Below are positions 1-64,000 of a stretch of DNA of 64,000 nucleotides, one piece after another. The stretch comes from Advenella mimigardefordensis DPN7 (GTDB lineage Bacteria > Pseudomonadota > Gammaproteobacteria > Burkholderiales > Burkholderiaceae_B). A program made the position numbers and the translations under genes. The stretch's first letter is position 1, and each line of letters opens with the position of its first letter. The notes under the pieces were generated by a model. The model was not told the DNA's origin. It did no database searches and was given only the letters and a program-made list of their open reading frames with translations. The DNA is taken from contig NZ_CP003915.1 in NCBI RefSeq assembly GCF_000521505.1, forward strand, positions 1,674,001-1,738,000, in the 5' to 3' direction.

Positions 1-39
1 AGATCTAGCGGTTTACTGGTTTCGGTCGTCATTATTAAG

Positions 40-1101
40 TCAGTGAGAAGATGCGGGTGCGTCTGCCATACGCAGTACGAGCCGGGCCATTTCCTGCCAG
101 GCGTCGGTCAGTCTGCCGTCAGCCGGAAAGCCCTTGAACAGGCGGTCAATGTCATGGGCGTGCTGGATCAGCCCCATGATTTGTGAAAACGGCAGCCGAT
201 CCAGGGTATTGAGAATCAACTGGTCCTTGGGTGGAAACAGACCGAGCTTGCGGGTCAGATTCCTGGGATTGTGGCCGCTCTGCCTTGCCTGGGCAAGTGT
301 GTAAAGATTACGAATGTCATAAGTGAGCAGGCCCAGCACCATCGGCAACGCTTCACCTTCGGCCTCCAGCCCATGCAGCACTTTGAGGGCACGCTGGCCA
401 TCGCCGCGCAAAATGGCATTGCTCATATCAAAGACATTATAGCGACTCACGTCCAGAACGGCATTTTCCACTTCTTCCAAAGTTAATTCGCCTTCCGGAT
501 ATTGCAGCCCAAGCTTGAGTATTTCCTGGTGTGCTGCCAGCAAATTGCCTTCGACCTTATCGGTAATCCAGGCCAGGGTGGCCGCGTCGGCCTTTTGTTT
601 CTGGCGTTTAAGCCGGCTTTGAATCCAGGCAGGCAATTGCTCTCGGGTGATGACCGGCGTATTGACTAGCACGGCCTGTTGCGTGAGGGCGGTATACCAT
701 TTGGCTGACGACATGGCCCGGTCTGCGCGTGGCAGAATCAGGACAATGGATATGTCGGTCAATTCCTGGCTGGCGGCGCGGTTTGCGAGCGCGACCAGGG
801 CGTCGCCGCCGGTTTTGCCGGGCTTGCCCGTGGGCAGCTCAATTTCCATCAGCTTGCGGTCGCCGAACAGGGAGATTGACTGGGTATTTTCTTCAATGGC
901 ATTCCAGGGGCCGGTGGCCGCCAGGCTGAGCGTGACTCTTTCGGTGTAACCCTGGAGCCGACAGGCTGCACGCAAGGCATCCAGGGCTTCGTTGCGCAAC
1001 AGCAGCTCGTCGCCGCTGATCACGTATAACGGATGCAACTGCGCATCCGGCTTACCCAGATCGGTGACAAAGCGTTCGTAGTTAGGGGTTTGTCCTGCCA
1101 T
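40..1101 (-). CDS. holA: DNA polymerase III subunit delta
   Basis: Delta subunit of the replicative clamp loader; it opens the beta sliding clamp so that it can be placed on primed DNA. The 353-residue length and the N-terminal pattern YVISGDELLLRNEA near residues 26-39, followed by the LFGDRKLMEIELP block, match HolA. As in other delta subunits there is no Walker A motif. It starts 5 bp after the lptE stop and is the last gene of a leuS-lptE-holA transcription unit in this window. The first 39 bases of the window, beyond its stop, show no gene. Confidence 0.95.
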   Translation of the reverse strand: MAGQTPNYERFVTDLGKPDAQLHPLYVISGDELLLRNEALDALRAACRLQGYTERVTLSLAATGPWNAIEENTQSISLFGDRKLMEIELPTGKPGKTGGDALVALANRAASQELTDISIVLILPRADRAMSSAKWYTALTQQAVLVNTPVITREQLPAWIQSRLKRQKQKADAATLAWITDKVEGNLLAAHQEILKLGLQYPEGELTLEEVENAVLDVSRYNVFDMSNAILRGDGQRALKVLHGLEAEGEALPMVLGLLTYDIRNLYTLAQARQSGHNPRNLTRKLGLFPPKDQLILNTLDRLPFSQIMGLIQHAHDIDRLFKGFPADGRLTDAWQEMARLVLRMADAPASSH

Positions 1102-1106
1102 CGTGC

Positions 1107-1685
1107 TTATCGGACGAACTGTTCTTCACCTGATGTACCGGCGCCCTGTCTATAGCCCTGAATCACGTCATCAGAACTGATACGCCGTACCAGTTGTCCC
1201 ACCATTTGGACTTCCATGTCCTGATAGAGCGTGACCATTTCCTGGGCTTTGGCCTGTGCATTGGCTTCGTCATACGGCAGTGTGCGTGTGGAGGTAAGCG
1301 TGGACGGCGGGATCAGCAGCTGGCCATTATTGGACACCAGTTGAAAGGTCAGACGCAGTGTCAGTTCGTACTCTTCAACCTGTCCCTGAGCGTTGAGCGA
1401 GACCTCGCGTTGCGACTGGATGCGCTCCAGCTGCGAGAGCACAACCTGTGCCGTTGCCTGATTGTCGACAAATTGCAGCGAGGGCGAGCTGGCCTTCAGG
1501 GACCGGCGCAAATAGGCACCAAAATTCGAGTTGCTTTCAATATTGGTGTACATCGTGGTAAACGGCAACGGTTTTTCACCACGCAGCTTGAAGCCACAAC
1601 CAGCCAGTACCATGCTGAGCAGGAGGGCGGCCAGCAGCGCCTGATGCCAGCGTGAGAATAGGGAAGAGTACACCATGGTTTTCAC
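1107..1685 (-). CDS. lptE: LPS-assembly lipoprotein LptE
   Basis: Outer-membrane lipoprotein that plugs and chaperones LptD in the complex delivering lipopolysaccharide to the cell surface. The product has 192 residues, with a hydrophobic signal segment and a lipobox LAGC giving a lipidated Cys30, followed by the GFKLRG start typical of LptE. Ile/Val-rich beta strands and Gln/Glu-rich stretches follow. A second in-frame Met at residue 4 could also be the start. It lies between leuS and holA with 9 and 5 bp gaps, the usual betaproteobacterial order, so it is probably co-transcribed with both. Confidence 0.93.
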   Translation of the reverse strand: MKTMVYSSLFSRWHQALLAALLLSMVLAGCGFKLRGEKPLPFTTMYTNIESNSNFGAYLRRSLKASSPSLQFVDNQATAQVVLSQLERIQSQREVSLNAQGQVEEYELTLRLTFQLVSNNGQLLIPPSTLTSTRTLPYDEANAQAKAQEMVTLYQDMEVQMVGQLVRRISSDDVIQGYRQGAGTSGEEQFVR

Positions 1686-1694
1686 CTGCAGAAT

Positions 1695-4352
1695 TTAACC
1701 AACAATATTGACAAGTTTTCCGGGAACCACAATAACACGTTTTGGCGGACGTCCTTCCAGGAATTTTTCCAGGGAAGGATGGCTCCTGGCGACCGCTTCG
1801 ATATGTTCTCGATCAGCGCCATTCGGTATCTGAATGGAGCCGCGCAGTTTGCCATTGATTTGCAGCATGAGTTCGATTTCATCTGCAATCAGCGCGGCTT
1901 CGTCCACCTCGGGCCACGGAGCGTCAAGCAGGTCGCCGTATTGCTGCACATAGCCCAGTTCGTTCCACAAGTGCCAGGTAATGTGCGGCACAATGGGATA
2001 CAGCATGCGAATCAGGATGCCGGTTACTTCACGCAGGGCGGCATTTTCGAGATCGCCTTCAGGCAGGGCGGCATCGTCAATGGCATTGAGCAGCTTCATA
2101 TTGGCCGACACTACCGTATTGTACTGAATCCGTTCGTAGTCATAGTTGGCCTGGCGCAGCAGCGAATAGGCCTGCAGACGCAGATCCTTGACCGCTTTGC
2201 TCGCCCTGGAAAAATCGACTGGCTGCGCTGGTGCTGCCAGGATACGGTCTTTCAGGCTACCGGCGATCGACCATACGCGCCGCAGGAAGCGGTGCGAGCC
2301 GTCCACGCCCGAGTCGGACCATTCCAGCGTTTGTTCCGGCGGGCTGGCAAACATGACAAACAGCCGGGCGGTGTCGGCGCCCATGGTGTCGATCAGTGCT
2401 TGCGGGTCGACGCCATTGTTTTTGGACTTGGACATGGTGCCTACGCCACCATACTGGATGGCCGAGCCGTCGCTCTTGAGGGTTGCGCCGGTAATCGCAC
2501 CTTTGTCGTCGTAGGTATTGGCCACTTCTTCAGGCCAGAAGTATTCGACCGCGCCTTGTGGCGTGCGGCGCGAATAGATATGGTTCAGCACCATACCCTG
2601 GCACAGCAGCCTGGTGAACGGTTCATCAAACTTGAGCAGTTCCAGATCACGCATGACTTTGGTCCAGAACCGTGCGTATAGCAAGTGCAATACTGCGTGT
2701 TCAATACCGCCAATGTATTGATCCATGGGCATCCAGTAGTCATTGCGCTGGTCTACCATGGCATTGTCGTTGCCGGGCGAGGTATAGCGCATGAAATACC
2801 AGGAAGAATCAATGAAGGTATCCATGGTGTCGGTTTCGCGTCTTGCCGGTTTGCCGCAAGAGGGGCAGGTGCAGGACAGGAACGCCTCGTCTTTGGCTAG
2901 CGGATTGCCGCTGCCATCAGGAATCAGATGCTCGGGCAGGCGAACCGGCAGGTCGGCTTCAGGCACGGGAACCGGTCCGCAGCTTTCGCAGTGGATGATT
3001 GGAATGGGCGTGCCCCAATAGCGCTGACGGGAGATACCCCAGTCGCGCAACCGCCACGTGGTTTGTTTCTCGCCCAGTCCTTTTTCAGTGAGGGCGGTGG
3101 CGACGGCGTCCACTGCCTGGCGATAATCCAGACCATCGAAGCTGCCGGAGTTCACGACGCGACTTTGTTGCTTGTCGCCGTACCAGTCCTGCCACTGGGT
3201 GGTATCAAAGGCTTTGTCTGCAACCTGCACAACCTGCTTGATAGGCAGATCATATTTGAGCGCAAAGGCAAAATCACGTTCGTCATGAGCCGGCACGCCC
3301 ATCACCGCACCGTCACCGTAGCTCATGAGTACATAATTACCCACCCATACTTCAACGGCGTCGCCGGTGAGCGGGTGAGTCACATGCAGGCCGGTTGGCA
3401 TGCCTTCTTTTTCACGGGTGGCCATTTCGGCTTCGGTCGTGCCGCCGAGTTTGCACTTTTCGATGAACGCAGCCAGTTCCGGATTGCCGGCAGCGGCATG
3501 CGTGGCCAGTGGGTGTTCGGGCGCGACTGCACAGAATGTGACGCCCATGATGGTGTCCGGCCTCGTGGTGAACACGAACATGCGGCCGTCCTGGATCGGC
3601 TGATTCTGTTCATCTCGGATATCGTGGGTAAATGCAAAGCGTACGCCTTCGCTTTTGCCCAGCCAGTTTTCCTGCATCAGGCGGACCCGTTCGGGCCAGC
3701 CGGGCAGGTTGTGCGTGACCTGATCCAGCAATTCTTCTGTGTAATCGGTGATGCGCAAGTAGTAGCCTGGAATTTCGCGCTTTTCGACCAGTGCGCCGGA
3801 GCGCCAGCCGCGCCCGTCGATCACCTGTTCATTGGCCAGCACGGTTTGATCCACCGGGTCCCAGTTCACCACCTGAGTTTTACGGTAGGCAATGCCTTTT
3901 TCCAGCATTTTGAGGAACAGCCACTGGTTCCATTTGTAGTATTGCGGATCGCAGGCACACATTTCCCGCGACCAGTCGATGGCCAGCCCCATCGCCTTCA
4001 TCTGTTTTTTCATGTAGGCGATGTTGTCATAGGTCCATTTGGCGGGTGGTACCTTTGATTTGATGGCGGCATTCTCTGCAGGCATACCGAAAGCGTCCCA
4101 TCCCATGGGCATGAGCACGTTGAAACCACGCATGCGCAACTGGCGCGCCATCATATCGTTGATTGTGTAGTTGCGCACATGTCCCATATGCAGCTTGCCG
4201 CTAGGATACGGCAACATGGAGCAGGCATAGAACTTGGGCTTCTCGTTGCCATTGGCATCTTTTGCGTGTTCGGTCACCAGATAGGCGTCGCGCTCCTGCC
4301 AGTTTTGCTGGGCGGATTGTTCAAGGTCGGTGGGATGGTAGTGATCCTGCAT
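1695..4352 (-). CDS. leuS: leucyl-tRNA synthetase
   Basis: Class I aminoacyl-tRNA synthetase charging tRNA-Leu with leucine in the cytoplasm. The HIGH-type signature HMGH lies near residue 55 and the KMSKS-type signature MSKSKNN about three quarters along. The CP1 editing domain contains the T-rich block [10 protein letters not shown] and a GVPAHDERD segment. The frame stays open upstream to 4433, but those 27 codons do not resemble LeuS and the family starts at MQDHYHP or one Met earlier (4355); I chose 4352. The product has 885 residues, a normal length. First gene of the leuS-lptE-holA unit. Confidence 0.95.
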
Positions 4353-4448
4353 CATAAATTCGCACAAAAGGGGACGCAATCTGTTGTGAGCCTGCCAACC
4401 AGCGTGGCGGCACGGTCCGGCGTCCGGAAACAATGGAGTTAACCCGTT

Positions 4449-4454
4449 ATTATA
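4449..4454 (-). promoter_or_regulatory. possible -10 box for leuS
   Basis: A perfect TATAAT on the minus strand lies about 97 bp upstream of the chosen leuS start, in the gap between leuS and the LuxR-type gene. No good -35 box is seen 16-18 bp upstream, so this is a weak call. Confidence 0.35.
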
Positions 4455-4501
4455 GATCTTAGCCGACCGAACCGTGGGCGAGGACCGCCGAATATGAAAT
4501 T

Positions 4502-5203
4502 CTATGAAGGGATCATGCCGGCGACGAACGCGGTCATGGCGGCGCTGTACCTGTTTTGTGTATGGGTTTTGTCCAGAATCTGTTTGGTGTGGTAGTTGAC
4601 CGTATGGGATGAAATACCCAGAATATGGGCAATATCGTCATTGCTCTTGCCATCGGCAATCCACTTAAGAATGTCGGTTTGTCGCGGCGTGAGTTCGATC
4701 GCCAGCTGCTGGCGGTGACGGCCGGACAGAATCTGCTGGCATAGGTGTTGCAGGGCATAGATCAGCAATTGATAGCGGGCAGGTTGATCGTTCAGTTCCT
4801 GTTGCGTGATCGGCCGGTTCAGTCGGATCAGTGTCAACACGGCGCCGGTATGGCCCAGCAGGTTGGTGCCCGGGGCGAACAGGCCGTAAAAGTTCCGGTG
4901 GTCGCGGGTGGCCAGCTCAGGGTGAATGGAGTAAAAGTCTTTCAGTTCCCAGATCAGGCCGGTTTGCCTTTGCATCACGGCGGGAATGATGGTGTCATGA
5001 ATCAGATGGCGGTCGTCCAGCCGGATCAGTGCATCGGGAATGGTGCCAAGATGGTGATAGCGCGGCGTGGTGAAGGGAAGGGGGTGTCGCTGTATATAAT
5101 CGAAGCAGTCAAAATCCAGCATGGCAAGTGCCCGATTAATCAGTGCAAACTGAGATGCTTCGTCCTGAGCGAGCGTGAATGTATTATTGTCAACGGCAGA
5201 CAT
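4502..5203 (-). CDS. LuxR-family transcriptional regulator (solo)
   Basis: DNA-binding response regulator of the LuxR type, 233 residues. Residues 171-225 form a GerE/LuxR helix-turn-helix ([17 protein letters not shown], then [15 protein letters not shown]). Residues 1-160 have the length of an autoinducer- or PAS-like sensing domain, but I do not see the WxxxY pair and DPxW-like block that mark acyl-homoserine-lactone receptors, and no luxI-like synthase is nearby. It is therefore best called a LuxR solo with unknown ligand. It stands alone between leuS and a glycine-rich lipoprotein, all on the minus strand. No lux box was recognised. Confidence 0.85.
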
Positions 5204-5403
5204 ACCGGCCCTCTTTTTTTAAATACGGAGTCCTGATCGTATCGGAAAGGGCGAAAATTCAATGGTCGATCTGTGCAGGAACGGATAAAGTTGTCTGCTC
5301 AGGTGTGCCAGCCGGTGACACACATGCACAACCAATCGGACTGGGTGGAGCGGGCAGGCTTAGTGCGTGCACGCATCCCCGGGCGGGGTTTGCCGGCAGG
5401 GCC

Positions 5404-5463
5404 GTGGCCTTCCATGACGAGGCCTTCCACGACATGGCCTTCCACGACATGGCCTTCCAGGAA
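5404..5463. repeat. 15-bp tandem repeat, 4 units
   Basis: Four head-to-tail units of 15 bp with consensus RTGGCCTTCCACGAC (units at 5404, 5419, 5434 and 5449, the last diverging at its end). The array ends 9 bp from the stop codon of the minus-strand glycine-rich lipoprotein gene. No credible gene overlaps it; short frames through it only read a pentapeptide repeat. It belongs to the set of gene-3'-end arrays listed in the findings. Confidence 0.9.
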
Positions 5464-5472
5464 GGCATGCCG

Positions 5473-5826
5473 TCAGTTTCCACCGTACAAATCGGCTTTT
5501 TCACGAGGTGCGGCCTCGGCCGGCGCTTGTGGGTCATAAATCACGGTGCTGGTGCCAATGCCGGTGCCAACGCCCGCACTTGCCCCTGAGCCGATGCTGG
5601 TGCCTACGCCAACACCTACGCCGGCGCCGGCAGACACCCGGCCGCCATGGCCAACGCCCACACCCGCGCCAACTGGCCCGATACCGGTGCCAAGGCTGAT
5701 GCCGCCGCTGCCGACACCCAGCGACAAGCCACTGACCAGCGGTACTCTGACGCCAAAACCGGCAGAGCAACCGCCCAGCAGCAGGGCGCCGGCGACGATA
5801 AAGGTAGGTTTAAGCAGGTTTGACAT
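5473..5826 (-). CDS. glycine/valine-rich lipoprotein, function unknown
   Basis: Predicted lipoprotein of 117 residues, not assigned to a known family. The start at 5826 gives a short basic N-terminus, a hydrophobic segment and the lipobox LGGC. The mature part is almost entirely Gly, Val, Ala, Ser and Thr with GVGVG, GTGIG and SAGAG motifs over about 70 residues, then a charged tail ending in YGGN. Such low-complexity Gly/Val repeats can form beta structure or surface fibres, but that is inference. The DNA is a degenerate repeat of GGC/GTC codons, so the length may vary between strains. A longer frame reaches 5886 but lacks a signal peptide at its start. Confidence 0.7.
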   Translation of the reverse strand: MSNLLKPTFIVAGALLLGGCSAGFGVRVPLVSGLSLGVGSGGISLGTGIGPVGAGVGVGHGGRVSAGAGVGVGVGTSIGSGASAGVGTGIGTSTVIYDPQAPAEAAPREKADLYGGN

Positions 5827-6063
5827 GACACGCCTTGGATAATGCCGTCTGGGCAGAAAAACGAAAAAGAGATCAAAATCTAGCATACAACGTTGTAATG
5901 GCTATTAAAACAAGTGCAATTTTTTGCAAACAATGTAATAAATGCCGCAAGGCGCCTGCCTTGGCCGATCATGTGGGCGATGGCCGGGTTATGATGCGGC
6001 AAATGCCCACTATTTCGCCGGGAAGAGGCATGCTGCATGCATCAGCCGTACCCGGATGATACC

Positions 6064-6070
6064 AAGGAGA
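6064..6070 (+). promoter_or_regulatory. ribosome binding site deciding the start at 6075
   Basis: AAGGAGA lies 4-5 bp before ATG 6075 but only about 1-2 bp before the alternative TTG at 6072, so the ATG is taken as the start of the small lipoprotein. Confidence 0.7.
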
Positions 6071-6074
6071 ATTG

Positions 6075-6332
6075 ATGATACGCCATTGCGTGATGACGGT
6101 TGCTGCGACGCTTGTGCTGTCCGGCTGTGCATCAAAAGCGATTTATGATCAGAATGATGTGCACTTTATCCTGCCCTGCAAGACCGATACGGCAGCATGC
6201 ATGAAAAAGATGGAGCAATCCTGCGCCGAACTCAAGGGCCAGGTCATGTCACGCAATATCGTTCAGGAAGAGCTGCCTGTGGTGCAGGTGATTTGCCGGC
6301 CTCCGGTCAAAAAGAAACCGGAGGCTGAATAA
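6075..6332 (+). CDS. small lipoprotein, function unknown
   Basis: 85-residue predicted lipoprotein. The N-terminus has a short basic start, a hydrophobic core and the lipobox LSGC. The mature part carries three further cysteines (in PCKTD, AACMKK and QSCAEL) plus VICRPP near the end, and finishes in a lysine-rich tail, so disulphides in the periplasm are likely. I do not recognise the family. A strong ribosome binding site supports translation. It is a single-gene unit facing the converging LOG-family gene. Confidence 0.65.
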   Translation: MIRHCVMTVAATLVLSGCASKAIYDQNDVHFILPCKTDTAACMKKMEQSCAELKGQVMSRNIVQEELPVVQVICRPPVKKKPEAE

Positions 6333-6333
6333 A

Positions 6334-6360
6334 CCGCTGCCGCTGCCGCTACCGTTGCCG
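6334..6360. repeat. degenerate hexamer repeat after a stop codon
   Basis: About four copies of a GCTGCC-like hexamer (GCTGCC, GCTGCC, GCTACC, GTTGCC) begin 2 bp after the stop codon of the small lipoprotein gene. It is short, so it may be coincidental. Confidence 0.5.
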
Positions 6361-6446
6361 CGCACTGCGGCGGCGGTATCAGCGCTTCAGGGATGATCTC
6401 CGTGGTTTAATACAGGCTGCCTGGTATGAACGTTCGGCGTTTCTGT

Positions 6447-7115
6447 TCAGCACAGCCCGACACAGCTGGCATCCAGCGCGTATTGCTGATGTCTGGCCTG
6501 AATGTGTTCAACCACCTTGTGTGGATCGTCTTCGACGATAAACAGATCCAGATCGTGTTCCGAGATCAGCTTATTGACCACCAGCTGGTTGCGGATCCAG
6601 TCCATCAGCCCTTGCCAGAATTCGGAGCCGACAAAGACAACTGGCGCTTTGCTGGCCTTGCCGGTCTGGATCAGGGTCAGGGCTTCGAACATTTCGTCCA
6701 GTGTACCGAACCCGCCGGGCATGATGATATAGCCCGCGCTGTTCATGAAAAAGGTGGTTTTGCGCGAGACAAAATATTTGAAATACAGGCTGTCGGTCTG
6801 GTAGCGGTTGTCTTTCTGTTCGTGAGGCAGTTCGATATTCAGGCCGATACTGGTCCCGCCCGCTTCATGGCAACCCTTGTTGGCGGCCTCCATGATGCCG
6901 GGGCCGCCGCCGGAAATGACATTGAAGCCTGCCCTGGCAAGTAGACCGCTAATCTCCTGGGTTTTGGTATAGTAGGGCGAATCTGACCGGATCCGTGCAC
7001 TTCCAAAAATGCTTACCGCTGCGGTCAAATCCTTGAGATGATCGGCCGCTGTCAGCAGCTCGCTGGTTATCTCGTTTATCTGACCCTGAATCGTTGTTGC
7101 TTTTGTTACTGACAT
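6447..7115 (-). CDS. LOG-family (TIGR00730) phosphoribohydrolase-like protein
   Basis: Rossmann-fold protein of 222 residues in the LOG family, long mislabelled lysine decarboxylase; characterised members release the base from nucleoside 5'-monophosphates (cytokinin activation in plants, related purine nucleotide hydrolysis in bacteria). The two diagnostic motifs are present: GGGPGIMEAANKG and PGGFGTLDE (PGGxGTxxE). The about 34 residues before AVSIFGSARI fit the helical N-terminus of the family. Its ATG overlaps the polA ATG on the opposite strand by two bases, an exceptionally tight divergent arrangement. AAGG about 9 bp upstream could serve as the ribosome binding site. Confidence 0.85.
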   Translation of the reverse strand: MSVTKATTIQGQINEITSELLTAADHLKDLTAAVSIFGSARIRSDSPYYTKTQEISGLLARAGFNVISGGGPGIMEAANKGCHEAGGTSIGLNIELPHEQKDNRYQTDSLYFKYFVSRKTTFFMNSAGYIIMPGGFGTLDEMFEALTLIQTGKASKAPVVFVGSEFWQGLMDWIRNQLVVNKLISEHDLDLFIVEDDPHKVVEHIQARHQQYALDASCVGLC

Positions 7116-9831
7116 GAAAAAAACCTTGTTACTTGTTGACGGATCAAGCTATTTGTACCGCGCCTTCTATGCGATGCCCGATCTGCGTAATGCGCGTGGA
7201 GAGCCCACTGGCGCCCTGTATGGCGTGATAAACATGATGCGAAAATGCATTGATGATTATAAGGCCGATTATGCCGCATGTATTTTTGATGCAAAGGGGA
7301 AAACATTCAGGGATGATTTGTATCCCGAATACAAGGGGGACAGACCGTCCATGCCCGATGATCTTGCTGTGCAAACGGGTCCTATTCATGAGGCCATACG
7401 CGCAATGGGCTGGCCCGTTATTGCCGCGCCGGGTGTAGAAGCGGATGACGTGATTGCAACGCTGGCCGATATGGCTGCCCGCTCCGATATTCACACTATT
7501 ATATCAACTGGCGACAAGGATTTGGCGCAACTGGTCAATTCCCATATTTCACTGGTCAACACCATGACCGGTGAAAACCTGGACGAGGCTGGTGTGCTGG
7601 CCAAGTTCGGTGTCCGGCCCGAACGTATTGTGGACTACCTGATGCTGATCGGCGATAACGTGGATAATGTGCCGGGTGTAACCAAGGTGGGCCCCAAGAC
7701 GGCCGTCAAGTGGCTCAATGAATATGACAGTATCGATAATCTGGTTGCCAATGCAGATCAGATCAAAGGTGTTGCCGGTCAAAACCTGCGTGACGCAATT
7801 GCGCAGTTTGAACTCACCCGGAATCTCATTACCGTCAGGCGCGACTGCGAACTGACCGAGTTCATGCAGAGCGTGGAAGACCTGCTGCCCAGGGCCCCCG
7901 ATGTTGCGACCCTGACGAATATTTATGACCGTTACGGCTTTCGCACCTGGCTACGGGAGTTGACGGGGGACGCAGAGCGGGTGCCGGAGCAGGATGCGCG
8001 GGTGGCGCAGAATCTGCCCGATGCGCCTGCGCAGATCAATTATCAGACCGTAGATACCGCTGAAAAATTCGATGCGTGTCTGGCCGCAATCAAACAGGCG
8101 GAACGGGTAGCGATTGATACGGAAACCACTTCCCTGAACCCCATGCAGGCCAGCCTGGTGGGTATTTCACTTGCTATTGAGCCGGGGGCGGCCTGGTATA
8201 TTCCGCTGGGGCATCGCGGAACCGGAGCCGGCACGCAACTGGACAAGGCCCACACCCTGGCGGCGCTGCGCGACTGGCTGCAGGACGAGCGCGCGGCCAA
8301 GATTCTGCATAACGCCAAATATGACAGCCATGTGTTTCTGAATGAAGGTATTACCCTGTCCGGTATTAAAGACGATACCATGCTCATGGCGTATGTGCTG
8401 GAGTCGCATCGCAGCGTGGGTATGCAGGAACTGGCGCAGCGCTATCTGGGACGAACCGGCACCACCTACGAGGAAATTTGCGGCAAGGGCGCCAAGCAGA
8501 TCGGCTTTGATGAAGTGGATATTGAAACGGCCACGCATTATGCCGCCGAAGATGCGGACTTCACGTTGCAGCTTTTTCAGGCGCTTGCCCCTCTGGTTCA
8601 GGAGCAGGAAGGGCTGGAGCGCATTTATCGGCTGGAAGTGCAGGTATCACGGGTCCTCACATTGATCGAACGCAATGGGGTGCGCATTGATGAAACCATG
8701 CTGCGCCAGCAAAGTGCGCAGATCGGCGCCAAACTTGTGGAGCTGGAAAATAAGGCTTATGAGCTGGCCGGACAGCCCTTCAATCTGAATTCCACCAAAC
8801 AGCTGGGTGAAATTCTGTTTGGCAAAATGAATCTGCCTGTGTTGCGCAAGACGCCCAAGGGCGCGCCGTCTACCGACGAAGATGTGTTGTCCAGGCTGGC
8901 GGCAGACTATCCCTTGCCACGTACGCTGCTGGACTATCGCAGTCTGGCCAAACTCAAGTCTACCTATACCGATAAGCTGCCGAAAATGATTAATGCGTCG
9001 ACCGGGCGGGTGCATACTGATTATGCGCAGGCGGCAGTCATTACCGGCAGGCTGGCTTCATCTGATCCCAATTTGCAGAATATCCCGGTTCGCACAGAGG
9101 AGGGGCGTCGCATCCGTATGGCGTTTATTCCTTCGGATGGGGGCGTGATTGTTTCTGCCGATTATTCCCAGATCGAATTGCGGGTCATGGCGCATTTGTC
9201 GGGCGATGCCAATCTGCAGAAATCGTTTCAGGAAGGCGAGGATATTCACCGCGCCACCGCGGGCGAAGTATTTGGTGTGGCGCCAGAGGCCGTCAATGCT
9301 GAGCAGCGCCGTGCCGCCAAGGCCATCAATTTCGGGCTGATCTACGGTATGAGCGCATTCGGGCTGGCGGCCAATCTGGGTATTACGCGCGATGCCGCGC
9401 AAACCTATATTGATCGCTATTTCGCGCGGTATCCGGGAGTGGCCGATTATATGTCGCGCATCAAAAAGGAAGCCGCTGCCAAAGGTTATGTGGAAACGGT
9501 TTTTGGTCGTCGTCTGTGGCTACCCGAGATCAATGGCAAAGGGCCACGGCGTGCCGGTGCCGAGCGGGCCGCCATTAATGCGCCTATGCAGGGTACCTCG
9601 GCCGATCTGATCAAAATGGCCATGGTCGCCGTACAAGCCTGGCTGGAAAAGGAAAAACTGTCGTCGCGCCTGGTCATGCAGGTGCACGATGAACTGGTGC
9701 TGGATGTACCGGGCAGCGAGCAGGCGCTGGTCACCCAGGCATTGCCGGGGCTGATGTGCGACGTAGCCAGCCTGGCAGTGCCACTGGTGGCCGAAACCGG
9801 GGTCGGCCATAACTGGGAAGAGGCGCATTAA
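7114..9831 (+). CDS. polA: DNA polymerase I
   Basis: Repair and Okazaki-fragment polymerase of 905 residues with all three activities. The 5'-3' exonuclease spans residues 1-290 (LLVDGSSYLYRAF at the start). The 3'-5' proofreading domain appears active: AIDTETTSL supplies Asp and Glu, NAKYD and YAAEDAD supply the other acidic residues. The polymerase domain shows motif A (SADYSQIELR), motif B (RRAAKAINFGLIYGMS) and motif C (QVHDELVLD). No clear ribosome binding site precedes the ATG, which shares two bases with the start codon of the divergent LOG-family gene. The stop codon lies inside the first unit of a 14-bp tandem array. Confidence 0.98.
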   Translation: MKKTLLLVDGSSYLYRAFYAMPDLRNARGEPTGALYGVINMMRKCIDDYKADYAACIFDAKGKTFRDDLYPEYKGDRPSMPDDLAVQTGPIHEAIRAMGWPVIAAPGVEADDVIATLADMAARSDIHTIISTGDKDLAQLVNSHISLVNTMTGENLDEAGVLAKFGVRPERIVDYLMLIGDNVDNVPGVTKVGPKTAVKWLNEYDSIDNLVANADQIKGVAGQNLRDAIAQFELTRNLITVRRDCELTEFMQSVEDLLPRAPDVATLTNIYDRYGFRTWLRELTGDAERVPEQDARVAQNLPDAPAQINYQTVDTAEKFDACLAAIKQAERVAIDTETTSLNPMQASLVGISLAIEPGAAWYIPLGHRGTGAGTQLDKAHTLAALRDWLQDERAAKILHNAKYDSHVFLNEGITLSGIKDDTMLMAYVLESHRSVGMQELAQRYLGRTGTTYEEICGKGAKQIGFDEVDIETATHYAAEDADFTLQLFQALAPLVQEQEGLERIYRLEVQVSRVLTLIERNGVRIDETMLRQQSAQIGAKLVELENKAYELAGQPFNLNSTKQLGEILFGKMNLPVLRKTPKGAPSTDEDVLSRLAADYPLPRTLLDYRSLAKLKSTYTDKLPKMINASTGRVHTDYAQAAVITGRLASSDPNLQNIPVRTEEGRRIRMAFIPSDGGVIVSADYSQIELRVMAHLSGDANLQKSFQEGEDIHRATAGEVFGVAPEAVNAEQRRAAKAINFGLIYGMSAFGLAANLGITRDAAQTYIDRYFARYPGVADYMSRIKKEAAAKGYVETVFGRRLWLPEINGKGPRRAGAERAAINAPMQGTSADLIKMAMVAVQAWLEKEKLSSRLVMQVHDELVLDVPGSEQALVTQALPGLMCDVASLAVPLVAETGVGHNWEEAH

Positions 9832-9909
9832 AAGAGACTCATAAAAAAGAGGCATTAAAAGAGATTCATTAAAAGAGATTCATTAAAAAAGACTCGTTAA
9901 AAGAGGCGT
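9827..9909. repeat. 14-bp tandem repeat, 6 units, starting in the polA stop
   Basis: Six units with consensus ATTAAAAGAGATTC begin at 9827, 9841 (13 bp), 9854, 9868, 9882 and 9896. The first unit contains the polA stop TAA (9829-9831). Every unit repeats a TAA; relative to the polA frame these fall in frames 0, 1, 0, 2, 1, 0, so all three frames are closed by the fourth unit. Confidence 0.92.
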
Positions 9910-10063
9910 ACGTACTGTTAACCAGAGTAAAGATGGGGTCAGCGGGATCGATCAGGATGATCGCGCTGATCGCTGCGCATGAGCGCGCGATGCCATAGCG
10001 CTATTGCATGCGAAATGATATGCTTTGAGATCCGTTCCCCGGATGTTTTCCAGGACCCATCCC

Positions 10064-10702
10064 ATGTTTGATATTGTTCACTTCCCGCTGTTTGCGGCTT
10101 CTGCCTTTGCGCTGTCGATTACGCCTGGCCCGGATCTGGCCTATGTGGTGGGGCAAAGCCTGGGCAATGGCCGACGTGCCGGCGTGATTTCAGCTGCCGG
10201 GGTGGCCATAGGCAGCTGCGCGCATACCGTTGCGAGTGCCGTAGGCCTGACTGCACTGCTGGCTGCATCACCCGTGTTGTTCACCATCGTCAAGTTTCTG
10301 GGCGCCGTCTATCTGATCTGGCTTGGGGCGAAAATGTGTCTGGGCAGTTTGCAGCGGCGCAAGGCAGCGCAGACTGACGTTGCCTTGCCGGTGGCTAACA
10401 CGCACTCGTTGTTGCTGCGTGGCTTTCTGACCACCATTACGAATCCGAAAGTGCTGCTCTTTTTTATTGCCTTCTTTCCCCAGTTTGTTACCGTGGGCGG
10501 AGACAATCAGGCAGTATCATTTCTGCTGCTTGGATTGGCTTACGCCGTGATTGGATTTGTCTGCGATGCCACGTTTGCCTGGCTGGCGGGAAGCGCGGCA
10601 GGTGCCGTGTCACGGAATCAGACTGTTAAAGCCTGGATAGACCGCGTGGTTGGTCTGGCGTTTATTGCACTGGGCCTGCGTATCTGGCTGACGAAGCGTT
10701 GA
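10064..10702 (+). CDS. LysE/RhtB-family amino-acid exporter
   Basis: Inner-membrane exporter of 212 residues of the LysE/RhtB superfamily, which moves amino acids or homoserine derivatives out of the cell; the substrate cannot be read from sequence. The family signature ITPGPDLAYVVGQSLGNGRRAG follows the first membrane segment, then a glycine-rich helix (ISAAGVAIGS) and four more hydrophobic segments, with TNPKVLLFF in the middle. The start at ATG 10064 fits the family; a TTG at 10025 would add 13 residues with no match. It is monocistronic. Between polA and this gene there is only the tandem array and a GATC-rich stretch. Confidence 0.9.
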   Translation: MFDIVHFPLFAASAFALSITPGPDLAYVVGQSLGNGRRAGVISAAGVAIGSCAHTVASAVGLTALLAASPVLFTIVKFLGAVYLIWLGAKMCLGSLQRRKAAQTDVALPVANTHSLLLRGFLTTITNPKVLLFFIAFFPQFVTVGGDNQAVSFLLLGLAYAVIGFVCDATFAWLAGSAAGAVSRNQTVKAWIDRVVGLAFIALGLRIWLTKR

Positions 10703-10830
10703 GCTTGTATTGATCTCCCGCCCTCGCCGAAGAGTGACGGGGCAGGATTGTCTGGCTATGAACCTATTGATGGGCACGATCCGGCCCGCAACGCAGGCTG
10801 GTCGTGCCGATGTTGCCTGGCTCCGGTTGC

Positions 10831-11715
10831 TCAGGAATGAGCGACGCGTGCGCGCAGCGCGTTGATACGATGTTCAATCGGTGGATGCGTGGAAAACAGG
10901 GCTGCCACACCAGCGCCGCCGCTGATGCCCGCGGATTCGAACTGCTTGGGCAATTCGCCGGGGTGCATGCCGCCCAGCCGGGCCAGCGCATTAATCATGG
11001 GTGAGGCCGAGCCGAGCATTTGCGCTGAGCCGGCATCGGCGCGATATTCGCGCTGGCGCGAAAACCAGGCCACAATAATGGACGCCAGTATGCCGAACAC
11101 GATCTCACAGACGACCACGGTGATGTAATAACCCGGTCCTACGCCCCGTTCGTTCCGGAAAACCGTACGGTCAATGAAGTACCCGACCACGCGGGCAAGG
11201 AACACGACAAACGTATTGACCACACCCTGGATCAGGGTCAGCGTCACCATGTCGCCATTGGCAATATGCGCCACCTCGTGGCCCAGCACGGCGGTGACTT
11301 CTTCTTCATTCATGCTGTTGAGCAGGCCGGTAGATACTGCCACCAGCGAATCGTTTTTGAAAGCCCCTGTGGCAAAGGCGTTGGGTTCGCCTTCATAAAT
11401 GGCGACTTCAGGGTGGCCGATGCCGGCACGATCAGCCAGTTGATGGACGGTATCGACCAGCCACAGTTCTCTCTGGCTGCCTGGCGCTGCCGGATCGATC
11501 ATCTTCAGGCCCATGGTCCATTTGGCCATCGGTTTGCTCATCAGCAGGGAAATAAAGGCGCCAACGAAGCCGACTACAGCAGAAAATGCCAGCAGCTGAC
11601 CCATATTGATGCCGTTTGCATCCATATAACGGTTCACACCCAGCAGGTTCAGCGTGAAGCCCAGCACCACCATAACGGCGAGGTTGGTTATAAGAAAAAG
11701 AATAATGCGTTTCAT
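10831..11715 (-). CDS. htpX: membrane zinc metalloprotease HtpX
   Basis: Inner-membrane M48-type protease that degrades misfolded membrane proteins, partly redundant with FtsH. The 294-residue product has two N-terminal membrane segments (residues 3-25 and 38-58), the zinc motif HEVAH at residues 146-150, two further membrane segments and a downstream EYRADAG motif supplying the third zinc ligand. It starts with MKRIILFL as in other HtpX proteins. It is a single-gene unit divergent from the EamA transporter. I did not find a convincing sigma-32 promoter upstream. Confidence 0.95.
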
Positions 11716-11899
11716 GCAACAGGTCCTTGTAGGAAGGGATCAGTCCGGATAACAAATCTCGGGTCCGAGTTAGTCTGCCAGCCGGAGCTTAAAAATAACT
11801 GAATTAGCCCAGATCAATTATATAAGGGCGATGTTGTCCTTTTACAGTGTTGTTCGCAGTAGAATATTATTTTCTTTTCAAGTAATTTCCGGATTTAAC

Positions 11900-12784
11900 A
11901 TGCAGGCACTGTGGATGTTAGTGGCTTCTCTCATGTTTGCCATCATGGGGGCTTCAGTCAAACTGGCATCGGAACATGCCGCGTCCTTGGCACTGGTCAT
12001 CCTGTTCCGCGGCCTGCCATCGGTCGTACTGCTTGTCGTCTGGGCCGTGACGACTCATAAATCCCTGAAACCCAAAAGCATTCGCCTGCACTTGATGCGC
12101 AACGTATTTGGCGTGGGCGCCATGTGGATGGCATTTTACGGCTATACCGTCCTGCCGCTGGCCACCAGCACCAGTTTGAATTACACCTCGCCCCTGTTCA
12201 TTGCGGGCTTTTTGCTGCTATCGGGCAAGGCCAGCAATGATATCGTGCGCACGCTTGCGGTGGGCATCGGTTTCGCCGGCGTGTTGCTGATCCTGCGCCC
12301 CAGCATTACCGAAGATCAATGGTTTGCCTGCGCTCTCGGTCTGCTGGCAGGAGCCAGCGGCGCCGTAGCCATGTTGCAGGTACGCCAGCTTGGGTCAATT
12401 GGCGAGCCCATCTGGCTGACGGTCCTGTATTTTTCTGTGTTCGTAACGGGTACCAGTTTAATTGGTATCAAGGCCCATGGTATTGGCGAGCCTGATCTGG
12501 TTTCCTGGGTTGCCTTGCTTATGGTCGGTCTGTCCGGCCTGTTTGGCCAACTGGCACTGACGCGCGCCTTCGGTTCAGGCTCGCCGCTGCTGTCAGCAGC
12601 GCTGCAGTATACAACCATCATTTTTTCCGCGGGTATCGGTATTGTGGTATGGCATAATGCGCCGGACGTCCTGGCATGGCTGGGCATGGGCATGGTGATA
12701 TTGGCCGGGCTGCTTTCGGCATGGCGCACACTGGTGCTGGCAGAGAGGCATAAGAAATCGCAGCTAGTGAAGACCACTGCCTGA
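11900..12784 (+). CDS. EamA/DMT-family transporter
   Basis: Drug/metabolite transporter family permease of 294 residues with about ten membrane segments arranged as two EamA repeats, one from about residue 1 and one from about residue 145. The start at 11900 (MQALWMLVASLMFAIMGA) places the first EamA helix at the N-terminus; 23 extra upstream codons lack family resemblance. The substrate is unknown; relatives export amino acids, nucleosides or other metabolites. The stop TGA lies inside a duplicated 14-bp unit, and a strong terminator follows about 40 bp later. Confidence 0.88.
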   Translation: MQALWMLVASLMFAIMGASVKLASEHAASLALVILFRGLPSVVLLVVWAVTTHKSLKPKSIRLHLMRNVFGVGAMWMAFYGYTVLPLATSTSLNYTSPLFIAGFLLLSGKASNDIVRTLAVGIGFAGVLLILRPSITEDQWFACALGLLAGASGAVAMLQVRQLGSIGEPIWLTVLYFSVFVTGTSLIGIKAHGIGEPDLVSWVALLMVGLSGLFGQLALTRAFGSGSPLLSAALQYTTIIFSAGIGIVVWHNAPDVLAWLGMGMVILAGLLSAWRTLVLAERHKKSQLVKTTA

Positions 12785-12803
12785 TCGCGACTGCCTGATT
12801 CGG
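12776..12803. repeat. 14-bp duplication spanning the EamA stop codon
   Basis: Two adjacent units, ACTGCCTGATCGCG and ACTGCCTGATTCGG, match in their first 10 bases and beyond. The stop TGA of the EamA gene (12782-12784) sits in the first unit and is repeated 14 bp later in another frame. It is a minimal version of the 3'-end arrays. Confidence 0.7.
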
Positions 12804-12823
12804 TCGCTCAGGTTTGCGTCCAT

Positions 12824-12875
12824 AAAAACGACACCTTTAAAGATGAGTTGCCCCAGCTTTAAAGGTGTCGTTTTT
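12824..12875. terminator. bidirectional intrinsic terminator
   Basis: A perfect 19-bp inverted repeat (12824-12842 with 12857-12875) encloses a 14-nt loop, with an A-run on the left and eight T on the right. It can end transcription from the EamA gene and from the converging Rieske gene. Confidence 0.92.
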
Positions 12876-12970
12876 TTTGGGTGCCGTTCAATTCCGGCGC
12901 CTGCGATACCGGCCACTCACGAACGCCGGCAGTGGAAGCGCGCCTGCCTGCTGGTGACGATGCGCGCAGC

Positions 12971-13030
12971 CAATGGGTGTGTCTGTAATGGGCGTGTTTG
13001 CAACGGGCGTGTCTGCAACGGGCGTGTCTG
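12971..13030. repeat. 15-bp tandem repeat, 4 units, beside the Rieske stop
   Basis: Four 15-bp units with consensus CAACGGGCGTGTCTG start at 12971, 12986, 13001 and 13016; the last two are identical. The array ends one base before the stop codon (13032-13034) of the minus-strand Rieske gene. Reading it as protein only gives a CNGRV repeat in a frame without other support. Confidence 0.9.
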
Positions 13031-13031
13031 A

Positions 13032-14171
13032 TCAGGCCATCAGTTTGTTATACCACTCATGGAAATGCTGCATACCATCTTCCATAGGGGACTGATACGG
13101 ACCCACTTCCGATGTGCCGCGGTTATACAGCGCCAGGCGACCGGCGTCCATACGTTCGGCAATCTCGTCGTCTTCGATCGCTGTTTCCATATAGGCTGCC
13201 TGCTGTGCTTCGATGAAGTCGCGCTCGAACATGGCAATTTCCTCAGGATAGTAAAACTCCACCAGATTGACTGTTTTTTGCGGGCTGACCGGGTACAGCG
13301 TGGACAGAACCAGCACATGCGGATAAAGCTCGATCATATGCGTAGGGAAATAGGTTACCCACATGGCCCCGAAGTCGGGTGTTTCGCCCTGCCGGAACCT
13401 GAGCAATTCATCGTGCCACTGTTTGTAGACCGGGGAGCCGGGGTTGGCCAGCGCCTGATGCACGCCAACCCGCTGCAGACTGAATGTTTCGGCAAAGTCC
13501 CAAGTAAGGTCGTCACAGGTGACAAAGCTGCCCAGGCCGGGATGGAACGGGGCGACATGATAATCTTCGAGATAGACCTCGATAAATGTTTTCCAGTTGT
13601 AATTGCATTCGTGTACGATCGCACGGTCAAATACGTAGTCGGAAAAATCGAACTCGGGCCGGGCAAACAGGGGGGCCATATCGGCAGCCGGATTGCGCGG
13701 ACCTTCGAACAGCAGGCCATTGCAGTTCTGTAACGGGAACTGCTGCAGGTTCTTGCAGGGGTTGCTGTCAAATTGCGGTGCGCCAAGCAGCGTACCCTTA
13801 TTGTCGTAGGTCCAGCGGTGTAACGGACAGACAATATTGCCGCCAGTGCTGCGCAGATTGCCATGATTGTTGGTGGCGCTGGTGACATCGCCGGCCTGGC
13901 CGCCAAGCATGATGGCTTGCCTGTGGCGACAGACATTGGACATGAGGTTGATTTGATCGCCGTTGCGCACCAGTACGCGACCGGCTTGCTCATGCGCAAG
14001 CGTACGCCAGTCTCCGGATTGAGGCACCAGTTTTTCATGTCCGACGTACAGCGCCGAGGCATCGAAGATGCGGGCCTGCTCCTTTTTAAAAATATCGTCG
14101 TTGAAGTAGACGTCGACTGGCAATTGCGTCGCCGCCGGAGATACATGTGCCAGTTTGGCAATATCAGACAT
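13032..14171 (-). CDS. Rieske-type ring-hydroxylating oxygenase, alpha subunit
   Basis: Probable terminal oxygenase component of a Rieske non-haem iron oxygenase, 379 residues. The Rieske [2Fe-2S] ligands are CRH and CPLH, separated by 31 residues instead of the usual 17 or so. The catalytic iron site is NWKTFIEVYLEDYH with HVAPFH, giving the two His of the 2-His-1-carboxylate triad. The substrate is unknown (aromatic acid or quaternary amine); no reductase or beta subunit is adjacent, so electrons must come from a gene elsewhere. The start at 14171 follows a G-rich ribosome binding site; the frame extends upstream to 14465 without family match. A near-consensus promoter lies upstream. Confidence 0.85.
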   Translation of the reverse strand: MSDIAKLAHVSPAATQLPVDVYFNDDIFKKEQARIFDASALYVGHEKLVPQSGDWRTLAHEQAGRVLVRNGDQINLMSNVCRHRQAIMLGGQAGDVTSATNNHGNLRSTGGNIVCPLHRWTYDNKGTLLGAPQFDSNPCKNLQQFPLQNCNGLLFEGPRNPAADMAPLFARPEFDFSDYVFDRAIVHECNYNWKTFIEVYLEDYHVAPFHPGLGSFVTCDDLTWDFAETFSLQRVGVHQALANPGSPVYKQWHDELLRFRQGETPDFGAMWVTYFPTHMIELYPHVLVLSTLYPVSPQKTVNLVEFYYPEEIAMFERDFIEAQQAAYMETAIEDDEIAERMDAGRLALYNRGTSEVGPYQSPMEDGMQHFHEWYNKLMA

Positions 14172-14253
14172 GAGATGCCCCCCGATGAAAACAAATGCCG
14201 CCTCACCAAGGGTCATGAGCCGGCATAAAGGTTGGTAAATAAAAAGGAGGGTA

Positions 14254-14282
14254 ATTATAAAGAAAATCAAGACCTTAGTCAA
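14254..14282 (-). promoter_or_regulatory. near-consensus sigma-70 promoter for the Rieske gene
   Basis: On the minus strand TTGACT (14277-14282) is followed by a 17-bp spacer and TATAAT (14254-14259). Transcription would start near 14247, about 76 bp before the start codon. It is among the best promoters in the window. Confidence 0.8.
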
Positions 14283-14388
14283 GGCTATCAGGGTCGGGTC
14301 GTGCTGCCCGCATGGGGGGTGTGGGGCAGGGCGGCTTGACTTTGAGGTAAAAGTGGCAAATCTGCAACCGAAGCCGCCGCTGATTTCG

Positions 14389-14394
14389 TACAAT
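14389..14394 (+). promoter_or_regulatory. possible -10 box of the xseB operon
   Basis: TACAAT lies 37 bp before the xseB start, without a clear -35 box at 17 bp. TTGACT at 14336-14341 is too far upstream to pair with it. Confidence 0.3.
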
Positions 14395-14431
14395 GAGCAC
14401 ATTGCACAACTGAAAGCATTGGAGATTGGTT

Positions 14432-14686
14432 TTGACAGAGAATGCAAAAACCGACACTGTGGCATTGCCTGATCAGTTCGAAGCGGCGCTGGGCGAGCTC
14501 GAATCGATCGTAACGCAAATGGAAGATAACAGCATGTCGCTGGAGGCTTCTATTGCTGCCTACGAGCGGGGTGTGCGGCTGGCGCGTGTGTGCCAGGACA
14601 AGCTGGATACAGCAGAGCAGCAGATCAGTGTGTTGCGTAATAATATGCTGGTGCCTCTGGGTGAGACCGGGTCGTCCGAATCATGA
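14432..14686 (+). CDS. xseB: exodeoxyribonuclease VII small subunit
   Basis: Small subunit of exonuclease VII, which degrades single-stranded DNA together with XseA (not in this window). The 84-residue product has the family core FEAALGELESIVTQMED and SLEASIAAYERGVRL followed by a coiled CQDKLDTAEQQI helix. The start is taken as TTG 14432 because GGAG at 14421-14424 is 7 bp away; TTG 14426 would be too close. Its stop overlaps the ispA start (ATGA), so the two are translationally coupled. First gene of the xseB-ispA-dxs-folE2 operon. Confidence 0.92.
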   Translation: MTENAKTDTVALPDQFEAALGELESIVTQMEDNSMSLEASIAAYERGVRLARVCQDKLDTAEQQISVLRNNMLVPLGETGSSES

Positions 14687-15597
14687 ATGCCATGGTTGTA
14701 CCGTTTCAGGACTGGTTGCCGGCCTGTATTGAAAAGATAGAGGGGGCGCTGGATAGAGCCCTGCCGCCCGCAGACGAAATCCCGGCAATGCTGCATCAGG
14801 CGATGCGGTATGCGGCGCTTGGTGCAGGCAAGCGCCTGCGTGCAGCGCTGGTGTATGCGGCCGGTCACGCCAGTGCGCAGCAAATTGTGTTGCCTTCTGC
14901 GCTGGAGCATACGCTGTCGCGCGCGGCCGTCGCTGTTGAACTGATTCACGCCTATTCGCTGATCCACGACGATTTGCCTTGCATGGATGATGACGTCCTG
15001 CGACGTGGCAAGCCTACAGTGCATGTGCAGTTTGATGAAGCCACAGCCATGCTGGCCGGCGACGCGCTGCAGCCTCTGGCGTTTGCACAATTGGCGCAAA
15101 TGTCGGTTGCGCCTGCGCTGGTGGTGCAGGCGGTCAATGTGCTGGCGCAGGCTGCGGGTAGCCAGGGTATGGTAGGCGGGCAGGCCATTGATCTGGCCAG
15201 TGTCAACACGCAGCTTGACCCCGAGCAGTTGCAGTTTATGCACAGGCTTAAAACCGGGGCGCTGATCGAAGCCAGCGTACAGCTGGGGGCGATTGTGACG
15301 GCGGCCAATTCGGATATCCGTATGGCGCTGGAAAATTATGGTTCAGCCATCGGCCTGGCGTTCCAGGTAGTGGACGATATTCTGGATGTGACGGCCGATC
15401 AGCAGGCGCTGGGTAAAACGCCGGGTAAAGATGCAGCGGACAACAAGCCCACGTATGTGTCGGTGATGGGGCTGGAGCAGTCCAGAGAATTTGCGCAGCA
15501 ACTGCATGAGGCTGCCCTGGACGCCATCAAGCCGCTGGGCGAACCGGCTTGCCGGCTGCGGGAAGTGGCAGACCTGATTATTCATCGAAAATCCTGA
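14683..15597 (+). CDS. ispA: farnesyl diphosphate synthase
   Basis: Short-chain prenyltransferase condensing dimethylallyl and geranyl diphosphate with isopentenyl diphosphate to give farnesyl diphosphate, precursor of quinones, undecaprenyl phosphate and here squalene through HpnCDE. The 304-residue product has both Asp-rich motifs: HDDLPCMDDD at about residues 95-104 and FQVVDDILD at about 226-234, plus GKRLR near residue 49. It overlaps xseB by 4 bp and is followed by dxs, linking precursor supply with chain elongation. Confidence 0.96.
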   Translation: MNAMVVPFQDWLPACIEKIEGALDRALPPADEIPAMLHQAMRYAALGAGKRLRAALVYAAGHASAQQIVLPSALEHTLSRAAVAVELIHAYSLIHDDLPCMDDDVLRRGKPTVHVQFDEATAMLAGDALQPLAFAQLAQMSVAPALVVQAVNVLAQAAGSQGMVGGQAIDLASVNTQLDPEQLQFMHRLKTGALIEASVQLGAIVTAANSDIRMALENYGSAIGLAFQVVDDILDVTADQQALGKTPGKDAADNKPTYVSVMGLEQSREFAQQLHEAALDAIKPLGEPACRLREVADLIIHRKS

Positions 15598-15675
15598 CGG
15601 TTCTGTGGGGTCAATCCGTGATTCATTTTGCCTGGCGATTGCAGATCTGCCGCGCCGGGCATCCAAGACGATTTC

Positions 15676-17541
15676 ATGACAAAGTTACTAGAGACACTTG
15701 ATTCACCTGCCGATGTGCGAAAGCTCAGCCAGCATCAATTGAAGATGGCGGCAACAGAGCTGCGGGCATTTATTCTGGATTCCGTATCGCGCACGGGTGG
15801 CCATTTATCATCCAATTTGGGTACCGTCGAGCTGACGCTGGCGCTTCATCATGTGTTTAATACACCGCATGATCGCCTTGTCTGGGATGTGGGGCACCAA
15901 TCCTACCCGCACAAAATTCTGACCGGCAGGCGCGGCGATATGCCGGGGTTGCGCCAGCAGGGTGGCATTTCGGGCTTTCCGCGTCGTAGCGAGTCGGAAT
16001 ACGATGCGTTTGGCACGGCGCATTCGTCAACCTCGATATCGGCCGTGCTGGGCATGGCGGTTGCCTCCCGGAATCTGAATATCGATCGCCAGCATATTGC
16101 CGTGATCGGCGACGGTTCCATGACTGCCGGTATGGCGTTTGAAGCACTGAATAATGCCGGGGTGACGCCCGGCGTCAATGTGCTGGTGATCCTGAATGAC
16201 AATGATATGTCTATTTCACCACCGGTTGGCGCCCTGAATCGTTATCTGGCGCGGCTGTTGTCCGGCGGCTTTTATCGGGATGCCAAGAATGTCGGGCGTG
16301 CTGTGCTGGAGCACATGCCTGCGCCCGTGCTGGATATCGCCCGGCGTGTCAAGGGGCATGCCAAGGGCATGATCAGTCCGGCAACGCTGTTTGAAGAACT
16401 GGGTTTCAATTATGTCGGCCCTATCGATGGCCACGATATGGACTCCCTGGTTCCGACCCTTCAGAACTTAAGGGAATTGGGCGGCTTGCAGTTCCTGCAT
16501 GTTATAACCAAAAAAGGTCAGGGCTATAAGCTGGCTGAGGCCGATCCGATTCTGTATCACGGGCCCGGCAAGTTTGATCCTGAGCTGGGTATTCAGAAGC
16601 CATCGGGGCCGGGTAAACAAACGTTTACCCAGGTGTTTGGCTCCTGGCTTTGCGATATGGCGCAGCAGGACTCGCGTCTCATTGGAATTACACCTGCCAT
16701 GCGTGAAGGTAGCGGGCTGGTTGAGTTTGAAAAGCGTTTTCCGCAACGATATTTTGATGTCGGCATTGCCGAGCAGCATTCAGTCACTTTTGCGGCTGGT
16801 GTGGCCTGTGAAGGGCTCAAGCCTGTGCTGGCCATCTATTCGACGTTTCTGCAGCGCGGCTACGATCAATTCATTCATGATGTGGCCCTGCAGAACCTGG
16901 ATGTGACCTTTGCGCTGGATCGTGCTGGCCTGGTCGGTGCAGACGGAGCGACGCACGCAGGCAATTACGATATTGCATTTTTGCGATGCATCCCCAATAT
17001 GGTTATTGCCACGCCTTCAGACGAGAACGAGACCCGCCTGCTGCTGTCTACTTGCTACCAGCATGCGGGGCCGGCTTCAGTCAGGTATCCGCGTGGTAGT
17101 GGCATTGGCGCACAGGTAGCGCCGGAGCTGGATGTTGTAGAGCTGGGTAAAGCCGTAGTGCGACGCAAGGGTGAAAAGCTGGCGATATTGGCTTTTGGGA
17201 CGTTATTGCATGCGGCTGCGCCCGTCGCGGAAAAACTCAATGCAACGCTGGTGGATATGCGGTTCGTTAAACCACTGGATGAGGCCTTGTTACTGGAGTT
17301 AATGCAGTCTCACCAGCAACTGGTTACCGTGGAAGAAGGCGCCATTATGGGTGGCGCAGGCAGTGCAGTGGCCGAGCTGATGCATGCCAATGGCCTGTGC
17401 TGCGACCTGTTGCAACTGGGGTTGCCTGATGTCTTTATTGATCACGGTGACCAGGCCGGCCTGCTGGCTGGTGTCGGACTGGATGCGGCAGGAATAGAGC
17501 AGGCGATCGCCCGGCGTTTCGGGCAGCCGCCGGCAAACTAA
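15676..17541 (+). CDS. dxs: 1-deoxy-D-xylulose-5-phosphate synthase
   Basis: Thiamine-diphosphate enzyme that joins pyruvate and glyceraldehyde 3-phosphate, the first step of the methylerythritol phosphate isoprenoid pathway. From ATG 15676 the product has 621 residues, the normal length. Visible landmarks are [17 protein letters not shown], the thiamine-binding [15 protein letters not shown], and the pyrimidine-domain [16 protein letters not shown] longer frame to 15628 adds 16 unlikely residues. It lies downstream of ispA in the same operon. Confidence 0.97.
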
Positions 17542-17559
17542 TAAATATAGAGCGAATAA

Positions 17560-18357
17560 ATGAATTCTCAAATTGAACCATCGGTGCTGATGCCTGATGT
17601 GCAAAGTACGCTGGATGAGCGTCATATCACCATACAGCGTGTGGGTATCCGGCAGGTAAAACAGCCAATGCTGCTGCAACTGGCTGACGGGTCGGTGCAG
17701 GCCACCATTGCCGAATGGACATTTACGGTGATGCTGCCGGCGCATGAAAAGGGTACACATATGTCCCGCTTCATGGCGCTACTCAATACCTGGCGCAACC
17801 GACCCATGACGGCCGAAAGTTTTCGTGCCATGGCGCTCGAAATGCTGCCGCTGCTGCACGCAGAAAAAGGCGATATTACCGCTACCTTCCCTTATTTCAT
17901 CAATAAGAAAGCGCCGGTCTCCGGGGTGGAAAGCCTGATGGATTATCAGGTGACCTGGGTAGCCCGGGCCGAGGGGCAGCAGGCTGTGGTAGAGCAGACA
18001 ATGCTGGTGCCGGTCATGAGCCTGTGTCCATGCTCCAAGGCGATTTCCGAATATGGCGCGCATAATCAGCGCTCCCATGTGACGGTGAGCGTGGTCGCCG
18101 AGCAGCACTATGAGCTGGATGATCTGATCCGGCGTATCGAAGCTCAGGGTTCGTGCGAATTGTGGGGGCTGCTCAAGCGGACCGACGAGAAATACGTGAC
18201 AGAACGCTCCTATGACAATCCGAAGTTTGTCGAAGATCTGGTGCGCGACGTGGCGGCCGTATTCCAGAAACTGCCTGGTGTGGTCCGTTACCGGGTCGAA
18301 GCTGAGAACTTCGAGTCTATTCATAACCACAGTGCCTATGCTGTGGTAGAAGGCTAG
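17560..18357 (+). CDS. folE2: GTP cyclohydrolase I, type 2 (FolE2)
   Basis: Converts GTP to 7,8-dihydroneopterin triphosphate, the first step of tetrahydrofolate synthesis. It is the T-fold type 2 enzyme, recognised by the 265-residue length, PAHEKGTHMSRF and the catalytic-cysteine motif SLCPCSKAIS with YGAHNQRS after it. FolE2 enzymes can use metals other than zinc and in several bacteria replace FolE when zinc is low. Here it is the fourth gene of the xseB-ispA-dxs operon, 18 bp after dxs, so constitutive expression is more likely than zinc control; no Zur box was seen. Confidence 0.95.
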   Translation: MNSQIEPSVLMPDVQSTLDERHITIQRVGIRQVKQPMLLQLADGSVQATIAEWTFTVMLPAHEKGTHMSRFMALLNTWRNRPMTAESFRAMALEMLPLLHAEKGDITATFPYFINKKAPVSGVESLMDYQVTWVARAEGQQAVVEQTMLVPVMSLCPCSKAISEYGAHNQRSHVTVSVVAEQHYELDDLIRRIEAQGSCELWGLLKRTDEKYVTERSYDNPKFVEDLVRDVAAVFQKLPGVVRYRVEAENFESIHNHSAYAVVEG

Positions 18358-18480
18358 CCGGGCAGGCATCCCCTATGAAGGGGTGCTTGCGACAGGATGC
18401 TGCCGCCTGGCAGGCCAGGGTATGCGCAACTTGGTATAGGCCATTTGAAAAAACAGTGGTAAATCAGCATCTTGCCCTAT

Positions 18481-18507
18481 AAAAAGGCCGCCGTTGGTGG
18501 CTTTTTT
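18481..18507 (+). terminator. intrinsic terminator after folE2
   Basis: A 12-bp stem (18481-18492 with 18496-18507, two G-T pairs) with a 3-nt loop ends in a run of six T followed by another T-rich stretch. It closes the xseB-folE2 operon. A weaker hairpin (GCATCCCC with GGGGTGC) lies at about 18367. Confidence 0.8.
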
Positions 18508-18580
18508 GATTTTTTCGTGTTATAGTCTACGGTTTCTTGCTCGCTCCGGCACGGGGTTGAGGGCATGTTGTGCGGTCGTA

Positions 18581-18623
18581 TTACGTAATTTTTACGTGAT
18601 TTTGACGTGATTTTTTACGTGAT
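18581..18623. repeat. four phased TTTACGTGAT repeats upstream of rpsF
   Basis: TTACGTAATT, TTTACGTGAT, TTGACGTGAT and TTTACGTGAT occur with ACGT cores at 18583, 18594, 18605 and 18617, spacing 11, 11 and 12 bp, thus on nearly the same helix face. They end just before a TTGACT (18626-18631) that could be the -35 box of the rpsF operon. They could bind an activator or be an AT-rich upstream element; this is inference. Confidence 0.65.
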
Positions 18624-18625
18624 CA

Positions 18626-18652
18626 TTGACTATTTTATTTGCTTATTAAAAT
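18626..18652 (+). promoter_or_regulatory. candidate rpsF operon promoter
   Basis: TTGACT (18626-18631) and TAAAAT (18647-18652) are separated by 15 bp, shorter than ideal. The predicted leader would be about 145 nt and contains a CCGCC/GGCGG hairpin (18668-18672 with 18700-18704) that could be the S6:S18 autoregulatory RNA site, a weak assignment. Confidence 0.4.
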
Positions 18653-18805
18653 AAAACAATGATGCTGCCGCCAGCATGCTGCACACAACCAGTGGTGCCG
18701 GCGGGCTGCCCCCCGCAATGTGATGTTCTGCCTTGCTCCGTCTGTCCCGTACAGTTGGCCGGTAATGCAAATATCTGATTGCGGACATTCCACAAGGAGT
18801 TATCT

Positions 18806-19186
18806 ATGCGTCACTACGAAGTAGTGTTTATTGTTCACCCCGATCAGAGCGAGCAGGTGCCTGCAATGATCGAACGTTACCAGGCAACGGTAACCGCAGA
18901 CGGCGGTACTGTCCACCGTCTTGAAGATTGGGGTCGCCGCCAACTGGCTTACCCTATCCAGAAACTGGTCAAAGCTCACTATGTCTGCATGAATATCGAA
19001 TGCTCACAAGCTGCACTGGATGAGCTTGAGCACGCGTTCCGCTACAACGACGCCGTATTGCGCCACCTGGTTATCAAGGCCAGCAAGCCTCATACCGGCG
19101 CGTCAGTAATGATGAAATCTGTAGAGCGTGAAGAAGCCCGCAAGGCAACCACCGAGCAGACATCTGAACAGGAAAACGCAGGTTAA
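18806..19186 (+). CDS. rpsF: 30S ribosomal protein S6
   Basis: Small-subunit ribosomal protein that binds 16S rRNA together with S18. The product has 126 residues starting [14 protein letters not shown], with [19 protein letters not shown] in the middle and a C-terminal tail rich in Glu and Thr. AAGGAG at 18794-18799 fixes the start at 18806 rather than 18779. First gene of the conserved rpsF-priB-rpsR-rplI operon. Confidence 0.97.
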
Positions 19187-19210
19187 TGGCGCATTGCGCC
19201 AGGTATCAAT

Positions 19211-19549
19211 ATGAACCAGCTCAGCCTGCAGGCCCGCATACTTGAAATGGGCGCTCTCAGGCACACGCCGGCAGGATTGCCGGTGCTGGATCTGATCCTG
19301 ACGCATGAGTCCGAAGTGATTGAAGCCGGTCTGCCGCGACTCGTCCAGCTGACGATTGCTGCCAAGGCCATTGGCCAATGGGGACAGAAACTGGCCTCAC
19401 TGCCACTGGGAGCCGAAATGCGCGTACGCGGGTTTCTGGCACCAACAAGGAAAAATTCAAGCAGGCTGGTGTTGCATATCCAGCAGGCCCAATTTCCCGG
19501 CGGAACAAACACAACGGACCTATCGCCATCACCAGGCATCCTGGCATAA
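19211..19549 (+). CDS. priB: primosomal replication protein N
   Basis: OB-fold single-stranded-DNA binding protein of the PriA-PriB-DnaT restart primosome, related to SSB. The 112-residue product (NQLSLQARILEMGALRHTPAGLP near the start, HIQQAQFP near the end) and its position between rpsF and rpsR identify it. It starts 24 bp after rpsF. Helicase loading for restart links it to the dnaB gene just downstream. Confidence 0.92.
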   Translation: MNQLSLQARILEMGALRHTPAGLPVLDLILTHESEVIEAGLPRLVQLTIAAKAIGQWGQKLASLPLGAEMRVRGFLAPTRKNSSRLVLHIQQAQFPGGTNTTDLSPSPGILA

Positions 19550-19618
19550 CGGAACGAGCGGTACGCTCATTATTGAAATTCAGAGGGCCAGACCCTCGCA
19601 CACATAAAAGGCAATATC

Positions 19619-19894
19619 ATGGCTTTCATGAAAAAAGGCAAGGATAAACGCAGTAAGTTTCCTCAGCAAAATCCATTGTTCAAACGCCGCAAATTCTGCC
19701 GCTTCACGGCAGCCGGCGTAGAAGAAATCGATTACAAAGATATCGATACCCTGCGTGATTTCATCACAGAAACAGGCAAAATCATTCCTGCACGTCTGAC
19801 CGGCACCAAAGCGCACTACCAGCGCCAACTGGACACCGCCATCAAGCGCGCACGCTTTCTGGCTCTGTTGCCGTACACAGATAACCACAACTAA
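19619..19894 (+). CDS. rpsR: 30S ribosomal protein S18
   Basis: Small ribosomal protein, partner of S6 on the platform of the 30S subunit. The 91-residue product has the family core [19 protein letters not shown] and ends with [15 protein letters not shown]. The N-terminus is basic. It sits in the order priB-rpsR-rplI. Confidence 0.97.
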
Positions 19895-19908
19895 TCAGGA
19901 AAACCATC

Positions 19909-20364
19909 ATGCAAGTTATTCTTCTCGAGAAAATTGTCAATGTCGGCAACCTGGGTGAAGTGGTTCGTGTGAAAGACGGCTTTGCCCGCAACTTTCTGAT
20001 TCCACAGAAAAAAGCCCGTCGTGCTACACAGGCTGCGATTGCTGAATTCGAAGCCCGTCGCGCCGAACTGGAGAAAATCCAGGCTGAAAAACTGGCGGCT
20101 GCTCAGGCTCAGGCTGAAAAGCTCAATGGTTACACATTGCAAGTCAGCCAAAAGGCTGGTGTTGACGGCCGTCTGTTCGGTTCTGTCACCAATATGGACA
20201 TCGCAGCTGGCCTGTTGGCTGCCGGTTTTGAAGGCGTCGAAAAAAGCCAGGTTCGCCTGACAGACGGCGCACTCAAAGCGGTTGGCGAGTACCCTGTACA
20301 GGTTTATCTGCACGCTGACGTGGTGTCTGACATCACAGTCAATGTGGTAGGCGAAATGGCGTAA
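19909..20364 (+). CDS. rplI: 50S ribosomal protein L9
   Basis: Large-subunit protein with two domains joined by a long helix that limits ribosome slippage. The 151-residue product begins [17 protein letters not shown] and contains [16 protein letters not shown]; the Lys/Glu/Ala-rich connecting helix runs over about residues 45-75. Last gene of the rpsF operon, followed by a terminator. Confidence 0.97.
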
Positions 20365-20398
20365 TCCATTTGCTTTTATCGCTATAGCAGTACACCAG

Positions 20399-20427
20399 AG
20401 AGCCGGTTCATCCGGCTCTTTGTTTTT
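20399..20427 (+). terminator. intrinsic terminator after rplI
   Basis: An 8-bp perfect stem (AGAGCCGG with CCGGCTCT, 20399-20406 and 20412-20419) with a 5-nt loop is followed by TTGTTTTT. Confidence 0.88.
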
Positions 20428-20461
20428 GCAGACCCACCTCACGCCAGGGCGGCTAACTGCG

Positions 20462-20467
20462 TATAAT
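20462..20467 (+). promoter_or_regulatory. -10 box of dnaB
   Basis: Perfect TATAAT about 93 bp before the dnaB start, after the rplI terminator. No clear -35 box is seen at 17 bp. Confidence 0.5.
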
Positions 20468-20559
20468 GACATTTTTGCCTGCGTGGTTCTGATCCTGTTT
20501 TGATGCCGCTCTCTACGGCAGCAGATCATCACGTTACCCCTTTCCCGGTTTACCCTGCC

Positions 20560-21942
20560 ATGAATGCTCCTGATCCTCAACTGGATTCCCTGCGTCTGCC
20601 ACCTCATTCGGTTGAGGCGGAACAATCCGTGCTTGGCGGATTGCTCATCGACAATGCACAACTGGAGAATATCAGCGGTCTGCTCAACGAGGACGATTTC
20701 TATCGTCATGATCACCGTTTATTGTTCCAGCATATTTGCAAACTGATCAATCTGGATCGTCCGGCTGACGTCATTACGGTGCACGAATCGCTGGTGCTCG
20801 AGAGCAAGTCGGACGAGGTTGGCGGTCTGGCTTATCTGGATGCGCTCACCCGCAACACGCCGTCAGCGGCGAATATTATTCGCTATGCGGAAATTGTTCG
20901 CGAGCGGGCGATCCTGCGCAAACTGGTCACCTTTGCCGACGAAATTGCATCCGAGGCGCTCAATCCCAAGGGAAAAGAAGCACGTCAGCTGCTGGACGAA
21001 GCAGAATCGCGGATCTTGCAGGTTTCCGAAGGATCGTCTGCAGGCAGTGAGTTCAAGGAAGTAGGTGATCTGCTGGTCGATGTACTTAAGCGGATCGAGG
21101 AGCTGGGCGAGGGCGATCACGGTGATGTTTCCGGGATTCCTACCGGCTTTGTGGATCTGGATCGCAAAACCACGGGTTTACATCCGGGCCAGCTGGTAAT
21201 CGTAGCGGGTCGGCCGGCCATGGGTAAAACCTCGTTTTCCATGAATATTGCCGAGCACGTCGCCATCGACGAAGGTTTGCCCGTAGCGGTTTTTTCGATG
21301 GAGATGGAGGCCACCCAGCTGGCAGGCCGGATGATTGGTTCCATCGGCAAGCTGGATCAGCAGCGTATGCGCACCGGCAGGCTGCTGGATGAGGATTGGC
21401 CCAAGCTGACACACGCCATGCAATTGCTGCAGGAAGCCCAGATCTATATTGACGAGAGTCCGGCACTCAGCCCGCTGGTGCTGCGCTCACGTGCTCGCCG
21501 GTTAAAGCGCAAGTGCGGCAAACTGGGCCTGATTGTGGTCGACTATTTGCAGCTGATGTCGGGCAATGCCCTGTCCAAAAACGATAACCGAACGGCCGAA
21601 ATCTCTGAAATCAGCCGTTCGCTTAAAACCCTGGCCAAGGAAATGGAATGCCCCGTGATTGCGCTGTCGCAGTTGAATCGGGGCCTGGAGCAGCGTACCA
21701 ACAAGCGGCCGATCATGAGTGACCTGCGCGAATCGGGCGCGATCGAGCAGGATGCCGACCTGATTCTGTTCATTTACCGTGATGAGGTGTATCACCCCGA
21801 TAGCCAGGACAAAGGCTCAGCCGAAGTGATTATCGGCAAGCAGCGTGCAGGCCCGATTGGTACGGTCCGGCTGACCTTTGCGGGTGAATATACCAAGTTC
21901 ATGAACTACGCCGGCCCGGGCGACAGCTTTATCGCAGAATAG
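20560..21942 (+). CDS. dnaB: replicative DNA helicase DnaB
   Basis: Hexameric 5'-3' helicase that opens the replication fork and contacts primase. The 460-residue product from ATG 20560 has the N-terminal DnaB domain (SVEAEQSVLGGLL near its start), a linker, and a RecA-type motor with Walker A GRPAMGKTSF at about residues 216-225, Walker B-like LGLIVVDYLQLM, and SQLNRGLEQR. In-frame TTG/ATG codons at 20500 and 20503 would add about 20 residues; they lie downstream of the -10 box, so they are not excluded. No intein interrupts it. Confidence 0.97.
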   Translation: MNAPDPQLDSLRLPPHSVEAEQSVLGGLLIDNAQLENISGLLNEDDFYRHDHRLLFQHICKLINLDRPADVITVHESLVLESKSDEVGGLAYLDALTRNTPSAANIIRYAEIVRERAILRKLVTFADEIASEALNPKGKEARQLLDEAESRILQVSEGSSAGSEFKEVGDLLVDVLKRIEELGEGDHGDVSGIPTGFVDLDRKTTGLHPGQLVIVAGRPAMGKTSFSMNIAEHVAIDEGLPVAVFSMEMEATQLAGRMIGSIGKLDQQRMRTGRLLDEDWPKLTHAMQLLQEAQIYIDESPALSPLVLRSRARRLKRKCGKLGLIVVDYLQLMSGNALSKNDNRTAEISEISRSLKTLAKEMECPVIALSQLNRGLEQRTNKRPIMSDLRESGAIEQDADLILFIYRDEVYHPDSQDKGSAEVIIGKQRAGPIGTVRLTFAGEYTKFMNYAGPGDSFIAE

Positions 21943-21947
21943 AAACG

Positions 21948-21992
21948 GCAGAAGGGGCAGGGCCGGCATCGTGCCGGCGCTGCCCCTTCTGC
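21948..21992. other. large perfect hairpin after dnaB
   Basis: A 13-bp outer arm (21948-21960 with 21980-21992) and an inner 7-bp arm (21962-21968 with 21972-21978) form one nearly continuous hairpin starting 5 bp after the dnaB stop. No T-run follows on either strand, so it may be a 3'-end stabiliser or Rho-linked site rather than an intrinsic terminator. Confidence 0.75.
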
Positions 21993-22050
21993 GCGTGTGC
22001 CATGCGCTATAAGCGCATGACACGGTGTATTTCGCCTTGCGGGCGCTTTA

Positions 22051-22120
22051 TTTTACATGCTTGCTTTTACGGGTATGCTTTTACAGACCTGCTTTCGCAG
22101 GCATGTTTTTACAGGCTTGC
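22051..22120. repeat. 14-bp tandem repeat, 5 units, abutting a stop codon
   Basis: Five 14-bp units of the type TTTTACAGGCATGC start at 22051, 22065, 22079, 22093 and 22107. The array touches the stop codon (22121-22123) of the minus-strand transporter gene. Read on that strand the stop TAA begins a shortened unit and TAA recurs in four of the five following units, covering all three frames. Confidence 0.9.
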
Positions 22121-23155
22121 TTAGGTCGGTTTTTTGAGCAATGTCTCTTCTTCATCCTGGTCAACAGGAATCTCTTGCGGGCGCTTGCCCAGCCGGGCGG
22201 CAATCACGGCGCATACCATCAGCTGGATTTGATGGAAAATCATCAGGGGCAGGATAATCGCCCCCACCGCCTGGCCTGCAAACAGTACCTGCGCCATCGG
22301 CAGGCCACTTGCCAGGCTTTTCTTCGATCCGCAGAACACAAGTGTGATGCGGTCTTCAAGCGAGAAGCCCAGCAGGCGCCCGGTCAGTGACGTCAGAAGC
22401 AGCACAAGGCCCAGCAGCAGGACACTCACGAACACCACAGCCACGAGGGCCTCAATGGGGGTTTTATGCCAGAGGCCTTCATTAACAGCCTCGGAAAAGG
22501 CCACATAGACCACCAGCAGGATAGAGCCCTGATCCACAAACTTCATGAGCGAAGCGTGCCGGCCGATAAAGCCTGAGGTCCATGGGCGGCTGAGGTGTCC
22601 CAGCGCAAAGGGCACCAGCAGTTGCAGGGTGATCTTGCCAATGGCTTCCAGTGCCTGGTTCGGATCTGCAGATGCGTTGCTGTCGGCAATCAGTAAATTG
22701 ACCAGCATGGGGGTGATGAAGATGCCCAGAATGCTGGACGAGGACGCGCTGCATACGGCTGCGGGGATGTTACCGCGGGCGATGGAGGTAAAGGCGATGG
22801 CTGACTGCACGGTGGCGGGTAGTACGCACAGATAGAGTACGCCTTTGTACAGATCAGGCGTGAGCATGGGTTCCAGGACCGGGCGCAGAAGAACGCCCAG
22901 CAATGGGAACAAAATGAAGGTGCAGGAGAAAATGACCAGATGCAGCCGCCAGTGCGTTGCGCCGGCGATAATCGCCTGGCGCGACAGACGTGAGCCATGC
23001 AGGAAAAACAGCAGTGCAATGGCCAGATTGGTGACCAGCTCGGCGACAGGCATACCCTGGCCATGAGCGGGTAACACAGACGCAATAATAACGGCGATGA
23101 TCAACAACAGGGTAAAGCGGTCGATTTTCAGGAAACGAAGCAGGGACTGGGACAT
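22121..23155 (-). CDS. YfeH-like bile acid:sodium symporter family protein
   Basis: Inner-membrane transporter of 344 residues from the bile acid:sodium symporter/arsenical resistance-like superfamily, YfeH subgroup. About ten membrane segments are visible; family landmarks are ALLFFLHGSRLSR near residues 48-60, LPATVQSAIAFTSIARGN in the middle and FCGSKKSLASGLPMAQVLF near the end. The substrate is unknown. It ends in a charged tail (DQDEEETLLKKPT). It is a single-gene unit, converging with dnaB. Confidence 0.88.
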   Translation of the reverse strand: MSQSLLRFLKIDRFTLLLIIAVIIASVLPAHGQGMPVAELVTNLAIALLFFLHGSRLSRQAIIAGATHWRLHLVIFSCTFILFPLLGVLLRPVLEPMLTPDLYKGVLYLCVLPATVQSAIAFTSIARGNIPAAVCSASSSSILGIFITPMLVNLLIADSNASADPNQALEAIGKITLQLLVPFALGHLSRPWTSGFIGRHASLMKFVDQGSILLVVYVAFSEAVNEGLWHKTPIEALVAVVFVSVLLLGLVLLLTSLTGRLLGFSLEDRITLVFCGSKKSLASGLPMAQVLFAGQAVGAIILPLMIFHQIQLMVCAVIAARLGKRPQEIPVDQDEEETLLKKPT

Positions 23156-23447
23156 TGCACGGTTCTACGGTTAAGGATTGAATGGTTGCGGCTATTGTAC
23201 TCAATCCTGTGGCCAATGCAGTGGGGGCCTGGTGCGCGGCGGGCGCAAGTACACGCTTATCGGGTTGATTGATCGCGGTGCAAATATACGTCCCGGCACC
23301 TGACAATGAGCCCATAACCCCCGGTTTTAGAGGCTTGTGAGCCGGTGGGCTGTGTCCCGGGCAGGTATGTTGAGCCGCTGCGGAACAACAGTTATGGACA
23401 TCGGGTAAAATCACCTTGAACCTCTGGTGATATATTCTTAGTCAATA
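23156..23447. other. intergenic stretch, no gene seen
   Basis: Between the YfeH-like gene and the phoH terminator I see no credible reading frame. A small inverted repeat (ATCACC with GGTGAT, 23410-23431) is present. The promoter of the YfeH-like gene should lie here, but no clear boxes were found. Confidence 0.5.
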
Positions 23448-23498
23448 AAAATAAAAAAGGCCGATGCCCCGCTAATACTGCGGGTGTCATCGGCCTTT
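23448..23498 (-). terminator. intrinsic terminator of phoH
   Basis: A hairpin with 10-bp outer arms (23456-23465 with 23489-23498) and an inner CCCGC/GCGGG pairing is followed on the minus strand by a T-rich run (TTTTTTATTTTTATTG), 28 bp after the phoH stop. Confidence 0.88.
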
Positions 23499-23525
23499 GC
23501 CTTTCACTGCGCTTAATCGTTAGCG

Positions 23526-25334
23526 CTACAGCGCATCTCCGGCATAGTCGGCAAGCCGTGAACGTTCGCCTTTTTGCAGTGTGATATGCCCTGAATGCGG
23601 CCAGCCCTTGAAGCGGTCTACAACATAAGTCAGACCCGAGCTGCCTTCGGTCAGGTACGGCGTATCAATTTGCGCGATATTGCCAAGGCAGATGATCTTG
23701 GTGCCTGGGCCCGCCCGGGTGATCAATGTTTTCATCTGCTTGGGCGTCAGGTTCTGCGCTTCATCAATAATCAGATATTTGTTCAGGAAGGTACGGCCAC
23801 GCATGAAGTTGAGCGACTTGACCTTGATATGCGATTTGACCACTTCCTTACTGGCACTGCGATCCCATTCGCCGGCTGAACCGTCGTTCTTGGTGCCGGT
23901 ATTGAGGAACTCCAGATTGTCTTCGAGTGCGCCCATCCAGGGTTGCATTTTTTCCTCTTCCGTACCCGGCAGAAAACCGATGTCTTCACCCACCGGTACG
24001 GTGACCCGGGTCATGATAATTTCGGTGTAGCGCTTGGTTTCCAGCACCTGGGTGAGCCCGCAGGCCAGGGCCAGCAGGGTTTTGCCGGTACCGGCCTGGC
24101 CCAGCAGAGAGACAAAGTCAATGTCCGGATTCATCAACAGGTTGAGCGCGAAGTTCTGTTCGCGGTTGCGAGCGGTGACACCCCAGACGTTGTTTTTCTT
24201 GTGGGTATAGTCGCGCAGCGTGGCCAGGACGGCCGTTTTGCCATTGACTTCACGAACCTGGGCGTACAGTGGCGAGTCGCCTTCAAGATAAACGAACTGA
24301 TTGACCACGAAATCGGCACACAGAGGACCCTTGATCTTGTAGAACGTGGTGCCACCCTGGATCCAGGATTCGACATCCTTGCCATGCTTGGCCCAGAAAT
24401 TACCCGGCAGCAGCATGGCGCCGTCATACAGCAGATCGGAATCTTCCAGCGAATGATCGTTCAGATAGTCTTCTGCCTCCAGACCCAGTGCCCGTGCCTT
24501 CAGGCGCATATTGATGTCTTTGGAGACGAGCACGATCTGACGCTGCGGCTGTTCGCGATGCAGGGTTTGCACCACACCCAGAATCATATTGTCGGCCTTG
24601 CCATTGGGCAGGTCTACCGGCAGCCGGCCATCCATATTCTGTGTCTGAAACAGCAGGCGACCGGTGGCATCCTTGTTGCCCAGTGAGTCCAGCGGCATGC
24701 CTTTGAGAATATCTTCCGTTTCGGCAACCAGTGCGTCCAGCGAGCGGCTGACCTGGCGTGCGTTGCGCGCCACTTCGGTCATGCCCTTCTTGTGATGGTC
24801 CAGTTCTTCGAGCGTCATCATGGGCAGGAAAATATCATGCTCTTCGAAGCGGAAGATGGAGGTGGGATCGTGCAGTAGCACATTGGTGTCCAGAACGAAG
24901 AGCTTGGACACGCCATTGGTGCCGGCGGTGTTCGCTGCGCGTACCGGTGCGGCACGGGTGCTGCCTGATTTGCCACCGGCAGGTGCTGCGCTGCTGCCCG
25001 CATCCGCCTTGCTTGCGGGGGAGCGACGGGCTTTGGGTTCAGCCTGCTCGCGCGCCTTCGCTGCGATTTTGGCTGTTTCCTGACCGGGAGCCGGTGCGGT
25101 GACTTCGGCTGCAACCGCGAGCTCTGCCGGTGCCGCGTCAACGGCCTCCTGCTGGGTGTAATCGGTTGCATTGGCTGCTTCGGCACTTGCCACCGTGCCG
25201 GGTTGATCCTGCTTCTGACGCTTGCGTCCACGGGGCGCTGCGGATGCAGCGTCTTCCCGGGATGCTTTTGGAACCGGCATTCCCGTCATATCCAGGATGT
25301 CGGCAGGTTTGGCAGGCAGCTTTGGAAGTGGCAT
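23526..25334 (-). CDS. PhoH-family PIN-domain ATPase
   Basis: PhoH2-type protein of 602 residues that fuses a PIN RNase domain to a PhoH ATPase/helicase domain; studied relatives unwind and cut RNA. The PIN domain starts at KLFVLDTNVLLHD near residue 139. The ATPase domain shows Walker A GQAGTGKTLLA at about residues 408-418 and Walker B YLIIDEAQNL later. The first 130 residues are a low-complexity Ala/Pro/Lys/Glu linker without a family match. The start at 25334 (MPLPKLPAKPAD) is preferred over 25379. It lies 77 bp downstream of bcp. Confidence 0.92.
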   Translation of the reverse strand: MPLPKLPAKPADILDMTGMPVPKASREDAASAAPRGRKRQKQDQPGTVASAEAANATDYTQQEAVDAAPAELAVAAEVTAPAPGQETAKIAAKAREQAEPKARRSPASKADAGSSAAPAGGKSGSTRAAPVRAANTAGTNGVSKLFVLDTNVLLHDPTSIFRFEEHDIFLPMMTLEELDHHKKGMTEVARNARQVSRSLDALVAETEDILKGMPLDSLGNKDATGRLLFQTQNMDGRLPVDLPNGKADNMILGVVQTLHREQPQRQIVLVSKDINMRLKARALGLEAEDYLNDHSLEDSDLLYDGAMLLPGNFWAKHGKDVESWIQGGTTFYKIKGPLCADFVVNQFVYLEGDSPLYAQVREVNGKTAVLATLRDYTHKKNNVWGVTARNREQNFALNLLMNPDIDFVSLLGQAGTGKTLLALACGLTQVLETKRYTEIIMTRVTVPVGEDIGFLPGTEEEKMQPWMGALEDNLEFLNTGTKNDGSAGEWDRSASKEVVKSHIKVKSLNFMRGRTFLNKYLIIDEAQNLTPKQMKTLITRAGPGTKIICLGNIAQIDTPYLTEGSSGLTYVVDRFKGWPHSGHITLQKGERSRLADYAGDAL

Positions 25335-25411
25335 AGATAGTTTCTCACATGGCTGTTGTTCCATGGGCGGTTGCGCCATGGAAAAGGGTACCTCGCAGGG
25401 CCCGGACGGGG

Positions 25412-25897
25412 CTAATCCTGTTTTGCGGCATTCAGGTTACGCACGGCATCCAGCACGGCATCGACATGGCCTGGCACTTTCACTTTGCGCCATTCCTGCA
25501 CGAGTTTGCCCGCTTCATCGATCAGAAAAGTGCTGCGTTCAATCCCGCGTACCTGTTTGCCGTACATGTTTTTCATCTTGATGACGTCAAATTGTGTGCA
25601 CAAGGCTTCGTCGGCGTCGGACAACAGGGCAAAGGTCACGTTCTGCTTGGTGGCAAAGTTTTCGTGGCTTTTAAGCGAATCGCGCGAGACGCCCAGAATG
25701 ACGGTGTTTTCGCTTTCGAAGTCGCTCAGTGCGTCCCGGAACCCCTGGGTTTCTGTGGTGCATCCGGGGGTGTTGTCCTTGGGATAAAAATACAGTACGA
25801 CGTTTTTGCCTTTAAGGGCGGTCAGGGAAACCGGGCCAAGCTGGCTCTCTGCCTTAAAAGCCGGTACCTTTTTGCCGACGGTGGGGGGGCTGGTCAT
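25412..25897 (-). CDS. bcp: thiol peroxidase, Bcp-type peroxiredoxin
   Basis: Thioredoxin-dependent peroxidase reducing hydrogen peroxide and organic hydroperoxides in the cytoplasm. The 161-residue product has the thioredoxin-like core with peroxidatic Cys46 in DNTPGCTTE. The Cys five residues later found in E. coli Bcp is absent (CTTETQ), so it is a 1-Cys enzyme or uses Cys100 (EALCTQF) as resolving residue. The start at 25897 has GGAGAA at good distance, and is one base after the stop of the upstream Mth938-like gene, so the pair is coupled. Confidence 0.95.
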   Translation of the reverse strand: MTSPPTVGKKVPAFKAESQLGPVSLTALKGKNVVLYFYPKDNTPGCTTETQGFRDALSDFESENTVILGVSRDSLKSHENFATKQNVTFALLSDADEALCTQFDVIKMKNMYGKQVRGIERSTFLIDEAGKLVQEWRKVKVPGHVDAVLDAVRNLNAAKQD

Positions 25898-25898
25898 T

Positions 25899-26342
25899 TT
25901 ATTCTCCTTCACTGAGCATGAGCGCGACTGCAACATTGCGGCCTTCTGCCATCAACACATTATAGGTGCGTGCCGCCGCTTTTGAGTCCATGGATTCGAT
26001 GCCTACACGGGCAGCCAGCAGGGGCGCGGTCACAGCCGCAGGTAGAAAATGCTGCCGCGTGCCGGTGCCCACGAGCAGGATTTCAGGTGTGTTGGTAAAT
26101 CTGGTGACGGGGCCATCGTCAAGAAAGTCGATGGCGCTGCCTTCAACCTTCTGAATGTCCGCGGCCAGAATCAGCTGCTCTGTTGTAATGTCGCTGACGG
26201 CGGTCACGTTCCATGGGCGGACGGTACCTTCAGGGCGAAACGCAATGGCATGAGTATATTGAACTTCATTGACTTCGATGAAGTGGTCCCCGTAGCGGGT
26301 GACCGTGTTTAGTGCGGTTGGCTGTTCTCTTTTCAGTTCCAC
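25899..26342 (-). CDS. Mth938-like domain protein (DUF498)
   Basis: 147-residue protein of the Mth938/NDUFAF3-like family, whose bacterial function is not established. The conserved features are the VNEVQYTHAIAFRPEG start and the core EILLVGTGTRQHFLPAAV followed by GIESMDSKAAARTYNVLMAEGRNV. The eukaryotic relative helps assemble respiratory complex I. It is coupled to bcp, with one base between stop and start, which suggests an oxidative-stress or redox context, an inference from position only. Confidence 0.85.
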   Translation of the reverse strand: MELKREQPTALNTVTRYGDHFIEVNEVQYTHAIAFRPEGTVRPWNVTAVSDITTEQLILAADIQKVEGSAIDFLDDGPVTRFTNTPEILLVGTGTRQHFLPAAVTAPLLAARVGIESMDSKAAARTYNVLMAEGRNVAVALMLSEGE

Positions 26343-26412
26343 AAAGACTCCTTGTGCGTTTATCTTATTCTAACTGTATTTCATATATGTGATAGTGGTC
26401 CCGTGATAATTT

Positions 26413-26569
26413 CGCCACGCGGGGATGGTCTTGCCCTAACCTTGCCTTCGCGAAATAGGGAATGCCCGCAGTGGCGGTCACGTCACGGTCAGGGGCGGGC
26501 GCCGGTTCGGCAAGCGCAGGATGTCCCCTTTTTTGTACTGCAATGACACAGTCATTGCAAATTTTTTTT
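26413..26569 (+). ncRNA. structured leader RNA with terminator before alaC
   Basis: A region without a gene on the same strand holds a long stem (26413-26423 with 26465-26476, one bulged A), an inner stem (CCCTA 26434-26438 with TAGGG 26456-26460), and then a textbook intrinsic terminator: perfect 9-bp stem TGCAATGAC/GTCATTGCA (26539-26547 with 26551-26559), 3-nt loop, and eight T (26562-26569). The nearest upstream genes run the other way, so the terminator can only act on a transcript that starts here. It is either an attenuator or riboswitch of alaC-hom-thrC or a separate small RNA of about 160 nt. Confidence 0.6.
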
Positions 26570-26663
26570 GTGCATCTGCAAAATCGTTTGCCGTACGGCC
26601 TTATATACGCTAGATTTACTGGTTTCACCCTAAATTTGTTCCTTCACTTATTCCAGGTCCGTC

Positions 26664-27854
26664 ATGAGAAACTTCCCACGTATAGAAAGGCTCCCCCCCT
26701 ATGTATTTAACATTACCGGCGAGCTGAAAATGGCGGCGCGCCGACGTGGCGAAGATATCATCGACATGTCCATGGGTAATCCGGATGGCCCGACACCCAA
26801 GCATATTGTCGACAAAATGGTAGAGGCGACCATTCGCCCCGATACCCACGGTTATTCAGTGTCCAAGGGCATTCCGCGCCTGCGTAAAGCGATCTCCGAC
26901 TGGTATTCCCGTCGTTACAATGTGATTCTGGATCCCGACAAGGAAGCCATTGTCACCATCGGCTCCAAGGAAGGGCTGGCTCATTTGATGCTGGCTACGC
27001 TGGACAAAGGCGACACGGTGCTGGTTCCTAACCCCAGTTACCCTATCCATATCTATGGTGCGGTCATTGCCGGCGCCAATATCCGCTCCATTCCCATGAA
27101 AAAGGGGCTTGATTTCTTTGAGGAAATCGAGCGAGCCGTGCGCGAGTCTATTCCAAAGCCGAAAATGATTATTCTGGGTTTCCCCAGCAATCCCACCGCG
27201 CAGTGTGTCGATCTGCCGTTTTTCGAGCGGGTAGTCAAGCTGGCCAAAGAGCACGATATTCTGGTTGTACATGATCTGGCGTATGCCGATATCACGTTCG
27301 ATGGCTACGAGGCACCTTCCATCATGCAGGTGCCGGGCGCCAAAGAGGTGGCTGTCGAATTCTTTACCATGAGTAAAAGCTACAATATGGCCGGCTGGCG
27401 TGTAGGCTTTATGGTGGGTAACGCTGAACTGGTTAATGCGCTGGCCCGCATGAAAAGCTACCACGATTATGGTACGTTCACGCCTATCCAGGTGGCTTCC
27501 ATCGCCGCTCTGGAAGGTCCGCAGGAGTGTGTGGCCGAAGTGGTCGCGCACTACAAAAATCGCCGTGATGTGCTGGTCAAGGGACTGCATGAAGCTGGCT
27601 GGATGGTAGAAATTCCAAAGGCGGCCATGTATATCTGGGCTGAAATCCCCGAGCCCTACAAAGCAATGGGATCACTGGAGTTTTCCAAGAAGCTGCTGGC
27701 CGATGCCAAACTGGCCGTCTCTCCGGGTATCGGTTTTGGCGACCTGGGCGACGATCACGTGCGTTTCGCCATGATCGAAAACGAACAGCGTACGCGCCAG
27801 GCAATCAGAGGAATTAAAGAAATGTTCAAAAAAGACGGGTTCCTGAAGAAATGA
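26664..27854 (+). CDS. alaC: alanine transaminase AlaC
   Basis: Pyridoxal-phosphate aminotransferase of fold type I, 396 residues, that forms alanine from pyruvate and glutamate. The N-terminus [18 protein letters not shown] is characteristic of AlaC. The cofactor lysine lies in [15 protein letters not shown], with [10 protein letters not shown] and GFPSNPTAQ as substrate and phosphate-binding blocks. It is first in an operon with hom and thrC and overlaps hom by 4 bp (ATGA). A possible attenuator precedes it. Confidence 0.95.
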
Positions 27855-29155
27855 ATCCAATGAAGGTAGGTTTATTAGGTTTTGGCGTAGTGGGCAGTGG
27901 CACGTACGCGGTGTTAACGCGCAATGCCGAGGAAATATCACGTCGTGCCGGACGCCAGATCGTGGTGTCCAAAGTGGCGACGCGCACGCCGGCCAAAGCG
28001 GTGGCGGTGTTCGGCGACCGGGTGCCGGTCAGCAATGACTTGGCCGGCCTGGTGGCCGATCCCGAGGTAGATATTGTTGTCGAACTGATCGGTGGCACGA
28101 CCCGCGCCCGGGAACTGGTGCTGGCTGCCATTGAAAACGGCAAGCACGTGGTGACGGCCAATAAGGCATTGCTCGCGCTGCACGGGAATGAAATTTTTGC
28201 CCTGGCCAGCAAAAAAGGCGTCATGGTGGCCTTTGAGGCGGCTGTCGCTGGCGGTATCCCGATTATCAAGGCGATTCGTGAAGGTCTGACAGCCAATCGG
28301 ATTCAGTGGCTGGCCGGCATTATCAATGGCACCACCAATTTCATTTTGTCGCAAATGCGCGAGCACGGTCTGCCCTACGAGACGGTGCTGGCGCAGGCCC
28401 AGCAACTGGGCTACGCCGAGGCGGATCCTGCCGGCGATGTCAAAGGCATTGATGCGGCCCACAAGCTGACCCTCATGGCCTCTCTGGCGTTTGGTATCCC
28501 CATTCAGTTCAGCAAGGCGCATATTGAAGGCATTGCCGACCTGGATCAGCAGGATATTGTTTACGCGGAGCGTCTGGGTTATCGCATCAAGCTGCTGGGC
28601 ATCACGCGCCGCCGTGAACAGGGCATTGAACTGCGCGTGCACCCGGCACTGGTACCGAACAAACGGCTGATCGCCAATGTTGAAGGCGCCATGAACGCCG
28701 TGGTTGTCAACGGTGATGCGGTAGGCGATACGCTGTATTATGGCCCCGGCGCGGGTTCCGAAGCGACGGCCTCGGCTGTGGTGGCCGATCTGGTTGATGT
28801 GACCCGGCTGCATACGTCCGATCCCGGCAATCGTGTGCCGCACCTTGCATTCCAGCCAGGCGCGTTGTCAGACACGCCTATCCTGGATATGGAAGACGTA
28901 CGCACCAGCTACTATCTGCGTCTGTCGGTGGAAGACCGCTCCGGGGTGCTCGCTGACCTGACTCGTATCCTGGCAGATCATCAGATTTCGATCAACTCCA
29001 TGATGCAGGAACAGGACGGGGAAAACCGTGCCATCATTATTTTCCTGACGCACGAGGCCCGGGAAGGTGATGTGAATACGGCGATCAAAACCATTGAAGC
29101 CATGCCTTTTGTGTATTCGTCCATTACGCGTATTCGTCTGGAACATCTGGACTGA
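27851..29155 (+). CDS. hom: homoserine dehydrogenase
   Basis: Reduces aspartate semialdehyde to homoserine, the branch point to threonine and methionine. The 434-residue product has an N-terminal NAD(P)-binding GFGVVGSG, the catalytic region [14 protein letters not shown] and [19 protein letters not shown], and a C-terminal ACT domain from about residue 353 ([21 protein letters not shown]), which normally gives feedback inhibition by threonine. It is translationally coupled to alaC. Confidence 0.97.
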
Positions 29156-29236
29156 CTGATCTGACCGGCACGACCGTCTGCAGCAGGGTCGTGTCTTCTT
29201 GTTTCCGGCAGGTGATGCCGGCATAACGGAGCAATA

Positions 29237-30670
29237 ATGAAATACATTTCAACCCGTGGCGGCATGAGCCCGGTGTCTTTTTCCGAAATTCTGCTTGAAG
29301 GGCTGGCGCGTGATGGTGGCCTTGCGGTACCCGAGAGCGTTCCATCAGTCAGCCCCGCTCAGCTTGAACAATGGCGTTCGCTGTCTTATGCCGAACTGGC
29401 GACGGAAATTCTGAGTCTGTACATTGACGATATTGCGCGCCCTGATCTGGAGCGTATCTGTAAGGCGGCCTATAACGAATCGGTTTTCTCCGGCAGCGAG
29501 ATTGTGCCACTTAAACCGTTGAATCAGTCCATGACGCTGGTGGGCCTGTCCGAAGGACCTACACTGGCTTTCAAAGACCTGGCCATGCAGTTTCTCGGGC
29601 AGGTGTTTGAATTTGTGCTGGCGCGGGAAGGACGCAAGCTGAATATTCTGGGCGCCACCTCGGGCGACACCGGTTCGGCGGCAGAATACGCCATGCGTGG
29701 CAAGCTGGGTGTGTCCGTTTTCATGCTGTCGCCGCAAGGCCGCATGAGTGCTTTCCAGCGTGCCCAGATGTATTCGCTGATGGACGACAATATTCACAAT
29801 ATTTCGGTTAAAGGCGTATTTGATGACTGCCAGGATATCGTTAAGGCACTGGCCGGCGATGTCTCATTCAAAACCAGCTACCATCTGGGTGCAGTCAACT
29901 CCATCAACTGGGCCCGTATTTGCGCGCAGATTGTGTACTACTTCTGGGCCTGGCTGCGTAGCACCGATGCTGCGGCCAGTGCCGGCACCGACGTGTCCGG
30001 ATTTAAGGTATCGTTCACGGTGCCTTCAGGCAATTTTGGCAATATCTTATCCGGCCACTTCGCCCGCCGCATGGGCTTGCCGATTCATCGTCTGGTATTG
30101 GCAACCAATGAGAACAATGTTCTGGAAGAGTTTTTCCGCACGGGTGTGTATCGCCCCCGTGCCAGTGCCGAAACGCTGGCGACATCCAGCCCGTCCATGG
30201 ATATTTCCAAGGCGTCCAACTTCGAGCGTTTTGTTTTCGACTTGCTGGGTCGGGATGCGAAACGTCTGGCGCAAATCTGGAAAACACTGGGGCAGAACGG
30301 GGCCTTTGATCTGTCTGCCGAAAAAGCACGCTTTACAGAAGAGTTTGGTTTCGTTGGCGGTTGCAGCACACATGCGGATCGCCTGAATACGATCCGTCAG
30401 GTGCAGGAGCAGTCAGGCGTGCTGATTGATCCGCATACGGCCGATGGGGTAAAGGTCGCACAGGCATTCGTCGAAGAGGGCATCCCGATGCTGGTTCTGG
30501 AAACCGCATTGCCCGCCAAGTTTGGCGAAACCATCCAGGAGGCAACAGGCAAGGAACCGCCGGTGCCCGAGCATTTGAAGTCGCTGGCTGATCTGCCCCA
30601 GAAAGTGGTCATCATGGATAATGATGTTGAAGCCATACGCGATTATATTAAAGGGCGGGCGCTACGCTGA
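29237..30670 (+). CDS. thrC: threonine synthase
   Basis: Pyridoxal-phosphate enzyme converting O-phosphohomoserine to threonine. The 477-residue product is of the longer bacterial type: KYISTRGGMSPVSFSEILLEG at the start, the cofactor-lysine region GPTLAFKDLAMQF, and GATSGDTGSAA. It lies 81 bp after hom. The kinase ThrB is not adjacent and must be elsewhere. A degenerate repeat array and then a terminator follow. Confidence 0.97.
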   Translation: MKYISTRGGMSPVSFSEILLEGLARDGGLAVPESVPSVSPAQLEQWRSLSYAELATEILSLYIDDIARPDLERICKAAYNESVFSGSEIVPLKPLNQSMTLVGLSEGPTLAFKDLAMQFLGQVFEFVLAREGRKLNILGATSGDTGSAAEYAMRGKLGVSVFMLSPQGRMSAFQRAQMYSLMDDNIHNISVKGVFDDCQDIVKALAGDVSFKTSYHLGAVNSINWARICAQIVYYFWAWLRSTDAAASAGTDVSGFKVSFTVPSGNFGNILSGHFARRMGLPIHRLVLATNENNVLEEFFRTGVYRPRASAETLATSSPSMDISKASNFERFVFDLLGRDAKRLAQIWKTLGQNGAFDLSAEKARFTEEFGFVGGCSTHADRLNTIRQVQEQSGVLIDPHTADGVKVAQAFVEEGIPMLVLETALPAKFGETIQEATGKEPPVPEHLKSLADLPQKVVIMDNDVEAIRDYIKGRALR

Positions 30671-30714
30671 TCTGAGATGGGCAAAGCTGCAGGTTTAGCC
30701 TGGTACAGGCCTTT

Positions 30715-30791
30715 ATCGTACTTGCAATTATCGCACTTGAAATATAGCCCCTTAGATTCATAGCACGTGAAATACATAGCACTTGAAATAC
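30715..30791. repeat. degenerate 14-16-bp tandem repeat after thrC
   Basis: Five units of the type ATAGCACTTGAAATAC start at about 30715, 30730, 30744, 30760 and 30776; the last two differ by one base, the third is the most divergent. The array begins 45 bp after the thrC stop and ends 26 bp before the terminator hairpin. Confidence 0.8.
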
Positions 30792-30817
30792 ACCCTCCTT
30801 AGTTTAAAAAGTAAGTT

Positions 30818-30850
30818 AAAAAGGTCGATCCGGTGGATCGGCCTTTTTTT
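30818..30850 (+). terminator. intrinsic terminator after thrC
   Basis: A 14-bp stem (30818-30831 with 30835-30848, one G-T pair) with a 3-nt loop ends in seven T. Confidence 0.9.
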
Positions 30851-30876
30851 ATAACGCGCACTTTTATGACATGCAC

Positions 30877-30890
30877 TTGATTCAGAACAA
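30877..30890 (+). promoter_or_regulatory. FNR/Dnr-like box upstream of nnrS
   Basis: TTGATTCAGAACAA differs in one position from the FNR/Dnr/NnrR consensus TTGAT-N4-ATCAA. Its centre is about 60 bp before the start predicted from the TATAAT at 30932-30937, a standard class I activator position. Confidence 0.6.
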
Positions 30891-30931
30891 GCCTGGACTG
30901 TCTCTTCTATAGGCTTTTTATAAAATATGTA

Positions 30932-30937
30932 TATAAT
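30932..30937 (+). promoter_or_regulatory. -10 box of nnrS
   Basis: Perfect TATAAT 35 bp before the nnrS start with no good -35 box, as expected for an activator-dependent promoter. Confidence 0.55.
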
Positions 30938-30972
30938 ATGCATGTTATGTGTTCTGAACGGAACCGCTTACC

Positions 30973-32202
30973 ATGCATGCCACCACACCTGCGCAACCCC
31001 GTTTTTCTCTCCAGGCATTCCTGTCTCTGGGGTTTCGTCCCTTGTATATGAGCGGCGCGGTCTGGGCGCTTATTTCGATTGTCATTTGGATTTTTGCGCC
31101 GCAATGGTTGACCGGACAGATGGGTGGTGTCTGGTGGCACGCGCATGAGATGCTGTGGGGCTTTGTGGCCACCATCGCCGTCGGCTTTCTCACAACGGCC
31201 AGTGCGACCTGGACGGGACACAATCCGATCAAAGGAGGGGCGCTGGGTGCGCTGGCGCTGTGCTGGCTGGTGGCTCGTCTGGCCTATCTGATGCCAGGCC
31301 GGATTGCATTTGGGGTGGGCGCGGTTGCCGATGCCGCGTTTTATCTGGCTGCTGCACTGGCACTTGGGCGAGTCATCTTCAAAGCACGCAGCAAACGCAA
31401 CTATGTTCTGCCATTGATGATTTTGCTCCTGGGCGCCAGTCACATCCTGTTTGTGCTCGCCATTGCGCAAGGCAATACCTTGCTGTTGACCGGTTTTATG
31501 CGTACCGGCATTCTGTGTATGGTCTTTATCGCTTTGTTAATTGCCCGCAGGGTCATCCCTTTCTTTGCAAGCCGGGCGATTGCCGGATTAACGATCCCCA
31601 TGCATCAGCGCTCGGGCATGGTGCAGCTTGTTGCCTGTGCGCTTGCCTTATTGGGCGTGTTCGCGGGATTCGATGATCTGGTGGCGCTGGGCGCTGCGGT
31701 GGCCGGCGCGATTGCCCTGTATCAACTGGTGCAATGGAAGCCGGGCCGGGTGGTAGGTGTGCCGTTATTGTGGGTGCTGTATCTTTCCTGGTTTTTCCTG
31801 GGCGCAGGCCTGTTGCTGGCAACCTGCTTTTTTATGGGCTGGCATCCAGGATGGCTGGCGCGCCAGGCGCTCTATGTGCATGTGATTGCCATGGGCGGCT
31901 TGTCTTTAATGATCATGGGCATGATCACGCGCACGGCACTAGGTCATACCGGCAGGCCTTTGCAGGCGGATCGCATTATGGTGTTCAGTTATGTGCTGGT
32001 CGTGGTGGCGGTTCTGGCACGCCTGATGGCGCTGATCATGCCGTCGCTCACCATGCCCATGTTGCATCTTGCTGCGACCGCGTGGGTCGCTGCATTCGGC
32101 CTGTATCTCTACCGTTTCGTGCCGCTGCTTGTTAGTCCCCGGCCTGCGGCAAGCCCGGCAGCACCGGGAGTGATTATTCGCCCCTCCGAAAGACAATCAT
32201 GA
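30973..32202 (+). CDS. nnrS: NnrS-family membrane protein
   Basis: Polytopic membrane protein (about twelve segments, 409 residues) of the NnrS family, a haem- and copper-containing protein linked to nitric-oxide or nitrosative stress resistance in denitrifiers. Landmarks are LGFRPLYMSGAVWA near residue 18, WWHAHEMLWGFV near residue 56 (His residues as likely metal ligands), RTGILCMVFIALLIARRVIPFF, and GHTGRPL. No other nitrogen-oxide genes are adjacent. Its last six bases overlap the end of the converging marR-type gene. An FNR/Dnr-like box lies upstream. Confidence 0.92.
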   Translation: MHATTPAQPRFSLQAFLSLGFRPLYMSGAVWALISIVIWIFAPQWLTGQMGGVWWHAHEMLWGFVATIAVGFLTTASATWTGHNPIKGGALGALALCWLVARLAYLMPGRIAFGVGAVADAAFYLAAALALGRVIFKARSKRNYVLPLMILLLGASHILFVLAIAQGNTLLLTGFMRTGILCMVFIALLIARRVIPFFASRAIAGLTIPMHQRSGMVQLVACALALLGVFAGFDDLVALGAAVAGAIALYQLVQWKPGRVVGVPLLWVLYLSWFFLGAGLLLATCFFMGWHPGWLARQALYVHVIAMGGLSLMIMGMITRTALGHTGRPLQADRIMVFSYVLVVVAVLARLMALIMPSLTMPMLHLAATAWVAAFGLYLYRFVPLLVSPRPAASPAAPGVIIRPSERQS

Positions 32203-32619
32203 GCGCGGCTGCTTGTCGCGCGCCAGCACACGGCGCAGCATAGGCTCGATACGCGAGAGCTCGTCCTGGTGCGCTGCCGACAGAGACGCCAGTTGTTCCT
32301 GCGCCTGCCCGGTCAATTGCAGCAGTACTTTGCGTTGATCCTCCGGGTCGGCGCTGCGTTCGACCAGACCACTATCGGCCAGTCGGTTAGCCAGCTCCAC
32401 TGCACTATGATGCTTGATTCTCAGCCGTTCAGCCAGGGTGCCGATGGTGATCGGTTCACCCTTGCCATAGCCTTTGATGACCAGCAAAGCCTGATGCTGG
32501 CGCGGTGTCATGCCAACGGATTTGGCTCGTTCCTCACTGAATTCAAGAAAACACCGTATCAGATAGCGAAACTCAGCCAGGGCAGTGTAGTCGGATTGGT
32601 CAAGTGTGTCGTATGGCAT
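32197..32619 (-). CDS. MarR-family transcriptional regulator
   Basis: Winged-helix regulator of 140 residues, normally a dimer that represses neighbouring genes until a small ligand binds. The MarR core is clear: GMTPRQHQALLVI, ITIGTLAERLRIKHHSAVELANRL (recognition helix), and the wing SADPEDQRKVLLQLT. It is divergent from the ClC channel gene, and a near-perfect palindrome lies over a promoter between them, so it probably represses that gene and itself. It converges on nnrS with a 6-bp overlap. Confidence 0.92.
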   Translation of the reverse strand: MPYDTLDQSDYTALAEFRYLIRCFLEFSEERAKSVGMTPRQHQALLVIKGYGKGEPITIGTLAERLRIKHHSAVELANRLADSGLVERSADPEDQRKVLLQLTGQAQEQLASLSAAHQDELSRIEPMLRRVLARDKQPRS

Positions 32620-32677
32620 GGCGATGAGGCAATAGCAGGGGAAGAGAAGCGCACATGTCAGTGTAGCAGATCATGAT

Positions 32678-32707
32678 TTGGAAATTTATATCGTAATACG
32701 ATATAAT
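32678..32707 (+). promoter_or_regulatory. promoter and palindromic operator of the ClC gene
   Basis: TTGGAA (32678-32683), an 18-bp spacer and TATAAT (32702-32707) form a promoter toward the ClC gene. A 19-bp palindrome TATATCGTAATACGATATA (32687-32705), perfect except for its centre, covers the spacer and -10 box. Its size and place between divergent genes suit a MarR-type dimer. Confidence 0.75.
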
Positions 32708-32797
32708 TGCCCGTTTCCTTTTATTTTCATCTTCTCTTATATAAATCCGGTTGCGCTGGCGCTCATCCCTGGCGCTTATGCTTCCTGTTCTTTTCTC

Positions 32798-34576
32798 ATG
32801 ACTATTAAACACAGCCGTAATCGCCAGCTCAGCGATTTTTCAACGGATAAGCGAGTGCTTTTTGTGATGGCGATTGCCGTTCCGGTGGCCATTGTGGCCA
32901 TGTTCGCCGGGATGCTGCTGTTGCAGTTGATCCGCTTATGTACCAATCTGGCGTATTTCGGCCGGTTTTCCTTCGAGGAGGCCCAGCTTGGCGATGTCTC
33001 TCTCGGTTTATGGTCTGTTGGTATTCCGGTGGTGGGCTCATTGTTGATCGGATTGATCGCACGTTACGGCAGTGAAAAAATTCGTGGCCACGGCATTCCG
33101 GAAGCGATCGAAGCGATTTTGCTGGGTCGTTCGCGCCTGGATGCGAAAGTGGCGGTGCTCAAACCCCTATCCTCAGCGATTGCGATCGGCACCGGCGGAC
33201 CCTTCGGGGCGGAGGGGCCGATCATCATGACGGGCGGCGCGATTGGTTCGCTGATTGCCCAGGCGCTGCCTGTGTCCGATAGCGAGCGTAAGACGCTGCT
33301 GGTAGCGGGCGCCGCGGCCGGTATGACAACCGTATTTGGCACGCCCATTGCCGCCATCATGCTGGCGGTTGAACTGCTCTTGTTTGAGTGGAGCCCGCGC
33401 AGTTTTATACCCGTGGCCGTGGCCGCCACGGTGGCGGAACTTGGCCGTAGTCTGATGGGCATGGCCGGCCCGCTGTTTCCCTTTGATGGCGTGATGCTTA
33501 CCAGTCTGCCCGGTTTTGCCGGGTGGATTGCTATCGGTATAGCGGCTGGCCTGCTGTCTGGCGTTTTGACGCAATTGGTTTATGCCTGTGAAGACGGTTT
33601 TCAGCGGCTGCCAATTCACTGGATGTGGTGGCCCATGATAGGCGGCCTGGTCGTGGGTATTGGTGGCCTGATAGATTCGCGTGCACTGGGTGTGGGTTAT
33701 GAGAATATCTCGGCCATGCTTGGCGGTCAGATGCTGGGGGTGGCGGCGATCGTGCTATTGCTGGTCAAGGCCATCATCTGGGCGGTGGCGCTGGGTTCCG
33801 GTACATCGGGCGGGGTGCTGGCACCGCTTTTGATCATGGGAGGGGCAATGGGAGCGGCGCTGGGAGGCTGGCTGCCGGACGCTAGCCCGGGTTTCTGGGC
33901 CTTGCTGGCCATGGCGGCCATGATGGGCGGTACCATGCGTGCGCCGCTGACCGCCACTTTTTTTGCTGTCGAACTGACGGGCAATATCCATGCGCTATTG
34001 CCGCTGATAGTAGCCTGTGTCACCGCGCATGCGGTGACCGTGTTGCTGATGAAACGCTCGATCCTGACGGAAAAAATTGCCCGACGTGGACATCACATCG
34101 TGCGTGAGTATCGGGTAGATCCGTTTGAGCTGACGCATGTGAAGGACGTGATGACCGGGCAGGTGATCAGTGTGCCTGCCAGCATGACGCTGCGCGCGGC
34201 GGTTCGTTTCCTGACCGCGCCGGATACCCGCCACCCCAGCTTTCCCGTCGTAGATGAGCAAGGTCAGGTGCTGGGCATTATTGATCCGCCATCGGTGCTG
34301 GCCTGGCGGCGTGCCGGCAAGCACCGTGAGCAGACGCTGGATCAATTACTCAGCGGGAAAAAAATGACGTTGGCCTATCCCGATGAGTATCTGGCTGGGC
34401 TGGTCGACAAACTGGTTCATGCCAATGTGGCCCATCTGCCGGTCGTTTCACGCGCCGACGGTACGCTGGTAGGATATATCGGCTGGAAAGATCTGATGCG
34501 CGTGCGCCAGCGCTTAAATAGTGAAACGCATGATCGTACTGCGCTGATGGGACGCAAGCGTCAGTCGGGCGGATAA
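32798..34576 (+). CDS. ClC-family chloride channel with CBS domains
   Basis: Membrane chloride channel or chloride/proton antiporter of 592 residues. The selectivity-filter motifs appear in altered form as GHGIPEAI, GAEGPIIMTGGAIGS and SGTSGGVLAPLLIMGGAMGA. A pair of CBS domains follows from about residue 440 (VKDVMTGQVISVPASMTLRAAV), probably sensing adenosine nucleotides. The start at ATG 32798 is chosen because the 40 upstream codons overlap the promoter. Divergent from the MarR-type regulator and probably controlled by it; converges on hpnE with 11 bp between stops. Confidence 0.9.
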   Translation: MTIKHSRNRQLSDFSTDKRVLFVMAIAVPVAIVAMFAGMLLLQLIRLCTNLAYFGRFSFEEAQLGDVSLGLWSVGIPVVGSLLIGLIARYGSEKIRGHGIPEAIEAILLGRSRLDAKVAVLKPLSSAIAIGTGGPFGAEGPIIMTGGAIGSLIAQALPVSDSERKTLLVAGAAAGMTTVFGTPIAAIMLAVELLLFEWSPRSFIPVAVAATVAELGRSLMGMAGPLFPFDGVMLTSLPGFAGWIAIGIAAGLLSGVLTQLVYACEDGFQRLPIHWMWWPMIGGLVVGIGGLIDSRALGVGYENISAMLGGQMLGVAAIVLLLVKAIIWAVALGSGTSGGVLAPLLIMGGAMGAALGGWLPDASPGFWALLAMAAMMGGTMRAPLTATFFAVELTGNIHALLPLIVACVTAHAVTVLLMKRSILTEKIARRGHHIVREYRVDPFELTHVKDVMTGQVISVPASMTLRAAVRFLTAPDTRHPSFPVVDEQGQVLGIIDPPSVLAWRRAGKHREQTLDQLLSGKKMTLAYPDEYLAGLVDKLVHANVAHLPVVSRADGTLVGYIGWKDLMRVRQRLNSETHDRTALMGRKRQSGG

Positions 34577-34587
34577 GAATGCGGTGG

Positions 34588-36282
34588 TCAGGATCGGGCG
34601 GTCGCGTTGGCAGCAGCTTTGTTGTCAAACGACGTGCGGACCGCCTGCGCAGCGCCGATGCCGCTGATGACGGCGCCTTCCAGCACTGCCGGATAGCCGG
34701 TATCGGTCCAGTCTCCCGCCAGAAATAGTCCCGGCCACGGCGTCGTGTTCTTTGGCCGCGCCAGAAGAGGTGTTGCGGCGAAGGTAGCGCGTTTTTCGAT
34801 GATCAGTTCATGGCCCAGTACGGCGGGTAGCAGAACCCCCTTGGGTAACTGGCTGCGTACCTGGGCCAGCACGGCATCGGCGATCCGGTTTTTGTCTGTT
34901 CCGACCAGGTGATCGGCATGACTGATTACAATTGAAATTGCGTGGCGATGCTCATCATCCCTGGCCGATGTCGGTTCATCGGAGGCGCTGGCGTTGGCTG
35001 CATCTGCAGGTGCAACGCATGCGCCCCGGCTGGCTGAGGGCTGCATAAAGCGGCTGCGATTGAAGAGCCATTGCCCGTCATGGTCAAGGTCGCGATTTTC
35101 GATAAGCATATACATGCAGTCCGGCAGCGGAAAGGGTGCCGCAAGAAACACAGTCAGCGTGGCGATGGCGTGGTATTGAAAGGACTGCAACTGCTGCAGC
35201 AACGGCGCAGTGCGTTGCTGGTTCAGGTTCAGGTTCAGGTTCAGGTTCAGGTTCAGGTTCTGGTTCTGGTTCTGGTTCTGGTTCGAGTTCGAGTTCGACT
35301 CCGGGACTGGGACTGGGACTGGACTTTCGGTAGCCGGCTTCGCAGCGTCGTGAATCGCCGCGCGTGTGCCAATGGCGTCGGCAGAGTGATGTACGTTATC
35401 CTGCGCCAAACGCGCCAGCAGGCGATGGCAAATCAAAGGCGGCGCAGCAAGGATAACGGCATCGAAGGGCGCCGTACGTCCACCATTTGCGTGTTGCATC
35501 TGGTTGTCGTTGTTGTCCCGCAGACCGATCTGCAGCGTGTATCCGTCTGGCGTTCGCGTGATGCTGCGTACGGGTGAGTTGGTGTGAACGGTCAGTTGAC
35601 GCGCCAGCGCCTCTGGCCACAGGGCGCTCAGATCAACGCGCGGCAGAATCAGATCGCAGGCGTCGGCGCCCGCACCCAGACTGTCTTTCAGGACGCCGGC
35701 AAACAGTGCCATCGACGCCTCTGCCACAGGTGTGTTGAGTGTGGCAATGCACAAGGGGGCCCAGAATAGCTGTATCAATGCCGGGGCCTGACGTTGTGTG
35801 TCCAGCCAGGTCTGTACGGTTAGTTCTGGCTTGACCTGCCAGGCTGCTAATTGCAGTTGAAATAATGCCCTGGCCAGAGAAAATTTGTCGCGAACCGTTA
35901 ACCCTGTCAGACGCAACAGGGCCAGTGGCAGGCGCAGGGGACCGGGGTATGCGCGATTGACGCGCAAGCCAAACCGCCTGTCCGGAGTCGTCAGCTGTAG
36001 CGGTAGTCGCAGCAATGCCTCATCCAGATCAATTCCGATATCCTGCATGAGAGCAAGTATTTGCCGGTAGGCGCCCAGCATCAGGTGCTGGCCGTTGTCC
36101 AGGATCAGATTGCGGCGCGGGATGAGCGCCTTGCGGGCGCGGCCGCCGAGGACGGGGGCCTGTTCAAAGACTTCGGTATGCCAGCCGGCCTGCTTCAGTT
36201 TCCACGCGGCTGCCAGGCCTGCCCATCCTGCACCGACGACTGCAATGCGCGGGGACGAGGTGTGGTCAGCTTGCGGGGACAT
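34588..36282 (-). CDS. hpnE: hydroxysqualene dehydroxylase HpnE, with low-complexity insert
   Basis: FAD-dependent enzyme reducing hydroxysqualene to squalene, last step of the HpnCDE route. The N-terminus has the dinucleotide-binding fold [16 protein letters not shown], then GGRAR and [12 protein letters not shown]; the C-terminus has [22 protein letters not shown]. At 564 residues it is more than 100 longer than usual. The excess includes a Pro-Val run and an Asn-rich stretch at about residues 329-354 encoded by 13 hexanucleotide units, and an Ala/Ser-rich loop further on. It overlaps hpnD by 17 bp. Confidence 0.9.
35221..35298. repeat. in-frame hexanucleotide array inside hpnE
   Basis: Thirteen hexamers in a row: six GTTCAG, four GTTCTG and three GTTCGA. 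On the coding strand they read Asn alternating with Ser, then Gln, then Leu. A second short array, three GGGACT units (about 35304-35321), encodes Pro-Val pairs. Length changes would stay in frame. Confidence 0.95.
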
Positions 36283-37147
36283 CCAGCTTTCGTATTTTAC
36301 GAACGAAGCCCTTGCCGCCACCCACCCAGATTTTCCAGGCAATGATCAGCTTGCGCAAGGGAGTCAGGGAAATGCGGCTGCTCAGCACCGGCCAGCCATC
36401 CTTTTCGATTTCACACAGCAGGGTATAGTAGATCGCCGCCATCATCAGCCCGGGGCGCTGTGCGCGCCGATCCTCTTCATGCAGCAGTTGCATGGCTTCC
36501 CGGTACAGCTGGCGCGCACGGGTCGTCTGAAACGCCATCAGCGCACGAAAGTCCTCGGTTTCGCGGCTGTTCAGAATATCGGCCGCCTTCACGTTATGTT
36601 TCTGCAGATCATCTATCGGCAGATAGATCCGCCCGCGCCGCGCATCATCGCCGACGTCGCGAATGATGTTGGTCATTTGCAAGGCCAGGCCAAGCTTTTC
36701 GGCATAGGGCAGGGTGTCATTGTTTTGATAGGTAAAAATCTGGGCAGACAACTGTCCGACCACGCCTGCCACGTGCCAGCAATATTTGCGCAGGCCGGGC
36801 CAGTCCATATAACGTGTCTGGTCCAGGTCCATTTCCATGCCATCGATAATCGCCTGGAACTGTTCTTCACGCAGCCCGAAAGCCGCCAGGTGCGGCTGCA
36901 ACGCCTGCGTGACCGGGTGTTCGGCCTTTCCCTCGAACAGATTGTGGATTTCCTTGCTCCACCAGGCCAGCTTGATGCGGGCCACAGAGGGGTCGGTGCA
37001 TTCATCGACCACATCGTCTACCTCGCGACAGAACGCATATACGGCGGTAATGGCCCGGCGCTGCTGCGCCGGAAGAAACAGAAAGGCGTAGTAAAAGCTC
37101 GAACCGCTACGCGCCGCTTTCTCTTGGCAATATTGGTCAGGTGTCAT
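36266..37147 (-). CDS. hpnD: presqualene diphosphate synthase HpnD
   Basis: Squalene/phytoene-synthase family enzyme that joins two farnesyl diphosphates to presqualene diphosphate. The 293-residue product from ATG 37147 has the first Asp-rich motif REVDDVVDE and the second in MTNIIRDVGDDARRGRIYLP, plus SSFYYAFLFLP near the start. It overlaps hpnC by 11 bp and hpnE by 17 bp, a tightly coupled operon. The farnesyl diphosphate would come from IspA, also in this window. Confidence 0.94.
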   Translation of the reverse strand: MTPDQYCQEKAARSGSSFYYAFLFLPAQQRRAITAVYAFCREVDDVVDECTDPSVARIKLAWWSKEIHNLFEGKAEHPVTQALQPHLAAFGLREEQFQAIIDGMEMDLDQTRYMDWPGLRKYCWHVAGVVGQLSAQIFTYQNNDTLPYAEKLGLALQMTNIIRDVGDDARRGRIYLPIDDLQKHNVKAADILNSRETEDFRALMAFQTTRARQLYREAMQLLHEEDRRAQRPGLMMAAIYYTLLCEIEKDGWPVLSSRISLTPLRKLIIAWKIWVGGGKGFVRKIRKLDVPAS

Positions 37148-37982
37148 AATACTTATTTCGTACGCTGCGCCACGCAAGCAGGGCCCAGTCTTTTTTATTC
37201 AGTGTTGGTCGGTGGTCGAAGACGTCGCCCGCAACGGCGTCTATTTTTTCCAGTATGCGCAGGCCGCCCTGGACGATCATACGCAGCTCCAGGCCTGGCC
37301 GGCCATGCAATCGTGAACACAGCGGCGCACCGGCAAGCAGTATTTTACGTGCAAACGCCGTGTTTTCCTGCATTAACCGGGGCCAGTGCTGATTCAGTTG
37401 GCGCGTATCCAGATCGGCATGGGTCATGCCGTGGGCGGCGAGCCTGTCTGCCGGCAGATAATAACGCCGGCGCTCTGTGTCGATGGCAATATCCTGCCAG
37501 AAATTAATCAGCTGCAGGGCACTGCAGATATGATCAGAGAGCTGCAGCGAGGAGGCGTCGGTTACGCGATACAGGTGCAAAAGCAGGCGACCTACCGGGT
37601 TGGCCGAGTAGCGGCAATAATCAAGCAGGTCGGTATCGTTCTGGAAGGGCCGGTGCTGTACGTCCTGGCGGAAAGCCACCAGCAGATCGCGCAGAGGCGT
37701 GATCGGCAACTGGTGTAACTGCATTTCGCGCTGCAGGGCAAGAAAAAGGAGCTGCGGTACATCGTCGAAATGCGTGGCTGAAAAATCGCTGTCCTGCATT
37801 CGGACCACCGCCTGATCAAAGGCGTCGAGCTGGGTCAGACGTTCCAGGGCGCTGGCCTGGCCTTCGTCGGCAATATCGTCGGCGCGCCGGGCGAAGGCAT
37901 AAATGGCGGTGACCGCAGATCGCAGGTGCCGGGGCAGCAGTATCGAGGCTACCGGGAAGTTCTCATAATGATCGACGGACAT
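37137..37982 (-). CDS. hpnC: hydroxysqualene synthase HpnC
   Basis: Squalene/phytoene-synthase family enzyme that turns presqualene diphosphate into hydroxysqualene. The 281-residue product starts SVDHYENFPVAS, typical of HpnC, with the Asp motif ARRADDIADE and a second QLINFWQDIAIDTERRRYYLP. First gene of hpnCDE. The squalene made would feed hopanoids; no squalene-hopene cyclase is in the window. Divergent from alr with about 84 bp between starts. Confidence 0.94.
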   Translation of the reverse strand: MSVDHYENFPVASILLPRHLRSAVTAIYAFARRADDIADEGQASALERLTQLDAFDQAVVRMQDSDFSATHFDDVPQLLFLALQREMQLHQLPITPLRDLLVAFRQDVQHRPFQNDTDLLDYCRYSANPVGRLLLHLYRVTDASSLQLSDHICSALQLINFWQDIAIDTERRRYYLPADRLAAHGMTHADLDTRQLNQHWPRLMQENTAFARKILLAGAPLCSRLHGRPGLELRMIVQGGLRILEKIDAVAGDVFDHRPTLNKKDWALLAWRSVRNKYYDT

Positions 37983-38066
37983 GAATACGCGCTAATGTAG
38001 TGACGCAATGATTATAATTTACGCTGATCATTCAAGTACGACGAAATTGACTAGTGGAGCTACACC

Positions 38067-39242
38067 ATGCCGCGTCCCATCCGGGCTGTCATATCACAGC
38101 AGGCCATGTCACACAATCTGAGCGTTATCCGGCAGTATCTGGATAATGCCCGGCAGGCCCCGGCGGCGGCTGCGCATGGCGCGCAGGCGACCTCTCCGGG
38201 GGCGACGCATATCTGGGCTGTTATCAAGGCGAATGCCTATGGCCATGGGCTGGAAACAGCCATTGGCGGTTTTGCGCAGGCTGACGGCCTGGCCATGCTG
38301 GACCTGCAGGAAACGCTGCGTGCCCGCCAGGCCGGCTGGCAGGGGCCACTGCTGATGCTCGAAGGTTTTTTCGAGGCGCGGGATGTGCCGGAACTGGTCA
38401 GGAACCGGGTAGTCAGTTCGATTCACCATCCGGAACAGATCCGCATGCTGCAGGCCAGTACCCTGGCTGCGCCGCTGGATGTTTTTCTGAAAATCAATAC
38501 GGGTATGAACCGGCTGGGCTTTGCGCCGCAGCAGTTTGGCGAGGCATATCAGGCGCTGCAGGCCCTGCAGCAGCACGGTAAGGTGGGGCGTATCGGTTTT
38601 ATGACGCACTTTGCCGATGCCGATGGCGCACACGGTGCGGTCGATGCGCCGGCGCAGGTCTTTCATGATACGGTGGGCCAGTGCCAGGGCAGCATCAGCC
38701 TGTGTAACTCGGCCGCAGTACTGCGTTACCCGCAGCTTGCCGTGAGTGCCGCAGACAACTGGGTTCGGCCTGGCATCTGTCTGTATGGCTCCTCGCCGTT
38801 TGCCAATACCACCGGCGAAGAATTCGGACTGCGTCAGACCATGACGCTGCAGGCGCGGTTGCTTTCCATTCAACACATCAAACAGGGGCAGAGCGTGGGT
38901 TACGGCTCAACCTATACCGCTGCGCGCGATATGCGCATTGGTGTGGTGGCTTGTGGCTATGCTGACGGTTATCCGCGCAGCGCCCCGTCCGGCACGCCGG
39001 CATGGGTCAACGGTGTGGCAACCCAGCTGGCAGGGCGCGTGTCAATGGATATGCTCACGATTGATCTGGATCCGGTTCCCGATGCCGTCGTGGGTGACTG
39101 GGTAACCCTGTGGGGCAATGAAGGCCCGCATATTGATGAGGTTGCGTCTGCCGCGGGTACAATTGCCTACGAACTGCTGTGCGCGCTGGCGCAACGGGTT
39201 CCGGTTCATGTTGAATATTCGGGAGAAGTCGTTGAAAAATAA
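38067..39242 (+). CDS. alr: alanine racemase
   Basis: Pyridoxal-phosphate enzyme producing D-alanine for peptidoglycan. The 391-residue product has the cofactor lysine Lys54 in AVIKANAYGHG and the catalytic tyrosine in SVGYGSTYTA, with GRVSMDML near the C-terminus. An Ala-rich loop of about 15 residues precedes the lysine motif and is longer than usual. The end of the gene contains the start (TTG 39232) of the following dehydrogenase gene. Confidence 0.96.
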   Translation: MPRPIRAVISQQAMSHNLSVIRQYLDNARQAPAAAAHGAQATSPGATHIWAVIKANAYGHGLETAIGGFAQADGLAMLDLQETLRARQAGWQGPLLMLEGFFEARDVPELVRNRVVSSIHHPEQIRMLQASTLAAPLDVFLKINTGMNRLGFAPQQFGEAYQALQALQQHGKVGRIGFMTHFADADGAHGAVDAPAQVFHDTVGQCQGSISLCNSAAVLRYPQLAVSAADNWVRPGICLYGSSPFANTTGEEFGLRQTMTLQARLLSIQHIKQGQSVGYGSTYTAARDMRIGVVACGYADGYPRSAPSGTPAWVNGVATQLAGRVSMDMLTIDLDPVPDAVVGDWVTLWGNEGPHIDEVASAAGTIAYELLCALAQRVPVHVEYSGEVVEK

Positions 39243-39939
39243 ATGTGTCCTTGTAACGGGTGCCACCAAAGGGATTGGCTGGGCCATCACCCGTCGTCTG
39301 AGTGACGCCGGTGCCCATGTGGTGGGGATTGCCCGGCAGGTCAGTGATATTGATTTTCCCGGCTTTCTCTATCAATGTGATCTGAATGACGCTGGTCATA
39401 CCGAAGAAATGCTGCGCATGATCCGCGAGAAATACCCGGTAGATGCCGTGGTGAATAATGCGGGCATCGTGCTGGCGGAAAACCTGGGCGAAATCAATTT
39501 GTCCTCGTTGTATCAATCTTATGATGTCAATTTGCGTGCCGCTGTACAAGTGACGCAGGCATTTGTCGAGTCCATGAAAGTCCGGCGCGAGGGGCGAATT
39601 GTCAATATTGCCAGTCGTGCCGCCGGCGGTAAAGCAGGGCGCACCAGCTACTCAGCTTCGAAAGCGGCCCTGATCGGCTGTACCAAGACCTGGGCGCTGG
39701 AGTTGGCAGAGTATGGCATTACCGTTAACGCCGTTTCGCCAGGTCCGATTGAAACCGAATTTTTCCGCAAGGGACAACCGGCAGGCGGTGACGAAGAAAA
39801 GCAACTGCTTACGCGCGTGCCGATGAAGCGTGTGGGGCGTCCGGAAGAAGTGGCGGCTGCCGTTGCCTTTTTGCTTTCTGACGAAGCGGCCTATATTACC
39901 GGGCAGAATCTGTGCGTAGATGGCGGCGCGTCTATATAG
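39232..39939 (+). CDS. short-chain dehydrogenase/reductase (FabG-like)
   Basis: NAD(P)-dependent oxidoreductase of the classical SDR family, 235 residues. It shows the nucleotide motif TGATKGIG, NNAG, the catalytic Ser and YSASK, and a C-terminal GRPEEVAAAVAFLLSD that resembles FabG. The start is taken as TTG 39232 because GGGAG at 39221-39225 is well placed and the product then begins directly with KNKCVLVTG. It overlaps alr by 11 bp and is probably translated by coupling. The substrate is unknown. Confidence 0.88.
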   Translation: MKNKCVLVTGATKGIGWAITRRLSDAGAHVVGIARQVSDIDFPGFLYQCDLNDAGHTEEMLRMIREKYPVDAVVNNAGIVLAENLGEINLSSLYQSYDVNLRAAVQVTQAFVESMKVRREGRIVNIASRAAGGKAGRTSYSASKAALIGCTKTWALELAEYGITVNAVSPGPIETEFFRKGQPAGGDEEKQLLTRVPMKRVGRPEEVAAAVAFLLSDEAAYITGQNLCVDGGASI

Positions 39940-39980
39940 TACGTAGTAAGAGCTGTGGCCGATGCCGCCTGCGGCCGTTC

Positions 39981-40012
39981 TGGCGGTATGGGCAATTGGC
40001 GGTATGGGCAAA
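39981..40012. repeat. 16-bp duplication after the SDR gene
   Basis: TGGCGGTATGGGCAAT and TGGCGGTATGGGCAAA stand side by side, 41 bp after the stop codon. It is another two-copy case of the gene-end repeats. Confidence 0.75.
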
Positions 40013-40191
40013 GCACATCTTTAGTGGTCACAACAAAGTGCTGGCTGGTCACAAACACATTGTTCCCTGTTCGTGAGTGTTGATCAAACGATATCGTTGC
40101 TTCATCGCTTCTGCCCTATCGGGGCAGGCCCGGCGACCAGATGCGTCAGCCGCAAGAGCCATGTTGGGGTACGTTCAGCAGTATTGATCAT

Positions 40192-40221
40192 CGGTCCAGC
40201 GAGCGATAGCCGGCTGGACCG
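40192..40221. terminator. hairpin between the SDR gene and radA
   Basis: Perfect 9-bp stem CGGTCCAGC/GCTGGACCG (40192-40200 with 40213-40221) with a 12-nt loop, followed at a distance by a T-rich run. It may end the alr-SDR transcript. The rest of the 345-bp gap holds the 16-bp duplication and a pair of GGTCACAA repeats near 40026 and 40048; no gene is seen. Confidence 0.5.
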
Positions 40222-40284
40222 GCAGTTTCATTTATCATTTATTTTTTGACAGCCCTGGGCAGGGCAATGGAAATCAGGCGCAGT

Positions 40285-41646
40285 ATGGCAAAAGCGAAAA
40301 CGGTGTATGTATGTCAGGAGTGCGGGGGCGTCAGCGCCAAGTGGCAGGGGCAGTGTCCACATTGCCAGGCATGGAACACCATGGTGGAAACGGTGGAGCG
40401 GGGCAGCGCAGCGGCAGCGCCCAATCGTTACGCACATCTGGCAGAAGCCGCACCCGTGCGGAATCTGGCCGACATCGAAGCGCGCGACACCCCCAGACAA
40501 CCCACTGGTTTGTCCGAGTTTGATCGGGTGCTCGGTGGCGGATTGGTGCCCGGTGGCGTGGTGCTGATCGGCGGCGATCCGGGTATCGGCAAGTCAACGC
40601 TGCTGCTGCAGGCACTGGCCTCGCTCTCGCAGGCAACACCGGTTCTGTATATTACCGGCGAGGAATCCGCCGAACAGGTGGCCTTGCGGGCCAAACGTCT
40701 GGATCTGGCCACGGGTGCCGTACAACTGGTGGCGGAAATCCAGCTTGAGAGCATCCAGGCGGTGTTGCAACAGCACAAGCCTGCCGTGGCGGTTATCGAT
40801 TCGATACAAACACTGTATTCTGCTGAACTGTCGTCCGCGCCCGGTTCTGTTTCCCAGGTGCGGGAATGTGCCGCTCAGCTGACCCGTATCGCCAAGCAGA
40901 CCGGGGTTGCCATGGTCATGATCGGCCATGTGACCAAGGACGGTACGCTGGCCGGCCCCCGGGTGTTGGAACACATTGTGGACACCGTTCTGTATTTCGA
41001 GGGAGAAACCGATTCGTCCTACCGTCTGATCCGGGCCTTCAAGAATCGCTATGGCGCAGTGAACGAGCTGGGTGTGTTCGCCATGACAGACAAGGGTCTC
41101 AAAGGCGTGAGCAACCCTTCGGCACTGTTTCTGTCACAGCACACCGACAATGTGCCGGGATCCTGTGTGGTGGCTACTCAGGAAGGTAGCCGGCCATTGC
41201 TGGTGGAAATCCAGGCGCTGGTCGATACGGCACATGTGCCCAACCCTCGACGCCTGACGCTGGGGGTCGACGGCAGTCGCCTGGCGATGTTGCTTGCGGT
41301 ATTGCATCGTCATGCGGGCGTGGCAACATATGATCAGGATGTCTTTGTCAATGCTGTGGGCGGGGTCCGTATTACGGAAACCGCAACCGATTTACCCGTG
41401 TTACTGGCCATTCTCTCGTCGCTGCGCAACAAGCCTTTGCCCAAAGGGTTGATTGCCTTTGGTGAGGTGGGGCTGGCCGGTGAAGTGCGTCCGGCCACAC
41501 GCGGACAGGAGCGCTTGCGCGAAGCGGCCAAGCTGGGCTTCAGCCTGGCGCTGATTCCCAAACATAACGCCCCCAGGCAGCCGATTGAAGGGCTGGAAAT
41601 CAAGGCCGTCTCACGCCTGGAGGAAGTACTGGAACTGATTCGCTAG
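40285..41646 (+). CDS. radA: DNA repair protein RadA
   Basis: RecA-like helicase that extends branches during recombination. The 453-residue product from ATG 40285 has the N-terminal zinc finger (CQEC, CPHC), Walker A GGDPGIGKST at residues 96-105, the RadA-specific KNRYG motif, and a C-terminal Lon-protease-like domain. Thirteen extra upstream codons to 40246 are rejected because they lie before the zinc finger and lack a match. It stands alone, after a 345-bp gap. Confidence 0.96.
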   Translation: MAKAKTVYVCQECGGVSAKWQGQCPHCQAWNTMVETVERGSAAAAPNRYAHLAEAAPVRNLADIEARDTPRQPTGLSEFDRVLGGGLVPGGVVLIGGDPGIGKSTLLLQALASLSQATPVLYITGEESAEQVALRAKRLDLATGAVQLVAEIQLESIQAVLQQHKPAVAVIDSIQTLYSAELSSAPGSVSQVRECAAQLTRIAKQTGVAMVMIGHVTKDGTLAGPRVLEHIVDTVLYFEGETDSSYRLIRAFKNRYGAVNELGVFAMTDKGLKGVSNPSALFLSQHTDNVPGSCVVATQEGSRPLLVEIQALVDTAHVPNPRRLTLGVDGSRLAMLLAVLHRHAGVATYDQDVFVNAVGGVRITETATDLPVLLAILSSLRNKPLPKGLIAFGEVGLAGEVRPATRGQERLREAAKLGFSLALIPKHNAPRQPIEGLEIKAVSRLEEVLELIR

Positions 41647-41788
41647 GCACGGGCGTCATCTGGTGGTCGCCCCCCGCAGACGCAGGCTTGCGCTCTACAT
41701 TGCAGGTGTTGCCGACAGGCACAGGCAAACACAGTTGACGAAGGTCCCCGCCAGGTGACCGGCTTGGACCGTTTTAAATTGAGAAGAC

Positions 41789-42559
41789 ATGGATTGGTAT
41801 CTGAATTTGCTGTTGTTTGTTTCGCTGGGTGCAGCCATTGGTTTCGTTGGGGCCATTGTTGGCATTGGCGGCGGCCTGATCGCCATTCCGATGCTGGCGC
41901 TGGTTTTTTCCATGCCGCAGCAACTGGCCCAGGGCACGGCCCTGCTGATGATTGCGTCTAATGTGATACTTACGCTTAGAAATTACCACAAGCGCTCACC
42001 CATTGATTTTCGCAGTGTGGCCATCGGTGTGGCCGCCAACGTGGTCACCACGCACCTGGCCGCGCTGGTGGCACAGGACATGAGTCCGGTCCTGCTGCGC
42101 AATCTGTTCGCCCTGTTCCTGGGCTCGGTGGCGACGTTTTATGTGTGGCAGACCCTGAGAGCCGGAAAAAAACGCCCGGTAGCAGAGGCCGGCGCTGCCC
42201 GGCGCATGGGTTTCATACAATATGTCATACTGGGTTCTATTTCGGGCGTGATCGGCGGACTGTTCGGTGTGGGCGGCTCGCTTATTCTTGTGCCGGTCAT
42301 GACGGTGGTCTACCAGTTTCGACAGACCTCGGCCCAGGCAATGGCGCTATCCATGATTCTTCCCGGTACGCTGGTGGCCTTGATCACCTACTCATGGCAT
42401 GGCAATACCGACTGGACGGTGGGGATCGCATTGTCCCTGGGCGGGATGCTGATGATCCGCCAGGGCGTGCGCCTGGCGTTTTATCTGCCCGAGCGTACAC
42501 TAAAACTGATCTTTGCCGGCGTGCTGTATCTGACTGTGGCATTGCTGTTATTGAAATAA
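41789..42559 (+). CDS. TSUP (TauE/SafE) family permease
   Basis: Membrane protein of 256 residues in the TSUP family, which moves sulfite, sulfoacetate or similar anions. The two TSUP half repeats are visible as GAIVGIGGGLIAIPMLA near residue 21 and GGLFGVGGSLILVPVM near residue 153, each followed by several membrane segments. The substrate is not readable. The next gene starts 23 bp later, so they may be co-transcribed. Confidence 0.88.
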   Translation: MDWYLNLLLFVSLGAAIGFVGAIVGIGGGLIAIPMLALVFSMPQQLAQGTALLMIASNVILTLRNYHKRSPIDFRSVAIGVAANVVTTHLAALVAQDMSPVLLRNLFALFLGSVATFYVWQTLRAGKKRPVAEAGAARRMGFIQYVILGSISGVIGGLFGVGGSLILVPVMTVVYQFRQTSAQAMALSMILPGTLVALITYSWHGNTDWTVGIALSLGGMLMIRQGVRLAFYLPERTLKLIFAGVLYLTVALLLLK

Positions 42560-42582
42560 ATTCTATCTTTCAGGAGAACCTA

Positions 42583-45105
42583 TTGAGTTCCTTGGCAATA
42601 TGGCAAATGGCATGGCGTCTGTTTCGCCGCGACTGGCTGTCGGGCGAATTGCGTCTGCTGGCGCTGGCCTTGGTGGTTGCGGTCACTGCGGTCTGCAGCG
42701 TGGGATTCCTTGCTGATCGCGTCTCGTCAGGCATCAATGACAACGCCGGCCAGGTGCTGGGGGCCGATCTGCTGTTCGAATCGGATACACCGATAGAAGC
42801 GGAAGTGGCAGAACATGCTCATGCGATGGCGCTGCAAACGGCCAAAACCTGGCAGTTTCCCTCCATGGTAACGTTCGATAAACAGTCCAGACTGGCTTCT
42901 ATCAAAGTGGTATCAGCAGGCTATCCCCTGAAGGGAACGGTCACTTTGCAGGGGGCGGGCGAGGGCGACCATAGTCAAAACAATAGTCAAAACCGGCAGA
43001 CGGTACAGCAGATTCCTGCAGCGGGCACGGTATGGGTTGATCCGGCCTTGCTGGCGCAATTGCAGGCATCACCCGATGCACCGTTGCGTGTGGGTATGAA
43101 GACACTGAAAGTCGCGGGCCTCATTGAAAATGAGCCTGACCGCAATGTCGCTTTTGTGAATATTGCACCGCGGCTGATGATGAACGAAGCGGATTTGCAG
43201 GGAACCGGCTTGCTGGTGCCAGGCAGCCGGGTCAAGGAAACGCTGATGATGGCGGGCGATAGTGAAACGATTGGCCAGATGCGCCAGTGGCTTACCGCAA
43301 GGCCGGCCAAGGGACGCCAGATTATTGGCACCGATTCGGCTCGTCCCGAAATCCGGGCGTCTCTGGATCGCGCAGAACAATTTCTATCGCTGGTGTCGGT
43401 GCTCAGTGTCATGATCGCCAGTGTGGCCATTGCCCTTGCGGCGCGGCGGTTTTCTGCGCGCCACCAGGACGGGCTGGCTGTCATGCGCAGCCTGGGTGCA
43501 ACCCGGCGCACCATCCTCAGGCTGGTGGCAATCGAGTTTTTGCTGATTGCGACCTTTGCCTCTGTCGCCGGCGTGGTATTGGGACTGGCACTACATTATG
43601 TATTGATGTATTTTCTGGCCGGGCTGATTCCGGCCGCCCTGCCTGCCGTCTCCTGGGTACCGGGTGTAGCCGGTCTGGTCACCGGCTGGGTGCTGGCCTT
43701 CGGCTTTTCCGTGATACCGGTCATGCACTTGTCACGGGTGCCGCCACTGAAGGCGCTGCGCCGCGAGCTGGATGTGGGCACAGGCCGGCCATTGGTGGCG
43801 ATTGGATTCGGTATCGTTGTGTGGGTGGGGTTGCTGTTGCTGCACACCGGCAATACCACGCTGGCGCTGATCAGTGCGGGTGGTTTTATTGGTGCCATGC
43901 TGGTGTGTGCGGCCATGGCCTGGATTATTCTGCGCCTGCTAGCCCAATTGCGTCACCGGCTGGTGGCGCGGCCGGTGCTGCGTTTTGCCCTGGCCGGTCT
44001 GGTGAATCGGCGCGGCATGACGGTGGTGCAGATAGGCGCACTTACACTGGGTATTATGATTATTCTGCTATTGGGCCTGCTGCGTACCGATTTGCTGGCG
44101 GCCTGGCAGAACAACCTGCCTCCCGATGCGCCGAACCGGTTTCTGATCAATATTCAGGAGGATCAGAAACCGGCACTGAACGAGATGTTCGCCAGCGCCG
44201 GATTGGGCACTCCCGTGCTGGATCCCATGGTGCGCGGTCGTCTGGTAAAGATCGGCGACAAGGATGTAGACCCGGCGGCATATGAATCCGAACGTACCCA
44301 GCGGCTTGCCGAGCGTGAATTCAACCTGTCGTGGCTAAGCCAGTTGCCGTCCAGTAATCGTATTGCCAGTGGTCGCTGGCTGAATCCCGAGGCTGCTGAA
44401 GTGTCGTTCGAAGACGATATTGCCCGTCAGCTCGGTGTAGCGCTGAATGACGAAGTGACCTTTGATGTTGCCGGCGAGCTGGTGACCGCCCGGGTGACCA
44501 GCCTGAGAACGGTGAAATGGGACTCCATGCAGGTTAATTTCTTTGCCATTCTGTCGCCGGCGATCCTGCAGGACAAGCCGGCTACCTGGATTACCGCGTT
44601 TCATTTACCACCACAGCAGGCCGCCTTTACCCAGGACGTGGTCAGTCAGTTTCCGAATATCACGGTTTTCGACGTGTCAGGTATCTTGCGCCAGTTACAG
44701 ACCATTCTGGACAGCGTCACAGCAGCGGTGCAGTTTCTGTTTGTGTTTACCCTGGCAGCGGGTATCGTCGTGCTGAGTACGGCGTTTCTGTCAACCCAGG
44801 ATGAACGGATGTACGAAGCAGGCCTGCTACGGGCCATGGGCGCCACTTCCCGACAGCTGGATCAGGCGCAGCGCAGCGAACTGATCGTGATTGGCGTGGT
44901 CTCCGGAACGCTGGCCGCGGCCTTTGCCATCCTGATTGCGCAGCTGCTGGCGGTGCAGGTATTTGACATCACCCTCAGCACCGGTATCATGCCCTGGATA
45001 AGTGGCATCCTTCTGGGGGTTATTGCATCGTGGGTTGGGGGTAAAATGGCCCTGAGAACGGTGAAAAATACCCCTCCGCTGCTCATTTTACGGAGTGCCG
45101 ACTAA
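42583..45105 (+). CDS. FtsX-like ABC transporter permease (YbbP type)
   Basis: Large inner-membrane permease of 840 residues with the architecture of YbbP/MacB-like proteins: a first membrane helix, a periplasmic domain to about residue 260, three FtsX helices (LSVLSVMIASVAIALAARRF), a second membrane block, a second periplasmic domain and a final FtsX unit (VLSTAFLSTQDERMYEAGLLRAMGA). The start TTG 42583 follows AGGAGA by 5 bp; the frame is open back to 42145, but that part overlaps the TSUP gene and is rejected. No ATPase gene is adjacent. Its stop overlaps the haemoglobin start. Confidence 0.88.
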   Translation: MSSLAIWQMAWRLFRRDWLSGELRLLALALVVAVTAVCSVGFLADRVSSGINDNAGQVLGADLLFESDTPIEAEVAEHAHAMALQTAKTWQFPSMVTFDKQSRLASIKVVSAGYPLKGTVTLQGAGEGDHSQNNSQNRQTVQQIPAAGTVWVDPALLAQLQASPDAPLRVGMKTLKVAGLIENEPDRNVAFVNIAPRLMMNEADLQGTGLLVPGSRVKETLMMAGDSETIGQMRQWLTARPAKGRQIIGTDSARPEIRASLDRAEQFLSLVSVLSVMIASVAIALAARRFSARHQDGLAVMRSLGATRRTILRLVAIEFLLIATFASVAGVVLGLALHYVLMYFLAGLIPAALPAVSWVPGVAGLVTGWVLAFGFSVIPVMHLSRVPPLKALRRELDVGTGRPLVAIGFGIVVWVGLLLLHTGNTTLALISAGGFIGAMLVCAAMAWIILRLLAQLRHRLVARPVLRFALAGLVNRRGMTVVQIGALTLGIMIILLLGLLRTDLLAAWQNNLPPDAPNRFLINIQEDQKPALNEMFASAGLGTPVLDPMVRGRLVKIGDKDVDPAAYESERTQRLAEREFNLSWLSQLPSSNRIASGRWLNPEAAEVSFEDDIARQLGVALNDEVTFDVAGELVTARVTSLRTVKWDSMQVNFFAILSPAILQDKPATWITAFHLPPQQAAFTQDVVSQFPNITVFDVSGILRQLQTILDSVTAAVQFLFVFTLAAGIVVLSTAFLSTQDERMYEAGLLRAMGATSRQLDQAQRSELIVIGVVSGTLAAAFAILIAQLLAVQVFDITLSTGIMPWISGILLGVIASWVGGKMALRTVKNTPPLLILRSAD

Positions 45106-45524
45106 TGGCGAGACTATTGAATATTGTGGAAAATCTGGACACCACAACCACTTTTTACGATCAGATCGGCGGTGAGGCCGGTTTGCATGCGCTGGTAGCG
45201 CGCTTTTATGATCTGATGGATCTGGAAGCGGACTTCAAAGCGCTGCGTGCGGTCCATGGCGACTCGCTGGACCACGCACGCGAAAAGCTGTTCCTGTTTC
45301 TGAGCGGCTATCTGGGTGGTCCCGACCGCTATATTGAAAAATACGGTCATCCCATGTTGCGTGCGCGGCACCTGCCGTTTGCCATCGGCATTCAGGAGCG
45401 CGACGAATGGGTTGCCTGCATGGGACGCGCCATGATGGACTGCAAGGTACCAGCGCCGCTGCAGGAGCATTTACTGCACTCGTTCTTTGGCGTGGCCGAC
45501 TGGATGCGGAATAAAGATGGCTGA
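45105..45524 (+). CDS. group II truncated haemoglobin
   Basis: Small haem globin of 139 residues of the trHbO (group II) type, which binds oxygen and can remove nitric oxide or peroxide. Visible features are TFYDQIGGEAGLHALVARFYDLM at the start, GGPDRYIEKYGHPMLRARHLPFAI with the proximal histidine, and DEWVACMGRAM (Trp of helix G). It begins in the stop of the permease gene (one shared base) and overlaps kdkA by 8 bp, so it is coupled to both. Confidence 0.93.
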   Translation: MARLLNIVENLDTTTTFYDQIGGEAGLHALVARFYDLMDLEADFKALRAVHGDSLDHAREKLFLFLSGYLGGPDRYIEKYGHPMLRARHLPFAIGIQERDEWVACMGRAMMDCKVPAPLQEHLLHSFFGVADWMRNKDG

Positions 45525-46239
45525 GCCCGATTTTCACAGCACGCACCGGCCCGGACGGCAGATGCATCAGGGGATTCGCATTCACCCTGATTTTCCGGTG
45601 CCGTCCCGCATTGAAATTTTTACCCCCCGCACCTGGGGTGATAAAGCGACCAAAGTCTCGGATGGCGGGCGCAATACGGCCTGGTATCTGGATACACCCT
45701 GGGGGGAGGCGGTCTTGCGTCATTATCATCGCGGCGGCCTGATCGGTCGATTTGTGGATGAGCGCTATTTGTGGGTTTCGGAAGAAATCACCCGCTCGTT
45801 TGCGGAGTTTGCGTTGCTGAACGAGATGCATGCCCAGGGCCTGCCAGTGCCACGCGCCATGGCGGCGTCGTATCAGCGACGCGGGGTAACCTACCGTGCC
45901 GCCATCATGACCGAGAGATTACGCAATACCATTTCGCTGGCGCAGGCAATCAGCCAGGCCGGACCGGCCAGTATCAAACTCATCGAGCCTGTGAGCGCGG
46001 CGATTCGTCAGTTGCATGATGCCAACGTCTACCACGCGGATCTGAACGCCCACAATATTCTGGTGGATGATGTGCAGAAAATCTGGCTGATCGATTTCGA
46101 TAAATCCTCTCGTCGAAACATGACAGCAGCGTTACGCCAGCAGTCGCTGGAACGCCTGGGACGCTCGCTGCAGAAGCTGCTCGGAGAGCAGGGCGTCATT
46201 TTTTCGGGACAGTTGCAACAGCAATATAAGCAAAGCTGA
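45517..46239 (+). CDS. kdkA: 3-deoxy-D-manno-octulosonate kinase (KdkA)
   Basis: Kinase that phosphorylates the first Kdo of lipopolysaccharide inner core, typical of organisms with a single Kdo. The 240-residue product has the family start GRNTAWYLDTPWGEAVLRHYHRGG, the catalytic loop VYHADLNAHNILVDD and the metal-binding LIDFDKSSRR. It has an N-terminal extension of about 30 residues. It overlaps the haemoglobin gene by 8 bp. Confidence 0.92.
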   Translation: MAEPDFHSTHRPGRQMHQGIRIHPDFPVPSRIEIFTPRTWGDKATKVSDGGRNTAWYLDTPWGEAVLRHYHRGGLIGRFVDERYLWVSEEITRSFAEFALLNEMHAQGLPVPRAMAASYQRRGVTYRAAIMTERLRNTISLAQAISQAGPASIKLIEPVSAAIRQLHDANVYHADLNAHNILVDDVQKIWLIDFDKSSRRNMTAALRQQSLERLGRSLQKLLGEQGVIFSGQLQQQYKQS

Positions 46240-46311
46240 AAAAATCGGTGACCCGGGGGGGAATTGCCTTTATTATTTCCTTTTTTTCTAACCTGCTTTG
46301 GGGAAACCGTA

Positions 46312-47415
46312 ATGAAACCGTCCTCTGTTCGTCGCCTTGCTCTGACGATGTCCCTGGCCTGCATCGCAAGTGTTGCTCATGCCGCCGAAGAAAAGGTATT
46401 GAACGTCTACAACTGGGCTGAATACAGCGCGCCGGACACGATTCCGGGGTTCGAGAAAGAAACCGGCATCAAGGTACGCTATGACACGTACGATACCAAC
46501 GATATTCTGCAGGCCAAGCTGCTTACCGGTAAATCCGGCTACGACGTAGTGGTGCCGTCTACCCATTATGCATCGCGCCAGATCGAAGGCGGCCTGTTTC
46601 AGAAACTGGACAAGTCAAAAATACCCAACTGGAAAAATCTTGATCCCGCTATCATGGATCTGGTGGCACAGGTTGATCCGGGCAATCAGTATCTGGTGCC
46701 CTGGGGCTACGGCACCAACGGTATCGGCCTGAACGTCACCAAGGCCAGGGCCGCCCTGGGTGAAGGGGCAGAGCTGGGCAAATGGGAAACGCTGTTCGAT
46801 CCGGAAAATGCGAAAAAGCTGCAGGCTTGCGGTATTTCCATACTGGATGAGGCTGCCCAGGTATTTCCTGCCGTTTTGCATTATCTGGGCAAGGATCCCA
46901 ATAGCGATAAACCGGAAGACTACCAGGCCGCGCTGGACGTGCTCAAGAAAATCCGTCCGTATATTCGCCAGTTCAGTTCATCCGGTTATATCGATGAACT
47001 GGCTTCGGGCGACCTGTGCATGGTGTATGGCTTCTCGGGCGATGTGATGATCGCGGCCAGTCGCGCCAAAGAAGCGAAAAAAGATTACGTGATCGACTAC
47101 TACATCCCTGTGGGCGGTGCGCCTGCATGGTTTGATACCATGGCTGTGCCCAAGGATGCCCCTCATCCGGAAAACGCCATGGCGTTCATCAATTACATTG
47201 AAGAACCCAAGGTACATGCGGCCATTACCAACAATATGTTCTATCCCAATGCCAACAAGGCGGCTCGCGAATTCGTAAACAAGGAAATCGCCGATAATCC
47301 CATGATCTACCCGGGTGCCGACGTGGCCAAGACGCTGTTTGTGATCAAGGCCCAGCCGATCAAAATTGCCCGCCTGCAGACACGCCTGTGGGCTGAGCTC
47401 AAGGCAGGGAAATAA
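46312..47415 (+). CDS. potF: putrescine-binding periplasmic protein
   Basis: Periplasmic solute-binding protein of the PotFGHI putrescine ABC importer, 367 residues from ATG 46312. A signal peptide ends near AHAAEE at about residue 24. The mature start VLNVYNWAEYSAPDTIPGFE is typical of PotF/PotD, and GYGTNGIGLN forms part of the ligand site. Specificity for putrescine rather than spermidine is inferred from the full operon order. Confidence 0.93.
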   Translation: MKPSSVRRLALTMSLACIASVAHAAEEKVLNVYNWAEYSAPDTIPGFEKETGIKVRYDTYDTNDILQAKLLTGKSGYDVVVPSTHYASRQIEGGLFQKLDKSKIPNWKNLDPAIMDLVAQVDPGNQYLVPWGYGTNGIGLNVTKARAALGEGAELGKWETLFDPENAKKLQACGISILDEAAQVFPAVLHYLGKDPNSDKPEDYQAALDVLKKIRPYIRQFSSSGYIDELASGDLCMVYGFSGDVMIAASRAKEAKKDYVIDYYIPVGGAPAWFDTMAVPKDAPHPENAMAFINYIEEPKVHAAITNNMFYPNANKAAREFVNKEIADNPMIYPGADVAKTLFVIKAQPIKIARLQTRLWAELKAGK

Positions 47416-47416
47416 C

Positions 47417-48541
47417 ATGACCGATAGGCATTTGTCGGTAGTCACCAGCGATGCGGATGAATTCGTTAATCTGGTTGATGTCGTCAAGATTTTCGGTGAT
47501 ACCGTTGCTGTCAAGTCAGTCAATCTGACGGTACGGCGCAACGAAATTTTTGCCCTGCTGGGCAGTTCGGGTTGCGGCAAGTCAACCCTGCTGCGCATGC
47601 TGGCCGGTTTTGAAGCGCCAACCTCGGGCAAAATCCTGCTGGATGGTATGGATCTGACCGGCGTGGCACCGTATAAACGCCCGGTCAACATGATGTTCCA
47701 ATCCTACGCGCTGTTTCCGCATATGACCGTCGAGTCCAACGTGGCTTACGGGTTGAAGCAGGAAGGCGTTGATCGTCAGGAGATTCACGATCGCGTATTT
47801 GCAGCGCTGGATCTGGTGCAAATGGCGGGCTATGCGCGCCGCAAGCCGTCGCAGCTGTCGGGCGGGCAGCAGCAGCGTGTGGCGCTGGCGCGCAGTCTGG
47901 TCAAGCGTCCCAAGCTGTTGCTGCTTGACGAGCCCATGTCGGCGCTGGACAAGCAGATCCGCCAGAAAACGCAGATTGAACTGGTACGTATTCTGGATCA
48001 GGTGGGTGTAACTTGTGTCATGGTGACGCATGACCAGGAAGAAGCCATGACCATGGCCAGCCGCATTGCGGTCATGACCGAAGGGCAGATTGTGCAGACC
48101 GGGACGCCGCAGGAAGTCTATATGTTTCCGAATTCCCGCTTTGTTGCCGGGTTTATCGGATCCACCAACATCTTCACCGGCACGATCGTGGTTGATGAAC
48201 CTGATCATATCGTGATTGAAAGTGATGAGCTGATGCGTCCGCTGTTTGTTAACCACGGGGTGAGCGAACCGCTGGGTATGGAGGTGTTCGTGTCGATTCG
48301 TCCCGAACAGATCCGTGTGCTGATTGACCAGCCGGATGATGAAACCAATATTGGTCACGGCATGGTCACCCATGTGGCCTGGATGGGCAGTTACACGCTC
48401 TATCAGATCCGCCTGGATTCCGGGAAAATCATTGAAGCCAGTGTGCCAGGTATTGAGCTGGCGCAGGAAAATGCACCGGGTATCGACGATGAGGTCTTTG
48501 TTACCTGGGGGCCTGACAGCGCAACGGTGCTGCCGTCATGA
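47417..48541 (+). CDS. potG: putrescine transport ATP-binding protein
   Basis: ABC ATPase energising putrescine import, 374 residues. Walker A GSSGCGKST at residues 49-57, the signature LSGGQQQRVALARSL and Walker B LLLLDEPMSALD are all present, followed by a C-terminal TOBE domain (FVSIRPEQIRV). It begins one base after the potF stop and overlaps potH (ATGA). Confidence 0.95.
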   Translation: MTDRHLSVVTSDADEFVNLVDVVKIFGDTVAVKSVNLTVRRNEIFALLGSSGCGKSTLLRMLAGFEAPTSGKILLDGMDLTGVAPYKRPVNMMFQSYALFPHMTVESNVAYGLKQEGVDRQEIHDRVFAALDLVQMAGYARRKPSQLSGGQQQRVALARSLVKRPKLLLLDEPMSALDKQIRQKTQIELVRILDQVGVTCVMVTHDQEEAMTMASRIAVMTEGQIVQTGTPQEVYMFPNSRFVAGFIGSTNIFTGTIVVDEPDHIVIESDELMRPLFVNHGVSEPLGMEVFVSIRPEQIRVLIDQPDDETNIGHGMVTHVAWMGSYTLYQIRLDSGKIIEASVPGIELAQENAPGIDDEVFVTWGPDSATVLPS

Positions 48542-49452
48542 AGCCCCTGCGTTCGCTGCGCAACTATCGCCCCGATCAGCGCGCGTGGGCTATTTTGCCG
48601 CCTTATATCTGGCTGGTGCTCTGCTTGCTGGTGCCGTTTTTCATTGTCCTGAAAATCAGCTTTTCAGAATCCACCTTTGGTATTCCGCCTTATAGTCCGC
48701 TGGTACAGATCGAGGATGAGGTACTGACGCTGTCCCTGCATTTTGAGGGCTATCTGCTGCTTTTGACCGATCCGCTCTTTATCGGCGCCTATCTCAAATC
48801 GCTGAAAATGGCTTCGGTCACCACCATCTGGTGTGTGCTTATCGGCTATCCGATGGCCTACTATATCGCCAAGGCAGCGCCACGCCAGCGGAACCTGCTG
48901 CTACTGGCCGTGATCCTGCCGTTCTGGACCTCGCTGCTGTTGCGGGTTTATGCCTGGGTCGGTATTTTGCGTAATGAAGGCCTGCTGAACCAGTTTCTGA
49001 TGTGGACCGGGATCACCTCGGCACCCATTGAGATTTATCGTACTGATCTGGCCGTGTATATCGGTCTGGTTTATACCTATCTGCCATTTTTCATCCTGCC
49101 GCTGTACACCAACCTGGTCAAAATGGACCGGCGACTGTTGCATGCCGCTTATGACCTTGGCGCGCGTCCGTGGAAAGCGTTTGTCACCATTACGCTGCCG
49201 CTGTCTATTCCGGGCGTGATCGCCGGTGCCATGCTGGTGTTCATCCCGACGGTGGGTGAATATGTCATTCCTGAACTGCTGGGCGGTACCAATACCTACA
49301 TGATGGGTCGCCTGATGTGGGATCAATACTTTACCGATACCAACTGGCCGGTAGCGGCGGCCGTGGCCGTAACCATGACGCTTTTCCTGCTTATTCCACT
49401 TGTGATATTTCAGTACAGTCAGGCCAGAGCCCTGAAAGGACGCGACGCATGA
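48538..49452 (+). CDS. potH: putrescine transport permease PotH
   Basis: Inner-membrane permease of the PotFGHI importer, 304 residues with six membrane segments and the EAA-like loop AYDLGARPWKAFVTITLPLSIPG. The early DQRAWAILPPYIWLVL is typical of the family. Overlaps potG and potI by 4 bp each. Confidence 0.94.
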   Translation: MKPLRSLRNYRPDQRAWAILPPYIWLVLCLLVPFFIVLKISFSESTFGIPPYSPLVQIEDEVLTLSLHFEGYLLLLTDPLFIGAYLKSLKMASVTTIWCVLIGYPMAYYIAKAAPRQRNLLLLAVILPFWTSLLLRVYAWVGILRNEGLLNQFLMWTGITSAPIEIYRTDLAVYIGLVYTYLPFFILPLYTNLVKMDRRLLHAAYDLGARPWKAFVTITLPLSIPGVIAGAMLVFIPTVGEYVIPELLGGTNTYMMGRLMWDQYFTDTNWPVAAAVAVTMTLFLLIPLVIFQYSQARALKGRDA

Positions 49453-50249
49453 AACAGGAAAATATCTGGCTCAAGTGGCTGTTGCTGGGGGCAGGCCTGC
49501 TGTTTCTGTATATTCCCATCATCAGCCTGATTGTCTTTTCATTTAATGATTCGGCGCTGGCTGCCAGTTGGTCGGGCTTTTCGCTGCGCTGGTACCACAG
49601 CCTGATGCAGGACAGCGCATTGCTAAGCGCAGCCTGGCTGTCACTGCGGATTGCCTTTCTGACGGCGACCGCTGCCGTCATTATCGGCACCTGGGCCGGC
49701 TACGTGCTGGCGCGCAAAGGCCCATTCCGGGGATTCGGTCTGTATATCGGGATGTTGAATGCACCGCTGGTTATTCCGGATGTCATTCTGGGTATTTCAC
49801 TGCTGTTGATGATTATCGAAATCCGAAACATCACCGGCTTTCCCGAAAGCAATGGCATTTTCACGATCTGGCTGGGTCATGTCACGCTGTGCGTGGCGTA
49901 TGTGTCTGTGGTCATCCAGTCGCGCGTCCGCGAGCTGGACCGTTCGCTGGAAGAGGCCGCGCTGGATCTGGGGGCGCCTCCGTTGCGGGTGTTTTTCACC
50001 ATTACCCTGCCGCTGATTGCGCCTGCATTGGTATCGGCCTGGCTGCTGGCCTTTACATTGTCCCTGGATGACGTGGTTATTGCGTCTTTCCTGAACGGGC
50101 CGGGCTATACTACCTTACCGATTGAGGTTTTTTCGCGTGTCCGACTCGGCATCAAGCCGGAAGTCAACGCGCTGGCAACGTTGATGATCCTGCTGGTCGG
50201 GACCTTCGTGATTGTTGCCAATTATTTTCAGGGACGCACCAAACAATGA
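49449..50249 (+). CDS. potI: putrescine transport permease PotI
   Basis: Second permease subunit, 266 residues from ATG 49449, with six membrane segments and the EAA-like loop ALDLGAPPLRVFFTITLPLI. The frame is open upstream to 49317 inside potH; the overlap ATGA and the family start KQENIWLKW decide the start. It also overlaps the following ArsC/Spx-like gene by 4 bp. Confidence 0.94.
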   Translation: MKQENIWLKWLLLGAGLLFLYIPIISLIVFSFNDSALAASWSGFSLRWYHSLMQDSALLSAAWLSLRIAFLTATAAVIIGTWAGYVLARKGPFRGFGLYIGMLNAPLVIPDVILGISLLLMIIEIRNITGFPESNGIFTIWLGHVTLCVAYVSVVIQSRVRELDRSLEEAALDLGAPPLRVFFTITLPLIAPALVSAWLLAFTLSLDDVVIASFLNGPGYTTLPIEVFSRVRLGIKPEVNALATLMILLVGTFVIVANYFQGRTKQ

Positions 50250-50602
50250 GTGTCATACGCCAATACGGGCTGAAACGTTGCAGCACCTGCGTGAAAGCGC
50301 GCAAGTGGCTGGAAGGGCAGGGCCAGCAGGTTGAATTTACCGATTATCGCGATGAGCCGGCAGACAGTGCGCTGCTGCAGGCCTGGGCTGCCGCTGCAGG
50401 CGGCGCGCAATTGATGATCAACCGCAATTCACAAACCTGGCGTGGTTTGCCCGAGGATCGCAAAACACCGGCTAATGAACAGCAGTGGCTGGCGCTGGCC
50501 GCAGAGTTTCCCTCACTGATCAAACGCCCGGTCACCATGTTTGCTGACGGCACGACCACATTCGGATTTGCCGAAAGCACCTTTGCTACTCACCTCTCGT
50601 AA
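50246..50602 (+). CDS. ArsC/Spx-family thiol reductase-like protein
   Basis: 118-residue protein of the ArsC/Spx fold. It starts with IRQYGLKRCSTCVKARKWLE, where CSTC is the redox motif at the helix start, and has RGLPEDRK and IKRPVTMF (conserved cis-Pro region) later. The YffB-type members are probably glutathione-dependent thiol reductases rather than arsenate reductases; the third arginine-rich arsenate site cannot be confirmed. It overlaps potI by 4 bp and so sits at the end of the polyamine operon. Confidence 0.85.
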   Translation: MSVIRQYGLKRCSTCVKARKWLEGQGQQVEFTDYRDEPADSALLQAWAAAAGGAQLMINRNSQTWRGLPEDRKTPANEQQWLALAAEFPSLIKRPVTMFADGTTTFGFAESTFATHLS

Positions 50603-50613
50603 CAGGTACGATC

Positions 50614-51297
50614 ATGGAATTGAAGTCACAGGAACAATTGAAGCGTGAGGTTGCACAGGCTGCTGTCGCGTATATCCGGCCATTTTTTGGTGCCGATGCC
50701 GTGATTGGCGTAGGTACCGGTTCAACGGCCGATCTTTTCATTGATGAGCTGGCAAAACACAAAGCTGAATTTGCCGGTGCCGTTGCCAGTTCAGAGCGCA
50801 GCGCAGCGCGTTTACGCGAGCACGGCGTGCGCGTGCTGGATCTGGATGAAACCGACAGGCCGCTGCCGGTCTATGTAGATGGCGCTGATGAAATCAACCC
50901 CTTGCTGCAAATGGTCAAGGGCGGAGGTGGCGCACATACGCGCGAAAAAATCGTGGCCGCCGCGTCTGAAAGGTTCGTCTGCATCGTGGACGAAACCAAA
51001 TGCGTGGATCTGCTGGGGCGCTTTGCCATTCCCCTGGAGGTCATTCCCATGGCCGTGCCCATTGTGATGCGCAAAGTCGCCGCACTGGGCGCCATTGCAA
51101 CGTTACGCGCTGGCTTTACGACAGACAACGGCAATCCTATACTGGATGTGGCCGGCATGCAGCTGGCTGACGCCCGCGAAATGGAAACCACGATGAATGC
51201 CATTGCGGGCGTGGTTACGTGTGGTCTTTTTGCGCTTGAACCGGCAACAGTGGTCATGGTTGCCAGGCAGGAGGGTGTAGACATACGCGAGCGCTGA
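50614..51297 (+). CDS. rpiA: ribose-5-phosphate isomerase A
   Basis: Interconverts ribose 5-phosphate and ribulose 5-phosphate in the pentose phosphate pathway. The 227-residue product has GVGTGSTADLFIDEL near residue 31, VDGADEINPLLQMVKGGGGAHTREKI (catalytic Asp and Glu/Lys region) and ends with VVMVARQEGVDIR. It starts 11 bp after the ArsC/Spx-like gene, so probably lies in the same transcript. The Pho box of phoU starts at its last base. Confidence 0.96.
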   Translation: MELKSQEQLKREVAQAAVAYIRPFFGADAVIGVGTGSTADLFIDELAKHKAEFAGAVASSERSAARLREHGVRVLDLDETDRPLPVYVDGADEINPLLQMVKGGGGAHTREKIVAAASERFVCIVDETKCVDLLGRFAIPLEVIPMAVPIVMRKVAALGAIATLRAGFTTDNGNPILDVAGMQLADAREMETTMNAIAGVVTCGLFALEPATVVMVARQEGVDIRER

Positions 51298-51314
51298 TGT
51301 CATATTCCTGTCAC
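51297..51314 (+). promoter_or_regulatory. Pho box upstream of phoU
   Basis: ATGTCATATTCCTGTCAC matches the PhoB site consensus (two CTGTCAY repeats separated by 4 bp) except the first base and parts of the AT spacer. A -10-like TTAAAC follows 9 bp later at 51324-51329. It begins in the last base of rpiA and lies 46 bp before the phoU start. Confidence 0.75.
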
Positions 51315-51360
51315 TGAACGGTCTTAAACTTCTCTCATCTTTCTTATAGCAGGCATCGCC

Positions 51361-52122
51361 ATGGCACAACATACCAACACCCGCTTTGATGCGGAACTTG
51401 AAGATATCCGCTCTCGTTTTTTACGCATGGGCGGTCTTGTAGAGGCAATGATTGAAGACAGCATGCTGATTCTGTCCGAAGGCAATCTGTCTGTGCTCGA
51501 CCGGGTGCTTGAGCGGGAAAAGGAAGTCAATCGCCTGGAAATGGAAATAGATTATTCAATCACTCAGGTACTTGCCCTGCAGCAACCTACGGCAGTGGAT
51601 TTGCGCCTGGTTATCTCTGTTTCCAAAATGCTGACCGATATGGAACGGTCCGGCGATGAGGCTGAAAAAATTGCCAAAATGGCACGTCGTCTGTACGACA
51701 GTCCAACCCGCTACGAACCCATTGTCGACATGACCCATTTTGGTGAAGCAGTTCAGAAAATGCTCAATCGCAGCTTGGACTCATTTGCCCGTAAAGACGC
51801 CATTCTGGCCGCTGAAGTGGTGCGCAGCGACAAGAAGGTCGACAAGGAATGGAAAGGCATACTGCGTGAATTGAGCAGCTACATGATTGAAGATCCGCGT
51901 ACGATCACTGCAAGTATGGATCTGATCTTCATCGCCCGTGCGCTGGAGCGCATCGGTGACCATGCAAAAAATATGGCGGAACGCGTTATTTATCTGGTGC
52001 AGGGTGAAGATGCCCGTCACACCAGCGTCAAGAAAGTGGAATCCATGGCGCGTGGCGACGACGAAGGCGCTGACGCCGCGGCGCCTGCTGCTTCTGCCCC
52101 GGTATCGGACCAAAGCAATTGA
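51361..52122 (+). CDS. phoU: phosphate signalling regulator PhoU
   Basis: Negative regulator that links the Pst phosphate transporter to PhoR and limits phosphate uptake. The 253-residue product has two PhoU helical repeats with the metal-binding motifs DMERSGDEAEKIAKMA (about residues 90-105) and ALERIGDHAKNMAERV (about 196-211). A 30-residue Ala/Asp-rich tail follows. The pst and phoBR genes are not adjacent, unlike in many relatives; a Pho box upstream suggests its own PhoB-dependent promoter. Confidence 0.95.
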   Translation: MAQHTNTRFDAELEDIRSRFLRMGGLVEAMIEDSMLILSEGNLSVLDRVLEREKEVNRLEMEIDYSITQVLALQQPTAVDLRLVISVSKMLTDMERSGDEAEKIAKMARRLYDSPTRYEPIVDMTHFGEAVQKMLNRSLDSFARKDAILAAEVVRSDKKVDKEWKGILRELSSYMIEDPRTITASMDLIFIARALERIGDHAKNMAERVIYLVQGEDARHTSVKKVESMARGDDEGADAAAPAASAPVSDQSN

Positions 52123-52157
52123 TTGTTTGCTTGTCAGTGATGTGACGATTGCACAGG

Positions 52158-52192
52158 CGGTACGTAACGAGACAGCAGTTCCTTATGTACCG
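52158..52192. other. hairpin after phoU
   Basis: A 10-bp stem (52158-52167 with 52183-52192, one G-T pair) with a 15-nt loop and no T-run. Its function is unknown. Confidence 0.45.
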
Positions 52193-52200
52193 TAAGCAAT

Positions 52201-52228
52201 ATCCGATACGCCAAATCCAATACGCATA
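52201..52228. repeat. degenerate 14-bp duplication after phoU
   Basis: ATCCGATACGCCAA is followed directly by ATCCAATACGCATA (11 of 14 identical), 78 bp after the phoU stop. It is a weak member of the gene-end repeats. Confidence 0.5.
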
Positions 52229-52249
52229 GGCAATAAAAAAATAAAATGG

Positions 52250-52277
52250 CTCCGCATGAATGTGCGGAGTTTTTTTT
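52250..52277 (+). terminator. intrinsic terminator of phoU
   Basis: Seven-bp stem CTCCGCA/TGCGGAG (52250-52256 with 52263-52269) with a 6-nt loop, then eight T. Confidence 0.88.
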
Positions 52278-52283
52278 ACCATG

Positions 52284-52307
52284 AAAAAACCGGACTCGGG
52301 TCCGGTT
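52284..52307 (-). terminator. intrinsic terminator of yggX
   Basis: Eight-bp stem AACCGGAC/GTCCGGTT (52288-52295 with 52300-52307) with a 4-nt loop, followed on the minus strand by six T. It lies back to back with the phoU terminator. Confidence 0.85.
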
Positions 52308-52387
52308 AATGTGCTGTTATCGTACGCTCGTTATTGCGTATGCGATAAGCAGCGCGCTATCACATGTGTGATGGAATTAGCGATGCA

Positions 52388-52660
52388 TCAGGCTGAAGGC
52401 GGTACGTAACCCTGAGCTTCCACGTCCACATCGTCAAACAGAAAACTTTCCATTTGTTGCTGCAGGTATTTACGGGCTCGGGCATCCGCCAGGTTCAGGC
52501 GGTTTTCATTAACAATACGCGTCTGAATGTCGGTCCACTGTTGCCAGGCTTCTTTCGATACTGAGCGCCAGATTTTGGCACCCAATTCTCCAGGATAGGG
52601 AGGATAGTCCAGACCTTCGGCCTCTTTTTTCAGTTTGATACATTGAATCATTCGGGCCAT
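52388..52660 (-). CDS. oxidative damage protection protein YggX
   Basis: Small protein of 90 residues that helps protect Fe-S clusters from oxidation. It has the family start [23 protein letters not shown] with the conserved Cys7, then [13 protein letters not shown] and [15 protein letters not shown]. It starts 12 bp after argA and is probably co-transcribed. A terminator follows about 80 bp downstream. Confidence 0.95.
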
Positions 52661-52672
52661 GGCAATTCTCGC

Positions 52673-54031
52673 TTAAAGTTTTTTGATAAAGATATGACTG
52701 TTGCGACTACGATTGTAGTTCATTTGCTTTTCCTGGGGCAAATCGCTGATCGTACCCTGTACGAAGCCGCGTTTGATGAACCAGTGCGAGGTGCGTGTGG
52801 TGAGTACAAACAGCTTTTTCATGCCCATGGCGCGGGCGCGCGCTTCAGTGTGACGCAACAGCATTTCGCCTTCGCCTGAACCCTGCCATTCGGGATTAAC
52901 GATAAGGCAGGCCATTTCCGCCATCTGGTCTGCGGGAAACGGGTTGAGCGAAACACAGCCGTAAATGACGCCGTCGTGCTCCAGGACAGTGAAGCGCTCA
53001 ACATCGCGTTCAATCACATGGCGGCCACGCGGCACCAGTGTGCCATCGGCCTCCAGCGGCTCAATCAATTGCACGATCGCACCAATATCGTCAATCGTGG
53101 CACCGCGCAAATCGTCCAGTGTATCTTCAACCACCATGGTGCCCACGCCATCGTGGGTGAAGTATTCCAGCAAAATACTGCCGTCCAGTTCGTAGGGAAT
53201 CAGGTGGGCACGTGCCACACCGCGCTTGACGGCCTTGGCGGCATGCGACAGATAGCTGCGCGTATCTGCGTCCAGCGTACCTTCGCGAATCATGGCCTCG
53301 GCATCTTCGCGTGCAATTTCCGTGATAATCTGGCCGTCACTGTCACGCAACATGCGATTTTGCGTCAGGAAAATCAGTTTTTCGGCCCGTAGCGCCACCG
53401 CCGTACTGGTGGCAATGTCTTCCATCGCCAGATTGAACGCTTCGCCGGTAGGTGAAAAGCCAATGGGCGACAGCAGGACCACGCCACCGTGCGACAAGAC
53501 TTTTTTCATGGCATCCAGATCGAATTTGCGCACTTTGCCGGTATGGCGAAAATCGATGCCGTCGATCACACCAACGGGCTGAGCCGTGACAAAGTTGCCT
53601 GAAATGATATGAATCTGGGCGTTGGACATGGGCGTGTTGGGCAGCCCCTGGCTGAAGGCGGCCTCGATATCCAGCCGGATTTCACCGGCCGCTTCCTTGG
53701 CGCACTCCAGAGCTTCGGCAGAGGTGGGCTCCGGCTCCCGGCCAAACTGGAAGGAAAAGCCTTTCAGGCGCAATTGTTCGTTAACCTGGGGCAGACAGCC
53801 GTGAACCAGTACAATGTGCACCCCCAGTGAGGTAAGCAGGGACAGGTCCTGAATCAAGGCATTGAGTGCGCCGGCCTGAATCAGATCGCCGCCAAACCCA
53901 ACTACAAATGTCTTATTGCGCAGGGTATGCACATACGGAGCGACATCGCGAAACCATCGCACAAATTGTGCGGGAACAAATTCAGGTGCATCCTGGGCAG
54001 AATAGGTTTCGGGGTCGGGGGCAATGGTCAC
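52673..54031 (-). CDS. argA: N-acetylglutamate synthase
   Basis: First enzyme of arginine biosynthesis, making N-acetylglutamate from glutamate and acetyl-CoA. The 452-residue product has the N-terminal amino-acid-kinase-like domain (KTFVVGFGGDLIQAG, VLVHGCLPQVNE) that senses arginine, and a C-terminal GNAT acetyltransferase domain from about residue 300, with the acetyl-CoA loop EWQGSGEGEMLLRH. Divergent from hrpA with 81 bp between starts. Normally feedback-inhibited by arginine. Confidence 0.95.
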   Translation of the reverse strand: MTIAPDPETYSAQDAPEFVPAQFVRWFRDVAPYVHTLRNKTFVVGFGGDLIQAGALNALIQDLSLLTSLGVHIVLVHGCLPQVNEQLRLKGFSFQFGREPEPTSAEALECAKEAAGEIRLDIEAAFSQGLPNTPMSNAQIHIISGNFVTAQPVGVIDGIDFRHTGKVRKFDLDAMKKVLSHGGVVLLSPIGFSPTGEAFNLAMEDIATSTAVALRAEKLIFLTQNRMLRDSDGQIITEIAREDAEAMIREGTLDADTRSYLSHAAKAVKRGVARAHLIPYELDGSILLEYFTHDGVGTMVVEDTLDDLRGATIDDIGAIVQLIEPLEADGTLVPRGRHVIERDVERFTVLEHDGVIYGCVSLNPFPADQMAEMACLIVNPEWQGSGEGEMLLRHTEARARAMGMKKLFVLTTRTSHWFIKRGFVQGTISDLPQEKQMNYNRSRNSHIFIKKL

Positions 54032-54112
54032 GGTGGTATGAATTCCTTGAATTGAAGTGAAATACCGCTATCTGATGGATAGGCAGCCTGCCAAAATTAT
54101 AATGTTGGCTGA

Positions 54113-57100
54113 ATGAACAGATTGAAATTGTATGAAAAAAAAGGAGATAGGGCCGCTGATACGGCAAAGAAACCACAGAAAGCGCGCGACAATACGCCAG
54201 CGCGTCCTGTGCCTGCGCCACGCGAGATCCCTCCCATCACCTATCCGGAATCGTTGCCTGTCAGTGAGCGCAGACATGAAATTGCGCAGGCGCTGCAGGA
54301 AAATCAGGTCATTATCGTTAGCGGCGAAACCGGTTCCGGTAAAACCACGCAATTGCCCAAGATCTGTCTTGAGGCCGGGCGCGGTCGTACGCGCCTGATC
54401 GGCCACACCCAGCCCAGACGGCTGGCTGCCACCTCGGTTGCCCGCCGTATTGCCGAAGAGCTCAATACGCCACTGGGCGAGCTGGTTGGGTACCAAATCC
54501 GTTTCAATGAGCGTACGGGTCCGAATGCGGCCATCAAGTTGATGACAGATGGGATTTTACTGTCCGAATCGCAAAAGGACCCGTTGCTGCGCAAGTACGA
54601 TACGATCATTATCGACGAAGCGCACGAACGCAGTCTGAATATTGACTTTCTGCTTGGCTTTCTGCGTGTGCTGCTGACGCGCAGGCGCGATCTCAAGCTG
54701 ATTATTACCTCTGCCACCATCGATGCCGACCGTTTTGCACGACATTTTGCCGACGCCAGTGGCAAGCCTGCGCCGGTGATTGAAGTGTCGGGCCGGCTGT
54801 TTCCCGTTGAAGTACGCTACCGGCCGGTGCGCTTTCTGGATGACGACGACGAAGCTAAGCCCACGCGGTCTGCGGGTAATGAGGCACGGCGCCTGGATCG
54901 CGATGGCGAGAAAGAACTGGTTGACGGCATTGTGGCGGCGGTCGATGAGTGCGCTGCTCATGGCGCCGGCGATATTCTGATCTTTCTGCCGGGCGAGCGC
55001 GAAATCCGCGAGGCGGCCGAAGCACTGCGCAAGCACCACCCGCCCAGCACCCAGATCCTGCCTTTGTTTGCCCGGATGTCGCAGCAGGAGCAGGAACGCA
55101 TTTTTCGTCCCGATACCAATCAGCGCCGGGTGATTCTGGCCACCAACGTTGCCGAAACCTCGCTGACGGTCCCGGGTATTCGTTTTGTGGTCGATAGCGG
55201 GCTGGCTCGCGTCAAGCGCTATTCGTGGCGCAACAAGGTTGAGCAACTGCAGATCGAACCCATCAGCCAGGCCTCTGCCAACCAGCGCGCCGGGCGTTGC
55301 GGACGGGTTGGCCCGGGCGTCTGTATCCGTCTGTACGACGAAGAGGGCTTTGCACAGCGCGCGAAATTTACCGATCCGGAAATTCTGCGTTCATCCCTTG
55401 CCTCGGTTATCCTGCGTATGAAAGCGCTGCGCATGAGCGATATTGAGTCGTTTCCGTTTGTTGACCGGCCTGCCGGCAAGGCGGTGGCCGATGGCTATAA
55501 CCAGTTGCAGGAGCTGGGTGCCCTGGATGAGCAGAATGCACTCACGGCTATCGGCAAAACGCTTTCATTGTTACCACTGGATCCGCGTATTGCACGCATG
55601 ATTCTGGCGGCGAACGATCAGCATTGCCTGCATGAAATCCTCATCATCGCCTCGGCCTTGTCTATCCAAGACCCGCGCGAGCGTCCCTTTAATGCCCGCG
55701 AAGCCAGCGAGCAGGCTCATGTGCGTTTTCGTGACGATAAGTCCGAATTCATGTCCTATCTGAAATTATGGAACTGGTATGAAGAGGCGGTGCGACACAA
55801 GGGTTCGCAGCGCAAACTGATTACCCAGTTGCGCGGTGAGTTTCTCTCGCCCTTGCGCTTGCGGGAATGGCACGATGTGCACACGCAATTGCTGCAACTG
55901 GTGCGCGAACAGGGCTGGCGTGTGAATACCACCGAAGCGACGTTCGAACAGGTGCATCGCGCATTGCTGACCGGTCTGCTGGGCAACATCGGCGTCAAAA
56001 GCGAAGAGAGTGCCCAGTACCAGGGCGCGCGCGATATCCGTTTCGTGGTGCATCCGGGCTCGGCGCTGATCAAGAAAAGTGGCAAATGGATCGTCGCAGC
56101 CGAACTGGTAGAAACCACGAGGCTGTTTGCGCGGTGCATCGCCAATGTGGACCCGCGCTGGATCGAGGCTACCGGTGCCCATCTGCTGAAGAAACACTGG
56201 TCCGACCCATCCTTTAATGCCAGCCGCGGACAGGTACTGGCCAATGAGCGTGCCACGCTTTATGGCCTGATGGTCTACAGCGGCCGCAAAGTCAATTACG
56301 GGCGTATCGCGCCGGCAGAGGCGCGCGAGATTTTTATCCGCGAGGCGCTGGTTGACGGACAGATAACGGCAACGCTGCCGTTTATCGTTCATAACGCCAA
56401 GGTCATACGCGAGATTGAAAAAATGGAGCATCAGGCCAGACGGCCCGATATCCTGATTGATGATGAGCTGATCTTTGCCTTTTACGATAAACAGATTCCT
56501 GCTGATGTATGTCAGACGCAGACGCTGGTGAACTGGTACGGCAAGCTTGATCAGCCGGCTGCCCGCCAATTGCTGCTGAACCGCGAAGATCTCATGCGCC
56601 ACGAGGCCTCCGGCATTACCTCGGATGTGTTCCCCAAGCGCACCGAGTGGGAGGGCATGTCACTGGCCCTGTCCTACCATTTCGAACCCGGTTCTCCAAA
56701 GGACGGGGTAACGGCAACCATACCCGTGTTTCTGCTCAATCAGGTTGATCCGGTACAAAGCGAATGGCTGGTGCCGGGCATGCTTAAGGAAAAAGTGCTG
56801 CATCTGCTCAAATCGCTGCCCCAGAAATTGCGGCGTCACTGTGTGCCGTTGCCAGACTATGCCCAGGGCTTTTTTGAACGCTGGTTTGATAAAGCCGCCA
56901 ATCCGGACCGCTCGCTGCTGGTGGCGCTGGCCGATGACATTCGTGATGAGCTGACGATTCGGGTAGCGACCAGCGACTTCAAGCCGGAAACGCTGCCGCC
57001 GCACCTGTTTATGAACTTCCGGGTGGTCGATGAACATGGCCGCATGCTCTCTGCAGGTCGCAACCTGAGCCAGCTGAAGGCGGAGCATGCACCGGCGGCG

Positions 57101-58006
57101 CAGGCCTCGTTTCAGTCCATGGTCAGTCGCGATAAATCGGTCGCACAGGTGGTCAGCCAGGATGATATCGTGCAGTGGAATTTCGGCCGATTGCCCGAGA
57201 TTATGGAAATTCGCAAGAAGAATGACGTATTCATCGGTTATCCGGCGCTGGTGGACCTGGGTGAAAGCTGCACCATCGATGTGTTTGACGATCCGGAGAG
57301 TGCCGCCGGCAAGCACCGGCAGGGGCTGCTGCGCCTGTTCCGGATTGCCATGAAAGATCAGTTGAAGCAACTGGCCAAATCCATTCCGGAACTCACGCGC
57401 ATGGGCATGCTGGCCGTTTCGCTGATGAATCAGGAGAACCTGCGCGAGCAGATTGTAGCGGCGGCGCTGGGCCAGGCGTGTCTGGCTGAACCGTTGCCGA
57501 CCGATGCAGAGCAGTTCGAAGCGCGTCGTCAGGATGCCAAAGGCCGGATCGGTCTGCTGATTCAGGAAGAATCCCGGCTGGCGCTCACCACGCTGACTGA
57601 ATGGGCGGCACTGCAAAAGAAACTGGTTTCAGTGCGTTCGGTTAAACCGTTACACGACGATATCGTGGCGGGCGCCGGTGCTTTCATGACGGCGCACTTT
57701 CTGACCGACCACCCGCATAGTCGGCGTACTCATTATCCACGGTATCTGAAAGCGGCGTCGGCACGGATTGACAAATACCGTAGCGACCCCGCGCGTGATG
57801 CGCGCCTGATGCAGGAAATGGCCCCGCTGGTGGTCAACTACCAGCGTATGCGCAGCGCACTCAAGGGACAGGCCGATGCGCGCCTGGACGACTTTTTCTG
57901 GATGCTTCAGGAGCTGCGCGTAGCGCTGTTTGCGCAGGAGTTGCGCACCCCTGTGCCGGTGTCGGTAAGGCGTTTGCAAAAAAGCTGGGAAAGCCTTAAT
58001 CGTTGA
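54113..58006 (+). CDS. hrpA: ATP-dependent RNA helicase HrpA
   Basis: DEAH-box RNA helicase of 1297 residues, the long HrpA type, involved in mRNA processing and rescue of stalled ribosomes. Walker A SGETGSGKTTQL lies at about residues 70-81, DEAH in IIIDEAHERSLN, motif III SATID, and motif VI QRAGRCGRVG. The C-terminal half has the HrpA-specific extension ending in VSVRRLQKSWESL. The N-terminal 40 residues are basic and low complexity. The next gene, dnaE, starts 11 bp later. Confidence 0.96.
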   Translation: MNRLKLYEKKGDRAADTAKKPQKARDNTPARPVPAPREIPPITYPESLPVSERRHEIAQALQENQVIIVSGETGSGKTTQLPKICLEAGRGRTRLIGHTQPRRLAATSVARRIAEELNTPLGELVGYQIRFNERTGPNAAIKLMTDGILLSESQKDPLLRKYDTIIIDEAHERSLNIDFLLGFLRVLLTRRRDLKLIITSATIDADRFARHFADASGKPAPVIEVSGRLFPVEVRYRPVRFLDDDDEAKPTRSAGNEARRLDRDGEKELVDGIVAAVDECAAHGAGDILIFLPGEREIREAAEALRKHHPPSTQILPLFARMSQQEQERIFRPDTNQRRVILATNVAETSLTVPGIRFVVDSGLARVKRYSWRNKVEQLQIEPISQASANQRAGRCGRVGPGVCIRLYDEEGFAQRAKFTDPEILRSSLASVILRMKALRMSDIESFPFVDRPAGKAVADGYNQLQELGALDEQNALTAIGKTLSLLPLDPRIARMILAANDQHCLHEILIIASALSIQDPRERPFNAREASEQAHVRFRDDKSEFMSYLKLWNWYEEAVRHKGSQRKLITQLRGEFLSPLRLREWHDVHTQLLQLVREQGWRVNTTEATFEQVHRALLTGLLGNIGVKSEESAQYQGARDIRFVVHPGSALIKKSGKWIVAAELVETTRLFARCIANVDPRWIEATGAHLLKKHWSDPSFNASRGQVLANERATLYGLMVYSGRKVNYGRIAPAEAREIFIREALVDGQITATLPFIVHNAKVIREIEKMEHQARRPDILIDDELIFAFYDKQIPADVCQTQTLVNWYGKLDQPAARQLLLNREDLMRHEASGITSDVFPKRTEWEGMSLALSYHFEPGSPKDGVTATIPVFLLNQVDPVQSEWLVPGMLKEKVLHLLKSLPQKLRRHCVPLPDYAQGFFERWFDKAANPDRSLLVALADDIRDELTIRVATSDFKPETLPPHLFMNFRVVDEHGRMLSAGRNLSQLKAEHAPAAQASFQSMVSRDKSVAQVVSQDDIVQWNFGRLPEIMEIRKKNDVFIGYPALVDLGESCTIDVFDDPESAAGKHRQGLLRLFRIAMKDQLKQLAKSIPELTRMGMLAVSLMNQENLREQIVAAALGQACLAEPLPTDAEQFEARRQDAKGRIGLLIQEESRLALTTLTEWAALQKKLVSVRSVKPLHDDIVAGAGAFMTAHFLTDHPHSRRTHYPRYLKAASARIDKYRSDPARDARLMQEMAPLVVNYQRMRSALKGQADARLDDFFWMLQELRVALFAQELRTPVPVSVRRLQKSWESLNR

Positions 58007-58017
58007 TACAATAGCAT

Positions 58018-61000
58018 ATGACTTCAGTAGACGCTTCCCCCTCATTTGTCCATTTGCGCACCCACTCGGAATTTTCCGTGGTGGACGGGACTGCGCGCAT
58101 CGGCGAGCTGGTGGCCGCCGCGGCCGCCTATTCGCAGCCGGCCATTGCGCTCACCGATTTATCCAACCTGTTTGGCCTGATCAAGTTCTACAAGGCGGCC
58201 CGCTCCAAGGGGATCAAGCCCATCGCCGGATGCGATGTGTGGCTGACCAATGAACAGGATCGCGACAAGCCGTTTCGCGTGCTGTTGCTGGTACAGAACC
58301 GCGAAGGGTATCTGGCGTTGTGTGAGTTGCTTGCGCGTGCCTGGACGGCCAACCAGTATAAGGGCAGGGCGGAGTTGCAGCGCGAATGGCTGCAGAACCA
58401 GCCCGGGCTTATCCTGCTGTCCGGCGGCATGGCCGGTGATGTCGGCCAGGCCCTGCTGGCCGGGCGGACAGAGCAGGCCGAGGCGCTGGCGCGTCGCTGG
58501 GCCCAGTGGTTTCCGCGCTCCTATTTTATTGAATTGCAACGTACCGGTCCGCAAGCCGATGAGCGCTATGTACAACTGGCAATGCAACTGGCGGCGCGGC
58601 TGAATCTGCCGGTGGTGGCGACCCACCCGGTACAGTTCACCCGGCCCGACGACTTTCGGATGCACGAGGCGCGTGTTTGTATTGCCGAGGGCGAATTGCT
58701 GGGCAGTAAAACGCGCACACGCCGTTTTTCCGAAGATCAGTATGTGCTCAGCTCCGAACAAATGGCGGAAAAATTTGCTGATGTGCCATCGGCCATTGCC
58801 AATACGGTGGAAATCGCCCGGCGCTGTTCGCTCACCTTGTCGCTGGGCAAGCCGCATTTGCCCGATTTTCCCACGCCCGATAACAGCTCGCTTGACGATT
58901 ATCTGGTCAAACTGTCTGAAGAAGGCCTGGAAGTACGATTAGCGCAACTTTACCCCGACGAACAAGAGCGGGAAAAGGCACGCCCCGCATATCAGGATCG
59001 ACTCAAGCTGGAATGCAAGACCATCATCGGCATGGGCTTTCCGGGCTACTTTCTGATCGTGGCCGACTTCATCAACTGGGGCAAGAATAATGGCGTGCCT
59101 GTCGGACCCGGCCGTGGCTCAGGCGCTGGCTCCCTGGTTGCTTTCGCTCTCGGGATCACCGATCTTGATCCCCTGCGCTACGACTTGCTGTTCGAACGGT
59201 TTCTGAATCCTGAACGGGTATCCATGCCCGACTTCGATATTGACTTTTGCCAGGATAACCGCGAGAAGGTGATTGAATACGTCAAGGAAAAATACGGGCG
59301 CAACGCGGTCAGCCAGATCGCTACGTTTGGTACCCTTGGCGCCAAGGCCGTGGTGCGCGACGTGGGACGGGTGCTGGAATTGCCTTATTCCCTCTGCGAC
59401 GGTTTGTCCAAACTGATCCCGTTCAACCCGGCCAATCCCTGGAGCCTGGCCAAAACGCTGGAAGAGGAGCCGGAGTTTCGCCGCCGCTACGATAATGACG
59501 AAGAGGTCAAGGCCATTGTCGATCTGGCGCGGCCGCTGGAGGGGCTCACGCGTAACATCGGCATGCATGCCGGAGGCGTACTGATTGCCCCGGGCAAACT
59601 CACCGATTTCTGTCCCTTGTATTGCCAGCCTGGCAGTGAAACCAGTGTGGTGTCGCAATATGACAAGGACGATGTAGAGGCGGCCGGCCTGGTCAAGTTC
59701 GACTTTCTGGGTCTGCGCAACCTGACCATTCTGGACTGGGCCGTGCGTTATGTGCGGCGCTTTAATCCGGCCATGGCCGATTTTGACATCATGTCGCTGC
59801 CGCTGGACGATCCCGGTGCCTACCGCACGCTGTGCGAAGGCAACACCACTGCGGTGTTCCAGCTGGAGGGCCGCGGCATGAAAGAGCTGCTCAAAAAGCT
59901 GCTGCCCAATACGTTTGAAGATATTATCGCCGTGCTCGCCCTGTATCGCCCCGGTCCGCTGGAATCGGGCATGGTGGATGACTTTGTCAACCGCAAGCAC
60001 GGGCGCGCCGAGGTCGATTATTTCCATCCCTCACTGGAGTCTACGCTGCGCAGTACCTACGGCGTGATCGTCTACCAGGAACAGGTGATGCTGATTTCCC
60101 AGATTGTCGGTGGCTACAGTCTGGGCGGCGCCGACCTGCTGCGTCGCGCCATGGGTAAGAAAAAGCCCGAGGAAATGGCCAAGCACCGCGAGCTGTTCGA
60201 AAAAGGCGCGGTGGAAAAAGGTTACGACGGCGACCTGGCTGTGCGTCTGTTTGACCTGATGGAAAAATTCGCCGGCTATGGTTTCAACAAAAGTCACTCG
60301 GCCGCCTACGCGCTTATTTCCTACCAGACGGCCTGGCTCAAGGCGCATCATCCTGCCGAATTTATTGCTGCCACCATGTCTTCGGATATGGACGATACCG
60401 ACAAGGTCCAGGTTTTCTGGCGCGATGCGCTGGACAACGGCGTTGCGGTTCTGCCGCCCGACGTTAACGCGTCGGTCTACCGCTTTGAGCCGGTAGAGGA
60501 CGAGGCCATGCGCGCGGGCAAACCGCCGCGTACGATTCGCTTCGGTTTGGGTGCCGTCAAGGGTACCGGTCAGGGCGCGGTCGAGGAAATTTTGCGCGCC
60601 CGTGAGGCTGGCGGACCGTTTCTGGACCTTTACGATTTTTGCAAGCGTGTGAATCGTCACACCGTTAACCGGCGCACCATGGAGGCATTGATTCGTGCCG
60701 GTGCATTTGATGAACTCGAACGCAATCGTGCGGCATTGCTGGCCGCGTTAAGCCATGCCATTGATGCCGCCGACCAGGCCGATCGCAGTGCCGATCAGGT
60801 GTCGCTGTTTGGCGATGACTCCGGCGCGATTGTGCAGGATCAGGTTGCCCGTGTGCAACCGTGGAATCTGCACACCGAATTGATCGAAGAAAAGAATGCG
60901 CTCGGCTTTTATTTCAGTCATCATCTGTTTGATGTCTGGCGCGATGAGGTGCGTCGTTTCGCGCCCACGCGACTGGCGGGCATCAACGAATCACGCGATG

Positions 61001-61542
61001 CGCAATGGGTCGCTGGCGTGCTGATTGGTCAGCGCTTTTTTGCCAGCAACCGCAAGACGCCAGGCCAGCCCGAGGCCGATGACCGCTTGTATTTCCTGCT
61101 GCTGGATGATGGTTCGGCGCAGGTGGAAATTATGTGTCCCGGCAGTGTATATGAACAGAATCGTCATATTCTGAAAAGTGACAGTCTGGTCATCGCCCGT
61201 ATCAAGGCCAAAACCAACCGCTTCAATGGCGGCCTGCGCATCAGTGCAGACAGCCTGTATGATTTGCAAAAGGCGCGCGAAGAGCGGGCGCGCTGTCTGC
61301 AGATTGAAGTTGCCGATGGCATGTCAGTCAGTATGCTCAAGTCGCTGCTCAATCCGTACCGTGCCGAGCCCGAAAATGGTATTCCCGGTGTACGGGTGCA
61401 ACTGAGTTACGTATCGACCCGTCAGGGTTACAAATGTGATATTGAACTGGGCGAGGAATGGCGCGTGCGCATGGCTGACAGCCTGTTCGAACGACTGCGC
61501 GAACATCAACAGTCCGGCGCGGTGGAGGTAAGCTATTCGTGA
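58018..61542 (+). CDS. dnaE: DNA polymerase III alpha subunit
   Basis: Replicative polymerase catalytic subunit (family C), 1174 residues. The PHP domain starts at FVHLRTHSEFSVVDG. The active site carboxylates are in PDFDIDF (Asp405 and Asp407), with the third aspartate in the later palm region, and the GPGRGSGAGSL loop precedes it. A C-terminal OB fold follows (VAGVLIGQRFFASN). The end overlaps the glycosyltransferase start (GTGA). In E. coli dnaE sits in an lpx lipid A operon; here two glycan genes follow it. Confidence 0.97.
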   Translation: MTSVDASPSFVHLRTHSEFSVVDGTARIGELVAAAAAYSQPAIALTDLSNLFGLIKFYKAARSKGIKPIAGCDVWLTNEQDRDKPFRVLLLVQNREGYLALCELLARAWTANQYKGRAELQREWLQNQPGLILLSGGMAGDVGQALLAGRTEQAEALARRWAQWFPRSYFIELQRTGPQADERYVQLAMQLAARLNLPVVATHPVQFTRPDDFRMHEARVCIAEGELLGSKTRTRRFSEDQYVLSSEQMAEKFADVPSAIANTVEIARRCSLTLSLGKPHLPDFPTPDNSSLDDYLVKLSEEGLEVRLAQLYPDEQEREKARPAYQDRLKLECKTIIGMGFPGYFLIVADFINWGKNNGVPVGPGRGSGAGSLVAFALGITDLDPLRYDLLFERFLNPERVSMPDFDIDFCQDNREKVIEYVKEKYGRNAVSQIATFGTLGAKAVVRDVGRVLELPYSLCDGLSKLIPFNPANPWSLAKTLEEEPEFRRRYDNDEEVKAIVDLARPLEGLTRNIGMHAGGVLIAPGKLTDFCPLYCQPGSETSVVSQYDKDDVEAAGLVKFDFLGLRNLTILDWAVRYVRRFNPAMADFDIMSLPLDDPGAYRTLCEGNTTAVFQLEGRGMKELLKKLLPNTFEDIIAVLALYRPGPLESGMVDDFVNRKHGRAEVDYFHPSLESTLRSTYGVIVYQEQVMLISQIVGGYSLGGADLLRRAMGKKKPEEMAKHRELFEKGAVEKGYDGDLAVRLFDLMEKFAGYGFNKSHSAAYALISYQTAWLKAHHPAEFIAATMSSDMDDTDKVQVFWRDALDNGVAVLPPDVNASVYRFEPVEDEAMRAGKPPRTIRFGLGAVKGTGQGAVEEILRAREAGGPFLDLYDFCKRVNRHTVNRRTMEALIRAGAFDELERNRAALLAALSHAIDAADQADRSADQVSLFGDDSGAIVQDQVARVQPWNLHTELIEEKNALGFYFSHHLFDVWRDEVRRFAPTRLAGINESRDAQWVAGVLIGQRFFASNRKTPGQPEADDRLYFLLLDDGSAQVEIMCPGSVYEQNRHILKSDSLVIARIKAKTNRFNGGLRISADSLYDLQKAREERARCLQIEVADGMSVSMLKSLLNPYRAEPENGIPGVRVQLSYVSTRQGYKCDIELGEEWRVRMADSLFERLREHQQSGAVEVSYS

Positions 61543-62711
61543 ATACATCTGCCACGTCACCTGTTACCCGGGAAGAGCCGCAAGCGGTGCCTGACGCAGC
61601 GGTTGAACAAACCACCAGGCCGTTACGCATCGTACACTCCGAAGCGGCGGTTTCCTTTGGCGGGCAGGAGCACCGTATCTTCAAGGAAATGCGCGCCATG
61701 CGCAAGCGCGGGCATCATATGGAGCTGATCTGCCGGCCCGAAGCGCAGCTGGTTGCACGGATGCGTGATGAGGGATTTGTCGTGCATACGGTTACCATGG
61801 GCGGGATCATTAATTTTGTGAAAGGGGTGGCGGCGATTCGCCGCATCCTGAAGCAAGGGCGGTTCGATGTACTGAATACGCACAGCCGCAAGGATACGCT
61901 GATCGCAGCGCTGGCCGGACGTCTTGCCGGTACGCCGCTGATCGTCCGTACCCGGCATCTGGCGATTCCCATTGGCTCGCTGCTATCGTATACCTGGTTG
62001 CCGCACAAGGTGGCAACGGTGAGCAATCATGTGCGGCAAATGGTGCTGGATAAGGGTGTGGCGCCGGAAAAAGTCGCCACCATCTATTCTCCGGTCGAGC
62101 CACCTGCACCGGTCGCACAGTCTACGCTGCGCACGGAACTGGGACTGAGCAGTTCAGCCATTGTGGTTATTTGCGTGGCGGTCATGCGTGAGAAAAAAGG
62201 CCATATCTTTCTTATCGACAGCATGAAGGCTCTGTTTGAACGCTACCCCGATCTGCACCTGGTGCTGGTAGGGGCCGGTTCGCCCACGTTTGAAAAAGTA
62301 CAGAAGCATATCGCCGACAGCGACTTGCAGCAGCGCGTCCATCTGATGGGGTATCGCAAGGACGTACCCAATCTGCTGGCTGGCAGCGACATCTTCGCTC
62401 TGGCTACCGAACAGGAGGCCTCCGGCACCGTTTACGTAGAAGCGCAAATGAGTGGTTTACCGGTGGTCGGGACGGATGTGGGCGGTGTTTCCGAGATGCT
62501 CAGAAATGGTGAAACCGGTATTCTGGTTCCGCTGCACGATGCTGCCGCGCTTACCCAGGCGCTGGACCGGCTGATTCAAAATCCCTCGCTGCGCACACAG
62601 ATGAGCCAGGCCGCGCACAAATGGCTATATGATGAAGCGGTGTTTTCACCGGAGATGCTGGCCATCAATACCGAAGCCGCCTATTGCAAATGGCTGGATG
62701 AAAAATCATGA
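61539..62711 (+). CDS. glycosyltransferase family 4 protein
   Basis: Retaining GT-B glycosyltransferase of 390 residues, probably acting on lipopolysaccharide core or another surface glycan at the inner membrane. Signs are the N-terminal SFGGQEHRIFKEMRAMRKRGH, the C-terminal donor domain with AVMREKKGH, and the family motif ATEQEASGTVYVEAQ (EX7E). The start is GTG 61539, overlapping dnaE by 4 bp; the first 30 residues are a low-complexity Ala/Glu leader. Donor and acceptor sugars are unknown. Coupled to the following deacetylase gene by ATGA. Confidence 0.88.
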   Translation: MNTSATSPVTREEPQAVPDAAVEQTTRPLRIVHSEAAVSFGGQEHRIFKEMRAMRKRGHHMELICRPEAQLVARMRDEGFVVHTVTMGGIINFVKGVAAIRRILKQGRFDVLNTHSRKDTLIAALAGRLAGTPLIVRTRHLAIPIGSLLSYTWLPHKVATVSNHVRQMVLDKGVAPEKVATIYSPVEPPAPVAQSTLRTELGLSSSAIVVICVAVMREKKGHIFLIDSMKALFERYPDLHLVLVGAGSPTFEKVQKHIADSDLQQRVHLMGYRKDVPNLLAGSDIFALATEQEASGTVYVEAQMSGLPVVGTDVGGVSEMLRNGETGILVPLHDAAALTQALDRLIQNPSLRTQMSQAAHKWLYDEAVFSPEMLAINTEAAYCKWLDEKS

Positions 62712-63589
62712 CAGATATCGCAAAAAATGTCCCGGTGCTCATGTACCATCATGTGCACCCGCTTAAAAGCCCCCTCAATGTACAGCCGGATGTGTTTGAA
62801 CGCCAGCTGGCTGCCTTAAAGGGCGCAGGCTATCGTTCCCTTACCATCGAGCAGTTTGCCGATTATATGAATGGCAAGCCGGTACCCGATAAATCTGTGC
62901 TCATTACGTTCGATGATGGCTATCTGAACAACTACACCTACGCCTGGCCGTTACTTAAAAAATACGGTATGACAGGTGTGTTGTTTGTTGTTACCGGCTG
63001 GGTAGGCGAGGGTGAACCGCGCCCCACCACGGCCAGTGCCAATCCTGCGGATCTGCCGGCCGCTTACGTGCATGAAGAGTCCAAGCATCTGGTGGCATCG
63101 GGAGAAACCGACAAAGTCATTCTGCGCTGGTCCGAGCTGCAGGAGATGGACGCCAGCGGCGTCATGCAGATTCATTCGCATACCCACACGCATACCCGCT
63201 GGGACAAGGTGGCAGCCAGTCGCGAGGAGAAAATAGAAAAAATCAGTGAAGAGCTGGCGCTGTGCCGTGGCCTGATTGCACGGCGGCTTAACAAGCAGGA
63301 TGATTTTATCTGCTGGCCCCAGGGTTTTTTCGACGACGACTACAAGCAGGCCGCCAGAGAGCAGGGCTATCGCTATTTTTTCACCACCGATGCCTATGGC
63401 TTTAACAAGCCGCATGGTGATCCGCAAAATATCTATCGCATCGCCGTATCCAATCGCAGTGGCAAATGGCTGCTGAATCGGCTGTTCTATGCCAGAGATA
63501 CACTGGCAGGGCGTTTATACGGTAAATTCAAGAAGTGGAAAAAGATGCGTCGCGAGGCCAGAAAGCGGGCCGCCGAAGCCCGTGCATAG
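62708..63589 (+). CDS. polysaccharide deacetylase family protein (CE4)
   Basis: NodB-like carbohydrate esterase family 4 protein of 293 residues. The catalytic base and metal ligands are in LITFDDGY, and the metal His pair in HSHTHTHT. PVLMYHHVHP near the start and WPQGFFDD near the end fit the family. The basic tail (KKWKKMRREARKRAAE) could bind a membrane or glycan. There is no obvious signal peptide, so a cytoplasmic or membrane-bound role with the adjacent glycosyltransferase is likely. Confidence 0.87.
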   Translation: MTDIAKNVPVLMYHHVHPLKSPLNVQPDVFERQLAALKGAGYRSLTIEQFADYMNGKPVPDKSVLITFDDGYLNNYTYAWPLLKKYGMTGVLFVVTGWVGEGEPRPTTASANPADLPAAYVHEESKHLVASGETDKVILRWSELQEMDASGVMQIHSHTHTHTRWDKVAASREEKIEKISEELALCRGLIARRLNKQDDFICWPQGFFDDDYKQAAREQGYRYFFTTDAYGFNKPHGDPQNIYRIAVSNRSGKWLLNRLFYARDTLAGRLYGKFKKWKKMRREARKRAAEARA

Positions 63590-63673
63590 CAGAATATTAC
63601 TGGACTGATCTGGACGTTTCTGTTTAACGGGAAAGCCGGTACTGAAGAAAAAGCGAAGCTAACTGACCGGAGA

Positions 63674-63716
63674 GGGCGAACGTGTCATATTTGATCATGA
63701 GTGATCACGTCCGCCC
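63674..63716. terminator. hairpin between converging genes at the right edge
   Basis: An 11-bp stem GGGCGAACGTG/CACGTCCGCCC (63674-63684 with 63706-63716, one mismatch) has a 21-nt loop. No clear T-run follows, so it is only a possible bidirectional terminator. Confidence 0.45.
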
Positions 63717-63727
63717 GCTGTTAATAA

Positions 63728-64000
63728 TTATTGATATTTATCCAGTTTCGTTTCCGGACCGGTCTTGGCGATTTCCTGAGCCTTATCGTAGCTTTCCATG
63801 AGACATTTATACTCAGGACATACATGCTCAGCAAGAATCTGTGCAAAACGGGATCCTTCTGGCCGGTTCCAGGTGCGCATCAATTCAGCCACGATGGCGA
63901 ACGTGTCCGTAGGAATGGCACCCGCCTGGGCAACGCGTGCGATGGTCGTATCTGTCGCCAATTTACTCCAGTTGCCTGACGCGTCAACCACACAATACAC
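63728..64000 (-). CDS. hypothetical protein, cut by the window edge
   Basis: C-terminal 90 residues of a minus-strand gene whose start probably lies beyond the window; a GTG at the very edge is a chance start. The visible part begins YCVVDASGNWSKL, has two Cys in EHVCPEYKCLM and ends PETKLDKYQ. I do not recognise the family. Four codons near the end (GPET) suggest a soluble protein; a secreted form with a disulphide is possible. It converges on the deacetylase gene. Confidence 0.6.
   Translation of the reverse strand: MYCVVDASGNWSKLATDTTIARVAQAGAIPTDTFAIVAELMRTWNRPEGSRFAQILAEHVCPEYKCLMESYDKAQEIAKTGPETKLDKYQ

Follow-up and report, generated by a model that had tools for sequence, protein, structure and literature searches.

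Does the DNA behind the genes of Advenella mimigardefordensis DPN7 carry an element that is recurrently duplicated at stop codons? A sequence-only reading of the window (the whole stretch of 64,000 nucleotides analysed here) had picked out five tandem arrays of 14-16 bp units at gene ends and proposed exactly this, and all five are real, lie at the places described, stand far above chance and are recovered by TRF. We consider it likely that they are short minisatellite-type tandem arrays of recent, local origin, in which duplications of 10-19 bp have been expanded by slippage and tolerated behind genes, and that they represent no new gene-end element.

The first array (5405..5459, minus strand; 15-bp unit, 3.7 copies) lies 13 bp past the stop of gene 5473-5826(-), and the orthologous gap in five congeners holds no array at a TRF score of at least 46 and a period of 7-20. 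The second (9818..9905, plus strand; 14-bp unit, 6.4 copies) begins 14 bp short of the 3' end of polA (7114-9831), the gene for DNA polymerase I, and spans its stop, copy 1 being the final coding bases and TAA of polA; the polA 3' end is the same in the five close congeners, and none of nine congeners carries an array behind it. The third (12971..13030, minus strand; 15-bp unit, 4.0 copies) sits in a convergent gap 1 bp past the stop of an oxygenase-like gene at 13032(-), which matches Rieske-type oxygenase models below the model cut-offs, and an unrelated array occupies the equivalent gap in A. incenata. The fourth (22051..22122, minus strand; 14-bp unit, 5.1 copies) overlaps by 2 bp the stop of gene 22121-23155(-), which converges with dnaB (20503-21942), and here A. 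incenata has an unrelated 7-bp array. The fifth (30713..30792, plus strand; 14-16 bp units, ~5 copies, called by TRF at 30713-30789 as 16 bp x5.1 with indels) lies ~42 bp past the stop of thrC (29237-30670) and before its terminator-like hairpin; copy number behind thrC differs between species (~5 copies here, 3.4 copies of a related motif in A. incenata and, by eye, ~1 in a further congener, G008).

The fainter repeats listed alongside these fared unevenly: a clean 16-bp duplication (39981..40011, plus strand), 41 bp past the stop of an SDR gene (39208-39939) in a gap where A. incenata carries an unrelated 16-bp duplication, and a hexamer repeat (6334-6361) are both found by TRF, whereas those at 12776 and 52201 are visible by eye and covered by no TRF row of score 40 or more. 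An 11-bp array of 3.8 copies (18581..18623), which the earlier account omitted, lies mid-gap, with 223 bp separating it from a stop and 182 bp from a start, and is a counter-example to stop placement. With 7 arrays in 64 kb, the window is rich compared with the 1-7 per 80-kb block, genic arrays included, in twenty blocks elsewhere, and taken alone its 7 arrays give no 3' test that is significant at 0.05 (stop as nearest end in 6/7 vs. 3.4 expected, p=0.053).

We also examined an independent sample of 1.6 Mb from the same genome, window excluded, whose twenty 80-kb blocks hold 60 arrays in total (13 genic, 47 intergenic); 44 intergenic arrays have a period of 10-20 bp and lie in gaps of at most 1 kb, vs. 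0, 0, 0, 0 and 1 when the sampled gaps were dinucleotide-shuffled five times. Genes came from a simple in-house caller rather than the official annotation, and the approximate starts were checked by shifting them upstream. The arrays are mostly of 12-18 bp period, with degenerate units (73-100% matching in the intergenic sample, 70-100% with the window added) and 44% GC. Their mutual unrelatedness is borne out, no similar pair being detected among 54 arrays of period 10-20 at E 0.01, as is the narrow common period (12-15 bp in 22/27 arrays with at least three copies). The 13-14 bp periods of multi-copy arrays are not accounted for by the reading favoured here. Arrays with a period divisible by 3 make up 11/13 of the genic vs. 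15/54 of the intergenic ones, and exact tandem duplications with a unit of at least 10 bp number 46 in 284 kb of intergenic DNA (one unit longer than 19 bp) vs. 10 in 1,380 kb of coding DNA, where 9/10 units are divisible by 3. The peak seen at 16-17 bp among two-copy arrays largely reflects how they are detected, because a score of 50 requires at least 25 bp; when no score threshold is applied, 10-11 bp is the most frequent unit length of two-copy duplications (11/21).

The preference for the 3' side and the avoidance of starts hold up in this sample: the nearest gene end is a stop for 33/44 arrays (20.2 expected), and only 1/44 has a start within 20 bp (9.9 expected). Among arrays of period 7-20 in gaps of at most 1 kb, the share of bases in arrays by distance from a start is 0.04% at 0-24 bp and 1.4-1.7% beyond 150 bp, and by distance from a stop it is 1.4% at 0-24 bp, 2.85% at 50-99 bp, 2.45% at 100-149 bp and 0-0.6% beyond 200 bp, so that density is maximal 50-150 bp from the stop. 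Anchoring at the stop codon itself, as had been claimed, finds no support. Contact with a stop (9/44 arrays) was compared with two placement nulls, any intergenic space (5.8 expected, p=0.11) and the same gap (7.0 expected, p=0.26), and with altered gene calls; certain wider or stricter sets give p values of 0.01-0.05 against the former (13/59 arrays of period 7-60 touching a stop vs. 7.6 expected, p=0.036; 15/40 within 20 bp of a stop in a strict gene set vs. 8.0 expected, p=0.010), but no array set exceeds the same-gap null, for contact or for 20 bp (p of 0.13 or more). Two outcomes had been named in advance as speaking against the idea: arrays equally common before starts, which did not occur, and arrays no closer to stops than expected, which describes the stop codon itself and not the 3' side. 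Where every start is at least 150 bp away, arrays are denser within 100 bp of a stop than further away (0.56/kb vs. 0.21/kb; 22 vs. 9 arrays, p=0.011), and promoter-free space alone is therefore insufficient to account for placement, although the contrast weakens with start cut-offs of 250 bp (p=0.052) and 300 bp (p=0.14).

Comparison with congeners suggests that the arrays are young: the relatives lack them, carry shorter versions or have unrelated arrays in their place. Across the syntenic 64 kb, same-gap arrays are absent from three relatives (G004, G005 and G008), and units are unrelated in 3/4 of the gaps in which both this genome and A. incenata (G003) have arrays. These 4 gaps, out of 36 (7 array-bearing here, 6 in A. 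incenata), might be taken as re-hit hotspots (p=0.05 length-weighted, p=0.34 weighted for promoter-free space), which we do not claim. The 3' preference is not significant in the two congeners sampled (stop nearest for 5/7 arrays vs. 3.2 expected, p=0.16; and 6/10 vs. 4.4 expected, p=0.25), and divergent gaps hold 4/10 arrays in G004. The outgroup controls are weak, being confined to dnaB-flanking loci with those below 12 kb dropped: gammaproteobacterial loci (16/19 kept) gave 3 arrays, 2 genic and 1 intergenic in 33.6 kb, and a Clostridium-dominated set (48/50 kept; at least one locus, L235, is proteobacterial by title) gave 26 intergenic arrays in gaps of at most 1 kb with the placement reversed.

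Density also differs with orientation: arrays reach 0.62/kb in convergent gaps vs. 0.19/kb in co-directional (p=0.0004) and 0.135/kb in divergent ones (p=0.0005), and co-directional gaps far from starts hold 0.24/kb, which places in convergent gaps the excess that promoter-free space does not account for; exact duplications in gaps of at most 1 kb follow suit (15 in 30.0 kb convergent vs. 9 in 45.7 kb divergent, p=0.034). Convergent transcription could make these gaps a mutational hotspot for short duplications, but a bias of the same sign is expected if constraint is simply relaxed where gaps hold no promoter, the two relatives pooled show no significant contrast (6 in 19.0 kb convergent vs. 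5 in 31.7 kb divergent, p=0.35), and the Clostridium-dominated loci run the other way (1 convergent, 13 co-directional, 12 divergent). We regard such a hotspot as unlikely.

Alternatively, Ku-dependent end joining might seal staggered breaks after fill-in, which would duplicate the overhang and make the stagger the unit length. The spectrum is compatible with this, since strictly two-copy duplications are short and mostly lack flanking homology (at most 1 extra matching base beyond the unit in 18/21, 3-5 bases in 3, by scripted count), and a Ku gene is present. However, Ku is found in 6/10 genus genomes, five of them congeners of this strain and including G004 with its few exact duplications (2 in 74.7 kb), and 8/11 de novo penA duplications selected in Burkholderia thailandensis likewise lack bordering direct repeats (PMC4169377); this route is distinctly unlikely. 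Among the other repair genes, SbcC models find matches in 10/10 genus genomes, none above the cut-off (the G009 match is weak, at 4.7e-8, and falls in a ~1200-aa frame that is perhaps another ATPase), the ExoI C-terminal family is found in 0/10 and xseA in 10/10, and none of these genes, Ku included, sets this genome apart from its close congeners.

A species-specific active process, independent of flanking homology, strongest in convergent 3' regions, faster than in congeners and with a growth step favouring 13-14 bp units, would accommodate the higher rate of exact duplications here (46 in 284.2 kb) than in G004 (p=0.002) and perhaps A. incenata (4 in 59.1 kb, p=0.09); the rate of TRF arrays does not differ significantly from either (p=0.22 and p=0.23). 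That the 16-17 bp peak is a detection effect lowers the odds of this process, which we now hold to be quite improbable.

Could the arrays instead have a function in the 3' UTR, influencing termination or mRNA decay? Their position suggests that many are transcribed, 4/48 lie between a stop and a terminator-like site, and 12/48 fold with a z below -2 relative to mononucleotide shuffles. Against this, the arrays share no sequence, they are not conserved at the four genes compared in congeners, and no link to termination was seen, in that our in-house finder placed terminator-like hairpins after 9/48 array-bearing stops vs. 147/801 3' flanks overall; a function of this sort is very improbable. 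REP, MIRU and CRISPR-like elements resemble the arrays in their placement behind genes, but descent from a dispersed repeat or mobile element is scarcely credible and is refuted at this sensitivity within the 1.66 Mb searched, where no dispersed match was found at E 0.001, no arrays paired with one another, no REP-like shared unit emerged (palindromy being examined through folding), and the five arrays, unlike CRISPR arrays, show no spacers by eye.

With head-to-tail units of several to tens of bp, the arrays have the structure of bacterial minisatellites/VNTRs, and the earlier statement that no element of this kind had been described was too strong. In Burkholderia pseudomallei, also of the Burkholderiales, arrays are mostly intergenic and 85 of 609 lie within 40 bp 3' of a CDS vs. 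19 within 40 bp 5', although most motifs there measure 6-9 bp and 36.3% of the arrays recur at least partially elsewhere in the genome (PMC1853098). The G-rich heptamer arrays of Xanthomonas and Nostoc likewise lie near or over stop codons and vary between close species, but share one quadruplex-forming 7-bp unit (PMC4692102); our 54 arrays have no common unit, G-rich heptamer or other. Borg archaeal repeats are also independently born, young, different in unit and able to begin at an ORF end, but are perfect, A-rich and 43-65% within ORFs (PMC9879509), unlike the degenerate, mostly intergenic arrays here. The penA duplications are similarly short and tandem, but comprise two copies in coding DNA under drug selection (PMC4169377). 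The accessible parts of PMC2884548 mention neither stop codons nor convergent gaps, and titles and abstract openings yielded no relevant description of such arrays in Advenella.

The minisatellite reading can be put in three steps. A stretch of 10-19 bp would first be tandemly duplicated, usually with no direct repeat of at least 3 bp flanking it, as the spectrum suggests; the duplication may then serve as a template for slippage or misalignment, units of ~12-15 bp being those that mostly reach three or more copies; and the dearth of out-of-frame events in coding DNA and of events before starts fits purifying selection. Arrays would persist behind genes, above all in convergent gaps, because neither neighbour's promoter lies there, and a duplication that contains the stop leaves the protein intact because its first copy still terminates, as in the polA array. 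The arrays would require no function.

Read in this way, the arrays document naturally how short tandem duplications are born and filtered, preserving their lengths, the usual absence of flanking homology and the sites at which they are tolerated, and strains might be typed by them. Should the species prove to have a raised duplication rate, the responsible activity could be sought in it, and if an active duplicating process were at work, bacterial minisatellites might be observed there as they are born.

All five tandem arrays that the sequence-only reading had placed at gene ends (5405-5459, 9818-9905, 12971-13030, 22051-22122 and 30713-30789) were recovered by TRF at those places, with stop distances close to those stated; an additional array, absent from its list (18581-18623), sits mid-gap. 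We then counted TRF arrays with a period of 10–20 bp, using gene calls from a simple custom caller, in twenty 80-kb blocks of the genome (4.76 Mb, with the window, itself excluded, in a 4.74-Mb contig). Sixty were found: 13 genic, 3 in gaps >1 kb and 44 in intergenic gaps ≤1 kb, against 0–1 per shuffled copy of the sampled gaps; placement counts refer to arrays in gaps ≤1 kb unless stated otherwise.

These arrays shun gene starts and prefer promoter-free space. Convergent gaps hold 18/44 arrays in 28.9 kb, co-directional gaps 20/44 in 106.4 kb, and divergent gaps 6/44 in 44.4 kb. A stop was the nearest gene end for 33/44 arrays (vs. 20.2 under random intergenic placement, attained in 0/5000 permutations; and vs. 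28.0 under same-gap placement, p=0.023), and a single array of the 44 lay ≤20 bp from a start, where 9.9 were expected. Proximity to the stop itself was less marked: 15/44 arrays lay ≤20 bp away (p=0.034 against 9.4 under random intergenic placement and p=0.21 against 12.4 under same-gap placement), and 9/44 touched it (p=0.11 against 5.8 and p=0.26 against 7.0, respectively). The pattern persisted with starts shifted upstream or with a stricter gene set. The earlier claim had been that unrelated 14–16-bp arrays recur at stop codons; in the set nearest to it (period 12–16 bp, gaps ≤500 bp, n=25) the 3′ preference persisted (20/25, against 11.4 under random intergenic placement and 17.5 under same-gap placement, the latter at p=0.09), and closeness to the stop did not exceed chance (8/25 at ≤20 bp vs. 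6.7 expected). By distance, array density was lowest beside starts and highest 50–150 bp behind stops. Among positions ≥150 bp away from every start, arrays were 2.7 times as dense up to 100 bp from a stop as farther off (p=0.011), a residue that stems from convergent gaps; with that limit set at ≥300 bp, the contrast was not significant (p=0.14).

In 400-kb samples of two congeners, each with small array counts, a stop was nearest for 5/7 arrays in A. incenata DSM 23814 (3.2 expected, p=0.16) and for 6/10 in genome G004 (4.4 expected, p=0.25), where divergent gaps hold 4/10; the preference was not significant in either, so the bias is established for the DPN7 genome only. Arrays were scarce in gammaproteobacterial loci, and their placement was reversed in Clostridium-dominated loci.

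Of the 54 intergenic arrays compared, window and long gaps included, none resembled another, and 1.66 Mb held no dispersed match to any of them. Periods were 13–14 bp in 15 of the 27 arrays with ≥3 copies, a count covering periods of 10 bp and above; in the own-genome sample such arrays were most frequent at 13–14 bp and two-copy duplications at 10–11 bp. Exact duplications with a unit ≥10 bp numbered 46 in 284 kb of intergenic vs. 10 in 1,380 kb of coding sequence (~22 times denser intergenically), and 9/10 of the coding ones had units divisible by 3. A hexamer array (GGTTCA x10.8, 35220-35284) lies within a gene called at 34588-36282 on the minus strand; because a 6-bp unit preserves the reading frame, the number of copies within the protein could vary.

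For four genes the 3′ regions were set against those of as many as nine congeners; for the oxygenase-like gene (13032, minus strand) there were eight. Protein ends fall at matching positions in the five close congeners (~90–95% protein identity), and some of them differ in the four distant ones. The polA array repeats the final coding bases together with the stop codon; it thus grew from the gene end, leaving the protein unchanged. polA (7114-9831), dnaB (20503-21942) and dnaE (58018-61542) all lie within the window, the first two adjoining arrays, which is probably coincidence. Behind thrC (29237-30670) a related motif occurs about once, by eye, in Advenella sp. FME57, in 3.4 copies in A. incenata and in ~5 in DPN7, and the A. 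incenata and DPN7 units are more alike than shuffles (p=0.008); in the other three gaps with arrays in both genomes, unit likeness was no better than shuffles. Across the syntenic 64 kb, intergenic arrays (period 7–20 bp, score ≥46) numbered 7 in DPN7, 6 in A. incenata, 3 in Advenella sp. S44 and 0 in G004, A. kashmirensis W13003 and Advenella sp. FME57. A few large promoter-free gaps adequately account for recurrence in the same gaps.

In the best-supported account, arrays would be born by short duplication needing little homology, would grow by slippage, and would be left behind genes by a selective filter. Among strictly two-copy duplications, 18/21 matched over at most one base beyond the unit; flanking direct repeats ≥3 bp were thus missing from most founding events. 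In 7 of those 18 the match spans one base less than the unit, and homology of 1–2 bp may have been involved. None of the repair families tested sets DPN7 apart from its close congeners. Among ten genus genomes, Ku is present in the six larger and was not found in the four smaller, and the ExoI C-terminal family was found in 0/10; the xseA match of G004 (C1:2595063-2596345) alone is split over two open frames, reflecting either a broken gene or a sequencing error.

The papers found on Advenella together with tandem repeats do not, judged by title and abstract start, concern such arrays. The kind itself is already known: 85 of 609 Burkholderia pseudomallei arrays lie ≤40 bp 3′ of a CDS and 19 lie ≤40 bp 5′ (PMC1853098), Xanthomonas heptamer arrays sit at or over stop codons (PMC4692102), and Borg repeats (PMC9879509) and penA duplications (PMC4169377) have independent, local birth in common with the DPN7 arrays. 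The DPN7 arrays, whose units fall in a narrow length range and are unrelated, are a clear further instance of this kind.
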